From Lethocerus indicus (lineage: Eukaryota; Arthropoda; Insecta; Hemiptera; Belostomatidae), in NCBI GenBank assembly GCA_019843655.1, contig JACDQD010000006.1, positions 26,802,246 through 26,866,245 on the forward strand: DNA of 64,000 nt, written 5' to 3'. Under the pieces are notes generated by a model, which worked only from the letters and a program-made list of their open reading frames with translations, did not search any database and was not told the DNA's origin. Both the position numbers and the translations under genes were made by a program. Numbering within the stretch: the stretch's first letter is position 1; each line of letters begins with the position of its first letter. Positions 1-64,000 of the stretch are shown here, one piece after another.

Positions 1-611
1 TCCGTAATATGCTGTTAGTATATCTCTGGAGACGTGATTCAGGATAAAATATTTAATATTGTATGCCGCTAAATGAGTTTTATGCGGGTTTTTTTGTCGA
101 ACGAACTTTTTTCATTATTCTAGATGTCTATTAATTTTTTCAAAATGTATCGACGTCGATCGAAAACCCAATAGAAATTCATTCAGTGGAATACTGAAAA
201 TTGTGGGTTAAAATTTACTGTAGGGGCCCCCCGATGTTATGGGGTGTATTCGATATATCGATATATACGGGTGACTTGATTTCGTCAACTTGGTCGGCCA
301 TATTTGTTTTCGCGTCGCGTACCTTTATTACGGCCTATACTACTGTACGGTACTGCGGTACATAAGGTCCAACCGGCAGGAATATGTACAATCGCGTACA
401 GTGTTAATTATATTTAGTGTCACGCAGTAAACGTGCTGAAAAGACTTAACTTGGTTCTCGTTCGTGAGATGTGGGCAGCGACTGGGAGGTTTCTTCGGCA
501 ACGTCAGTGATTCCACTCAGGGACGGGACGACGCTGAGGAGGGCGTCTTCTCCGTCGGTCGGACGGACGGGAGTTATCTTACCTTTGTTCCCGTCTACAC
601 CTACTGTTTTA

Positions 612-613
<2 letters not shown>

Positions 614-646
<33 letters not shown>
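614..646. repeat. TA microsatellite, left arm outer
   Basis: An uninterrupted TA dinucleotide run of about 33 bp. Its mirror partner is 5622-5674, about 20 bp longer. Confidence 0.95.
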
Positions 647-649
<3 letters not shown>

Positions 650-925
650 AATCGGCATGCTTTCTATGAGAGAGCCGAGTGGACTTTGAGAAATGGCGTC
701 TACATTGCAAGTCGTACAATGGAAATTTGAACTTTGTCCCTTTACTGCCTCCTGTAGCGCAGGCAGAGCTAGGTACGGACGCCATTTTATGTCGATTTTG
801 GAAATATTTAAAATTGCATATTTCCTAGGGTTTGATTTCGAGAATCGCGTATGATCAAAATATTGTATATTGTTTATTGGAATTTTACTTATTAGTAGAT
901 ATTAAATAAATTACTTATTTGTGTT

Positions 926-927
<2 letters not shown>

Positions 928-976
<49 letters not shown>
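928..976. repeat. TA microsatellite, left arm inner
   Basis: A TA run of about 49 bp. Its mirror partner is 5281-5340, about 60 bp. Confidence 0.95.
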
Positions 977-978
<2 letters not shown>

Positions 979-1810
979 TAATACTATCTCATTATTACAT
1001 TATTTATGCATTTACATTGAATGTTAATTATTATACGATATATAGTAGCAGTTGAAGAAAACATTCTTAGAAGGATATGTACAATTATATACAATGTTAA
1101 TTTAAAACAGTAAAAATATCTTACATTCTACTATTTGCACCTATTTGTGACGATTTTGATATTATAATTAATATCCTAATACGTTATATATTTAAAACAT
1201 CATTTTTTTAAAGGATTTTTTGAACTCATACTCTTTACCCGTCCATTTGGTCTTTAATTTATAATCTCCTAGGTTTAGTTTAATTTACCTTATTAATAGA
1301 GCGTAAATAATTGACCTAGTAGTATTTTCGTATAATTGAGCTTGGTAATAAACAGATAATAATCGGTAAATATTAGGGTCTAATTGTTCCAGTGTTCTGC
1401 ATTGCCTAGAACTAGGTGTTAGACATAAAGCGTCCTCAATAATTCTTACCTTTATTCTGGTCTTCAGCTCTTGTTTTAAGATATAAAATTGGCCGTGCTT
1501 CCTCTTCACGGGCTGGGGTACAATGAGCCAGGTTGTTTACGCACCAGCTCGGACAATGCACACCTGAACTTCGACCCTCCTAAGCCTCTACCTGCCCAGG
1601 ATTAACTGCCAACCGACGCCGTTTCTTGCACATTTTAGAAATATTTAAAACATTTCGATTTTACCTGTTTTTGATAATATTTCATTTTCCTCATGAAAAC
1701 CATATTTCATCATATTGAAAATATTTTATTTCAATTTTCTCAACAGAGGGAAACAAATAAAAATTTTTTCGAATTTTTATATATATGTATTATTGAGAAG
1801 TAATGACTAT

Positions 1811-4447
1811 AGCGCTTGTTTATCGGTGCAATTGCACCCAACGATGTTTAATTAAGTAAATTTCAAACCACACTCAGGGGCTCTTGTTTATCGGTGCAAT
1901 TGCACCCAACGAAGTTTAATTAAGTACATTTCTAAACCACACTCAGAGGGGATGATTTATGGGTGCAATTGCACCCAACGAAGTTTTATTAGGTGGTTTG
2001 GAGTGTGGTTTCGAAAATAAACAAGCGACTCCTGTGTGTGGTTTGGAAATTTACTAATTAAAGTTAATTGGGTGCACTTCCACCGATAAAAATTCGCCCC
2101 CTTAATGTGGTTTGAAAATGTACTCATTTAAACTTCCTTGGGTGCAATTGCACCGTTAAACAAGCGCCCCCTGAGTGTGGTGTAGAAATTTACTCATTTA
2201 AACCTCGTTGGGTGCAACTGCACCGATAAGCAAGCGTATCCTTAATGTGGTTTGAAAATGTACTCATTTAAACTTTCTTGGGTGCAATTGCACCGAAAAA
2301 CAAGCGCCCCCTGAATGTGGTTTTAAAATGTACATAATTAAACTTCGTTGGGTGCATTTGCACCGTTAAACAAGCGCCCCCTGAGTGTGGTGTTGAAATT
2401 TACTCATTTAAACCTCGGTGGGTGCAACTGCACCGATAAGCAAGCGTATCCTTAATGTGGTTTGAAAATGTACTCAATTAAACTTCGTTGGGTGCAGTTG
2501 CAACGATAAACAAGCACCCCCTGAATGTGGTTTGAAATTTACTCATAATTAAACTTCGTTGGGTGCAATTGCACCGATAAACAAGCGTAGTGGTTTGAAA
2601 ATGTACTCATTTAAACTTCGTTGGGTGCATTGCACCGTTAAACAAGCGCCCCTGAGTGTGGTTTAGAAATTTACTCATTTAAACCTTCGTTGGGTGCAAC
2701 TGCACCGATAAACAAGCGTATCCTGAATGTGGTTTGAAATGTACTCATTTAAACTTCGTTGGGTGCAATTGCACCGAAATGAATGTGGTAGAAATTTACT
2801 CATTTAAACTCGTTGTTTATCGGTGCAATTGCACCCAAGCGATGTGGTTTAAATTAATTTAAAATTTTCAAACCACACTCAGTTTATCGGTGCAATTGCA
2901 CCGAAGTTTTTAAATGTACATTTAAACCACATTAAGGATACGCTTGTTTATCGGTGCAGTTGCACCCAACGAGGTTTAAATGAGTAAATTTCTACACCAC
3001 AAGCTCAGGGGCGCTTGTTTACGGTGCAATGCACCGAAAAACAACGAAGTGGTTAAAATTACTCATTTAAACTTCTTGTTTATCGGTGCAATTGCACCGT
3101 TAAACAAGCGCGTGGTTTGAAAATGTACTTTTAACGGTGCAAATGCACCGAAAACAACGAATGTGGTTTAATTATGTACATTTAAACTTCAGTTGGGTGC
3201 AATTGCACCGTTAAACAAGCGCTGAGTGTGGTATTTACTCATTTAAACCTCGGGGGGCTTGGGTGCAACTTGCACCGATAAACAACGGTTTAAAATGTAC
3301 ATTTAAACCACATTAAGGATACGCTTGTTTATCGGTGCAGTTGCACCCAACGAGTGTTTAAATGAGTAAATTTCTACAACCACATCAGGGGTGCGCTTGT
3401 TTAGGTGCAATTGCACCCAACGAAGTTTAATGAGTACATTTCAAACCACACCAGGGGGGGCTTGTTTATCGGTGGATTTGCACCCAATTAACTTTAAATG
3501 AGTACATTTCCAAACCACACTCAGGGGACGCTTGTTTATCGGTGCAGTTGCACCCAACGAGGTTTAAATGAGTAAATTTCCAAACCACACTCAGGGGGTG
3601 CTTGTTTATCGTTGCAACTGCACCCAACGAAGTTTAATTGAGTACATTTTCAAACCACACTCAGGGGGTGCTTGTTTATCGGTGCAAATGCACCCAACGA
3701 AGTTTAATTGAGTACATTTTCAAACCACACTCAGGGGGGCTTGTTTATCGGTGCATTTGCACCCAATTAACTTTAAATGAGTACATTTCCAAACCACATT
3801 AAGGATACGCTTGCTTATCGGTGCAGTTGCACCCAACGAGGTTTAAATGAGTAAATTTCTACTACCACACTCAGGGGGCGCTTGTTTAACGGTGCAAATG
3901 CACCCAACGAAGTTTAATTATGTACATTTTAAAACCACATTCAGGGGGGGCTTGTTTTTCGGTGCAATTGCACCAATGAAAGTTTAAATGAGTACATTTT
4001 CAAACCACATTAAGGATACGCTTGCTTAGCGGTGCAGTTGCACCCAACGAGGTTTAAATGAGTAAATTTCTACACCACACTCAGGGGGCGCTTGTTTAAC
4101 GGTGCAATTGCACCCAAGGAAGTTTAAATGAGTACATTTTCAAACCACATTAAGGGGGCGAATTTTTTATCGGTGGAAGTGCACCCAATTAACTTTAATT
4201 AGTAAATTTCCAAACCACACACAGGAGTCGCTTGTTTATTTTCGAAACCACACTCCAAACCACCTAATAAAACTTCGTTGGGTGCAATTGCACCCATAAA
4301 TCATCCCCTCTGAGTGTGGTTTAGAAATGTACTTAATTAAACTTCGTTGGGTGCAATTGCACCGATAAACAAGAGCCCCCTGAGTGTGGTTTGGAAATTT
4401 ACTTAATTAAACATCGTTGGGTGCAATTGCACCGATAAACAAGCGCT
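1811..4447. repeat. Tandem array of ~68-bp palindrome-bearing units
   Basis: About 38 units, each built of CTTGTTTATCGGTGCAATTG plus a tail like AGTTTAATTGAGTACATTT and CAAACCACACTCAGGGG, or the reverse complement. Each unit contains GGTGCAATTGCACC, a perfect 14-bp palindrome, often with one changed base. Three units read forward from 1811 and then the direction flips near 2000. About a dozen read backward to the centre, a dozen forward to about 4215, and the last three backward. Units between about 2790 and 3420 are shortened or scrambled. Both ends carry AGCGCT. Confidence 0.92.
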
Positions 4448-5278
4448 ATAGTCATTACTTCTCAATAATACATATATATAAAAATTCGAAAAAAATTTTT
4501 ATTTGTTTCCCTCTGTTGAGAAAATTGAAATAAAATATTTTCAATATGATGAAATATGGTTTTCATGAGGGGAAAATGAAATATTATCAAAAAACAGGTA
4601 AAATCGAAATGTTTTAAATATTTCTAAAATGTGCAAGAAACGGCGTCGGTTGGCAGTTAATCCTGGGCAGGTAGAGGCTTAGGAGGGTCGAAGTTCAGGT
4701 GTGCATTGTCCGAGCTGGTGCGTAAACAACCTGGCTCATTGTACCCCCAGCCCGTGAAGAGGAAGCACGGCCAATTTTTATATCTTAAAACAAGAGCTGA
4801 AGACCAGAATAAAGGTAAGAATTATTGAGGACGCTTTATGTCTAACACCTAGTTCTAGGCAATGCAGAACACTGGAACAATTAGACCCTAATATTTACCG
4901 ATTATTATCTGTTTATTACCCGCTAAATTATACGAAAATACTACTAGGTCAATTATTTACGCTCTATTAATAAGGTAAATTAAACTAAACCTAGGAGATT
5001 ATAAATTAAAGACCTAATGGACGGGTAAAGAGTATGAGTTCAAAAAATCCTTTAAAAAAATGATGTTTTAAATATATAACGTATTAGGATATTAATTATA
5101 ATATCAAAATCGTCACAAATAGGTGCAAATAGTAGAATGTAAAATATTTTTACTGTTTTAAATTAACATTGTATATAATTGTACATATCCTTCTAAGAAT
5201 GTTTTCTTCAACTGCTACTATATATCGTATAATAATTAACATTCAATGTAAATGCATAAATAATGTAATAATGAGATA

Positions 5279-5280
<2 letters not shown>

Positions 5281-5340
<60 letters not shown>
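5281..5340. repeat. TA microsatellite, right arm inner
   Basis: A 60-bp TA run that mirrors 928-976. Confidence 0.95.
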
Positions 5341-5343
<3 letters not shown>

Positions 5344-5618
5344 AACACAAATAAGTAATTTATTTAATATCTACTAATAAGTAAAATTCCAATAAACAAT
5401 ATACAATAATTTGAACATACGCGATTCTCGAAATCAAACCCTAGGAAATATGCAATTTTAAATATTTCCAAAATCGACATAAAATGGCGTCCGTACCTAG
5501 CTCTGCCTGCGCTACAGGAGGCAGTAAAGGGACAAAGTTCAAATTTCCATTGTACGACTTGCAATGTAGACGCCATTTCTCAAAGTCCACTCGGCTCTCT
5601 CATAGAAAGCATGCCGAT

Positions 5619-5621
<3 letters not shown>

Positions 5622-5674
<53 letters not shown>
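5622..5674. repeat. TA microsatellite, right arm outer
   Basis: A 53-bp TA run that mirrors 614-646. Confidence 0.95.
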
Positions 5675-5676
<2 letters not shown>

Positions 5677-6216
5677 TAAAAACTGTAGGTGTAGACGGGA
5701 ACAAAGGTAAGATAACTCCCGTCCGTCCGACCGACGGAGAAGACGCCCTCCTCAGCGTCGTCCCGTCCCCTGAGTGGAATCACTCGACGTCGAAGAGGCC
5801 TCCCAGTCGCTGCCCACATCTCACGAACGAGAACCAAGTTAAGTCTTTTCAGCACGTTTACTGCATGACACTAAATATAATTAACACTGTACGCGATTGT
5901 ACATATTCCTGCCGGTAGGACCTTATGTACCGCAGTACCGTACAGTAGTATAGGCCGTAATAAAGGTACGCGACGCGAAAACAAATATGGCCGACCAAGT
6001 TGACGAAATCAAGTCACCCGTATATATCGATATATCGAATACACCCCATAACATCGGGGGGCCCCTACAGTAAATTTTAACCCACAATTTTCAGTATTCC
6101 ACTGAATGAATTTCTATTGGGTTTTCGATCGACGTCGATACATTTTGAAAAAATTAATAGACATCTAGAATAATGAAAAAAGTTCGTTCGACAAAAAAAC
6201 CCGCATAAAACTCATT

Positions 6217-8405
6217 AAGCTCCAATATTAAAATTGGATTCAACCGGTAGACTCCAATATCGTCATTAGACGGTACGTGGCTTATCGCGAACTCTAGCGT
6301 CCAAAAAGTGTACTACGTCGGTTCCGCAATCAATGCGTAACAGCCGAGTTTTACGGGCGGTGTAAAATAAATATTAGAAATAATTATAAAATATAATCGT
6401 TACGCAGTCAGTAAGTAAATCTCGACAAATAGTTTAACGACCGGAATGAAAAACTGTCACGAAATGTCGTAATATTCGCTGATTAAAAGAAATTGTGGAA
6501 ATCCTCTCCCGCTGTCAAATATTCGCGTCGAGTTGACAAATAATAGGTTGAAAAGAACATTATTCATAACTTAAAAGCTTTACAGCTCTACTTTACCGCC
6601 CCTTAGAAAAGTTTTAATGTAAAGGTTTTTAAGTCATCTCTTTGATGTATTTCTCTTAAAATTCAACCCTCTAGAGCAGAAGACGGAAAGAATCTCACCC
6701 TGCTTTAATCTAAAGCACATTTTAGTAAATTAATATTTCGCTTATAAACGAAATATCAATTATATGAAACAACAATGCGAATAGTTTTCTTCCGCCTCTT
6801 TTCTCCAGTAATATTAATTGTATTTGTTGTAAATGTTACGTTTCCAAATTTTCGTTACTCTTTTCACTAATTATTGGATCACTAAATTGGTTCTTGCACA
6901 ATGAAGGTAGGCTCAAAATTTAATTATTTCCTCTGCATATTACAATTGAAAAATAATTAATGATATATTTATTGTAAGATGCCTGTTAGGCCTGATGGTC
7001 TCCCCTCGGTTAATTTTTCTCACTCCAGATCGATATCGTTTCTAATCCCGTACAGGTAATAATGTAAAAATACATTTTTCTTTCTATTATGAGAATTCCC
7101 ATATTAAATGGCCCCGACTCAAAATGAACACCGGCAAGTGGGTTTGACCCGAACGAGAGTTTTATTTTCAAAGTAAAATGCGTTTGCTTAGTTATTTCTG
7201 ATGTTCTCTGCTAAAATGTGCGGTTTATTACCGTTTAAATATTTATATAAGCAAATAATTTATATATTTCTTTTCCTGTATTCCTTAAAGTTTTAACGCC
7301 CGTTTTTTGTCCGTCAACCTCAGAGTCGAGTTTTCGAGGACGAATTCGGTCACGAAAACGAATTGACGGCGGAAACGTTTTAGAAAGCTCATTCGAATCG
7401 GTACCTTGGATTTCGAGAGAAAGTATTTTTTTTGTTTTAAGACAAACCGCTTTAATTGGGTTCGTCGACGATTCGGTACAAGGCGTAAGCGGATTATCGT
7501 TCGGATATTCCCTCGCGAATTTAATATAATGACAGAGCATGCAGGTTCCACATACTCAGTCAGATATGGCTTCAATTAAACATGGGGCGGACATATTTGT
7601 CACAATTACGAATTAAATTATGAGCCGGTTATGGCGAAGAAAGACTTTATCACACTTTATCAATTACACTGTACCGGCCGAAATAATGTTTGCGTCAATT
7701 ATCGATTGATGGAATAAGAAAGGATTTATTTCTCTCCCGCCCCTCCCCCCTCCACAACTCGGTCGCAGATTAAACGAACTTTTGAAATCTGCAAGTTAAA
7801 GCATTTTTTTTTTCTTCCAAGTTCTCTCAACAGGGATTCGCTGATGACTCCGAAGTCACAGTCTGGAAATGACTTGTTCAACTCTTCCTTGACCCCTTAT
7901 TTATTTTAATGAAGCAAAATTATGCATTCGTTTTCTTCCTTTCCTCTGTTTATCTTTCTCACTTCAGGACTCTCTCTTCCTAATTTCCTCCTTCTGACTT
8001 ATAACTTCATTTGAGAGAAATTGTAGACTTCAATTGGCTTTAATAGAACAAAATTCTATAATTAGTACACTCTCTACTGAGTCGCAATGTGCGTTTGATT
8101 TTCGTTTGCCCCATTTTTCTTGCCGATATTATACTTATTATAAAATATTCTCCTTGAAAAAGGACTCGCCCCTCGTGGGATTTAGATTCATTCCGAGTGT
8201 TGAGACTCGATTCATGAATAATCTAAGTCAGGGCACTTTTACTCCTCCAGGAGCTAAGCTCCACGGCTTTAACTTCCATGCAAAGTTTAGACCGGAGGTC
8301 GTCCACCTCAGTCTAGGATTGCGCCTTCAGATTTCATGTAATTTTTAACTACCTAAACCCAGTGTTCAATGACTTCTGTTAACTCATAGACGTTTCATAC
8401 TTTCT
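6217..8405. other. Unique-looking sequence without a gene
   Basis: AT-rich sequence with many in-frame stops. Two overlapping minus-strand frames at 7235-7575 show no recognisable domain and overlap each other in different frames, as expected of chance ORFs. A pyrimidine-rich stretch lies at 7733-7752. No repeat family named here occurs. Confidence 0.6.
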
Positions 8406-8547
8406 AGTTTAATATACCTGTTTTGTGGTATGCGGGGGGTTGGAATACCGTAGATTTCGTGTGTTTCTCCTATCGCTGGTTTGGTCTTTTGCTAGACCGG
8501 TTTCGGCCGCTCGCCATCTTCAGTAGCGGTGTCAGTCACTTTTGGCT
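8406..8547 (-). mobile_element. Family A retrozyme-like repeat, copy 1 (partial)
   Basis: The minus-strand 3' tail is on the left (reverse complement of GGTATATTAAACTAG), followed by CCTGTTTTGTGGT, the CCGTAGATTTCG block, and one arm up to the GTGTCAGTCACTTTTGG segment. The second arm is missing. No clear target-site duplication is visible. It carries one complete hammerhead-like motif. Confidence 0.85.
8491..8527 (-). ncRNA. Hammerhead-ribozyme-like motif (family A copy 1)
   Basis: On the minus strand: GCTA, then CTGAAGA, then T, GGC-GAGCG-GCC, GAAA, CCGG, TC and TAGC. GCTA and TAGC pair as stem I, GGC and GCC as stem II, and ACCGGT forms the very short, self-complementary stem III. Predicted cleavage is after the GTC triplet. 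One extra T separates CTGAAGA from stem II. Confidence 0.6.
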
Positions 8548-10887
8548 TTCAATTTATTAAATGTAATGAACATTTTTTCTGAGCTTCCGCAACCAGAAAT
8601 ATTGCGTTGATTTCTAGTTTATTAACTCAAAGCTTCGGTTTTCACTAAATCCACTAAGAAATATAATCAGGGAGTGGGACAACAACAGAACTTTGCTAAC
8701 AAGCAAAGTTGTTGTTGAACAGAACAAGACTAACATTTTATCGCATAAAACCTAAAAACATATTGTAAAAATTGTCTGTAGAAACGGACAAAAACGCACG
8801 GATGTGGACATTATTTTATAAAACTGAAACGGAAAAACTCCCCCTTTTGGAAGTTTTTGGAGCGATGTTGAAGCTGGCCTTGTGGTCCCATTAATGAGCT
8901 CGACCCGTCCGTATTTCCCCCGTAATTGGTAGTAGTAGCTTTGAGGGCCTCGAATTAAACTGAATTTGCCTGCCGGAAAGCTTCACCGGGCGTGAGAAAA
9001 AGTTTAATTAAATTTTCCCGGTTTTTCCGGTCGTCACAGAAGCGACAAACGGCCCTTTTACTGAAACCGGAATCAACATTTAGTTAGTAGTATACGAAAA
9101 TATATTCTCTATTTCCATTTTACATTTTTAAAAAATCGTTCTGCAACTAGAATATTAAAACCATGATAGCAAATTTTCCTTTTTTCTATGAATTGATAGC
9201 ACGAACTTATGATAATGACTCTGGATTAGTTTTTCTGCTTATTACATCCACAACATTATACTTACCTTTAAGTGGGGGGAATGAGAATAAACTGATATCG
9301 AATACAGATAACAAAGCTGAAATTGAACAAACATAATAACGCATTTCTTTATGTAAAATTCTATGTTGGTTGGCATTTTTCGGTGTGATCGGAGGGGGGA
9401 TATCACAGTCAGAATCATAGAAGGGTTGAATACGAATGGATGAATTGATTTTATGTTGGTTCCTACATATTGAAATTGAATCCAGTATTGCAGTTTTGTA
9501 CATAATTCAGACGATGTAACGATTTTAAGATCTCCTTATCGAGGGAATAGAGATCAAAAATAGCGTTCACAAATAGAAGCGAGCATATTATTTCATCGTG
9601 TTTACAAGCCGGAATGTTGTCATAGGACGAAAACTGGTTTCGACCGTAACTCCAACGAACTGTACGGATCAGTTCGAATTCTCGTTCGAATGGGTAAACT
9701 ATTTAGTTCGTACTATCTTTTTTGTGATGACTTAACCGGTACTAATGTTCGATTATTTTCTAACTAACTAACTAACTAACAAACTAACGTACTACTTACT
9801 CGGATGTTTCGCCAACCCTTTGTATTTTGCCAATTTATTAGTCAAGAAAACCAACTTTAAATAGGAAGATGTCACCGAAAACGAAATTTCCCTTCAGGAG
9901 GTCATCTTCGTCGCTGTCAAATGTAAGTTGGACTCTTTATAAATCTAGGTCTGTTTAGATTTCAAACAGTTTCAATCTCCTACTACCTAAGGGTAATATT
10001 TTTCGATTAGACAAAGGAGTCATAATTCCGATTACTTGTCCTTCTATTCGACGGTTTTGATTTTTCTCCCGTTGGTTAAAAGGATTTGTATTTAACGCCG
10101 GCAATCGACATGCCCAATCGTGCCGCCCTGTCTCATTTCAAACTGTATTTGAAAGTAGTTTCGAAAGCGAGAACATAATTGTTGTTCGAAACCGAATGGA
10201 TTTACCTATGTCGTGCCGACGACGGAAATAGTCGCAAAGTCGAAAGTTACGAAGGCGAAGTCGTACTTCGCCCCCGGTGGTTGGGGGAGGGCTTTCGGCT
10301 CGTTTCAAGGTCTCAAGAAGGCCTTCAGTCCAATTTTGAGCGTGAGTCATGAGAAGCCAGATAGGGGCAAACAGTTTATCTTGAAAGTTAACGTTGCCGA
10401 CAGACTTCTTTAAAATCCCGCAGTCGAACGGGCAGAAATCGAATATTAAGACTGCAACATTCGGCACTTTACAAAACGGAAATGGACAGTAACAATTTAT
10501 ATAAGATATGACTTCATTTCAATGAAAGTGTGTAACGCTAGACACATTTAATATCATTTTGTACACTATTGATATTTCTTAATTATAATGCTATAGGGTA
10601 TAAAATGTTTCATTCCTGCAGGACTTGTTGAGAAGGGATTGACAAGGTTTTTTAAATAATGGGAAATGATGAGAAATTTCTGATGAGAGGGCCAAAACGT
10701 CTGATTGTAATTTTTTACTAGAAGCATTAACAATGTTACGTCAGTTGAACGGCTTAGGCCAAATTATAACGTCGATTTTTTGTTTTCTAACTTTTTCATT
10801 TTGCACAATCAACTTTACAGTTATAAGTACAATTGATACGTGTATATTTTTAACGCGTTTCTCTCGATAAAGAAACCACCAGATGAT
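8548..10887. other. Unique-looking sequence without a gene
   Basis: No coding signature is seen. It contains the CTAA tract at 9761-9788. Frames such as 9207-9503 and 10138-10467 resemble no family I know. Confidence 0.6.
9761..9788. repeat. CTAA microsatellite
   Basis: Five to six tandem TAAC units, the last ones with one change (AAAC). Confidence 0.85.
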
Positions 10888-11330
10888 GGCGCTTTTTGAC
10901 ACGATTCAACTACCGTCCGAAGTGATCTCCGGGCCAGAGGCGGGAGTGGAACTTCGGGAAACGGGATTTTGCGACTTAGTCGACTGTCGGTATGTTGAGG
11001 TCATGGTGGATTGTCTGGTTAGAAACATACCCAGGGAGGGGGGAGCATTAAGGATGGTGCGAAGGACTTTTGACTGGAATCTCTGGATGCGAGCGATGTC
11101 GGACGTCACGGTGGAACCCAATAGCTCAGTTTGTTACTCAAGATCAATGTTGATGTCCGTTTTAGTAACGGCCTCAAGAGACCAAATTTTCTGTTTAAGT
11201 CGATTCTTTTGAGTCGGGATTCCACGTGAGTCCTTTGTCCAGGTGGAGCCCAAGAATCCGCTGTTGGGTGGGAATTGGTATGTAATTGAAATAGAGGTCG
11301 GGACAGCGCTGACGACGTATAACGTCGATA
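10888..11330 (-). pseudogene. Jockey-type LINE, 3' end of reverse-transcriptase ORF (J1)
   Basis: Conceptual minus-strand translation gives LGLHLDKGLTWNP followed, after frame breaks, by SDIARIQRFQSKVLRTILNAP. These are the conserved tail motifs of the second ORF of Jockey-clade LINEs, downstream of the reverse-transcriptase core; in intact elements this protein copies the element RNA at the target site. Here the ORF is cut by stops and frameshifts, and the segment joining the two motifs (WTYGxELWG) is deleted. It is the longest of six fragments of the same family in the window. It is 5' truncated, as is usual for LINEs. No poly-A or target-site duplication was identified. Confidence 0.85.
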
Positions 11331-12969
11331 GAATCGAAACTTTAGTACAACTATAATTGGGATAAGATCGATTCAATTTGTTTCCCGGTCGAAGGGAAAT
11401 AGCTCTGTGTCCAAACATCCTCATTTCCCCGTAAAGCGACTGCGGAGTGCACTATCTATTGACAATATTGGCTAACTGGCTGGAGGATGTAGAGGCGGCC
11501 ATTCGGTTTAATCTGTCGGCTACGAGATAGCAGCACCGCTGTTGGACCAGTCGATAAGCTCCTACCAAATCCCGACCAACTTATACTACACGGTTCTATA
11601 CTGCCGTATAATATTATACCGCAACATAATAAGTGCACAAATTGAATTACAACTCGACAGCTGCGCGTAAAAATTCCCCATGTTGAACCGTTCATGCGTT
11701 CGCTATTTGAGAACAAATTTCATGTTTAATTTTAAACAACAGTACCTGGAGTCGTGTCGCTGTGGCCCTATATGCGATTTACTATATGCATTGTTCTCCT
11801 TAAAATTAGTAACTTTTCTCGTTCTATTCCTTCTACATTGTGCACGCCAACTAAATTTCACCTGAATCCCGATGTTACAATGTTTTGCGACATTTCGACC
11901 GAGTTATAGATCTGTCAAACATTGCGCAGTATGCTGATATTATGCTCTTAAAGTGTTGACGGTTTTGATGCAGATGATTAGAATAATAGTTAAGTACCAC
12001 AAGTGTCCAAAATAATTGTGTAATCCACTGTGAACACTTGTGTTCAACGTGTTCAAAACTTGACAGGTTGCACAATGTTAACATCGTGTGTTCCCTCGGG
12101 AACACATGTGTATTGATCACGCCGGCTCTAACGAAAATGTTATTTATTATATTCGGGACATCGGACCGAATCGAACCGGAATTGACCATTAATTTGAGAT
12201 CAACAGGGAGCTGTTGGATATTTTTCAAAGATGTGGTTCGCGACACATTTTTTAAATCCCATTTTGCAGAATTTACGGCTCAATAACAAGTTTCGATGCG
12301 ATGAAATTCACACGTTTTACAGAGGAAGAGTTACTGAGCGTCTCTCAAAAAAAAAAATAATAATAAATAAATAAAATAAACGGTGTCCAGAAAGCGTAAC
12401 AGAGATCCCAAATCCAGGACCTCGCCCAATCTCAAACCATGAGCCAACCATTATCATTTATCTTCCAATTAAGAAGAAGCCTTTTTTTTTGTTATTCCCC
12501 TATCGACACGAACCCCCATTCCGTCGGACAGTTTCGATTAATATTTATTTCTCGCAATAACTCCGGGATAAGACGGAAAATTCACAATATAGCTCTGATG
12601 CATCGTTGATCGAACAAATACCAATATCGGCTTGGATTATTTCGACTGCTACTTGAACCAAAAGGTTTCGGTATAATTTGAGATTTTTATTTGGTGATTT
12701 GGCGTGATGAGAATTTTTCCCAGTTGACACGCGAAGGTGAAGGTATCGACGCCTGAGAATTAATATTTCATCAGGACAGAAGTGGTTCGAATCCCAGTGG
12801 CGGTCTGAATATTCGTTCAAAGCGACAAAACCGGACGACCTAGTAGACTCCAGTATAAATAAATTAAATACACGTATGTATGTTGAAAAATTTACAAACT
12901 TGGCCTTTTATTGTGGACAGCCTGCAGGACTTTTGGACCTTTTTCTGTTGCGTCAAACTTTTACAACTG
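11331..12969. other. Unique-looking sequence without a gene
   Basis: Overlapping frames on both strands at 11875-12286 show no known domain. A perfect GGTTCGAATCC (RNA polymerase III B-box-like) occurs at 12784-12794, but no A-box lies at tRNA distance and no clover-leaf can be drawn. An A-rich stretch lies at 12348-12380. Confidence 0.55.
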
Positions 12970-13013
12970 ACAACTTCGTGTGTTTCTTTCTTCCCTCGCT
13001 CGTTTGGTCTTTT

Positions 13014-13050
13014 GCTAGACCGGTTTTGGCCGCTCGCCATCTTCAGTAGC
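13014..13050 (-). ncRNA. Damaged hammerhead-like motif (family A copy 2)
   Basis: Same layout as the other copies, with GCTA/TAGC and GGC/GCC stems kept, but the invariant GAAA reads AAAA. Loss of this G would be expected to abolish cleavage. Confidence 0.5.
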
Positions 13051-13138
13051 GCTGTCAGTCACTTTTGGCACTTTGGACGTATTTTGGGCATCATCACTGC
13101 AGCACTGTCACTTGTACTGTGGTGGTTGTCAGTTTGTC

Positions 13139-13140
<2 letters not shown>

Positions 13141-13181
<41 letters not shown>

Positions 13182-13190
13182 TACACGCGT
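13141..13190. repeat. TA/CA microsatellite at the centre of copy 2
   Basis: TA repeats followed by ACACAC, located where the palindrome loop of family A lies. Confidence 0.9.
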
Positions 13191-13366
13191 CTTGTTACTG
13201 TGTTTTTGGGTGATTTTTGTAAATCGGTTTAAGTTTTTGTAGGCGGTTGTCGGTCAAAAACGGGGGAGAACCAAAGCAGCGAGAGTAGTAATGAAACGCA
13301 CGAAATCTACGGTATTCCAACCCCTCGCAGACCACAAAAAAAGGTATTTTAAACTAGATACAACTT

Positions 13367-14034
13367 ATGTTATAAGGATAAAACTTAGGAGAAGGGATGA
13401 TCTTTTCTGTTTCCTGTATATGGGCCAAAGTCCGATGTTTCGGTCTTTAATGTAAAACTTTCAAAACTGTGCTAAAAACTCCCCCTACAGTGCCACTTGA
13501 ATGCCCCCTACAGTGTCAATAAATACCCGTGTAGTTTACCATTTTTTTTAAAATTACAAGTTACTTTTTGGTAGTTTGGTAGAGTGTACACCCGCGGTTG
13601 GTTGTACAGGGGTAAGTGTCAGAATATTGACTTTGGGAGTAGCTGGGTGGTAGGTGGTAGGACTCCTCCCTCCCTCCCTCCCTCACTCTTATCTCACTTT
13701 ACTCAGATCAGGATGGTTTACGCCCCCCCAGGAATACGCCCCAATAAACTAGCTGATCTGGCCACGGCCTCTAACAGATAGCTTCGTGCCAGCAATATAT
13801 TTGCGACAGTTTCAAAGTGTCCTTTCCCGGCATAAATTGCCCCTTTGAATTTGTAATTGCGTAACGGTGGTGGATGGACTCAGAGGATGGCAATTAAACG
13901 CGGCACTTTTGCAAGATGTACTGCTGGAAAAATTTGTTCTTCATTTAAAAATAAAAAATCGGATCACTACCGGATTTCATCTGATTGTGATCTGTATTTT
14001 TGTTATTGTCCTCCGAATTCCCAGTATTATAAAA
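13367..14034. other. Unique-looking sequence without a gene
   Basis: It contains a CCCT microsatellite at 13664-13684 and a phrase ending TACAGTGCCACTTGAATGCC that is half-repeated about 20 bp later. No gene seen. Confidence 0.55.
13664..13684. repeat. CCCT microsatellite
   Basis: Five CCCT units in a row. Confidence 0.9.
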
Positions 14035-14393
14035 GTTAAATAATTATTTTAGAATACCTGGTTTGTGGTCTACGAGGGGTTGGAATACCGTAGATTCCAT
14101 GTCTTTCCGTCTCCTCTCGCTGGTTTGGTCTTTCGCTAGACCGGTTTCGGCTGATCGCCATCTTCAGTAGCGGTATTAGTCACTTTGGATGATTTTTGGT
14201 GGACATCCACTGTCCCTTGTACTGTGGTGGTTGTCCCTTTGTCGTATATCGTGTGTCTCCAGTAAGGACCCAAATAACACAAACATCCCACAAAACCACA
14301 ATAACAACACAGTACAAGTGGCAGTGACAGTGCAGTGATTAACACCGCTACTGAAGATGGCGAGCAGCCGAAACCTGTACGTTAAATAATTAT
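14035..14393 (-). mobile_element. Family A retrozyme-like repeat, copy 3, with 13-bp TSD
   Basis: Perfect direct repeats GTTAAATAATTAT flank the body (14035-14047 and 14381-14393). The 3' tail is on the left (TTTAGAATACC reads GGTATTCTAAA on the minus strand), followed by GTGGTCTACGAGGGG and the CCGTAGATTCC block. Both arms are present, but the right arm stops after CGAAACC instead of running to CCGTAG, so this copy is 5' truncated in its own orientation. The left-arm hammerhead core is complete; the right-arm one is cut. Confidence 0.9.
14135..14171 (-). ncRNA. Hammerhead-ribozyme-like motif (family A copy 3)
   Basis: Minus strand GCTA-CTGAAGA-T-GGC-GATCA-GCC-GAAA-CCGG-TC-TAGC. The stem II loop differs (GATCA) while all pairing and core positions are kept. 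Confidence 0.6.
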
Positions 14394-15283
14394 CTATCAA
14401 TACATATATACAAGATATATGTCTATATATCTTTGTTTTTACGTACGGTACGGAGGGGTACGTAATATATTCAGGTACTGACGCCATCGAAGCACCCTGT
14501 GAGCAAAGCCGTTTCGCGCGTTTACTGCCGGCCACTGCAGAAACCCTACTACTGACAATATTTCTTCAGTTTATATTCTAGAGTGTCCACCGATTGCGGA
14601 TATCCATCTTCGGATCTACTCTGTATTTTTCCCCGGTCCCGGGAAATAATATTCCCCGTCCAGGCTGACCATTAATCAGCGGGAAAGCGTCAGAATGGCA
14701 AGCGAAAATATCCTTTTCTATCTCACCCCGCCCTCCCCCCTACGCTTAAAGTTTCAGAATTTCAAGGCTGCAACCCCAGTTATCATTTATAACGCCTTTC
14801 CTCCTCACCCTCGGGAAAAGTTTTCCAACCCGGTCTAAGTTTTTCCGCCCTACAGTTTAAACCCCGCGTGTTTTTCGTAATACGCAAGCCATCGTTCTCC
14901 TGTAACTGTCCCGGATGGGGCCGCTGGAGTTAAGAAGATTATCGGCTGCTTTATACAGCACTTTAATTTTTTACCGCGCACATTCACATTCGTTCGGTTC
15001 TTATATCATATAGAATATATTCAGTTTTACGCCGTTTTCAAATGAGGAAGTACGAAATGTGACACTACGAGAGGATGAAGTTAATCAAACTCGTGTGCAA
15101 TTACTTCGTGGGGTAGAGCTCGTTTGTTGGGTGCGGGGGAAGACAATATTTAGCGACACTGTAAAAGTGTAGATTATTTTCGGAAAGAGGAAATTCTACT
15201 TACACGATTTCGGTCCTGGGGGCCGGGAGTTGAACTCTTGCCAAAATACTGCCAGTCCATTAGCCCTATTGTGTTTGCCCTTA

Positions 15284-15303
15284 CCACACACACACACACA
15301 CAC
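15284..15303. repeat. CA microsatellite
   Basis: About ten CA units. Confidence 0.9.
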
Positions 15304-16909
15304 CCTTGTAATATTCCCTTCCACATAAACCCCTTAAGCCCATTGTCTGGCTACAGTTATTATCTTACACAGTCTGGCCGGGTCGAAAATTTATCGCGAA
15401 ATGGTCTTCTGGCGGCTGTTGAAACGTATAAATATATCGTTCAAATTGAACAGAATATTCTACTTACGGTAGTTCTCACATAGAACCAGCACTTAGTAAA
15501 TAAAAAGAAAGTTTACTTCCTCTCAACTTTCACTGCGAAAGACACATATCTGCCTTCATATAGTCGCTTCCGATATGAAATGTAGGTTCGACAGTTTCTT
15601 CACAATGAGCTGTCATTTGAGCTTTCTCCCATTTTGACAGATATCGTGCACAATCGTGAATAATCCGTGATTGTGGGTGGAAAAGTGTTGGAATCGTTAA
15701 AAAGGATTGACGGTGCAAAAGATTCAATGGAAATTATGAAGGGAAGATCGGACAGAGAACCGCGTTAACCGAATCATATTCCCCTTCGGGATGGACCTGG
15801 AGTTGCGGCCGACGGGAATTGGGTCCCGTCGGGATTGGAAATTCGGGGGGAATTCGATTTAAATTTTAATTGAAACAAAGTTTCTCCCGTTTTCGGATTT
15901 CCGTCCGAATCGCAATTCGGCCCCGAATGGAGGCCACTTTTCCGCCCTTTTTCGTTCCCTCCAATCCTTCCCCGGGGGTTTCATTCCGTTACGGAAGCCA
16001 ATCGAAAGTTTACTTGTTACAATTCTTTTTTTTCGTTCAGACTTATTCGACTTTTTGGAGTAATCATAAATACCGAGGAGGAATATCGCCAACTTCCTGT
16101 ATGTCGGCTTAATACTTTGTGAATTGGCTCGGTTAGCAGGGTTTGACCAACTGGTATTCGATATTTTTCCCGAAATGGTTTGGAAACCACCTGACGGAGC
16201 TCCACTGGAACGGGGTTTTTTATTTGGGTCCGTTTCGGAACTCTTTCTATTAGGAACTCTGATTATTGAACCGATACACTGCACCTACGGATAATTTATC
16301 GTAGTGACGTTGGTAATGTATCTCCAGTAAAAAATAGATCAGTTTTAGAAGAGAACCCCACAGGCTTTCGCTCCTTCCTTAAATTTTACAGACACAGAAC
16401 ACTGTGTCTACCTACTACTTCTCTCTTACTATATCTGGTTTATGATCGACAAAATTTTTAGATATTTGCGATGTTTTTGTTAACCTTTCGTCGATTTGGA
16501 TCTAATCAAATGTTCTGTAGCGCTTTGTAAACCCTGCGCACCTGTTGTAACCCTTGCACACGGTCAGGCGTTATTGAGAGGATTATCTTCAAATATATAG
16601 TATATTGAGGATCTTACTCGTGCATTTCAATACTTGGGTCAAGATATAAACAAGAAGGATAAGTTATAAATGAAGATCGGCCGAATTTCAATTCGCCTAT
16701 GCATGAAATAAGTAAAATAAGGCGAGAAAGCCGAGCACGGGAGCCACAAGAACGAAATCGATTTTACTCCACCGCCTACGCCTCACGGCTGGAATATGGG
16801 CTTGTCCTTAGGAAATAAGGTCGTTGAATGAAGGGCTGTCCCTTCTATAAAAATCCTGTCCCTTTCTTCGCACCAAGGTAAGGCGGAGGGATGGAGAGTG
16901 AGAAAGCCC

Positions 16910-16951
16910 GAGAGGGAGAGAGAGAGAGGAGAGGGAGAGGAGAGAGAGAGA
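16910..16951. repeat. GA-rich microsatellite
   Basis: GAGAGA runs broken by GG. The purine strand is unbroken for about 40 bases. Confidence 0.9.
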
Positions 16952-17145
16952 TTCGGGCTCCTGACTGTTTCGTAGATGCGCAGTTGAAGAGTGGCGCTGG
17001 GAGAAGCTGCCACCCCCACGGCTTTCGCCCCTATCTACACACATTTACCCCCTTAGTAGAATGTCGTACACAGCTAGAAATAGTAGCACTACCTGTACTC
17101 ACGCCATCAGTTGTTGTTTTCTGGGCAGGCTAGTTTCAGTTTAGT

Positions 17146-17168
17146 CACCCCCACCCCCACCCCCACCC
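17146..17168. repeat. CACCCC repeat
   Basis: Four tandem CACCCC units. The minus strand has four G-runs and could form a G-quadruplex. Confidence 0.85.
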
Positions 17169-20100
17169 TCGAGGGCCTTGAGATGTCAGGGGAAAGCCTC
17201 TGGATGAAATTGTGGAGGCGTAGGACTCAGCGTGCCATCGGGGCAACGGAAGACGATACGATCGAGGTATGAATTGCACTTGTTACGTCCGGACATTAGA
17301 AGAAAAAATTATTCGATTTATTTCTAAAAATATAATAACCTCGAACCAATCTGTCGGACCAACGATTTCTTAACGAGTTGCCCTGATGCATCTTCTAAAT
17401 TTCTAAGGTGGGATAATTAAGAGTGGAAACTGGAATTCTTGGCAATGTTTTTCATAAGATTTTCAAATTCTACAATACATTGAATAATAAATCGCTGTTG
17501 CAGTACACGACGTGTCACTACTGGTACGACTTTCACTATTGGTAGGGAGCGACAGACGTAACAGATATAAGCGATACTTAATTAATTTTTATTTTTATAG
17601 GAAAATGTCCTATTTTAAATCTATTTTAAAGAAATCACATGACATTTTGTCAGTGGAATTTCAATTTCAATCTTTAAACACCTTCTAAATTTAATATTTA
17701 ATTCGTGCCTCCCTTCAACATTTTTTTAATGTTTATTAATTATCGTTTTATTTTAAATTTTTGGTAGGCCTAGCCCCGTGACACGAAGGACTACGCCCTT
17801 GCTTTTCCGGCTTTCTAGGTTAACCTACCCCCGAGTATCGATTGTTTAAACACAACAACAAGTTTCGCTGAAATTTTCCGAAAAATAAAATAGGCCGGCC
17901 GTCAATTTCAAGACGAATTTAACCGCTGTAACCGAATCCGGCCAGCGCCTCGCCTTCGGAGATATTACCCGGCTGATAACTGCTTGACTGATAAGAGAGA
18001 GAGAGAGGTTTAACGGTTTTCCGATTTACTGGTCTATTTATGGCGTCCAAAAATTTATCGCTCGTCGATAAAGTCCTTCTGGGGTCCACGAATAAAGAAA
18101 TGAAAAAAATTATGCTCTCCCCATTACTATAGTACACTTATCTGTGAACACTTAATATCGTGGAGGGGAGGACATATAAATTTGCGGGTTTTATTGTCGG
18201 CTCAATTTTCATTAATTTTTTCTAGATAATTGTCATTTATTCTGAAATATCTTTCTGGCGTACTCAAAAATTTGAGACATCGTCCCAGACCCCCGGACTA
18301 TTTGAATAGAGGAAACGTTTTTTCACACAGGTAGTCAATTTTTTAGGATGTACACAGTTTCAATACCAGTAGTTAGTTAATCTTCTTCGCTCGGTTTGTG
18401 AATCTTCTGTGAATGAACAGCGTATTTGGTACTGTGCCAGGCGGGGCAGTGACCCTCCCATACGATCGTTCATGGATTTGGCACGGTTCATCGGAAAAAT
18501 TGTATTAGAAGGAAATAGGAAAATAAAATTTTCTGACAACTTTACTGTGTTCAATTCGAGAAGAATAGGCGTTGAAACTTTTTTAAAACTAAAATACCTA
18601 CTTTCACTTTTATTATACCTTCGGTTACGTTAGGATACACTTTGTTAAAACCCTAGTTTTTATCGTGTACATATTGAATTTTTTAGACTAATAAAATCAT
18701 CTTTGCTAAAACTTTATATATATACGAAAATTTTTGTCTAAGAGATTATTCCATTTGAAATATTTTAGGTGTTTTTTTTTTTATAAATTGATGGTAAATG
18801 ATGTTCTTGTTGCGTGAACAAGAAACATCTTATGAAATTTAGAGAGTCATAATATTCAAATACCCCGATAATTGTCCAATCTATGAACCTTCGCAATTAG
18901 GGCTGGTGGTCTTACGTAAAAACTGACGAACTTCATCTTCCAATGTGGTCCCCGGCGTATCCATCACTTCGGCCAGATCGGCACTAGATTCGGGACATCC
19001 AAACTGACCTATGACAACGGCCGAGTGCACTGGGCTATTAATGCCGCCTAATGGAAATGACAGCGGTCTACCTACCTCAACAGGTCTCTCCAATAGGCAG
19101 TTATTTGATTGCTGAACTTCGTTCCGTATAATAGATTGGTTTCTCCAAGGCTCTGTTCTGTTTCAGTTTCAACTGAAAGTGAAATTTACGAAATCCGAAT
19201 AGCCATTTGAATATTTCCTATTTCCGTTTATCGGTTATTAAGAAAATCTAATTGTTTCACTTCTAGATCATGGAATTTTTTAAAAGTTTACTACCTACAA
19301 TATTCATGGACCACAACTTACTCGCCCAATATTCTAAGCGCATATATATTACGATATTATTGTAATACACTAAAATGTTATAAGTTAAGCTCGTTGCTGC
19401 TGCGGGTTAATGCAACGCCTTGAGTTCATTCTACAATTTTAGTTCTCCGTTCGGACCATGAAACGGACTTGTAAAATATAGCCGTGTTTCAGTTATAAAT
19501 TTCCATTGTAATGTTCCCTATCGTGTGATTTTAGTGGTATAATACTCGTGCGTGCTGCCGGCGGATCGAACCTGTTGTTAGTACGGAGTTAACGGCCTGT
19601 ACATTTTCCTGAAATTGAGAACTGGGATAGTGTAGGTAAACTCGAGCAGTTTACGTTTCTGTGTATTTTCTACACGAATCCAAATCCACTGGACAAAGTT
19701 AGTTATGAATACAGTGTTTAACCGTAATCGTCAGTAACATTCCTTCAGTAATACAGTGAGCTGTAGCATTCTGTTCAGAGAACGAGTATGTAGTTGTTTT
19801 CATGTTTTTGTGGCGGGCTAGCGGTCGGGTTCTAAAAATTGCATTCAACATTATAATAAAAACGTTTACGAACTTGTCCAACAGTCTTGTGTAAGTTTCG
19901 TCGACGGATCCCGCCACATAAAGACAGGAATCGTAACCGTGAAAATATGGAACGGTTTCACGGCAAGTGCCACAGAAAAACCAGAATCGAGGTATAAAAT
20001 AAGCCAGCCCTAAACGGGTTGAGTGCGGTAAAGTATATGATCCGTAAAAGAACGATGGGTCTACTCCTTACTTATATACTCGGAGAAAATTCGGAGCCAG

Positions 20101-20169
20101 AGTTCGATTTTCCCGACCGATTTTTCTTACCGTTCTAAAAGAGAGCACTCTCAGGGTACTCTACAGATC

Positions 20170-20290
20170 CTGAATTGTATTTAAATAGCCCCCATTGAAA
20201 CTATGGCGCTCCACTAAGACATCCAACATCGCTCGCGTCCAGAGGCTCCACAATCAAACGCCCTTCCAACCATCCTTACTTTTAGGTTTT
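20170..20290 (+). pseudogene. Jockey-type LINE fragment (J2)
   Basis: Translation around 20200-20280 gives LWRSTKTSNIARVQRL, matching the LWGSTKTSNIARIKRF segment of fragment J4. The following RFQSKVLRTILN part is diverged (HNQTPFQPSL). It is short, 5' and 3' truncated, and decayed. Confidence 0.75.
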
Positions 20291-20365
20291 ATCGACTTCG
20301 GTTAGAGGGCCAGTCTCCCTTCCCTGACCCTGTTTAGGCAGCCCAATTTCGAGTCGAAGGGACTA

Positions 20366-20392
20366 ATCGAAGGGACTAATCGAAGGGCCCTA
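20366..20392. repeat. 13-bp tandem repeat GGGACTAATCGAA
   Basis: Two full copies and the start of a third, in a row. Confidence 0.85.
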
Positions 20393-20969
20393 TAGTGCAA
20401 GGTTTATCGCTAATGAGGTCCCACAGGTCCCTGGACAGCCGGCCCTGTTTGTATAACCCCCGGAGCCGCCTCTGCATACATACAGTGGCCAGTGTTGATT
20501 ATTTACGAGATAAATTTAAACATTTTTATAATGTTCACTTAGCGCTATATCTCAATAGGTAAAATAGTATTTCTGTAATAGAACAGCTTACTAGTGGCCG
20601 ATCCCGCCTGTCTCTGTTTAAGCTTTATGAAAACAACGAAAATTAAATCTACCCCATGTTATAAGTTGAGAGAGCGCATATTCCAAATCGTTCGACGTGT
20701 CTGTTAAATGGCGTTCTGTAATACAAGCCCTGGCAAATTTCCCATTTCATGCCATTCATCTCCATAACGGTAAATCGGGATATCGCGATTTTACAATTCG
20801 GCAACATGTGTCGCGGGTTTTTCGCTTTTTTAAACGGCTTGCTGAACAATACCGGCGAAACGTCTTTTATTCAAAAACAAGAAGTAAAAGAAAAACCAAT
20901 GTTCAGTCAATTCATTTTCATTATTTAGTTAGTATTAGATATGAAAACGTGTGCATTCAGGCTCAACCG

Positions 20970-21016
20970 GGGGATCGACCCGAGGTTCTTCCCACAGTAC
21001 TACGCCGCTAGTGCTA
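20970..21016 (-). other. Possible tRNA-derived (SINE-like) remnant
   Basis: On the minus strand, TAGCACTAGCGG (21005-21016) resembles an A-box and GGTCGATCCCC (20970-20980) resembles a B-box. The gap between them is 24 bp, somewhat short for a tRNA. No acceptor stem pairs. It may be an old SINE head or chance. Confidence 0.25.
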
Positions 21017-23640
21017 TTGTACAGTGCTTAAATCAATTGCACCTATATCATGTATGTCATTGTTGATTGTGCAATGAAAAACGTTAAAAATAGAAATTAC
21101 TAAGCAAAAGTTAGCGACAATTCAAGTTCAGGTCTCGCAAACTTTCCCTCATTCTGCATTTAATTTCATAAGAAGAATTAGATCATTTTCCCAATTTTTG
21201 AATACGAAATTGAATATTTCCACACTGTTTATAATATTCCGAAAACTGTATGAACACGTCGGCTATAGGCGTTAAATAATACTTGAGAAAACAGACCGCA
21301 ATTTCGACTCTTTTTTTTTTGTGTACCTTTCGTTGGTATAAAAACGGCCATTTCCATTTGACGGTTCATTAGTCGTCTGTTTAATTGAACCGTCCCACCG
21401 TGAAATTGGAAATCTCGATAATTGGCAGTGCGGTCGAACTACCATGTTACCGTCACATACCCGTTCTCACCCCCCTCCCCCCGCACTCGCTGTGTTTTTC
21501 GGCATGAAATTCCGTATTTCTTCCGTATTTTCCCCTTTCTGCAGTCTTTCGGGGCCTATCTGCATTCTGCTCGCTGCAAGGGCGGGGTCGCTCGATATCC
21601 AGTCACCAGAAAAAATATCATACGACTTCGGCCAAAAATACTTGAAATACGCCCCCGAACAGTTCATGACTAGAATAAGATATTTACCTGAAATTTTTAC
21701 GGGTCCACAGTGCGTTTCGACATTAAGTGGTCTTACGCATGCAGAAATGAGGAACGTCTCCTAAACAAAGCGAAATAATTATCAGTGTCTTTCAATTACA
21801 TTAAACCGAGCTTAGCCGGCCGAAAACTATTTGCTTGCAAAATTAATTTCCTAGGACGTGTCATTCAAATATTCCATACTGACTCAATTCAATTCTGACT
21901 AACAGAAAATTGTGACTACCAAATATGAACAATTGATGAAAGCCCGTCAATAAAACTAACCTGAATATCATGAAAACTCAATCCACGTAAAATGTAATTG
22001 TTCTCTACGCCTGTGGGCTAATACGGCGAGATATATTTCCAGGTCGGAATGCCCTTATAAATAAAACAGGGCCTAATGACGTGAACAGGGCGCGGGCCGA
22101 ATAGACGGCGTGCATTTGACATTTTGAAAATCCTTTCCGCCTCTACCGTATGAAAAATGGAGGGAACAAAACATTAAAACATTAATTTTCATCCCGGTGA
22201 CAGGTATAAACAAAGCTGTATATAATCCGCGAACAACTGAGAGAGGAATCAAAATTGTAAAAGCGGCAATAATTATATTTAATGTTTGATTTGTTGAAAT
22301 TTTTTTCCCGATGATTTATTTGCCTTGTCGACGGGGAAAGAATTTTAGAGAGCGTTTGACGTCACGCATTTACCAAAATAATTTCGGATCGGTAATAACG
22401 ATACCGTAAGTAGCACAATGTTGCTAACAATTTCGAGAATGAAATGTCCATTCGTCAATATTGAATTCTGCCCGTCGGAGATATGTAACAGCGTTTGTGA
22501 CCGCGAATTCCATTCAGCCGGACTTGGTGAAGTCCCCGTCCCCGTCCGGTCTATAGGCCGGGTCTTTTGACGATACGCGGGCCGGGTTTTTGTGAAAAAA
22601 TAAAAGAATCGGAACGCGTACTCTGCGCGGCTTTAAATCAACCCCGGAGTCAATCAAGGTACCAATGTACATGGTTTTTTGAATGCGAGAAATATTATTT
22701 TTTTTTGAAGAAACAATAACGCGTCAACAAATTAACGCCGGGTATTTGTTCTGAATAATAACGCAGTATAGATTTTTTGAGCCTGTACAAAATGTCGAAC
22801 ATTAAATCGAATTCCACTGTTACCGCTTCGCCGTACCTGATATTGGGAACTAGATAATCAGAAAAACGTAAGTGCAATATCGTTCAACGATAAGTGTTTG
22901 TATAGTACTGAAAATTTAAATCTATATGTTTCATTCATCAAGCTATTGGGGTTTCTTATAAATAGTCACAATACAAACAATGTATTCCTCCGACAATATA
23001 TCTGTTTGGTGAAATAATATCTTCTGGGAAAGGCAAAATAGATCAATTGTTCCAAGAAATATATTGTTGGAATTGTGGGTGGTTTAAAGGCCGATTTTTA
23101 AATAGGTTCGCCATTCACGGTTGAAATAAGCTCGAGTGCACCTTGACTTGTTTTCTCCCCCTTTAGCTGTTAATATTTAGACCGCCCCGTATGGGGGATG
23201 GTAACGACGGATTAGAAAGGGACAGAAAAGGGTCCGCGGGACAATAGGGCCGTGAATCCGCAGTAATTTGCCCCTCGCTAATGAATACCCAACCATTAGG
23301 CAAAGTACAGCGGCCACCGGTGAACTGAGCACGTTCAGCGTGAATAAAGCCCGTTTCCCTCACTTATTTTTTAATCTTCCAAAGTATTCAGATAACTCCG
23401 CGTTGTAAATTGCGTCAAAATGTTTCCTGAAACGATTAAATTGTAGACACAAAACACTGTCTAACTGACTAAAGAAACCAGATGAAAGCTAGTGACGTCC
23501 ACACGCCACGACGTGCACTCCAAAGAGAAAATACAGAGAGAAAATCATTCGAGCGATTCTATGGGTTCATAATTGACAACCAGCATTATAACGGACGTTT
23601 TCTGTTTCACCAATAGCAAATCATCATAGTCATTAGGAAA

Positions 23641-23875
23641 TTGGAGATAAGACCGAAATTAAAGCAAGGTTTGAATTTGCCACCATTCTTGCAGTAAAGT
23701 TGGGTCAACCCTATTAAAAAAACCCTTTTTACAGCTCATAGTTCAGGGTTAGTACAAATGGAGCGTTACGCGATAGAAAAACGTGTTTTCATTGTTGAAC
23801 AATATTTCAAAAATAATGAATTTTTGGCAGCCACAGTTCGATTCAAATTTTGCGTCAATTTTGGGACACCCTATA
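23641..23875 (+). mobile_element. Mariner-like deletion derivative with transposase N-terminus (M1)
   Basis: The same family as 41779-41994. From 23757 an ORF reads MERYAIEKRVFIVEQYFKNN and on through LAATVRF. This is the start of the helix-turn-helix DNA-binding part of an IS630/mariner-type transposase. It then runs straight into the 3' terminal inverted repeat (TTTTGCGTCAATTTTGGGAC, then ACCCTATA). The catalytic DD(E/D) part is deleted. The left terminal repeat (ACCGAAATTAAAGCAAGGTT) is decayed. It would need a transposase from elsewhere to move. Confidence 0.85.
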
Positions 23876-26800
23876 CATTTAATCTATTATATCGCTATTA
23901 TTGCAAATAGTCGTTCACTAGATTACATAATTCTCAGCTTTGATTCGGACTCCGGTTGGACTGAATTACAGAATCGAACTTACAGACTAAGAAACTTTTC
24001 CTCCCTGCCTTGTAAATAGCCGATGCCTCCTGTATTTCGTCGTAGGACCCCCCTGGGGGACCGAGCTTTAGCCCTACAAACGATAAGCTAGCACCCCCGC
24101 GGGTATACGCGCCGCATAAATACGCCCTTACGCCCTTATTGCTGTTCAGCCAGGACCTAACTCCCGGCTTGGGGGCTCACGGAGAAAATATCCTTAATCC
24201 TCGACTAAAATTTCGACCAAATTATTCGATAGCAATGTCGTGAATAATGAAAACGAAACATTGAATTCCGGTTTTATTTTGTTTGTCTAAAACTGCTACA
24301 CTGGCGGTAACAAAGAAATGTTTTTTTGCGATTTCAACAGATGCAACATTCGAGGTATAGCTCTTAAATTAAACGACTTAGCTGATGACACTCCAAGTTT
24401 ACCGGCTACATTTATGTAAATGCCGTAGGTTCTGTGTGAAAAAAATCCATATTTTCAAGACAAAGTCTTCAGACCGAAATGTCTTCCGCTCGCAGCACTG
24501 CTCTGGCGCACTGTGAAAGATGAAACAGCGTTCTTACAGCTACAGTCCCTTTCATCCGCCCTTTTTTTATCCCGAAGTTATAATTAGACGTCGGTTGGAA
24601 AAACCAACTCGGCTTTTCGCGACAGTCATCCTTGGTGGAACCGCGTACATCCATTGCCGTTAAACTTTAATGGCGACCGAAATAAATTTGGCCTATTATG
24701 ATGGAAGATTAGGACGGCGTTTGTGAGACGTAGGAGGGTATTAGCAATACGAAGGTTCGTCGATTGTGGATCGAGTATTTAGTGCAACTTTTTCAATGCC
24801 ACTTAGACGTCAGGAAGCTTTCAATGTAGCATTGTCTACTGTCATTTTTGAAGACCTTTTCCGTTTCAGGAGGTTTAAGTCTACCCTATTCAGACGGGTG
24901 TGAGGAGAAGAAGTTAATAATCAAATTATAGAACGAACTACATAATTCATACTTAATGGACCTGTACGAAACCGTCTATGCTTTTCCCTGGACAAAACCT
25001 CATGTAGTGTCATCTAGGACAGAATTTGGTATGACGCGGAGTTTTTTAAATGAGCAAATAGACAAGAGGGGGGAAAATATCAGGGGGTTTTCACTCTCCA
25101 CCGTCTTAATAATACTCGTGAACACTCTCTCCACTCTACATCTGCCCACATACAGCCCACTGAACTGACGTACGTACACGAGAGCTTACACTTTCGTGAA
25201 GGGGCTCACGAAAGCGATCGTGACTCAGTCAGTTTTCTCGGACCGGGTGAACTAGTCCAGGCCGGACACCAAAAACGATCGTTAACTGATAACGAAAAAT
25301 TCGAATAACCGGATATTTTCGGGACTGTTACATTTCCAAAACGAAAAACCTACAAGTTAAAATAAAACTGTAGAACTTCTTTCGATTGAAATTCGGAAAA
25401 TTGAAATTTTTCCATATGAAATGATAAAATCGCTAATTTCAAACTTTTACTAAGATCGTTTAATGAGTGAATATTCGTTTAACAGGAAATATTTAATTGA
25501 ACTAAAATATTTGTTGGAAAGTTCGACAGGAAGAATTTTACATTATATCTTCCAAATAACCGACGGACACAATTCAAATTTGACTTAATCGAAATGACGA
25601 AAAATTACCCACTACAATTTTCTGTCATCAATTAGGAGCGATTTTAAATATCCCTCTCTCTTATTTGGTCTTCGACTTGACCAATGTTGCGGGGATCGTA
25701 CAAAATTCAATTGTTGCTATCTACAATCCTTCGTTAAATTCGAAGTTCGTCTCTAGCAGTAACTATAAAAACAGAGTGCAAATAAACGTAACAGAAATTT
25801 ATTCCGTCCAACCTTCAAATATTTTGTTGGAAAATTATGATCGCGCTAAAAGATTCATTGCTGCGGAGTTGTATTGTGCGATCCAATTAACGCTATCGTA
25901 CGATCTTTTTATTTCCTTCGGCGGATAATTGCTTTCCGTAAAACTTTGCTTGAAAAGGAGTCAATCGGTGAAAAAAATCAGAACATTACACTTTTATTTC
26001 ATCACGTCCGCTTCAGTTCAATGAGGGGCCCTACAGAGGACGATTAAATATCTCGTGAATCCATCGCGCGCTTCGCGAACGCCTATTACGCTTTCCGGAT
26101 CTGATTAAGCCCCATCGACAGTTTACAACCGTCTTGAGTTTATCCGTCTTGATCGAGAGCTTTCGGCGCCCTTATCACACAGCCAGTGGGGATTAGAAAG
26201 TTTAGAAAGTCGTCCTCTGAAATTGGGCAAATTGTGCGGCCTACCGATGAAACGCGCATTTTACCTCGGGCCAAACGCTTAACGCCACTGGATTTATACA
26301 CAGTGGACAATTTATATCTTGAAGTACGACACTTGATTCTGACGAATCGGTAAAAGTTTTTTTTTAATTCGCGTTAATTTTCATAAATAATTTTACACGT
26401 TAAAAGTGCTATAAATGGGTGGCTTCTTTATCGAGAGAAATAAGAGATATAAGAGTAAAGTTCCGCACTCGTAAACAATTTATTTAATAGTTAAACATGC
26501 GAACCTCCGAAAAATTTACTCCGAATATTCTCAGGTATCGCGATGAATAATGCGATGAATATTCATGCATCGAACAAATTCTGAAAGCACTAACCGGCTT
26601 CAAAAACAGCGCCTTCCGTCTCTTCTCCAGCAGTTAAGTCTTTCCGCTGGATGAACGCCGAATTAAATATGAATCACGATTCTCCTTTTTAATAACAGAA
26701 CAGAAATATTTCACATCAATCATCTCTCTGCCAGCTATTCACTCAAACAACAACAATGCAGAAGTGTGCTCCGCCATTATCTGATGGAATGATAAATATA

Positions 26801-27516
26801 TAAAATTTCACGTACCAGTCATCAGAATATGTTTAATTACGTGACTATTAAGTATTAATGGCTAGGCGCAATAAAAATAGCCACCGCTTAACAAAAATTT
26901 GGTTAAACACCGAGTTCTTTTAAGTTTTTAATTTTATTATCCGTTTCAACGGTTAATAATTCTGCCCGAATTGTTACGCGAGTATCCCTGAATAAATTTT
27001 CCAATTTATCTCCCGATCTCTGTAACTTGTTTCCTTGCCTACGTCCTATCTATGGAGGGAAGGGAATACATTTACATCGAATGACGCAGTGTTGCGTAAC
27101 AAGCGAAAATAGTCTCCGTTGATGTACGCGGATACCATTTCGACCCGTTCAGTCACTATTAGGTTCGGTTGTGTCAACTCTCCCGTTTAGGAGAGGGTCA
27201 AACCTTGAACTTATGCCCGTGTACGTCGGGCACATGACGCCTTCGCGCCGTCCGAAGACTTTGGATAGCACACGATTAAAAATACAATTCCCGTTTGACC
27301 ATAAAAAATATCCTCGTTCAAAAATATTATCCCAAAAAGTTGTTAAATTGTTTTGGCCTTCAATTTTTATTTTCATTTCCTACGACTGGAAGACCGAAGA
27401 TGATTATCAATCATCGCTTCTCTCAAAAATTTCACTACCCTTTCTTGAAGGTATTCCTTGTCATATATACATTCAAATATATATTTCACAGTTAATAAAT
27501 TACGTGTAATGGAATA
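23876..27516. other. Stretch without a gene
   Basis: No domain is recognised. A GC-rich patch at 24040-24180 contains short inverted words such as GGACCCCCCTGGGGGACC. The frame at 27171-27509 and its antisense partner match nothing known. Confidence 0.5.
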
Positions 27517-27779
27517 GTAATATTTTATTAGTTCAAGATACCTGTTTTGTGGTCTGCTAGGGGTTGTGGAATACCGTAGATTTAGTGTGTATTTCTGTCT
27601 CCTCTCGCCGGTCTGGTCTTTCGCTAGACCGGTTTCGGCTGCTGACAGTGCCCGAAAAACATCCAAAGTGCCAAAAGTGACTGACACCGCTGCTGAAGAT
27701 GGCGAGCGGCCGAAACCGGTCTAGCAAAAGGCCAAACCGGCGAGAGGAGACCGAAACACACGCAATCTACGGTAATATT
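27517..27779 (-). mobile_element. Family A retrozyme-like repeat, copy 4, with TSD
   Basis: Direct repeats GTAATATT flank it (27517-27524 and 27772-27779). The 3' tail is on the left (GGTATCTTGAACTAATAA on the minus strand) and the 5' end on the right is exactly at CTACGG (CCGTAG on the minus strand). The left arm has a deletion joining CGGTTTCGGCTGCT to GACAGTGCCCG, so only the right-arm hammerhead motif is complete. Confidence 0.9.
27689..27725 (+). ncRNA. Hammerhead-ribozyme-like motif (family A copy 4)
   Basis: Plus strand GCTG-CTGAAGA-T-GGC-GAGCG-GCC-GAAA-CCGG-TC-TAGC. Stem I keeps four pairs, one of them G-U. Cleavage would fall between 27721 and 27722. Confidence 0.6.
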
Positions 27780-29000
27780 CCATTGTACAGTATTAGTGAT
27801 TTGAAATCAACTTCAATATTTAATTCTACCGTCCTAACCTTCAGACATGTCTCGAACTGTATTAATAATAGTAGGAGCCATACTAATTTGGAAGCTTGGT
27901 AACATTGAAAATAGTCGGAGTAAACCCAATATATATCACAGCACATTAGGACTCAGTGGGGGAATCTGCTCAAGGTGAACCGAAGGATGTGGGTTCTGGA
28001 TTAGATCTCTCTAATTGTGTATAATATTATTAGGATAATAGCATGCTGTTGGCACCGTCATTATGTTTTATCCTTCTAATAGCGCTTGGAATCCAAAAGC
28101 CCTAATTGAGAATGTCGATACTACATTAATGTCGGCATTACATTGATTATTGCCCGATGCATCGGCAGAAGAATAGCAGACGGTTGTCGCCATAACGAAG
28201 AGTTTACAGCACTGTAATTCTGCTGTAAGTACAAACTTCGGTAACTTTCTTCAGTGAAAGTGTAATTTCTTGTTCCTGCTTTTTTATTCCATTTGTACTA
28301 GTCGCTAGAAGAAAAATACACTGATCCTTCAGGCAATCACTTTTCTACTCATTCCTCCATCAGAATACTTCATACTTCTCTAGCAGCAGGATGTCCTCGA
28401 GTTTTGAAAGTTTTTTTGAATCCTCTCCTTATAGTTATTCAGTACGAATGCGAGCGACTTATTGACTCTCCACGCGATTTGCCCGAAGTTAGCAGTTGTT
28501 GAGGAGTTTATGACCAATGTAGAATCCAGAACAACTGTCCAGAGAGCTTAGAACTAATCGTCCCCGCAGTCTATTTATGGTTCTGGCACCCTCACAACCG
28601 GCCGTATAATTTAGAGCGCAACATTATAATTCAATGAGGGATGCTGTGACCAATCGGCGAATGGCCGGGCTTGGGCCGCCGCCGCCCCCTTGAAATCCAC
28701 ACCCCTTGAATACAAAACGGCGTCCATTATGCAGATTGGGGTTGGTGATTCAGACCTCCCGCGGCGAGTTGGGCCGGGGCTCAGTTCGGGCGGAAAAACT
28801 CGCCCCCGATCCAGTACGGGAATTTCATTAGCCAATTTTCGTGCCGCGTTTCGTGTTATTAAATTTTCGGTGGAATTTTTGGGCGTGGCCGAAGCTGCGA
28901 AACTCCTCGACACGTCCCTCGTGGCGGGAAAATAACGCAGTTGTAGATCACAGAATACGTAACGGGTTTTGCTCAAAATAAAGTTAAATAAAACTAAAAC
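27780..29000. other. Stretch without a gene
   Basis: Overlapping frames on both strands at 28611-28976 are GC-rich but match no family I know. No repeat family named here is present. Confidence 0.5.
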
Positions 29001-29287
29001 ATATTGTAGATTTCGCCGGTCTCCTCTCGCCGGTTTGGTCTTTGCTAGACCGGTTTCGACTGCCCGCCATCTTCAGTAGCGGAGTTAGTCACTTTGGATG
29101 TTTTTCGGGCCTCCCCACTGCACTGTCACTGTCGCTCGTACTGTGTGTATACGACAGGAAACCTGTCTGGTATTGTATATTTACGAGCATGAAAGTTTTC
29201 CTGTTGATCCAAAATATATTGAAAAAGATGGGAATTCCAACCCCTCGCCGACCACAAAACAGGTATTTCAAAATAAAAAATATTGTA
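29001..29287 (+). mobile_element. Family A retrozyme-like repeat, copy 5
   Basis: ATATTGTA occurs at both edges (29001-29008 and 29280-29287); its last three bases overlap the element's own GTAG start. The 5' end is GTAGATTTCG and the 3' end is CGACCACAAAACAGGTATTTCAAA. The left arm holds a complete hammerhead core and the right arm lacks it. The tail GGAATTCCAACCCCTCG is intact. Confidence 0.85.
29044..29080 (-). ncRNA. Hammerhead-ribozyme-like motif (family A copy 5)
   Basis: Minus strand GCTA-CTGAAGA-T-GGC-GGGCA-GTC-GAAA-CCGG-TC-TAGC. Stem II is kept with a G-U pair although several bases differ from other copies. Confidence 0.6.
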
Positions 29288-30298
29288 AATACAACCGGAA
29301 CAGAAATATTATGAATTCAAAATAATAATTTTATAACAACAATGATATATGAAGTGATGAAGTTTATCAGAAGTTTCCTTTTTTTCCCCACTCGCGCGAC
29401 TTTGGATAGCGCTTTACGAACGATTTTATTAGCGTTACAACATCAATGCCGACTCAATGACTGAATGCTTCCACCCGTATTCCCTTTCCGCCTCCATTTT
29501 TTCTCTACTTTTCAGGAAGTAATTCCAATCTCATTGAAAGTTGGTTTTACTCTCTTCCGGAATATATTAGCGAGTTCATAAATGCAGTAATAGCGCCGGG
29601 ATATCTCCGCCGGGAGATCCACTATTTCCTCTCCCTTGGACAGAACTGGAAGCGAGCTAGAGGAGGAATTTAGAAAATGACAGTGAAAGAAAATTAATTG
29701 ACGGAGGAGGTTAATTCTATTTTAAATCAACGGACTCGAGATAAAGGATTAAATGAACGAATTTAGCTCCGTAATGGTGCTCGTTAGGGAGGCTTAATTC
29801 ATTGTGTAAAAAATGGGTGTAATTGTGAAACACTTTTCCAAGCAAACGGCAAGTACACATCGTGCCCGAAACTATACTAATTAATAATTTGGTGACTCCT
29901 GCGATATCGTGGTATGTAACACGTCGTCATCGCGCTCTAATGACTTACCTCGTATTGTGCTTTTAGCCGGAGAGCGCATTTAATACAATAACGGCCCGAG
30001 GTCGAACAAGAAGGAGATGAAGATTAAGCAACAGTTTAGGTTGAACGAGGAGGACGACGCGTATGGGAATAGTCGGACGTGTGGGCGTTACTCTGTCACT
30101 GTTAATGTAGGTTAAGAGATCCACCGTTTAAGGAGGTGTTTAACGCTCCTGTTTCCTTCCTGCTCACTCAGTACAAGTGTCATATCCAGCTACCCATTCA
30201 GTCTGAGCTTTCTCGATACGTGTCGATAGCATATTTCGTCTGTAGTTTCATTTATTGTTGTAACCTTTATTGTCAGTAGGCACAACTGACCGATGGGA
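29288..30298. other. Stretch without a gene
   Basis: No gene or repeat is recognised. Confidence 0.55.
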
Positions 30299-30335
30299 CC
30301 TCCAAGCCAGCGGCGTTTAAGCCGCCGTGTGGAGG
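30299..30335. other. Strong hairpin
   Basis: CCTCCA at the left pairs with TGGAGG at the right, and GCGGC pairs with GCCGC around a GTTTAA loop. Its function is unknown. Confidence 0.5.
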
Positions 30336-30367
30336 ATGCTTAAGCCGTGTGAGAAGCATTAAGCGAG

Positions 30368-30455
30368 TGAGGCGGGAATGAAACTTCGGAAACCGGGACT
30401 TTATGACAGTTGTTATGATTAGAAACAGAGAGCACTAAGTCCTTCTCAGATTTAT
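30368..30455 (-). pseudogene. Jockey-type LINE fragment with internal deletion (J5)
   Basis: The nucleotide sequence GGCGGGAATGAAACTTCGG, then ACCGGGACTTTATGACAGT, then TTAGAAACA and GAGCACTAAG follows J1 (10930-11055) in order with two deletions. No reading frame is left. Confidence 0.65.
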
Positions 30456-32894
30456 GGAACAATTTAGGAATTTTTGTGCAAATAATGTTCTGATATTTAT
30501 TTGTTGTTTATCCTCCTAGTGTATTTCTAACAATTTTGTTAGTTTAACCATTATTAATAACCGTTATAAGTCGTTCTGTGACCAGATTTTTATTTTTTTA
30601 AACATTTTAGACTCTAAATAAAATGCGAACTAACATCAGTACTAAACTACATAAGGCAGAATGTTTGACAATACCCCTTGACCTGTAAAATCTCCGCCCT
30701 CTTTCACTAATAAATTTAAAATAATAAATTGATTCGTAAAATTGAAAACAAGACTAATGAATCAATGAAACAATAATTAATTATGATTCGGTTATAGTTT
30801 ACCCTTAATAAGGTTCCGCATACGGAAATAGCCGTATCCAGATTAAAAAACTACATTCAAACCTGTAAAAATTTCATTCGTATTTTCCCACCACAAAATA
30901 CGATTATTCCTATTTCTGTCGCTACGAAATTCGCGCCGAAAAAATTGTATAATGCCAATTAAACTCAAACCAAAAAAACAAAACAAAAAACAGATCAAAC
31001 AATCTAACAATGAGAGTTATATAATAAATAACTAACCGCAACAATAGAAACAACACAGATTATATTGAAACCGTCAACTGCATTCTGTGTCCTGCATTGC
31101 ATAAGAAGTTACGTCAGTGAGGGATGTGTTGTAGTAAATGAAATACCGACCAAAATGGAAAACCTAATTAATTAATATCCGCTCCATGCTTTTCTTATAT
31201 ACATTTAAATGTACGAAATATAGCTCAAATTCTATGAATTATTGAAATAAACAGTTCAAATTCGAATGTATTTCTAGAGACAATAGGCTGAAATGAGCAA
31301 GAAAATCGTTGGCTTACGCAGAACCTGGTTATTTTTATCGCTGCCGATAATGCCATTGATAAGAAATTTTCAATTTCTTTTTTCGTAGATTCGTCCAAGA
31401 AATTCCAACGAAATTCCACCAGAACCGGAGGGAGGCTGGAATGTGACGTGTATTAAACAGTAAAGTGAACGTTATTAACGAGGATCGCTACGTCCGGTTT
31501 TCTAAACTGTAATAATAGGACCACTAAAATTAAACAGTTGGGATAAAAAAGGCCGATTACGACCGGTTTAATTCGGCGGGCAATTAAATATTATTTGGAC
31601 CTAAGTCGTCGTTCGGAACGAATCTCTTTTAAACGAAGACTATTTGTGTTGTGGCCCGATAATTAAAAAAAAACAGAAAAACTTTTACTTGTTCGCGTTT
31701 TATCACGACCAATTAAATCTCTCAGACGAAACTGTCGACAGGTTCCACTGGGTAGGGCAACGCGAACCACATAATATCAACATAACATAATATCATGTGT
31801 TAATGCCTAATTATTGCCAACGGGACCAGTCATTCTGGGGGATTTTGAATTTATGACGATCTAAGTCATCTAATTTAGAAATTCTCTGCGTAATATGCCT
31901 AACCCCCTATCTAATCTAATACACATTATATAGAAATTAATCTTGAAAATGTATTCTACACTGCCCTCAGCCTTAAATCCTTAACTGATTTATCCTTTAT
32001 TTTCATTCAACATTATTTAATATTTATGAAGTAATATCAACGAATCGAGAAACATAATAGCAAATAACTAACGATTACACGTTCAATCTTATGTGATTAC
32101 TGTTGTAACGATTCATGAATATGACTAACGTTTTTATTTATTTCATAGGTGAGTAGTCCAGCGCTGGTTTCCTGTACACCTCAACAAGGAAACGTATGTA
32201 CTAATTAATAATGTCTAGAATCAGGTTAATATTTTATTTTTAACGGTTCTTATGCGACGATTGTTGACATGAATTTTAATGTCTCGTGTGCATGGCACTT
32301 ATTCTGGGGGAGTGTGTACGAGCGGTAGTTGTATGTGAAATTTATTCGAAAAATTGTGTAATACTTTTTTAATGACGGACACAGTGTTCAGTGCATGTTG
32401 CACTGAAAATACAACATTCGTATTCATATACGTGTGTTCCTCCTTACCTGTATTCAGTCATAAAAGCGATAAATTAATTATTATGGCAAACAGTCGGTTT
32501 CGTTTCCTCCCGCCTTGTAGGCTCCTTGTAGGAAAATTAGATTATGTCAGAGTCTGACATTCGTTTAGTGGCTCTACCCAGCGAAAGTACTAATTGTGCT
32601 TTCAGCCGTAATATAAATAACTTGTTCCACATTCCCCAAAAGCGAAAGTAGTGGTACAACATGTTTAGAGTCGCCGCGCGAGGGTGCAGCTACCCAATTT
32701 GTCAAAGTCGCCAACGTTTGCCGAAATACAAAATGACGTGTTAATTTCACTGAGCTCTGTATTAATTAATACATTACAGAACTCTGGAGATAGTTCACAA
32801 TTGTTACATGTTTTTGTTTCGAATATCGACATTACGGTGATTCTAAGATATTATTGATAGTAATAATAATTCCAATCGGTATATTGAACGTGAG
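30456..32894. other. AT-rich stretch without a gene
   Basis: Very stop-rich. Apart from the splice-like site at 32121-32154, nothing is recognised. Confidence 0.55.
32121..32154 (+). other. Candidate recursive splice site
   Basis: ATGACTAAC (branch-point-like) is followed by TTTTTATTTATTTCATAG and directly by GTGAGT. The 3' splice site ends at 32148 and the 5' splice site starts at 32149, leaving a zero-length exon. This is the known layout of ratcheting points in very long insect introns. Confidence 0.4.
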
Positions 32895-33235
32895 GCTCCC
32901 TACCTTGGACTCTATATAGACTGCTGAGACCGCTATGGACAAAAAATTAACAACATACAAATCTATATTATAACCGACACGGAATAGAACTATGGGGTTC
33001 CGCTCAAGAAATTCGACATCGCTCGCATCCAGAGATTCCAGTCGAAAGTCCTTCGTACCATCCCTAATGCTCCCCCCCCCTGGTATGTTTCTAACCACAG
33101 AATCCACCATGACCTCAACATACCCCGACAGTGGACGAAGTCGCAAAATCCCCGGTTCCCGAAGCTCCACTCCCGCCTTTCCCTTCATCCTAATCCACTA
33201 GTTCAGTCCCTTTCCTCTCCTCTTTAACACCAGGG
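32895..33235 (+). pseudogene. Jockey-type LINE fragment (J3)
   Basis: Plus-strand nucleotides follow J4 closely: GGAATAGAACTATGGGGTTCC, CATCGCTCGCATCCAGAGATTCC, GTCCTTCGTACCATCC, ACATACC. Translation recovers HGIELWGSA and, after frameshifts at a run of C, HRIHHDLNI. It ends with HPNPL-like residues and CAGTCCCTTTCCTCTCC. It is 5' truncated and out of frame. Confidence 0.85.
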
Positions 33236-34520
33236 ATCTATTCGGTCCGAAGCCGTAAACGATTTCATACGTTGTCAAAAGTGCCGTAATCGGACCGCTT
33301 CTCTTATCGTGTCATCCCCAAACGTACAGTCAACACTTGTACACGTAATTATGATATAATTGATTGTACAAAATGAAATATTGAATGTGACCGTATTACT
33401 TGAAGCTCCCGTAACAACTAGTGATTTTACTAGTCGCTGTTTTCGCCTTTCGCGGGGCTCACGCACGTCCGGACGGCGAGATCTTACCGGATTTGAAAAT
33501 TAACGCTTCGATCGAAAACTTTTCGTGAATTGGGGATTGTAGAATGCAGGGGGCGTCGATATGAGTGATGTATGGTTGTGGTGGGGGGCCGTTTTGAACC
33601 GAGCGGGGGGAAGAGAGCTTCAACAGGGCCCCGGGGTCCTGTGCCAGTTTCGCGCCGGCCACCGTTCGTGGTTCTTCTTGTTCGGTGATACCTCAGTTTC
33701 GCCCTCGACAAGAGGGCCTTAATGCAGTTTTAATACTCATATATATATATATATCTTTTCCGTTATCTAAACTCGAAAAATAAGGGAATTCAATATATAC
33801 GCCGCATGACTTGTGTCTTAACTTGTGATGATACCAGCTGAGCCGCCCATCGTCAACACCGCCCATGGCAACCGGTAAATACAATTTTTAAAATTGCGAA
33901 CTTTCTGTGTTTTAATTTAACGTAATAACATCTGGACGATCCGCTTATTGTTGGGATTCAGTATCCGAATCTGTATGCACAAATCGGTTTCGGCTATATC
34001 CACTTTCGGAACGTATTAAGCTGCAGTCAACGAGAGTGAAGAGCGACTTTGACTATAACTTAACATTTATAGTGGACACTGTTTCATGTCGCTTGTTTGA
34101 TCCGAGACCGGTTTCTGTCTTTTCAGCCGCTTTCGTCGGTGAACGCGATCGTCGTGTAATACTGCGATGTGCCAATGTAATGAACGATTATTCTTCCAAA
34201 AATCTAATCGCGAATTGGTGGTCCATTTTAAAACTTTAAAACGGTTTTACATTGAAAGTTCATTGCCTAGCGAAAATCGGTGAAAGCGGCTGTGTCGATT
34301 CTCGTGATGAAGCCAAAAAAAGCTAAGGTTTTATCAGCCGAACGATGTATTGCAAAACGGCTCGTTGCCGGCTTTCGTTCTTCGCGTTATCTCTTATCTA
34401 ATGAAACAATTCGTCATCGAGGATATGTAGAGAGTCTGTAAGAATGTTTCATGTACATAAACGAGACGTGTGTGACTGTCTCGTATAATTATTGTTGCGG
34501 TAACATTTGAACGCGGTTCG
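33236..34520. other. Stretch without a gene
   Basis: It contains an AT microsatellite at 33738-33755. Overlapping frames at 33459-33711 match nothing known. The segment AGACCGGTTTCTGTCTTTTC near 34105 resembles a decayed family A arm. Confidence 0.5.
33738..33755. repeat. AT microsatellite
   Basis: About nine AT units. Confidence 0.85.
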
Positions 34521-34572
34521 AAATACCCGTTTTGTGGTCTTTCGAGGGGTTGGAATTACGTAGATTTCCGCA
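34521..34572 (-). mobile_element. Family A fragment, copy 16
   Basis: Only the 3' tail block remains: AAATACCCGTTTTGTGGTCT, TTCGAGGGGTTGGAATTACG and TAGATTTCC. Confidence 0.75.
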
Positions 34573-35678
34573 ATAAATGTTTAATTGGCGATAACGGAAT
34601 TAAGATTTACGTGTCTTGCAAGTACTCTCTGAACAATTGTTGAGAACTGGCCTCTGAAAATTTTTATATTTCAAATAAATATACAACTCCAAATAATCGA
34701 CACTTTTGTCCATCTGAGGAAACGGCACTGGAGATTGAAAATATTAATGCCGGGCTACACAGGATGAAACTGAAGATGGTTATCGGTTTGAGAATGTAAA
34801 ATATGAGCGGGCGTCGTTTTTCGTCAGTTTCCGTTCTCGGTTCGCGTAACGAGAGAGCAAAAACAGAAATCCAGTCTCTCGGAAAGTTACAATTAACCGG
34901 CCGTGCGCCAAACATCGTAATTAAGCGAAATTTTACTCTTTTCTGTTCGTTATAACTTTTTTTTTTTATTTCGTGGTTCTCCTCTGAAGGAGGCGGTGTT
35001 TCGGCAGCGCTTCCGATTATATCAACTGTGGCCGGTTCCATCCCGTTGCAACAGCCCAACGCAGTTGGGAAACGCGAACAGAACTTGTTTTCTGCCTTTC
35101 CGATTGTGTTGGGCCGTCAGCACTTTCTTTGCTCAAGAATCGTGAACTGTGAATTGCTCTCGTAGAATAAGAATGAAGTACAATTTTTCATAATAAAAAT
35201 TAAGGATAGTGTTTGTTTTTAGATGTCGCCAAATTAGAATCTTCCCAGACTATTGAAAACAACAAAATGTACTCGATATTCAATTAAATGGCTCCGGTCA
35301 ACGGCCCTGAACTTCTTCGAAAAATTATCTCCTTGGAACAGTGTTAATAGAAATATTTTCCGAACTCATCATTTGATGATCATGTGATCAGAGTCACCTC
35401 CGTCCGTCTTGCAAGGCTATCCGGCTTTATTATGATGAATAGGGCGGCCGGCGATACATGAAATCCTTGGCGCGAAAGCAATAACTACTGCACCGAGTAT
35501 CTGGGACTTGAGAATGTAAATCAGTGTCGCTCATTCGATTCTAGTAGCCTAATTACCGATCGGTTATTAGAAAGCGACGCCCTTCGTATCCGTCGTGGTG
35601 TGGGCTATGAAAATGGGTTGTGTAATTTTCAACCTATTATATTATATTGCCTTATCCGTCAGTGCTGTCGGCTTGGTT
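34573..35678. other. Stretch without a gene
   Basis: A minus-strand frame of 131 codons at 34664-35059 (about the length expected by chance) has no domain I recognise. Nothing else is seen. Confidence 0.5.
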
Positions 35679-35938
35679 GTATTGAAAATGAAATATTTTG
35701 TTGAAAACTTTGTTAAAAATTTAGGTAATCTGAGAGGGTATTGTCATGGTTTTTTTTTTGGATCATATGTCTACTGCAATGGACCAAAGTTCAGAAATCT
35801 GTCTGCAGAAAGACAGAGTAGCGATTATCGAAAAAAGCTACAGTAATATATATTAATTGCAGATTTTGAATTTGGATGATGGTAACCGGTAAGAGTTCCG
35901 AAACGTCGGAAGCAGACAACTCCCTAGAGGTCAAAGCC
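35679..35938 (+). repeat. Family B inverted repeat, left arm
   Basis: The reverse complement recurs at 36559-36614 plus 36950-37170. Shared words include AATGAAATATTTTGTTGAA, GAGGGTATTGTCAT, TCAGAAA-CTGTCTGCAGAAA, TATCGAAAAAAGCTACAG, CAGATTTTGAATTTGGATGA and CGAAACGTCG-AAGCAGACAA. It ends in a hammerhead-like string: GGATGATGG, an AAC/GTT stem, then CGAAACGTC, but the CTGA start of the core is changed. The arms have diverged by single changes and small indels. It carries no gene. Confidence 0.85.
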
Positions 35939-36558
35939 TAAAAAAATTTTGCGACGATATTTATTAAATGTCCGTTTTTAGATTATTGTCAAATGAAGTC
36001 CTGAATTTCAATGTATGTCGGGTACATTTTACAAAAAGGTATGTCATCGAATGTTTCGAACGTTATTTTCCCCCTTTTGTCGTTTCATCGAGAACGCGCC
36101 GATTGTACGAAATGTGAAAAGCCCATTTTCGGTTTCAATCGTCTTCCGTCAACAAACCAATTGGTCCGTCCTTCGGAAATGATTTAAACCTCTCGACCTG
36201 AAAAGGTCGTCCTCCGCCCCGCCTTCCGGGCCGGGTATTCTCGGTATTGTGGAGGAACTAAAGGTCTAGCGTCTGTATATCGGCCGACCGTCCCCTTATC
36301 TAATCAGTCTCGAGTCCCAGCCGTCGTCTATCTCAACACACGGACAACCTTCCGACTGTTTATGGACGATTACCAACGGATTTAACATTTAAACCGGCGT
36401 TCAACCAACAAATCCGGGTAGTATTTAAAGGCAACGTCCACGAATATGCGAGTGGGCGAACTGAAAACTGAGAGGGATGAGAATACGGGTAATCCTTCGT
36501 TGCAAAACGTTTTTAGGCTTTGGCGTTATTAATTATTACTTTACAATAATTAGAACTC
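35939..36558. other. Spacer between the family B arms
   Basis: About 620 bp of apparently unique sequence between the two inverted arms. It could be host DNA between two separate insertions or the inside of one element. No ORF of note. Confidence 0.5.
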
Positions 36559-36660
36559 GGCTCAACTCCTCGGGTGTTGTCTGCTTACGACGTTTCGCAA
36601 CTCTTACTGGTTACCGTAGGTTCGCGGTGTTTCTGTCTCCTCCCGCCGGTTTGGTCTTTC

Positions 36661-36697
36661 GCTAGACCGGTTTCGGCTGCTCGCCATCTTCAGTAGC
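36661..36697 (-). ncRNA. Hammerhead-ribozyme-like motif (copy 6, left arm)
   Basis: Minus strand GCTA-CTGAAGA-T-GGC-GAGCA-GCC-GAAA-CCGG-TC-TAGC; all core positions kept. Confidence 0.6.
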
Positions 36698-36825
36698 GGT
36701 GTTAGTCACCGTTGGCACAATGCACAAAACACAATAAGGAGACAACCGCCACAGTACAAGTGACAGAGTGACAGTGCAGTGAGGATGCGAGAAAAACATC
36801 CAAGGTGCCGACAGTGACTAACACC

Positions 36826-36864
36826 GCTACTGAAGATGGCGAGCGGCCGAAACCCCGGTCTAGC
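36826..36864 (+). ncRNA. Hammerhead-ribozyme-like motif (copy 6, right arm)
   Basis: Plus strand GCTA-CTGAAGA-T-GGC-GAGCG-GCC-GAAA-CCCCGG-TC-TAGC; two extra C bases enlarge stem/loop III. Confidence 0.55.
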
Positions 36865-37170
36865 AAAAGACCAAACCAGCGAGAGGAGACAGAAACACAA
36901 CGAACCTACGGTATTCCAAACCCTCGCAGACCACAAAGCAGGTATATGAAACTCTTACTGGTTACATCATCCAAATTCAAAATCTGCAATTAATATATAT
37001 TACTGTAGCTTTTTTCGATAGTCCGCTACTTTGTTCTTTCTGCAGACAGGTTTCTGAACTGCGCTCCACTGTAGTAGACACAAGACCCAAAAAGAGACTA
37101 TGACAATACCCTCGCAGATCACCCAACGGGTTTTTAACAAAGTTCAACAAAATATTTCATTTTAAATACA

Positions 37171-40100
37171 CATCGTTAATTAGGCGACTGTAAGGTTAGT
37201 CATAATTAGTACATCTTGCGTGGTGAACAAATATGTCAGATTACATCTAATATTGTTATTTTAATAATTAATCAGCACTCAGCTGAATTGTTCTGCACGT
37301 TAATCGAAATACGTAAGATTTCGTCGAATATTGTAACTTTATCCGGGTAACTTTTATAGCCCGGAAAAACACTCCGGATTTCCGCCGCAACGAGAACTGG
37401 TCCTGTGCTCGTTATATACGTCTGATATTATAATTTGCCTGATATTCGATTCCGTCGCCTCCGGGTGCGATTACGATTTCACGGCGAGATCGCCTCCGGA
37501 GTCTATTTCAGGACTCTGTCCTCGGCGGGTTCCTCCACCGCCGCCTTAATCGTTCCGAGAACAGGTTCACGCGAAGCCGACGTCCAACAGGACAACAGAG
37601 TATGAAATTCGAACACAATTCTTGTTGCCGAATGAAGAGTGAAGGTTGCACGTCCCCTTCTCAGTGTTACAGCCCATTAGCGTCAGTTCACAGTATTTTT
37701 GAGCGTTTTTACGGTCGCTTGGTTAGCGAGACGCCGTGGACCTAGCATATCTCGTCCCGTTACGAAAAGGTATCGAGAATTTGTAATTAGAGGAAAATAC
37801 TGAAACCACTGAATCCGTGATCGACGGGTCGACCCCGTGTGGCATTAAGAAACTTTTAGTATCTATTATTGAGAAGTTCATTCTAACTTATGACGTAAGA
37901 CAATCGCGCGAGGTGGTTCCCTTCCCATATGCCAACCTTCAGAGAGTCAAGGTATACTATACACAGAGTCTATATTACAATGAACTATACATATCCAACG
38001 CAATATTATGTATGGGCGCATAGTGGTCGACCTAGCAAGGGTTCGTCGGTACATATTACGGTTAAGACCGCCAACATCTTCTAGCATATCTCGGCCTAAT
38101 ACTAATCGTGAAGCCAGTGACAGGATGAGCCGGGGGTCGGGGAATGGTTTCAGTCCTATGTTGGCCACGTTACTCTCCACAGGACACTCACATCCTGCCC
38201 GAAGCCCTATCCAGTCCCTTCAGTACTATGCGTCACATACTATCTGTTATTACTTTAATAATTACCGCTTACTAATTACCACACCTCTACTGTTTATCCA
38301 TGGAATGTGTTTGCGTTTGCTTCACTCGTTCCAAGCTCTAAATTTTGATCGTTCCTTTTGCGTTTCATTCCGCTAACTATTTGTGACGAAACTGTAATTG
38401 AGAAACCTTTTTTAAAAAAAAAATAAAAAGAACTACGATTTTTTTCCCCCATTGTTTTCGTTCCCAACCCATCAAGGCCGGTCGGTTGTTGTTGAAGCGG
38501 TCCAGCTTTAGAAGCCCGATCCTTAGGTTTGACTTAGGCCCCCTCCCCCGAGATCGCTTTCAGACGATGTTTATAGAGTAGACTTTTAAGTCAACATTTA
38601 AACTTTTAAACATTTTTCACCTCAATGCCACGTCATATCATGTTTTAACTAAAATATTTTGCTTTTTTCATTACCGAAAATGTACCACTGGACGTGGTAA
38701 TAATGACGTAGCATTATTTTTCATAAACTGCGTTATTAAGTGATATTTCAGCCACATAAATACAAATATGTAGCTGATATTTAATATTTTCGGCGCACAA
38801 TGAATTCTCCGAAAACACTAGAAGGTTGTAGAATTCTACGTTTGTTGTGAACGCGGAATTGCGAAATTCAATTCTTGTTTTCTTCGTCGCGTTAAATGTA
38901 GCGTTTCGGTCGAGGCTGAAAGGTTAATGGATTTTCCTGCACCATTTATAGCCGCCCCCCCTGTGTTTACGCTAGAAGAATTCCCGCTTTCACCGCCCCT
39001 TCCCCTGTCGAATTTCAAACCGAAAATCCATCCAAAATAGATCGGAGAATAACGACTAGCGTTTGGTAAACTTTGTTAATATATTGGCCGTTGTGCTATG
39101 AACAAAAAAAACTGTTATACTGTTAAGCAGAAGACCATATCAGTTTGTATTGTAGAACGAGCGAAATCCGCAATGACTTAGTTGCCAGTCCAACGTGATT
39201 CTTCCGAACTAATTGTTCAGAAAGTTCTTCTCCAGTTATACTTTTCGGTGATCTGACGACACATAGTGGGCCGCACTTTACACTTTCTCCGTCCAGAATC
39301 AGTGAGTTCTGACTCACTTTATTAGCTGACCCCGACAAAATGTGGACCTTTCTCTTCTCGTCAATTAACGTCCCCCCGAGACGTGGATATCGTCTATAGA
39401 TGTTCGGATATCTAAACCCGACTCCCGACAACAGATGATACTGGCAGTGTCGAGGGTGAACTCTGGACGGCATTTACATAAGAGGGGAACTGGCAGTACC
39501 AAGTTGAGTCATCGGTTTCGAAGCACTCTCACTTCTTCTTCTTATTCTTATCCTGCGCTTGTTGTTTGTTGTTGTTCGACTTAACATTGTCGCAGATCTG
39601 TTGTATGTTGTATTTTGCCAATCTATTGTCGCGATTTCATCACTGCACCGAATGGCATAGATCCTTGTATGTACTGCCAATCTGTCTTCCCTTAATTGGC
39701 GTTCCTCGGCATATTTCAAAACAAAATACATAAATTAATCTATAACAGAACCTTCTGAATCCACCCAACGATTCTATTCCTTCCCCCAGGAGCGGAACCC
39801 CACGAATATTTCTCGAAAATTCTTAGTTTTGAGCCCGTTCAAAAAAAGTAGTTTCGCACACGTTTACAGAATCAGAAATTTTCACGTGAGAATACAGAGG
39901 ATAAGATTCCAGTGTTGCGTTTATGTGTGTGCATTGATCCGAACCAATATCAGATTAGATAGGGGGGTAAACATTTTTTTCCCCCCTAGTCGAGAGTGTA
40001 CAGGCCTTACCAGCGGTAAGATGAGGTGGTTACGGCAGAAAAATTGAAATAGGAATTACTTTGAGAGCGTTTTTTCGAACAGCAGTCGGGCCTCCCCCTT

Positions 40101-41778
40101 ATACAGTTGGGGCGTTGGCATCATCCCCTTCGGAATGGGCGGATAAGTAGGGGGTTCAAACCCCGCCCAGTAATGGAATCTTCGTATGACTCAACCAGAA
40201 ACGGACCCGGGACAATTCTCCGTGTCCTAAATGCCGGCAGACGAATCACCCTGCTCTGTGTTCAACTACCCCCGGCTTAAATCGACCGTTTATCGAGGAG
40301 AACCCCACTGGTTTCCCCCATTTTAAAAGCAGATAATTTCACTGATACCCGAGGAATATTTTCGGTTGGGCAATTCAAGTGCGATAAATATTTACAGCCC
40401 CAAAATACAAGTATGGCATCGATACCTAAAACAACAGTAAAGAAGTATATATGCGATTTTAATGAAAATTGTGACCGTGTCGTTGAGAGACGGGTCTGTA
40501 ATACCGGGAATCATAAAATATCGGATATGGTCATCAACTATACATATTTTAGTTGCGAAACTAATAATCGCTCCCGAGAAGTTGCCATCTGCAAGTTTGA
40601 CTTGAAGGAAAGTAAATTGAGCCCGATGGACCGAGAGAAAGGTCGGAATTTCGCTACAGTCCCGCGGCGCAATTACACGCCACATAAAGTTCAGGCCTTT
40701 TGGATTGTTATCCAGTCTGAAATATATTACACTCAATGTTTCGCGTATTCATTTCTTTACCACTCCAACTCTCGCACGTTTTCCGAATTTTTCGACAAAA
40801 CATTAGTGACCCCAGTAGTGGCAAACTTTATGTCACTTACGACACTGTCCCACCACTCCAGTCCAAAACCTGCTTGTGACTAAATATTTAAAAAATTGTA
40901 TTACACTATAGTTTTCGAACTGTTTGCCGCTTCTTTGAATATCCTGATATCGTTAACAGAAAAAAATGTGAAAAAAATGTTTCTCAAGTAACAATAGCGC
41001 GGCGAATTAACTGTAATTTATATTGCATTGGGTATTTTCAATTAGTCTATTTTTTTTCCCAAACGGAAAACGCCGTGGCGTGTAACGGAAGGGGGCCCCT
41101 GGGGGGGACGGAAGGTGACCGGATGTAGCCCCCCCGCCCCCCGCCCCCCGCCCCCGGTTGAGGCTTGCAGCTAATTTCAACTTGACGCTCTGATAGTTCA
41201 CAATGTTATGCTCGGGGGCTCAGAGCGGAATTATCGCGTCGCCCTTGGCTTTATTTGCGCCCCGCTTTTTATTTTAAAAATCTCGTCCGCTAATTTCCCT
41301 CTCGTCGTTAGACTCGATCGAAGCACGATGGTCAGAGCTTCTTGACGAGGCGTAACTGTGTTCTGGTAATATTCTCGATATAGCGAATAGCGTAGAACAA
41401 ATATTGGAACTACATGATAACTATAATTTACAAAAAAAATGAAAACGACTGAGGACTGTATTAAAATTCATGAATGGTAAAAGTTTTGTGCTGTTTGCGC
41501 TTCCCAATTTTAAATTTGGCTGCAGATATATTTTCTTTGATTTACCGTTTTGTTTTTGGTCTCCAAGTCATTATTGTAGTCGTCATAGCTTCTCCATGAA
41601 TGCAGCCAATTTACAAGATTTATCGATACCCCGGTACGAATAAAACTGTGGCGAACGCCAAATTTTCAACTTTCTTGATAATTGTCTATGGTTTTGCTAT
41701 AGGAAACTTTGCTATATCGGATTTCTTTTACCACAATGCCTTACATTCGCTTTAATGTTAAATCGGAAGTGACTTGTA
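37171..41778. other. Stretch without a gene
   Basis: Includes the longest ORF of the window (40413-40883, plus, 156 codons). It starts MASIPKTTVKKYICDF and contains ten cysteines, but has no family resemblance, no repeated motif and no splice context. ORFs this long are expected about once by chance here. A B-box-like GGTTCAAACCC near 40153 lacks tRNA pairing. The C-rich tract at 41129-41156 is listed separately. Confidence 0.5.
41129..41156 (-). repeat. CCCCCCG repeat, G-quadruplex candidate on the minus strand
   Basis: Four runs of five to seven C separated by single G bases, so the minus strand has four long G-runs. Confidence 0.8.
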
Positions 41779-41994
41779 TAGGGTGTTCCGAAATTAACGC
41801 AAGATTTGAATTTGCCACCCTATACTTGCAGTAAAGTTGTCAACCGTATTAAAAAAAACTATTTGACAGCTGATAGTTTAGTGTTACACGATAGAACAAC
41901 GTGTTTTCATTGTTGAACAATATTTTAAAAAATAATGAAAGTTTGCCAGCCGCAGTTCGATTCAAATCTTGCGTTAATTTCGGTACACCCTATA
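41779..41994 (+). mobile_element. Mariner-like MITE, sister of M1 (M2)
   Basis: Terminal inverted repeats GGGTGTTCCGAAATTAACGC (left) and the complementary GCGTTAATTTCGGTACACCC (right) are flanked by TATA on both sides, consistent with a TA target duplication. The inside matches M1, including GTGTTTTCATTGTTGAACAA, but the transposase start codon is lost and the frame is broken. Confidence 0.9.
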
Positions 41995-42980
41995 GAAGAA
42001 CAACAATAGCCCATTAAATATGATCATAGTTAATGCTGCCAAATTGTTTCCGTCTGTATACCCTTGAGCATTTGATAAATTCTCAATCACTGTTGCACAG
42101 TCGCCGTCCTCACTCTCGCCAATCAAAGCCAAACCGGTTTGGGCTTCTCGGCACTTTCGGTAAATTAGTGAGTTACTGCCGATAAAGCATCCTGTCAGCT
42201 CTGATATTGTGCCAAGACCGAATCAGCAAGAGATCCAAACGAGTGATGGATTATATATATATACCGGGGGCTCCGAACTGGTTTCTTTTGTATTTAATGG
42301 GGGCCTTATTTAATATAATTACGTTTAAACGGCCGCACCGATGGTAATATCCGCGCAATTTAGACGGCAGTGTCTAATGGAGAGATGATTGAACGACGGT
42401 AACCAATCGGCAAATTTTACGCGTCTTTGAGACGAGTCCTGGAAACGATTAACAGGAGGAGTTTGTTATCCCGAGAGGGGTGGATATAGATACGGCCCAT
42501 TACGGAGAGGAGATTGCCAACCCCCGTATTTATCTATTTACCCCCTTATCACAACCGTTCCGTTATGTGAACATTCGTCCGCCCTTTGGAAATAACGGGT
42601 TGAAACCATCGTTCCACTTTCCCGATATTTCAGCTTCTGTCTTCGGATCTAATCTGAGCCGGTGAAAACTCATCGAGCGCTTACATAATCGGTCCAGGCG
42701 GATAAATATATGGCCCGACAGCTATGACATTATTCGATGATTTTTGGAATTCGATTCACCAAAATTGTCAGTGCCAATCCGAAACGTATACGAAATAGAG
42801 GTTATCGGTTATCAGCGTATGTGTCGAATCCCCGAATCATTCAATTTGATTAATCATACGATTTTAGGACAGTTGTCTATAGTTTTATTGTTCGTACAGT
42901 TGGTGAGTTTACATTCTTCTGTTATTGAACCCTAGTTTTTAAACTATGAACATAAACTAGGCACCCTACGCTAGACACGT
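41995..42980. other. Stretch without a gene
   Basis: No recognisable gene or repeat apart from a short TA run near 42252-42262. Confidence 0.5.
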
Positions 42981-43012
42981 GAACTGTCAGTATGTTGAGG
43001 GTCTGGTTGTTT
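42981..43012 (-). pseudogene. Jockey-type LINE scrap (J6)
   Basis: AACTGTCAGTATGTTGAGG then GTCTGGTTGTTT matches J1 near 10981-11022 with one internal deletion. Confidence 0.5.
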
Positions 43013-43532
43013 GCCTTTTAATTTTCATAATTTTTTCCTTCTTGTCGAAAACATTCCGCTGTTGAGACAGCGCGTTTTGTACGCCCAAAGGGCAAAGACT
43101 GGAGAGCTGAAATTATTGAGCGCGAGTCAATTGCGTTCAATAATTGATGGGGCCCTCCCACCTAATTGAAGATCAAATATGCCGGTCTCTATCGACATTT
43201 CCGATCGAGTGTTGCCCTGACGACTTCGCTGCCAACAGACAAACAACTGTCGGGCAAAAGGAAGATCGATGCCGACTCGGCAAGAGAGGAGCAGGAGATG
43301 GCTCGTCCTTGGCCCTCATAATTTATTTATGAACATAAAACGACGTTCTATTCTCGTATAGACTCGTGAGCGTCCTATAGTAAGTTGTACACAGTGTATC
43401 TCAATGTTAATTCAATTCGAAGTCATAACTGTAATAATAAGTTGTGTTACGAAAACGGTAGGTTTTCCTTATGATCGATATTAACATTTATCAGCCCGAT
43501 TAATTTAGCCCTTCGGCCCATAAAATCTATTA
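43013..43532. other. Stretch without a gene
   Basis: Nothing recognised. Confidence 0.5.
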
Positions 43533-43747
43533 TATTAGGTGTACACAAAAGTAATCAACAATTTGATAAGATGTATTTTGGTCTTGAGGAGTTCTTCGAG
43601 AGGGGAATCGAAAATTTACCGGGAAAGTGGCAGAGTTGTCGATAATATCGGTGAATATATAGTAGATTAATAATTAAAGTTTCTTTTTTAGCAAAATAAA
43701 ATGAATTCCAAATTCAAAATGTTGATTACTTTTGTGTACCCCTAATA
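43533..43747 (+). mobile_element. Mariner-type MITE keeping a transposase C-terminus (M3)
   Basis: Terminal inverted repeats TTAGGTGTACACAAAAGTAA and the complementary end GTTGATTACTTTTGTGTACC-CCTAA are bounded by TA on both sides. Inside, from 43573, the frame reads FGLEEFFERGIENLPGKWQ and then, with a frameshift, a DNIGEYIVD-like end. This is the characteristic last segment of mariner transposases (FERGI-LP-RW). The rest of the transposase is deleted. Confidence 0.9.
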
Positions 43748-44116
43748 CATATAACAATCGAATGGAATATTTCAAAGTTCACTACAGCAAACATGTCCGA
43801 TCTATGCATTAGGCACCGTTAACTTTCAAATTTATGCCGCCATTACCGAAGCGTTACTCTGTTATTTGCTGTCAGTGCCGTGTAGTTCAGATATTTTCGC
43901 GGAGGTAAATATATTCGTCGATCCATAATTGCTCGTATTACGGATTAATTCCCTCAGTACCGGGATAATTATCGACTTCGGCGGCGCACGAAATTATTTA
44001 TTTATTTCTTCGTATTGTAACCGCCCTTTGAATCGGCCCTTACAAACGAAGTGAAATATCGCTTGACTGTTCCCGGTAATGGGAAACCGGGAGGCGGCTC
44101 TTCGGAATCCGCGAAC

Positions 44117-44137
44117 GTTATTATTATTATTATTATT
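44117..44137. repeat. TTA microsatellite
   Basis: Seven TTA units in a row. Confidence 0.9.
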
Positions 44138-44325
44138 TTTATTTCTGTACAGTACAAAATGTGTACTGATGAATGGATTGAATTAATTATTGGAGACGCG
44201 TGGCTAGCGCCCGTACACGTCGTGAGAGGAGACTGAAACCCTCCTCCATACCGGAACAGGATGTGGTCTCTCCCCCTCCCACCCCCCCCCTAGTTGTGTT
44301 ACCTGGACACGCACGACGCATTCAA

Positions 44326-44353
<28 letters not shown>
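44326..44353. repeat. AC microsatellite
   Basis: About fourteen AC units. It follows a C9 homopolymer near 44282. Confidence 0.9.
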
Positions 44354-44356
<3 letters not shown>

Positions 44357-44639
44357 GAGACAGAAAAGCTGGATTCAATAGCCTGTGCAGGATAACAGTA
44401 AATGTGCGTCGTTTCAGCTAATGCGGACGGACGAAAGGGCGAACTCAAACGATTGATCGAGTGATAAAAGCATATTTTGGTTCCACTTTTAAGTTATTTG
44501 CTACTGAAATAAGGAAGCTTTTAAATTTTTAAATAACTCAGCATTGTCATAATCTGCCTACCAAGGACGGACCCTACACTAGTAGCAGTATGATTAGTAA
44601 TACTTGATCCCCACAACACTTAAATAATATTTCAATGTA

Positions 44640-44790
44640 TATATGGTTCGTGTTTTTTGGTCTTCGAGGGTTTTGAATACCATAGTTCTATCGAAGTCCT
44701 CATGTTGGTTTCGGCTGTTCGCCACCGTCAGTAGTGTGACGAATCCCGCCTGCACTGTCATTGCACTTGCAGGCCAGGTATTTCTTACGA
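44640..44790 (+). mobile_element. Family A, copy 15 (decayed)
   Basis: TTTGGTCTTCGAGGGTTTTG, AATACCATAG, GGTTTCGGCTGTTCGCCACC and GTCAGTAGTG follow the family order, ending GCCAGGTATTTCTTA. The ribozyme core is lost. Confidence 0.7.
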
Positions 44791-47700
44791 ATTCGGCATT
44801 TCTAAATACTTTATTGGACTAACATCTCCTGTGAAGGAAAAAACAACGACTTAATAATTTCTGTCATTCTTCTGTTAGATCGGTTCCGGCCTAGATGGGG
44901 ACTCCTAGATCAGGGTTTTCAACTATACAGTGCGATTAGATACGGGATATCGGAATAATGATGACGTTTTAAACCCTCAAGGGCCCCGTAATAGGGGTGT
45001 TAAATTTATAATAGGACCTCGGTTAAAGCGTACGCTTCTGTACCAACCTTTGGGAATTCGAATCCACGCCGTGGATCTTAAATTAACCCTGTTATTATGG
45101 GTCGCCCACACCCTCTAATAGGGTGATATCCTAACCAATCCGAAAGCTTTTAGCAGGCTCTTAACCGTCCTCATTGAGAAAGGAAAAACAACAATTAAAA
45201 TTAATTATTGCCGCTAGGAGGACTATTATCTCTGTATATATAATATTTACTGGGATGACTGTACAAAAGAAGCCATTTGTCGGTTCCCCTCAGCGGAATT
45301 GAGGAAGTCGATATTAGTTTGAGATTGATTGAACCGATTGGATAAAAGTTGGCCACATAATTTCACGCATCATTTCGCTCGGACAAACAAAGAGTTTTAA
45401 TGTTTTCATTAAACGTGCCCCGGGCTGTAGTGATAAACCTAACTCTTCCAAATTAAGTCCTCATCGAAGCCGGTTAACATTGTCCGTTAAGGGATGATGG
45501 CGGCTACGGATTGAATTGGGGGGAGCTCATTTCGAGGGCGCATTGTTGGATCGAGGGTTCGGTTAAGGGTTTCTGTCGTGTACACATCGTTAGCTGAGCG
45601 AGGGTACATATCGAATGTGGCCACTCGGTCCGCGTCTCGTTTTTGGGGGGATGAATCGTCCCTTTTTCCCGCATCCCTCTTACTCCGGGTATCCGGCCGA
45701 ACGGAAACCATTAGAGAAAGAGAAATATATCGATCCCAGTGAACAATACGTCCGCGGTTCCATAACACATAAGTGTACCCTCTCATTGAAACACAGAGAA
45801 ATGATGCGAGACGATACTATGAACTATTTTTTACCCGATAATTCAACCTTCAGTTTCAGTCTTCCACGTGCAATTGAATCTGAGACGTTGGAAGGGTGAT
45901 CAACGATAATTCGCGTAAAAATTCCCTCACGAATTAATTCTGTTTTTCAATATACACCACAGTATGGTTGCAGTTTACTTTGCCTCTATTATGACTGTTA
46001 TAAATTCTCAATTAATTGGCCTGTCGGTTCCGATAATAGCAGCAGTGTTTTCGACCTGACTCGCTGTCGAGCACCCTGGGACAAACAAGTAGCTGAAAAT
46101 GCTACACATTCAATTAATACCGTCGTAAATTATAGATTGAAAATTTATAGCGCGGGAATATAAAATATCTCCGGAGAAGCGAAAGGGACTGGGCATTGAA
46201 GAAGAAACGGCCTGTAAAGTTTTCGCCAATGGAGCGTCCAATTCTGCTTTGTTGTGGCGCCCGTTCAGTTTTATTACATTCAGCATTCAGATCAAACGAT
46301 CGGGTTCCCTCCATTAGTTTCATTTTTGAAACACAACAAATATTACTGGTATACAACGCTATCCATCTAATCATTACGAAATTAGGCGATTGAAAAATAT
46401 CGATATTTTATTGCTATTTAAATTTCATCTTGTGAGTAACTGTAGCCAAAGTAATGATTTATATGTGCCCGTTGAATATTTCCCTTGCAACGATACAGAT
46501 ATTCATCGCAATAAAATTCACGACGTGTGAAAATATCTGATGACGGTTTGTTTCACACAACAATCGTAACTGCTTGAAACTGAAATGGTGGTGGATTTGA
46601 GCTTGTGATTAATGGAGTTATACTGTGGAATTCGTGAACAGCGATGCTCCGATATTCGCGACGCATTCGCTTATAAATCCCTTTGAATTACACGAACATA
46701 AGCCGCAGTGGCGATCGTTGTAATAACGTTTGTTTTTGTGTGGGCATTTTACTGAAAAACGGGACATTCGGCAGCGATACGCCAAATTGCCATCAGAAAC
46801 GCCAAACAGTTTCATTTAGTTTCGAACTTCTGTACACAACAGCGAACGTAATGTTGAATAGAAATGAGCGACATTGAGACATTGAATTTAATGAGGGGAG
46901 CCACATACAAAATTCTCAACTAATCAATCCTAAATACAAAAAGATATATTGTAACAAGTTACTTCCCCCATCTCTGTGATGATCTATTCAGTTGGAGGGT
47001 TTTCATTGTGCTTGATACTTGATAGGAACTTCTTTCCTTACTCGGTCTGTTATGTGTTTTAGCTTATGGCCACCATAGAATAGAGCAACGATCATTATCA
47101 CCAACTAACGTCCTGCAGGATCGTGTAATACTTCGTGTCAAGAACGTCACGTTTATTACCTCGACAGTATGATGTCCTGCAGTTCCATCCTGCAGACGTT
47201 TACGGAAATTTTCAGTAATGTACTCGGAGATTACGTGATTCCCCCTGTAAAGTACAGTAATTGAGGATGCTTGAAATGAGAACAACTGCGCATTCTAATT
47301 TTAATAAAAGTGAAACATCGTTGCCCACTCCCTAACCCTAATTTGCGCACCCAGAGGTGAGACACAATCATTGTTGTAAATAAGTGACCTACTTCAGTTT
47401 CCCGTTATTACATCGAGAATCGTCGCGCTAATTGTCCCATCGCTAATTGCACAGTGAAAGTAATACTGAGGAGACGACATTATTGTTCTGTGACAGTCAA
47501 CGTGTGTTCTTCCCCCTTTCGAAAAGTAAAAATTACTTAAATAATTCGCGTCAGTTCGACTAATTAATTGATCCGGATCAGATCGTAAACTCCGCCCCCG
47601 AAATTCAAATGATCCGTCCACCGAGTCATTTGTATAATGTATAATTTATTTATTATACATGAGGCTTCGATGTCTCGGCCCCTTTCCCTACCGGCTTTTC

Positions 47701-48019
47701 GTCCGGATAGGCCTATTGAATTTCAGAATATGAATTATGGCCTCCGGAGACAGGGATACTGACGTCCCTACTCTTCGCATTATACATACTTCCGTGGTGC
47801 AAAAAATCCTTTTGGAATATTTTTTGGCAATAAATTATTTCAATATACACACTTATAACACTTTGAATCAGATTCAACCAAATTAATGTAGCTTATTGTT
47901 TGAATGTTCCTATTCGTGAAATAATTTTTTACTCGTCTACAGGATGTTCGCCGATCTGTTTTTTTTATTATTACTGTCCAAAAATTGGACAAAACTTCGT
48001 CCTCTATAAATACGATACG

Positions 48020-48425
48020 GAATCCCCATACCCGACTCAAAAGAATCGATTTAAACCGAAAATTTGTACTCTTAAGGCCATTACTAAAACGGACATCGAA
48101 ATTGACCTTAAGTAACAAACTGACAGTATACTTAAACCGACATGGACATACGGTGTAGAGCTATGGGGTTCCACCAAGACATCCAACATCGCTCGCATCA
48201 AGAGATTCCAATCAAAAGTCCTTCGCACCATCCTTAATGCCCCCCCTGGGTATGTTTCTAACCACACAATCCACCATGACCTCAACATACCGACAGTCGA
48301 CGAAGTCGCAAAATCCCGATTCCTGAAGTTGCACTCCAGCCTTTATCCTCATCCGAATCCACTCATTCAATCCCTTTCCTCTCCTACCCATCCATTATCC
48401 CCCCCGCGTCGGCTCATATAAATCA
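48020..48425 (+). pseudogene. Jockey-type LINE fragment, best preserved (J4)
   Basis: Translation gives YGVELWGSTKTSNIARI, then FQSKVLRTILNAPPGYVSN, then HHDLNIPTVDEVAKSRF and HPNPLIQSLSS before stopping near 48420. This is the C-terminal tail of the reverse-transcriptase ORF of Jockey-clade LINEs. Upstream, PTQKNRFKPKICTLKA corresponds to the region after the LDxxLTW motif, with a stop and frameshift near 48114. It is 5' truncated like all copies here and cannot make a working protein. Confidence 0.9.
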
Positions 48426-50647
48426 TATACAAATAATAAATACGATAATCTTTGAATCCTTTAAATAATATTGTGCTTTTAATTTTCAGGTAAGTTCCTT
48501 GGATTCCAAGCCCCCCTACCTCTAATTGCGTCTACAGATCTGTGAGTCCTAGTCAGTATTTTTCATTTTGTTTCTCTCGAAACGTTTGAATTTCCGACGG
48601 CCTATATTTGGGGGGGGAATCGTTTTGAGCGTAGCAACTGTGTAAAGCTAGACGGGGCAGAGTTGTTTTAAATTAATTTAAAAATTGGGCGCACTAAATC
48701 GGTATCAGGACGTGAGTTTTGTGGCCGGACGTGAAACTGTGACTGGGTTGTTTTCACGCATGGCCGGCCCCTATCGATCTAGCCCTGGCCGGGGCCCCCC
48801 CTCCCTCCGCCCACGCTTAAATCGGTTTTCATTCCATAGTTTTACCGTGTCGCGTCCCAGTATATCGCCCCCTTTTGGTTCGAATTGTTTAAAAAAATTT
48901 GAACTCACGGCTCCTATCCTACCCCCCCCGCCAACCCCCGTATTTATCGACGATTGTTCCGCTCTTAAAGTTACTTGATTTTACCCCAAGTGTGGTCGCA
49001 TTCAAATTCACCCCGAGACACGACAATAACCGCCCACGAATGAAGGCTAGACAGACAGAAGATAACAGAGAATACTTTGTGAGCGCGCCATTTCATATTA
49101 ACATTAACTACTTTTGGAATATTCGTTCAATATGGCTTCATATTTAAAGGCCGTACGCTTTCTGCGCTTTGAAAAATTACCGGTACAGTTTTGACTTTCA
49201 GAGACGTTTGAAACGTTATTTATAAATATAAAAGAATTTTTTTTTTTAATGCATGCTTGTACATTTGTACGCTCGTGAAAGTGCAGTTGAGCTTGCCTGA
49301 CTAATACCACGCTTTATTCAAATTGGCATTTCAGTATACGTAAAGTACAAGAATATTAATTATTCCGTTTCCGTAAATTTCGTATCTTGGAGTTTTTCTT
49401 GAGGTTTTCCACTGTTTCAATGCTAGCAGATGGAACCGAGAAGGAAAGTCACGGCGCCAGTTATGCCACGTGGTGTCTTTAGACAATTTTAATATACAGT
49501 GTGACAACTTACTTTTTTTTTATTTTGAAACATTTTTGAATGGTTTTATTTCTCCCTTTGTGCAGTAGGCGTATTCATTGTAATCCATTCTGTAATCGAG
49601 TTTATTATAGAGCGATTTTCTCCCTTAATTGCTGGCGTAACAATATAGCCAGGAGTAAACACTCGAAAAAAAATATGCGATAACGTCGATTGCGATAACG
49701 AAATATCCTAGAACCAGAAAACATCGTCGTACTCTGTCATAACGTACGGAATCGTTAAAATCGTCACTAATTTCGAGATCTGTTATTTATTAATACCCGA
49801 AATTGTCCTTGTTAACTGACGGCACAATATCGACGCAGTAATATCTTGAACAAAGCCAAGAAGAAAGATTTATTAGATACCCCTTGAAAATGTTGCACGG
49901 CACAAAGTTTTCCCGATATGCTCGCCGAAGACTGTACGTGCATACGTTATTTCAGGTCACGTATATACATATCTAAGATAAGAGACCGGGGTACTGTGAA
50001 ATATATGGGGAGAAGTAGAATTTCGATTCGACTCTTGATTTGTTTCAAATGTTTCAACTTCTATTGTACAGGACTATAAATTATCTATACCGGCCTTGTT
50101 CTAAAATCGTTTTACGAAATGTGTATGGACATTGAAGTTCAGTAGGAAATCCCCTTTGACGTCAATATCGATAGAATTTAATTGTTATTCATTCGAATAA
50201 ATGCACGTTTGACTGATAAAGTTGGTTTCGGCCATAACAGTCGAGGCAAGAACGGTATCTGACATTGGTGTGCACCGAATTAGGTCCAACAAATGATCGT
50301 GTTTAACACACAATTTTAAAAATTATATTTAGCGACAGTCCATGGAGAATCTACCGTTTTATGGTACTCGTGCTCCGGTCCTTACTGCATAGTAAGAAAA
50401 CCACGCGGTCTTTTCCTCTTAAGTCGGCATTTTCTGGATTTTCTATTTATATCGGCAAGCCGCTAATTCACGAACGGACGGGACTTTTACCAAGGATTAT
50501 AGATTGCAATAGCTCAATTCCGTTCGTCCGGTTAGGTTTTAAAGTACAGTTGTACATTAATAATTTGTTCCTAAGCAATAGTTTGCTACTGTGCCGTCTG
50601 TCAGAGATTCCTATACCGAAACGTATAAATTAATTTCAAAATTGTTG
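48426..50647. other. Stretch without a gene
   Basis: It contains the splice-like site at 48475-48495 and C-rich patches near 48790-48810 and 48922-48932. No domain is recognised in any ORF. Confidence 0.5.
48472..48496 (+). other. Candidate recursive splice site
   Basis: TGTGCTTTTAATTTTCAG is followed immediately by GTAAGTTCC. The 3' splice site ends at 48489 and a perfect GTAAGT 5' site starts at 48490. It lies about 50 bp after a Jockey fragment. Confidence 0.4.
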
Positions 50648-50665
50648 TGTTCCTCCCGGTCTTTT

Positions 50666-50702
50666 GCTAGACCGGTTTCGGCCGCACGCCATCTTCAGCA
50701 GC
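50666..50702 (-). ncRNA. Hammerhead-ribozyme-like motif (copy 7, left arm)
   Basis: Minus strand GCTG-CTGAAGA-T-GGC-GTGCG-GCC-GAAA-CCGG-TC-TAGC; identical to the right-arm motif. Confidence 0.6.
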
Positions 50703-50880
50703 GGTGTTAGTCACTATTGGCACTTTGGATGGTTTTCGGGCATCCTCACTGTCACTGTCACTGTCACTTGAACTGTGGTGGTTGTCTGTTTGTCTTGTCT
50801 ATATATATGTATATATGTCAGTACAAGTGACAGTGACAGTGCAGTGAGGATGCCCGAAAACCATCCAAAGTGCCAACACC

Positions 50881-50917
50881 GCTGCTGAAGATGGCGTGCG
50901 GCCGAAACCGGTCTAGC
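50881..50917 (+). ncRNA. Hammerhead-ribozyme-like motif (copy 7, right arm)
   Basis: Plus strand GCTG-CTGAAGA-T-GGC-GTGCG-GCC-GAAA-CCGG-TC-TAGC. Predicted cleavage is between 50913 and 50914. Confidence 0.6.
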
Positions 50918-50965
50918 AAAAGACCCGTATCGGTATTCCAACCCTTCGGAGACCACAAAACATAT

Positions 50966-51540
50966 TTGACCGTCGTTCTCCCTTGAATAGTAGTACCGCT
51001 CGGACATTTCAGCCGGAGAAATAAGCGGGGCTCTATAATGTTATTAATTATAAGTTTACCAAGGGTTGGGGGTCACCCGCCTTTAAGTAAGGCTGTTTTC
51101 AGTACCGGCGTTTGGTACGTTTTTTGTTGTTGTTGTATTTCTCCTTATATGTACAATAGGGACTGGGACACAGCCGCCAGGGCCTTGAATATAGTTTGAC
51201 ACACGGACACTGTAGCTGTGTCGGGGCCGGTGAATAAAACCGCCACCTAATAACCTGTCATCAGCGTTATTATAACTGGCTCTCTACAGCCAGAGAGTGA
51301 GAGAGATTAGAGAGAGAGAGAGAGACTGAGACATTAAAGACTCGCTCGCTGTTCCCCGACACCGTCTTGTTTAACCGGCGCCTTTCCAGCCCATTAACAG
51401 TTAAAACTTAAACGCTCCAACTCGTTTTTACGATTATTGCCATTTCAGTCCTCCAAACTGTACGGGCAAATGTTAAATTGGGTTGAAAAACTGGAGGTGC
51501 TGAACTAGAGTTAAGGCGAATAAAGCTTGAACTTTGTCCT
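50966..51540. other. Stretch without a gene
   Basis: It contains a GA microsatellite at 51292-51326. No gene seen. Confidence 0.5.
51292..51326. repeat. GA microsatellite
   Basis: Interrupted GA runs. Confidence 0.85.
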
Positions 51541-51742
51541 CTAATTATTGAGAACGCCGTAGCTTTCGTGTGTTTCTGTTTCCTCTCGCCGGTTTGTTTT
51601 CTTGCCAGACCGTCTTCAGTAGCGGTGTTAGGCACTTCGCCACTTTGGATGTCTTTTGGGCATCCCCAGTGTCACTTGCACTGTCCACGACAGCACCTTG
51701 TAGCTCGCAGACCACAAAATAGGTACTCTAAACTAATTATTG
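51541..51742 (+). mobile_element. Family A, copy 8 (short subfamily), with 10-bp TSD
   Basis: CTAATTATTG occurs at 51541-51550 and 51733-51742. After CCGTAGCTTTCG the body follows the family but lacks the ribozyme core (CCAGACC joins directly to GTCTTCAGTAGCGG). The right arm is reduced to CTCGCAGACCACAAAATAGG plus the TACTCTAAA tail. The segment CGACAGCACCTTGT before the tail is shared with copies 10 and 13 and defines a subfamily. Confidence 0.88.
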
Positions 51743-51817
51743 TGAATTCGTCAGTTATATACTAAAACGTTCACCGATCCGGGGAAGGCCTTTGGTACTG
51801 ATATAAAACAAATAACG

Positions 51818-51938
51818 AATAGCGAAACAAGAGTTGTGATTAGTGTATTGAAATTTATGGTTAACATGAGTTGCGATGTACAAGGCATTACTAATGATAG
51901 CAGAAAGTAATATTCGTTAATTATAAACATTTAAAAAC
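51818..51938 (+). repeat. Duplicated 120-bp block, first copy
   Basis: Starts AATAGCGAAACAAGAGTTGT and includes GTATTGAAATTTATGGTTAA and GATGTACAAGGCATTACT. It recurs at 60113-60230 with few changes, and in both places it runs straight into a family A copy starting at C-C/T-GTAGATTTCG. Confidence 0.92.
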
Positions 51939-52012
51939 ACCGTAGATTTCGTGTTTTTTCCGTCTCCTCTCGCTGGTTTGGTCTAGCAAAAGACCACAAA
52001 ACAGGTATTCTA
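51939..52012 (+). mobile_element. Family A, copy 9 (internally deleted to ~74 bp)
   Basis: ACCGTAGATTTCGTG and CTCCTCTCGCTGGTTTGGTC join directly to TAGCAAAAGACCACAAAACA and the GGTATTCTAA tail. Both arms are deleted between the outer parts. Confidence 0.85.
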
Positions 52013-52139
52013 ATAAAACGGGTAAACTAATTTAAAAACAAATTTTAATCGTTGTTTCAGTACCTAACGATTTTCACAATACCCTAATGGACCCGTAATG
52101 GTTCATTTACTTCTGAACTAATTTATTACTAGTTTTACA
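52013..52139. other. Short spacer between copies 9 and 10
   Basis: About 130 bp of AT-rich sequence with no recognised feature. Confidence 0.5.
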
Positions 52140-52361
52140 TACCAGTTTTGTGGTCTGCGAGCGGTTGAAATACCGTAGATTTTGTGTGTTTCTGTCTTCT
52201 CTCGCTGGTTTTCGTCTTTTGCTAGACCGGTTTCGGCTTCTCGCCATCTTCAGTAGCGGTGTTAGTCACTTTGGATGTTTTTTGGGCATCCTCACTGTCA
52301 CTTGCACTGTCCGCGACAGCACCTTGTTACTCGCAGACCAGAAAACAGGTACTCTATACTA
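52140..52361 (+). mobile_element. Family A, copy 10 (short subfamily)
   Basis: Starts TACCAGTTTTGTGGTCTGCG and ends CTCGCAGACCAGAAAACAGG plus TACTCTATACTA, so tail sequence is present at both ends, unlike most copies. It shares GCGACAGCACCTTGTTACTC with copies 8 and 13. The left-arm hammerhead core is complete. Confidence 0.85.
52221..52257 (-). ncRNA. Hammerhead-ribozyme-like motif (family A copy 10)
   Basis: Minus strand GCTA-CTGAAGA-T-GGC-GAGAA-GCC-GAAA-CCGG-TC-TAGC; only the stem II loop varies. Confidence 0.6.
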
Positions 52362-54984
52362 ATTATTTAGAATTCGTAAACAGAGGGTCGGCTAGATAAA
52401 GACAGTGGTCCTACTAAAACCTATAAGCCTTTAGGGACAACAATGCTAACGAAACAACGAATTTTCCATTTCATTTACCGATATCGTCAGGATAGGATCC
52501 GGGAGTCTAAAAAAATCTCAAATCGCCTAATCCTAAATTTAAATAAATTTAAATGTGAGTGTATTTAGCCGTGTTGAAACTAGATATTTATGAATTGCGA
52601 TTAGATTTCTCCGTCTCACGTCAACATGAGACAGTTATTTTTCCATCTTGGCGGAACAGTCTGAAAACGGGTTGTAAAAGGGAGTTTTCGGCTATTTCGC
52701 GGGGCGGTTTCCGATGAAACCGGGTCAACCAGGAATGGAGTAAAGAGCGAAGGTTTGGCTCACGACTCTTGGGGGGGGGCCTTAAACGTCGGAAGGTAGT
52801 CTCGGTATTCCTCGGGTTTCAGCTCGCTGCTCCCAGTCTAAGAAACGGCCGTCATCGATTTGTAGTTTCGGTACCAGACCTAAACTCCGGCGCTGAATTG
52901 AGGGCGCTCGGATAATCTATACGGCGCTTTTCACCCCCCAAGAATGTATACGTGCAGAGTTAAATATAATAAAATTCGTTTCTATCTATAAAACTCCTGC
53001 CATCGCAGAGACTGTACAAACTGTACGTTACTTAAAGAGGAGATATGTCGAATCATAGGTTTGGATTATTGTGATAATCTTGAACGGAAGGATTTAACTC
53101 GTTCGCTACCGACTTTTTTTTACCACATATGTGACAGATATTTTTGCACAATTTACAAAGGCACGTTTGAACATGTTGAGTATTGAACAAAATTTTAAGT
53201 TCTAAAACTGTAAAATGTATGAAGTCTGTACTCGGTCCGCTCTCGCATTAGATTATTTAGTGTCTTTATGACAGTTGAATAGGTCGGTTTAGCAGGGTTA
53301 GTGAAATTAACGGGCAATAAGTTATGTTTAAAAAGGAAAAGATCGTACAAAATAAAATGAATTTAATATTGATAAATTGTATTTATATTGCTTTTGGCTT
53401 ATAATCAATTTCTTTTAATTTAATGTGAGACATATATGTGACACGTGGGCTTCGGCGTTTAGTTTTTATCTATAGCCCTGCGTCACATATTTGTGTCAGT
53501 TTAAAAGAATACTTATTTTACTTTTTTGGACTGTAAGGATTGTAATGATTGAATTCCGTACGTCTGGACAGATTGTAAAATACAGTTGTGTATGAATAAT
53601 TTGTACATAATTAATAGTAGTGATCTTTTATCGAGGATTTTTGATAGCATTCGTACACAACGTTGTTTCGTTTCTGTACTTTCTTCTGCCCAAGCCTCCT
53701 TTTATTTCGACATATTGATATTTCGAATCGTGATATTTCAATCATCCTGAGGGTATTCTATGGTAAGGAAGTAATGAATTATGACATTAGGAAGAGTTTC
53801 AATCTCATGACGACCAGGTATATAAATATTCATTGGGAACGTCACGAGATTGGGGCCTCATTCCTCGATTTAATTCGCAGAATAGCTTTTTCCTCGCCCG
53901 CAAATGAATTATTATTGATTGTGCGACGCGTTCGGCTATTCAATTCCGTCATTGAAACGCCCTTCGTGCGAAGCTAATTGCAGATTGAACTGTGTTGATT
54001 GAATTCTCACCAGTAACCGGTCGGCAGCGATAAACGAATACAATCACTATCACTGTGCTATCACTATGGACCCCACTATAAACTGAATCCAACCCCAGTG
54101 AAGTGTCAGCGGATATTAGGTGATACGATTATTAGGCTGTTGCAGAGATAAGGCAAGAATTTTCTCCAAATTTGAGTGAAGATAGTGTCACCATTTGGTG
54201 CAAATACTGGTTCATATTCCGATCAAGAAAGTTGAGTTTAAGTCACGTTACGAAATTTCAAACCTAACGCCCAAAATGTATTATTGGACCAATTGTTGTA
54301 ATCCCATCGTCGGGGTTTCAATTTTCATTACTTGAGAGACTCGAGACTTTGAGAGTTTGCTCCCGACAATAAAAGGCTCGGTTAGCTTCAGTTCACTCGG
54401 TCAAAATTGCAGTGTAACGTTTGATGTTGCAGTACGGCATTTTAGTTGCCTTTCACTTTCATCCTTTGGCCGGTCGTGGGCCCCGGTCCCTGTTGGGAAA
54501 GAAGGCATCAGTCGAGTACGAGTTGAATGAAAAACATTTTTAATTCCAATCATTTTCGTTGGAATATAACCGTTAGTTGTATTATATATTCGTGATCTTA
54601 TTCAAACCGACTGAAATCGCATCAACTCTTACAGATATCCGTTCTATACGTGGTATGTCATCAGTCGAATGGGGGCCGACGTCGCATTGTTCCGAAGAAC
54701 ACAGGCGCGAACGACGATTCCTATTTCAGGAGGGATTGGGATAGCTGCATCCTGTGGAATACGTGACACAAGACATCCTGTTCATCCGCGTACACATTAA
54801 AAGTTGAATAATTCCCAGAACTCGCGTCAAGGTCTCTGCCGGTCACGAATCATAAACTCAGTTGTAGTTTTTTTTGTTTTTCATTTTATCTATTGTACGA
54901 CTGAATATTGTAGTTACAGGTAGAATTGCAGAGATTTGATGGCGAAGGAGTGAATTAGGACGAGGGGGCTTATTGATAAAACAA
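52362..54984. other. Stretch without a gene
   Basis: No gene is recognised. After copy 10, words such as GAATTCGT, CTACTAAAACC and AGCCTTTAGGGAC loosely parallel the sequence after copy 8 (51743-51800), suggesting an older shared repeat. Confidence 0.5.
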
Positions 54985-55245
54985 GCTTAAAATACCTGTT
55001 TTGTGGTCTGCGAGGGGTTGGAATACCGCAGATTTCGTGTGTTTCTGCCTCCTCTGGCTGGTTTGGTCTTTCCCAACCCCTCAACACAAAGGAGACAAAC
55101 AACATCCCCCAAAAACACGATAACAAGACACGTACAAGACAGACGACAAACAGGACAACCACCAGAGGTACAAGTGACAGTGACAGTGCAGTGAGGATGC
55201 CCCAAAAAACATCCGAAGCAAAAGACCAAACACAAGAAATCTACG
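54985..55245 (-). mobile_element. Family A, copy 14
   Basis: The 3' tail is on the left (CTTAAAATACCTGTTTTGTG). The 5' end is on the right at AAATCTACGG (CCGTAG on the minus strand). A possible AAACAA short repeat lies at both edges. The ribozyme-bearing arm segments are deleted. Inner arms with TACAAGTGACAGTGACAGTG and GAGGATGCCCC remain. Confidence 0.85.
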
Positions 55246-58200
55246 GTGAAACAATAACACTTTTACCGTTCTGTTGGAATTTCAACACTTCGGTTGTCGA
55301 TGAAGCGTGTCCGCTATAACAGTAGGAGTGCAATGCTAACAGGATGCTCCGGAGACGGAATTCGGCTTTAAAAGTCGACCGTAAATCGATCAACGGTCCC
55401 CGCACTATTTACGACGTCGGTAAACAAAAACGGTATAACTTACGGCGGTCCTAAAAATTTCAACGGGAGCCAAAAATGTCGGAAAAAAAGGGAATTGTGA
55501 AAGCCGTCCCGAGGCTTTTTCCAAGCGAACGGGGTAGCGACTACCCCGGTAAATATTTATAAAGGGACAAAGGAGAAAAAGGTGGGATAGGAAACAATCC
55601 TTTGCCGGTCTCCGTTTCCTCTAACGTCGAGCTAAAATTAAAACGCCCCCCCATTCCCTAAATACGGCCTTGGCCAAGTAGCTCCCAAGTACACATCCTG
55701 CTTCCACCAATTGTACTTATTACATCATATATTTTTATATAAAATACAATTTTCACTACAAGTTCCAATAGTCAAAATGTAGTGGAAAATGTATCAAAAA
55801 TTGTCTATTACGACCATTGCGGAGAATTTGTCACGACGGAAACATGACGGCGTCGACAATGAGGAAGTTCTACTCCGTTCAAATTAGCCGAGTCCGAAGA
55901 GTCCAGGGATGAATTTTTCATCGCCCTCTCCTGATTATAATGGCCGTTTCTCTCGAAACGCGTGTTTTGCGGTTAACAATCCGTCCCGCTTCAATAATTC
56001 CCCGTGGGAAGGAGCGTGAAATTCAATTATCTGTCTGACGATAGCGTTGAATGGCGTGTGGATACATCATTAATGTAGTTTTCCATCCTCCCCCCGCCAC
56101 CAATAATTCTTTCACTGGAATTTACATGAAATCGAGAAACGAATTTCCGATTTCAATGAAAATTCCGGGCCCATCTCAGTGCTTCCCTCAACTATTACAC
56201 ACGTGTTTTTTCATATAATTTGTTCTAACGGTTATAATCCAAGAGTCTAATAAAATAATTCAGTCATTATTGAAAATTTTTCTGAAATTGAACAAATTGA
56301 GTACAAATCCTGCCTATTCAAAGGGGTCAGGATCGCGAAATCATCCCCACACTGTTTCAACCCCTTAACGGCCGATTCAACCCTTACACTGCCCTGGACA
56401 GTAGACATTCAACGGCATTGTATATAAAACTGTCTATTGTTGTTATTATTAATCGAGGCGTGCAGAAATTGTAATTTTCACCGCCGGGGTTAGCGACAGA
56501 CACTCCGTTTAAGCGTGAAATAGGCGTCAAATCCAATGCAAAACCGGTCCCGGCCCGCAGGATTTATAGAGCCGTCGCGTCTTCATTTAACCGTATAATA
56601 TCGCCACCGAACAGCCTTGACCTAGTCAACCGGATTAAGGGCGGCTGCAATTCAAAACCAGATTATAGATTAAGATCTCGCCCCAAGTCCCAAGAATTAT
56701 AAAGGCGTATACCGTATATTGAAAATCCGATATTTATATCATAAATTCTCCCTCGTGTTCATAATACAGCGTTTCAATACTGTACAAGGCAAATATTGTA
56801 CCGTCATTGTATTCTCGAACAGTTTATATTTGCAAATTTATTGCAACTCGAAATCCGTTTAAAATATGCCTGATCAAAACAAGTTTAAAATTATTTGCTC
56901 TACACGAATTTTCCGGATTTTTTAGAAACTGTATATCTTATTCATCGGGCGCATATTATTTATTATCCTTATTTAGTATCCTTGAGCATAATTCTTTCTT
57001 AATTTCGATAGGCCTGAATATCCAATGTAAAGTAGGCTACTTCTATTAAGCACCCTTTGAGCGCTATAATCGATTTTTAGTATACTAAAATTTATAATTG
57101 AGTTGTCGAACCACCGATCTGCGTTTATTTGGCCTGAACTCATAATTAGGATTCATTACAAGATTTGCGTTGTCCCGTTTCTTGACAACATTTTTTAGTA
57201 TAGTTTTTTTTCTAGATTATTCCGGAAAACAGGAATTCAGATAATAATGTCCGGAACGGTAATTTACCGGCCACTTCTTTTGCGTCTCAGGCGGTAACCT
57301 CTGGTACCTGGGCTTGGTGAAGGTATCTGGGTTGTCTGAAAGTGGGGGAAGGGACCTACCGCGTAGTAACAGCCTTTCGTAAGTGTCTTTAATATTATTA
57401 ATTTTTGTTCTGTCCCGAGTGTTGCCAACTGTGCTGCCGTGGACGGCCCGTTGGCAACTGTGCCAAGGACTCGTGTTCCCCCGGCCCTCAATTATGCCCC
57501 GTGCACATTTTATAACAACTTATGAATTATTGGATCGCAAGGTGCCTCCCTACGCTAATGCACCGGTACTCCGCTCCCCAAAGCCCAAAACCGGCCGTCC
57601 CAAAAACCGTAAACACTTAGTAGCCGTAAACAGCGTACGGTTTATCGCCTTTAAAAAGCTTTCAGATACTTTACGTACACGGCCCCTCCCCCCCCCATCC
57701 CATTAGTCCAACTTCGATACCTGTATAATGTTAATGCATCTTTCATTGTCAACCCCAACTTATGTTCCGACATCGGGTCCCCCACCTGTACAGAACACAT
57801 AAAAACCTTTCATAGCAATATAAAACAAGTATCCAATCATACGTTGCAAATATTGGTTTCCCCGACCAGCGTCATTTAAAACAATCCTTATTAGACAAAA
57901 TTAAAACCGGGGCAGGTACAAAGTTTTTGGTTAGATATTTTGATGAGAATCGATAGCGGTACGGTGTATATATATCGGTATTGTTAATAAATTCTGCCGG
58001 TTTAGCTGTTAAGGCCCCGCTTATGACAGGAGGCCATTATCGGCTACGGCTACTTACGGGGCTGTCGGCTGTATATGTATATATATACAGCCGGTCGGTA
58101 TAGTTACTTGAAAGTTATAGTCCCTAGGTCTAAGTTTCCACTCTCCCATATATAGTGGGGGCCCTGGCTACGATCATAACTTATCGTAGAGAGGGCCTAA

Positions 58201-59982
58201 TCTCATTTATGTATCCTCTACGCTAGCTTCAACTTGAATAAAGTCAATGAAGATGTTATATAATCGTATGAATACTAAACAATATAATTATTTGATCGAT
58301 AAAAGCGACAGCACAAATATAAAATTTTAGTCAATGGTTAGGTGGGGTTCACGAACTATTATAGGTAGACTCAGTTCCGGACGCCCAGTTAGGTTTGTCC
58401 AGAAGTCCTATTAGTAATATAAACATTTATTAGTAAACATTATTGTATCTAATAAATCTAGAAAAAGTACTTTAAATAAATGTTTCGCACAGAGGCCGTA
58501 ATTTTCCACCGGCGTAGCCAAAGACCGCTAATTTCGCGAGTTCTGCAACAATATCGTTTTTTTTTCTTTCGCAGCGTTCGAAACTGCTCCCGAAACTTAA
58601 TATCCCGGCCGGTGAATTTTCATTATTGCCCCGCCGAAAAAGTGTCGGCCGACTCGTTTGCCCGGTTTTTTTATTGACTGGACTTAAAATCCCTCCGGTG
58701 AAAAGCGATACGGGGGAGGCAAGTTGTCTTTTCAACCGGCGTGGAGGGGAGAAAGTCCGTAATAGTTTCCGTCACTGTTGCCACTCAGTCTTATTAATTT
58801 ATGACCGTAATTAAATAACGATGCCATGAATTTGAGACAGCGACTGTAGCAGATACTCCCACCTGATAAGCCTATTATCGGTAATATTTTTAAACGATAT
58901 CTCTGTATAATCTTGAGCACGCTTTGTTTCACAAGATATATGGACATATATAGATTTTGAGCGTTAATTCAGATTCCCGTTTAGTCCTGTATGTTCGGTT
59001 ACGTTTTCACGAACGATATAATGGGGACAACGGAATACCCTCCGAATAATTAAAGCGCAGATTGAAGTTTTTTTTATAGTAGTTCGAAAATTCGATACTG
59101 CGCTTGAAATTTGTCTAGAATCGTGTTTCTTCTTCGCAGGATATCAAGACGGACGAGCGTTTGTGTTTCCATTTGTCCGGTTTTGCGATTTCTCTACAGG
59201 GGGCAGCCGCCATATTTGGCGCCCCTCCACATACCGGTTAAACGGGCTTTCGTCCACTCGCCGCGTATTTCGTAGCGAACGGGGTACGAAAATACTCTCG
59301 TTATTAACCTCGGAGAGAGTCCAGAGAAAACTCTCAGGATCCCCTTAGAACGCAGAGCTGAGAACCGAGTAATTTTTTTTTTAAGGTCGGATAAAAATTT
59401 GATCTGTGACGGGCGAAAACGAGACAGTAAATGAGCGTGATAAATTAAAGGGCAACAGAAATTCAGGCCAATCTTCCGCTCTAATAAACTTTTAGTTTGT
59501 AAACCTTAAATAGTAAATAGTTAACAAACATTTTGTATGGTATGTCGAGATGAAATACTCCCAGCATATTCCTCCGGAATTGGAAATTGATCTATTCCGG
59601 GTTAGCAAAAAGTGATGAAATTATTTCGAGAACAATTGGGCACTGCCCCGTTACTGCAGTTGTAAAAACAGTAACTGTGTTGATCGCGAATTTCGTGTGC
59701 TATTTTCTGGTTGAAAACAGTGACGAGTCTTTGAACAGTGAGACGTGCGAGGGATTATTACTGTCTTCGTACAGAGCTCGTGATATTAAACTGCCCCGGG
59801 CGCCATTCTGCTGGCGGCTTGCGCGAGGATGTGTTGCTTCCCATTTCTTGAAAAATCAAAAGCCCCTTTCATGGACCCCATTCATCGCCTCCGATTCCTC
59901 CTGCTGTGGAAGAAAATGTAGGGTTTTACGCCATACGACGGCAACTTCCGATACGGTGAACAACTGAAACGACATTTAACAA
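55246..59982. other. Stretch without a recognised gene
   Basis: Frames at 57264-57706 and 58472-58947 overlap antisense frames and match no family I know. 59116-59142 (TCGTGTTTCTTCTTCGCAG then GATATCAA) is a strong 3' splice-site look-alike, followed by 32 open codons and a stop. The 126-codon frame at 59587-59967 has no known domain. Confidence 0.45.
58066..58093. other. Small perfect hairpin
   Basis: CGGCTGTATAT pairs with ATATACAGCCG around a short TATA-rich loop. Confidence 0.6.
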
Positions 59983-60053
59983 TACCGTAAGATTTTGTGT
60001 ATTTCTGTCTCATCTCGCTGGTTTCGTTAGACACAAAATTACATTTAGTATTC
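59983..60053 (+). mobile_element. Family A, copy 11 (internally deleted, like copy 9)
   Basis: TACCGTAAGATTTTGTGTAT, TCATCTCGCTGGTTTCGTTA and GACACAAAATTACATTTAGT mirror the structure of copy 9 with further decay. Confidence 0.7.
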
Positions 60054-60112
60054 AATTTACAACTCTGAATCTATTCCAAACTGTCAACAGCCAAAGAACT
60101 ACAACGCTCAGA

Positions 60113-60230
60113 AATAGCGAAACAAGAGTTGTGATTAGTGTATTGAAATTTATGGTTAACGTGAGTTACGATGTACAAGGCATTACTGATGATAGCAGAA
60201 AGTGAAATTCGTTAATAAACATATAAAAAC
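60113..60230 (+). repeat. Duplicated 120-bp block, second copy
   Basis: Matches 51818-51938 from AATAGCGAAACAAGAG through GTTAATAAACATATAAAAAC. Again it is immediately followed by a family A copy and preceded, 60 bp upstream, by another. Confidence 0.92.
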
Positions 60231-60358
60231 ACTGTAGATTTCGTGTGTTTCCATCTCCTCTCGATGGTTTGGTCTTTCTCTGAACCGATTTCGGCTGTTC
60301 GCCATCTTCAGTAGCGGTGTTGGGTCACTTTTGGCACTGTTTGGGCATCCTCACTGTA
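60231..60358 (+). mobile_element. Family A, copy 12 (one arm)
   Basis: Starts ACTGTAGATTTCGTGTGTTT and runs to GGGCATCCTCACTGTACTG. The hammerhead motif is damaged: stem I reads CTGA instead of CTAG and the cleavage triplet is changed. Confidence 0.85.
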
Positions 60359-60366
60359 CTGTGATT

Positions 60367-60527
60367 AGTTTAGAGTACCTGTTTTCTGGTCTGCGAGTAA
60401 CAGGGTGCCGTTGCGGACAGTGCAAGTGACAGTGACAGTGCACTGCCGAAACCGGTCTGGCAAAAGACCAAACCGGCGAGAGTGGAGACCGAAAAACACG
60501 AAATCTACGGTATTCCAACCCCTCGAA
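60367..60527 (-). mobile_element. Family A, copy 13 (short subfamily)
   Basis: The tail is on the left (AGTTTAGAGTACCTGTTTTC), followed by GGTCTGCGAGTAACAGGGTG and the subfamily segment GCGGACAGTGCAAGTGACAG. It then jumps to GCCGAAACCGGTCTGGCAAA and ends at ACGGTATTCCAACCCCTCG. The CTGAAGA half of the ribozyme is deleted. Confidence 0.85.
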
Positions 60528-63500
60528 ACATTTAACAATATTTCAGTAGGTGAAGTCAAATTAAATTGAAAAAAACCTGTCCTTACTCCTTCTCAGAGGA
60601 TCCACTGCTTCATTTTGTTTCTGTTCTTTCGTCCTTCGGCTTTCGATAACATTTATCCTTGCGATAAATACCAACGCGTTGAAGGAAGTAAACTTTCTGC
60701 GAATGCTTAAATAATCGTCGGCCATATCAGATACTTTAATGATGTATAAGTAAATCGGTTGGGTGTTATTTGGCAGGCTAATTGTCACCGTATAAGAGGC
60801 CTCTGCTGGTTAGCATAATTAGACCTACAATCCACCGGCCGGGTGTCCGTTCGACACTTTGTTATTGCAACCATTAAACTGTATTAAAATAATCGCCCCT
60901 TGTAAAGTCCTCAGATTATATCCGAGCCTCCTCTATTTGGGTCCGATCCCAACCGGGACCGATTAGCGAAGATCCGGCAATAACCTTTTAAGGGGTTCGC
61001 TCCGATATCGAGTTTCGGGCGAATTGACACTATATTCTCTAATCGGATTTTAACAGACGCCTGATGGCAATTTAATGAAATTCTATAGAATAAATTAAAC
61101 TGCAACGGTCTTTTATGCAACTCTACCCACTGTGAACACAGTGGAATGCAGTTCTAACTTTTTCGTACTGGCGGGAACCGTAGCCCCGAGGAGTGCATAC
61201 ATTTATTATGAATGTGTAAATACAAATTGTATAGAAGATATTATACTTCTTCCGTTATGTTTAAACATACATGTTGATTATAAATTCTCGTTTCCAAACG
61301 AACATTTCCAAAATTCTATTAGGGAATTATCACGTTTTTCAGAGCAGGACCAACCTTCGTGGCTTTGGGACGTTTCCAAAAAACGTGACAACTTTCTATT
61401 GTGTCGATATTTCCAACTCAATTAATATTCACGATGGAGTCTCGCGCTCCGAGCCATTTCACAATAGTTTCAGTCCAGCCCATTGATAGGGTTTATATCA
61501 TACTGATAAATTACAATATATGGGCTTGGAATTGTAAATTATTTACGTGAAATGAAAATAATATAAATGCAATCGAATCGGAGTCCGAATGCGGTTGTGT
61601 AATTCTTCATTTTGACTACAGCTGACGATTTCAGGAATCAAAATAGAAAAAATCGTACTCAATTTTGCGAATCCAATTTATACTTTCAGTCGAGTTCTCT
61701 CTCTCTCCCTCGAATAAGACGGCGTCTCCAAATGTCAGCTCATAACTCCCCCTCGCCTTCCCAGATTGTGCAATCGTACCCTCTCGTTCCTGCTTTCACA
61801 ATATCTGCTAATTGCGATGAAAGCCGGCGTGCAAATAAAATGCAAGCGTAAGGCCGATCATTTCCCTGAGACAGCCTCCTAATATGGTCGCCACTAAGTT
61901 ATTTCCTAGGTACCCGCCGCCGCGCCTCACTCTCCACTACCAAAAATGGTATTTTTTTTCAACATTGCCTCTGAAATTACGCCGGCTAAAAATTACGGTC
62001 GAATTACGGCGGTTTTGCGGCCGGCCTTATAATATTCGCCGATCCCCAGGGTTAGTTTCAGTTCAGGGTCAATGGGCAGAGTAATCTGATGAAGAGAAAC
62101 TTTCCTAAAACTTAGACTGTAATTGAACTTCAATTTGTGTACCTAATGAATGCACAGTTTCATTCACATTACAAAAGTAATTGTATACCTAATAGCTTTT
62201 CCGTGCATTCGTTTTGGTGTCCAGCATGAATTTCTTCGAGGTTCACTACTCAGACAATAGTGTCCTTTACACATAGTGTACATTAAGAACTGATTGATTA
62301 ATTTATGTTGCCTGACAATATTTCTTATACTTCACATTAATTAGGACGTTTAGAGCGTGCGTGAGCTAATTGGAAAAACTTGTAAATAGTTTTTTTTCAG
62401 ACGAGCATACTGTAGCTTCTCTGGTTTACTCGGCTAAAATATTTTTAGACGAATTTAGACGAAAAATAGAAAACATCGCGGAAAAGTTTTAAAAGTAATA
62501 CGTTAAAGATAACACGTTTAAATATCGTTTTTTGTTATCAGATCGCGTGAAAATTTGACCGAGGGAGAATTTAATTGGTGTAGTTGCACAAGTGTTATTG
62601 TGTCGTTATCTGGACATTAGAGAGAGAGAGAGAGTGAGGTTTCTTTTATCGGAAATGCGTTAGCCAGAGACAGGAAACAATATTGCAAAATCAATCTCCG
62701 CTTGGCTTTTAACTGCGCTTCAACAAAGCTTTCCACCGGCCCGCTGGCGATAAACGGGCCACTTTTCATTCAATACTCAGTAAATTACGGATATATATGG
62801 CGAAAATATATCTCTACAGTCGAGGCAATAAAATCGCCACATTTTCACGAATGTAAGGTTTACGCGAGTAATCCAATTAAAATAATTATGGCGGTTTCAA
62901 AAACGTACCGAAAATACGACAAAATGGTGTCACTTCCTTCCGGTATAGGATCGCCTAATTAGTTATTGTGTTCAAGCGAAGTGTTACGGGGAAGAATAAA
63001 CCGTTAAATAAATAATATTATTTATCAGTTAACTGAGAGTTAAGACAAAATTTTCGATGGTTTTAACTTGTGTGCTGTACAAAATTTTCTCGGTATTCGG
63101 TCCCCTATCGTATTTCAGTCCCTTATTAGGGTCAAACCAATAAATTCTGCCCTTGTCAGACGAAACTTTTCCACCCTTCCACCCTGTCCCTAAGGTCGTC
63201 CGGACACTGAGAGAAGTCGAAGCGAATAGTTCAGGGATTGAGAATTCTTCGAAAAAGGGGAAGTTGTTAGAGCATTTTGAAAACAGGAAAATTACGGGAC
63301 GAACGCTTCGACGCGTCGGGAAAAATCTATTCATCGCTAGAGACAATGCCCGCCCTAGATGTTTTCTTAAAGGCGGGCCCTACTGGGGAGGTTTTTCCTT
63401 TTCATATTTCACTGGAAACAAAGCACGTTTTCTCTTTGAAAACGGTAAAGGTAGGGCGGTGCCCGGGCAGTTCGGAATATCAAGCCTCTCATTCGGTTTG

Positions 63501-64000
63501 AACTCGATGGGACGCCAAGGTTTCAGTGTACTTAGTGGGATAAGTTCAATTGGCGATTTGAATGGAACTTCGAACCAAATCCCAAAGGAGCGAAGCGAGA
63601 TGGACGTTGTGAGGAAATAGTTTCTTTTAAAAAAACGAAATCGTGAACTTCGGTGAGGTGTACAGAGGCAACGCAGCCGTAGTTTGGGGGGAGCCGCACG
63701 CACGACGATAAACCCGCACGCAAACCCAAAACTCAAATCCACTTGTTCCACGTCCCGACTCCGCACCTGGAAAAGTTACTTTTACAGGGGAGAAAAACAA
63801 GGAATTCCTAAACGGTCCTTCAACACGCTTTAGTCTTTCGTTACCAGAGGCCTAGCCAAATGGAGACACGCCTCTTCCACATATAAATTCATTTATATTA
63901 TCGTAATTTTATAATTACCTTAATTAAAAAACAAACAGGACGCGTGTTTCGCCCAGGTATTTAGTACTGATAATAGTTTGAAGTACATTTTAGAAAATCG
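60528..64000. other. Stretch without a recognised gene
   Basis: It contains a GA microsatellite at 62620-62634. Overlapping ORFs on both strands at 63153-63766 (155 codons plus, 128 minus) are open together but match nothing; their size is within chance for a GC-richer patch. The window ends in AT-rich sequence. Confidence 0.5.
62620..62634. repeat. GA microsatellite
   Basis: Seven GA units. Confidence 0.8.

Follow-up and report, generated by a model that had tools for sequence, protein, structure and literature searches.

According to a passage of PMC3846280, Penelope-like elements (PLEs) have pseudo-LTRs in inverted orientation, one of which bears a 31-bp tail, palindromic junctions and, in some copies, target duplications of 8-10 bp. 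In the Penelope/Poseidon type, represented in that passage by Adineta vaga Pen2a, an inverted pseudo-LTR adjoins a direct one, the tail is one-sided, the duplications are short and the pseudo-LTR contains a TATA, a layout that family A, the repeat described here, likewise recalls. A section of PMC11167929 places a PLE start codon at stem II of the hammerhead and describes an A/C-rich priming region. Minimal PLE hammerheads without helix III are reported in excerpts of PMC7761336 and PMC6155905; those of PLEs and Terminons (Cervera & de la Pena 2014; Lunse 2017, via the PMC7761336 excerpt) are type I, have the same core order as family A, lack a monomeric helix III and are suited to dimers, and their role in PLEs is described there as unknown. 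For Aedes, too, hammerheads are described that have a palindromic stem III and may need dimers (a passage of PMC3088659). Animal retrozymes, in the part of PMC7229834 devoted to them, match family A in size, type I hammerhead, non-LTR nature and target duplications. Short nonautonomous Penelope elements of Heliconius butterflies are likewise short PLE derivatives in an insect, the relevant passage of PMC6685494 giving neither structure nor ribozymes. Our literature search found no palindromic non-autonomous hammerhead retrotransposon with inverted repeats and no insect hammerhead-ribozyme MITE with terminal inverted repeats, and among the matches listed no paper containing the motif strings was relevant by title.

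The window, the whole stretch of 64,000 nt analysed here, contained 12 matches to the motif CTGAAGANGGC-N5-GCCGAAACCGG with at most three mismatches, against none in 100 shuffles. Seven of the 12 are exact over the full string CTGAAGATGGC-N5-GCCGAAACCGGTCTAGC, starting at 8491 (-), 14135 (-), 27693 (+), 36661 (-), 50666 (-), 50885 (+) and 52221 (-). Exact 22-base cores number 8,649 (4262 + 4387) in the 427-Mb genome, a count somewhat inflated since some contigs resemble duplicate haplotypes, and the reversed control gave 0. The order CUGANGA ... GAAA ... UH is present in the motif as in type I hammerheads. The motif of family A is confirmed as real, and its reading as a minimal type I hammerhead of the kind reported in PLEs, proposed in the first-pass annotation, is supported.

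Family A elements are about 330 bp long and consist of two inverted arms of about 150 bp each, with a 40-base tail on one arm. E1 (8405..8546, -) is a 5'-truncated single arm with a tail and an exact motif at 8491-8523 (-). Inverted arm pairs are found in E2 (12975..13356, +), which has a right-hand tail and a motif at 13020-13046 (-) with AAAA replacing GAAA; in E3 (14041..14378, -), with an exact motif at 14135-14167 (-), a truncated one at 14351-14377 (+) carrying CCTG in place of CCGG, and a 13-bp target duplication; and in E4 (27527..27774, -), with an exact motif at 27693-27725 (+) and flanks sharing an 8-bp match that may be due to chance. E5 (29019..29276, +) retains the left arm and a right-hand tail, and its motif at 29044-29076 (-) has GTC instead of GCC in stem II. 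E6 (36612..36953, +) is a near full-length palindrome of 342 bp within a 16-bp target duplication, with an exact motif at 36661-36693 (-) and a right motif, from 36830, carrying a 2-base insertion (CCCCGG for CCGG). The cluster E8-E10 (51557..52365) comprises three related copies with an exact motif at 52221-52253 (-), E11 (54984..55224, -) is a palindrome remnant without motif, and E12 (60228..60525, +) is a palindrome whose left motif at 60285-60311 (-) has one mismatch (TCGG for CCGG). Smaller remnants, all on the minus strand, are the end of an arm with its tail (34521..34568), fragments of a single arm (44651..44734) and the outer part of a single arm (59981..60027). The nine copies listed by the first-pass annotation thus include seven exact motifs and two that are not intact (29044 and 36826, the latter being the right motif of E6), and the damaged copies at 13020, 14351 and 60285 were omitted from it.

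The same annotation had correctly placed the motif on opposite strands in the two arms; within the window both cores are intact in E7 (50658..50967, +) only, at 50666-50698 (-) and 50885-50917 (+). The arms of E7 are identical across 99 shared columns and its centre is TATATA. In the right arm, the segment 50891..50913 (+) is bounded by an ATG and by the predicted site of cleavage, which follows GTC; this ATG takes in the final A of the core, the extra T and the first base of stem II, and its position could be likened to that of the PLE start codon at the stem II of a minimal hammerhead in the section of PMC11167929 cited above.

The ends of the element were examined in 76 chained copies or clusters; because some of the loci had been chosen for their motif or for odd tails, the proportions do not represent the genome. 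Of the 76, 28 are two-arm palindromes with a single tail, and in 20 of these 28 the non-tail arm ends at arm position 145-153; among the 32 two-hit palindromes, 28 have one tail, two have two tails and two have none. Copies truncated at the 5' end, including single-arm ones, also occur. End matches of at least 9 bp were found in 7 of 27 copies as compared to 8 of 702 mismatched flank pairs, the other 20 of the 27 copies checked having no duplication of at least 9 bp. By our own count A or T make up 71 of the 89 duplicated target bases, the window being 57-65% AT. Inspection by eye downstream of the 76 tails revealed nothing conserved except nested copies and arrays. The first-pass annotation noted neither the one-sided tail nor the truncation at the 5' end nor the duplicated target sites.

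Matches to PLE-type reverse transcriptase (RT) motifs number 58 in the genome at E ≤ 1, 26 of them at E ≤ 0.001. The two copies that were read contain RYVDDTL; RVT_1 was matched above its cut-off, and the nearest solved structure is telomerase RT. The 1.9-2.0 kb read around these copies contained no family A arm, and a minisatellite of about 77 bp is located upstream. A GIY-YIG search, with three candidates scored, gave 0 genome matches, and its reach is doubtful since it recovered no host GIY-YIG gene either. Pfam detected no PLE RT or GIY-YIG domain in 10 of the 169 window ORFs of at least 70 aa. In an RT family search with 150 of 611 candidates scored, the 12 pieces read all looked LINE-type on inspection by eye (FADD/YADD, damaged in one). 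We also sought an autonomous partner through tails lacking an arm, and rejected this route: the 87 places found were, by eye, mostly indel variants and two satellites, and 20 became loci. No element joining family A arms to a PLE reading frame was found in these searches. The copies of about 330 bp have no PLE ORF and family A is therefore at most a non-autonomous derivative.

Across 60 arms, the 12 core positions were changed in 23 of 682 cases (0.034) as compared to 257 of 3157 (0.081) in the flanks; a further count gave 0.158 at the free positions of the motif. The core thus varies less than the loop, as expected in the first-pass annotation, and less than the flanks. CTGAAGA is the most conserved of 166 7-mers, and the core pattern, when slid along the arm, ranked 2 of 144; GCCGAAACCGG ranked only 47 of 162 among 11-mers, U16.1 was changed in 4 of 56 arms and G12 in 5 of 57. 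Stem changes are mostly one-sided, some of them retaining G-U pairs (10 T-G at pair 67-99), and the sole double-sided change to a standard pair is A-T at 77-87 in one arm. The ATG is retained in 26 of 34 arms and its frame is open for at least 34 codons in 26 of 34; the frame is weak evidence of coding constraint, given that variation is alike at the three codon positions (0.081, 0.066 and 0.072) and that another reading frame is also almost open.

A 4-bp stem I and a 3-bp stem II can form within the motif, and stem III only between two RNAs. The 6-base palindrome ACCGGU would allow a stem III common to two copies, in line with the dimer idea of the first-pass annotation, but the dimer fold (-23.3 kcal/mol, against a cofold optimum of -32.4) is no better than competing folds. 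Family A differs from PLE and Terminon hammerheads in its stem III, which would be CCGG (or ACCGGU if the core pair is counted), in the additional T behind CTGAAGA and in having the motif on both strands of one element. In viral contigs we found 43 distinct matches to two related patterns, 18 of them complete with stem III, and none to the exact family A motif; an extra base after CTGANGA is present in 17 of the 18 complete hammerheads, or in 8 of 9 under the one of the two patterns that did not demand the T, which supports the first-pass reading of this base. Rfam covariance models gave no match at gathering or at E ≤ 10, an outcome that the first-pass annotation had named as refuting its reading; it does not decide the question because four of six viral-contig hammerheads used as controls were also missed at E ≤ 5. 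When E6 and E7, two near-full-length palindromes, were folded, the motif was paired to the opposite arm in a long hairpin, and the statement that transcripts of either strand self-cleave is not supported. Cleavage would be expected only as a dimer, with two RNAs joined via ACCGGU, or in the presence of bound PLE protein; since the motif is hidden in full palindromes, single-arm transcripts would be the main substrates. It is conceivable, if rather improbable, that family A is a self-regulating ribozyme retroelement, in which the palindrome puts a hammerhead on each strand yet hides both, the full-length RNA would stay whole for copying, single-arm or paired RNAs would be cut as dimers, and ACCGGU would serve both dimer cleavage and arm pairing.

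Near-palindromic copies, together with tails at both ends in 2 of the 76 copies or clusters and likewise in E10, recall a DNA transposon of the foldback or MITE type, bounded by long terminal inverted repeats. Five of the seven clear duplications are exactly 12 bp, which is nearer to a fixed length, and the remaining two are 13 and 16 bp, so that their lengths are not decisive; the one-arm tail with its asymmetric ends and the 5'-truncated single-arm copies disfavour this origin, which we regard as very unlikely. An animal retrozyme, a small non-LTR retroelement in which hammerheads in tandem release a circular RNA, would account for the size of about 330 bp, the large target duplications and the type I hammerhead, in line with the PMC7229834 passage. 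However, adjacent motifs in family A are inverted and not tandem: among the first 100 matches listed, core pairs at most 300 bp apart were minus-then-plus in six cases, same-direction in one and plus-then-minus in none. The ends of the element, moreover, lie away from the cleavage site and are not set by it, making a retrozyme unlikely.

The hammerhead likeness itself could be accidental if CTGAAGATGGC were a transcription-factor DNA site of the YY1/Pho-like type, AAGATGGC. Conservation is indeed strongest in the 5' half of the motif (5 of 398 cells changed in CTGAAGA, counting N7) and weaker in GAAA...TC, and N7, a free position in hammerheads, varied in 0 of 57 arms. The T of ATGG is essential in a YY1 site, yet it is the most variable base of that 5' half (8 of 56, and 12 of 67 in a second count); downstream, the succession of GAAA, GTC and pairing stems is fully that of a hammerhead, and the string with complete stem III recurs in the viral contigs. 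A YY1-type site is thus disfavoured and quite improbable. A fossil hammerhead, of the same PLE origin but functionless in short palindromes and never active as the arms pair, is a less probable though serious possibility, whose likelihood overlaps that of the reading we prefer. The folds of both near-full-length copies agree with it, and a cut about 53 bp from the 5' end and about 97 bp from the 3' end would break the RNA and not define its ends; of the 28 non-tail ends, one falls at position 96 and none at 97-98, the predicted cleavage site. Furthermore, one PLE inserts in vitro without needing its hammerhead, according to a part of PMC11167929. A fossil is opposed by the conservation of the core relative to its flanks, with variation in both the extra T and the loop, a pattern suggestive of selection in source copies.

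We conclude that family A is probably a non-autonomous Penelope-like retroelement whose two inverted arms, each about 150 bp long, are pseudo-LTR-like; one of them carries a 40-base tail at its 3' end. Directly observed were the inverted arms with a tail on one of them, truncation at the 5' end, duplicated target sites in part of the copies, a minimal type I hammerhead core in both arms, less variable than the sequence around it, and PLE-type RT elsewhere in the genome; the interpretation of the first-pass annotation is partly supported. In contrast to Penelope/Poseidon PLEs, family A has no RT or endonuclease frame between its arms, which stand almost back to back, and is present in thousands of copies. 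A PLE protein acting in trans would copy family A RNA into AT-rich nicks, copying would start in the A/C-rich tail, and the palindrome would be maintained by self-priming or by arm-to-arm copying; the hammerhead would have been inherited from a PLE pseudo-LTR and retained in source copies. In this gene-less derivative, with its inverted arms, its conserved core and thousands of exact copies of that core, the sequences that would be required by a mobilising protein stand isolated, and the many natural variants of family A could readily be used to test whether copying depends on ribozyme activity.

Family A, a ~330-bp repeat of two inverted ~150-bp arms, carries its minimal type I hammerhead string 12 times in the window (contig 6, 26.80–26.87 Mb of the assembly) when up to three mismatches are allowed, and the string was found in none of 100 shuffles. 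Most of the nine copies listed in the first-pass annotation are as described, except that stem II carries a substitution in the one at 29044 and the one at 36826 reads CCCCGG; by exact comparison the full string including CCGGTCTAGC is intact in seven window copies, and three damaged copies (13020, 14351 and 60285) come in addition to the nine. Across the 209 contigs of the genome (427 Mb) we counted 8,649 occurrences of the exact 22-base core and none of the reversed core used as a control, the former being inflated because, for some regions, alternative haplotypes seem to have stayed in the assembly. Identical matches are carried by contigs C9/C100, C8/C99/C123 and C4/C144.

The motif resembles a hammerhead in the order and spacing of its elements, in stems I (GCTA/TAGC) and II (GGC/GCC) and in a palindromic ACCGGU. 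Among 60 flank-anchored arms, excluding seed copies in which the motif was forced, the 12 invariant hammerhead positions were changed in 23 of 682 alignment cells versus 257 of 3157 in the flanks (Fisher p 4e-6, which is too small since the cells are not independent), and in 18 of 625 versus 221 of 2874 once CpG sites were removed. CTGAAGA ranks as the most conserved of 166 arm 7-mers, CTGAAGATGGC and GCCGAAACCGG come third and 47th among 162 arm 11-mers, and when the 12-position pattern was shifted along the arm, the true register came second of 144. The proposed contrast between a conserved core and a variable loop was borne out in the arm alignment, with change rates of 0.033 in the core, 0.057 in the stems and 0.158 at the free positions (extra T and loop), CpG decay possibly contributing part of the loop variability. 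Counted against a hammerhead are changes at U16.1 (4 of 56 arms) and G12 (5 of 57), the lack of any at N7 (0 of 57), and the near absence of two-sided stem changes, with one A-T at pair 77–87.

Covariance models, one of the checks named in the first-pass annotation, did not back the hammerhead: Rfam gave no match to the window at the gathering threshold and no hammerhead at E≤10, whether the search covered the whole window or a 301-base stretch around the best motif pair; there, the matches listed were mainly microRNA hairpins, favoured by the palindromic sequence. For controls we took viral contigs containing similar strings, retrieved with two patterns (38 and 22 stretches). A stem III hairpin together with stem I was present in 18 of 43 distinct matches (at most 1 in 200 shuffles as good), the script being so strict that L104 and L110, viral contigs in which Rfam recognises a hammerhead, were left unscored. 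An extra T after CTGANGA is also present in 17 of these 18 matches; pattern 1 demanded the T, and pattern 2 alone gave eight of nine. Complete-looking hammerheads in the viral contigs L064–L123 mostly read CTGANGA-T-GGC. None of nine viral-contig sources was matched by Rfam at gathering; at E≤5, six sources yielded L104 (2.1e-6) and L110 (1.7e-4), both lacking the extra base, and L107, L122, L096 and L088, all possessing it, were missed (L096 and L088 have a core in common with L071, and the script did not score them apart from it). The silence of Rfam therefore says little about the extra-base variant, since the extra-base controls were missed too.

Two near-full-length copies and one partial copy fold as long hairpins (−214, −224 and −132 kcal/mol), and in the folds of the plus-strand copies 36612–36953 and 50658–50967 the motif is base-paired with the opposite arm. 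A dimeric hammerhead reaches −23.3 kcal/mol versus −24.4 for two monomers and −32.4 for the best cofold, so that by such simple energies, which leave protein and tertiary contacts out of account, cleavage of family A RNA would be conceivable, not favoured.

A search with a 195-base arm picked up 167 arm pieces in 352 kb (the window plus retrieved genome loci, one overlapping locus dropped). The arms face each other across a short centre that often contains a TATATA run, one stopping near position 150 (...ATCTACGGTATT) and the other running ~40 bases further (...CCAACCCCTCGCAGACCACAAAACAGGTATTTTAAACTAATTA). The pieces were chained into 76 copies or clusters, namely 28 palindromes with one tail, two with two tails and two without, 26 single arms (14 with a tail), 16 clusters of at least three pieces and two other arrangements, proportions that differ from the genome's because 27 loci were chosen for the motif or unusual tails and three derive from satellites. 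The tail-less arm ends at 145–153 in 20 of the 28 one-tailed palindromes; the element is thus asymmetric and frequently 5'-truncated. Where both flanks were compared, in 27 copies whose tail end could be defined (one nested window cluster excluded beforehand), they match over at least 9 bp in seven (12, 12, 12, 12, 12, 13 and 16 bp) and not in the other 20, versus 8 of 702 mismatched pairs from different copies; shorter matches are individually indistinguishable from chance, since at least 7 bp gives 11 of 27 versus 74 of 702. Target duplications, one-sided tail and 5' truncation speak for insertion of an RNA copy. Fourteen copies have 40 or more shared columns; in 12 of them the identity between a copy's own arms is above the mean against other copies, in one equal to it and in one below it. 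It exceeds that with the best foreign arm only in 50658–50967, whose arms are identical across 99 columns and have three rare variants in common. This is in keeping with arm-to-arm copying, though in only some of the copies.

Family A sequence also occurs at L049 (C95:125800–128300) as a mini-palindrome in a tandem array of period 136 bp, its centre being exactly ACCGGT, the product expected of a deletion joining the two ACCGGT copies, and at two loci on C188 (L050, L051) as a ~147-bp satellite built of its ends, adjoining exons that by eye resemble a spectrin-repeat protein. In the window, a large palindrome at 68–6220 (~2.7-kb arms, 96% identity) containing 70-bp tandem units with GGTGCAATTGCACC is either a foldback element of giant size or a fold-back in the assembly. 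Related sequences at 33005–33221 and 48175–48385 (82–88% alike) look by eye like the 3' end of a LINE frame on the plus strand, Pfam finding no domain in the two minus-strand ORFs searched there; a dispersed 71-bp repeat at 23805–23875 and 41924–41994 (87% alike) terminates in ACACCCTATA.

Reverse transcriptases (RTs) of Penelope-like element (PLE) type are present in the genome, a 60-aa query motif giving 58 matches at E≤1, 26 of them at E≤0.001 (best 1.9e-6). Two copies examined contain MGNPTSAILSELFLQDLE...RYVDDTL, Pfam RVT_1 scores above cut-off, and among solved structures telomerase reverse transcriptases come nearest, as would be expected for PLEs; a Rhagoletis zephyria sequence was the only public relative found. 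At C1:10484816–10508639 a PLE fragment is tandemly arrayed, with 14 identical-scoring RT motif matches mostly ~1.69 kb apart. Family A arms are absent from both RT copies (1.9–2.0 kb examined), the PLE endonuclease type GIY-YIG had no match genome-wide (three candidates scored; host GIY-YIG genes likewise unmatched), and the RT family matches considered as partner (12 of 150 scored, partly examined) were LINE-type by eye.

According to PMC3846280, Penelope elements are flanked by inverted pseudo-LTRs, one with a 31-bp tail at its 3' end, and show target duplications of 8–10 bp in some copies, palindromic junctions, a TATA and the ORF start within the pseudo-LTR, and foreign sequence captured between pseudo-LTRs. 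PMC11167929 describes a PLE whose ORF begins at hammerhead stem II, with the cut 26 bp downstream, an A/C-rich stem-loop as priming site and AT-rich targets; its hammerhead cleaves only with protein and is dispensable for insertion in vitro. Helix III is usually absent from PLE hammerheads (PMC7761336 and PMC6155905). Family A fits this layout and these helix-III-less hammerheads. Its extra T forms the middle base of an ATG (CTGAAG-ATG-GC), 23 bases from the cut as against 26 bp in the PLE of PMC11167929; the frame from this ATG is open across arm and tail in the query arm, and no coding constraint was found in it among family A copies. Judged from sequence, the most likely identity of family A is that of a non-autonomous derivative of a PLE, each inverted arm bearing a minimal hammerhead that is probably conserved in the source copies. 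As far as our searches go, its parts are known and their combination is new within the literature searched.
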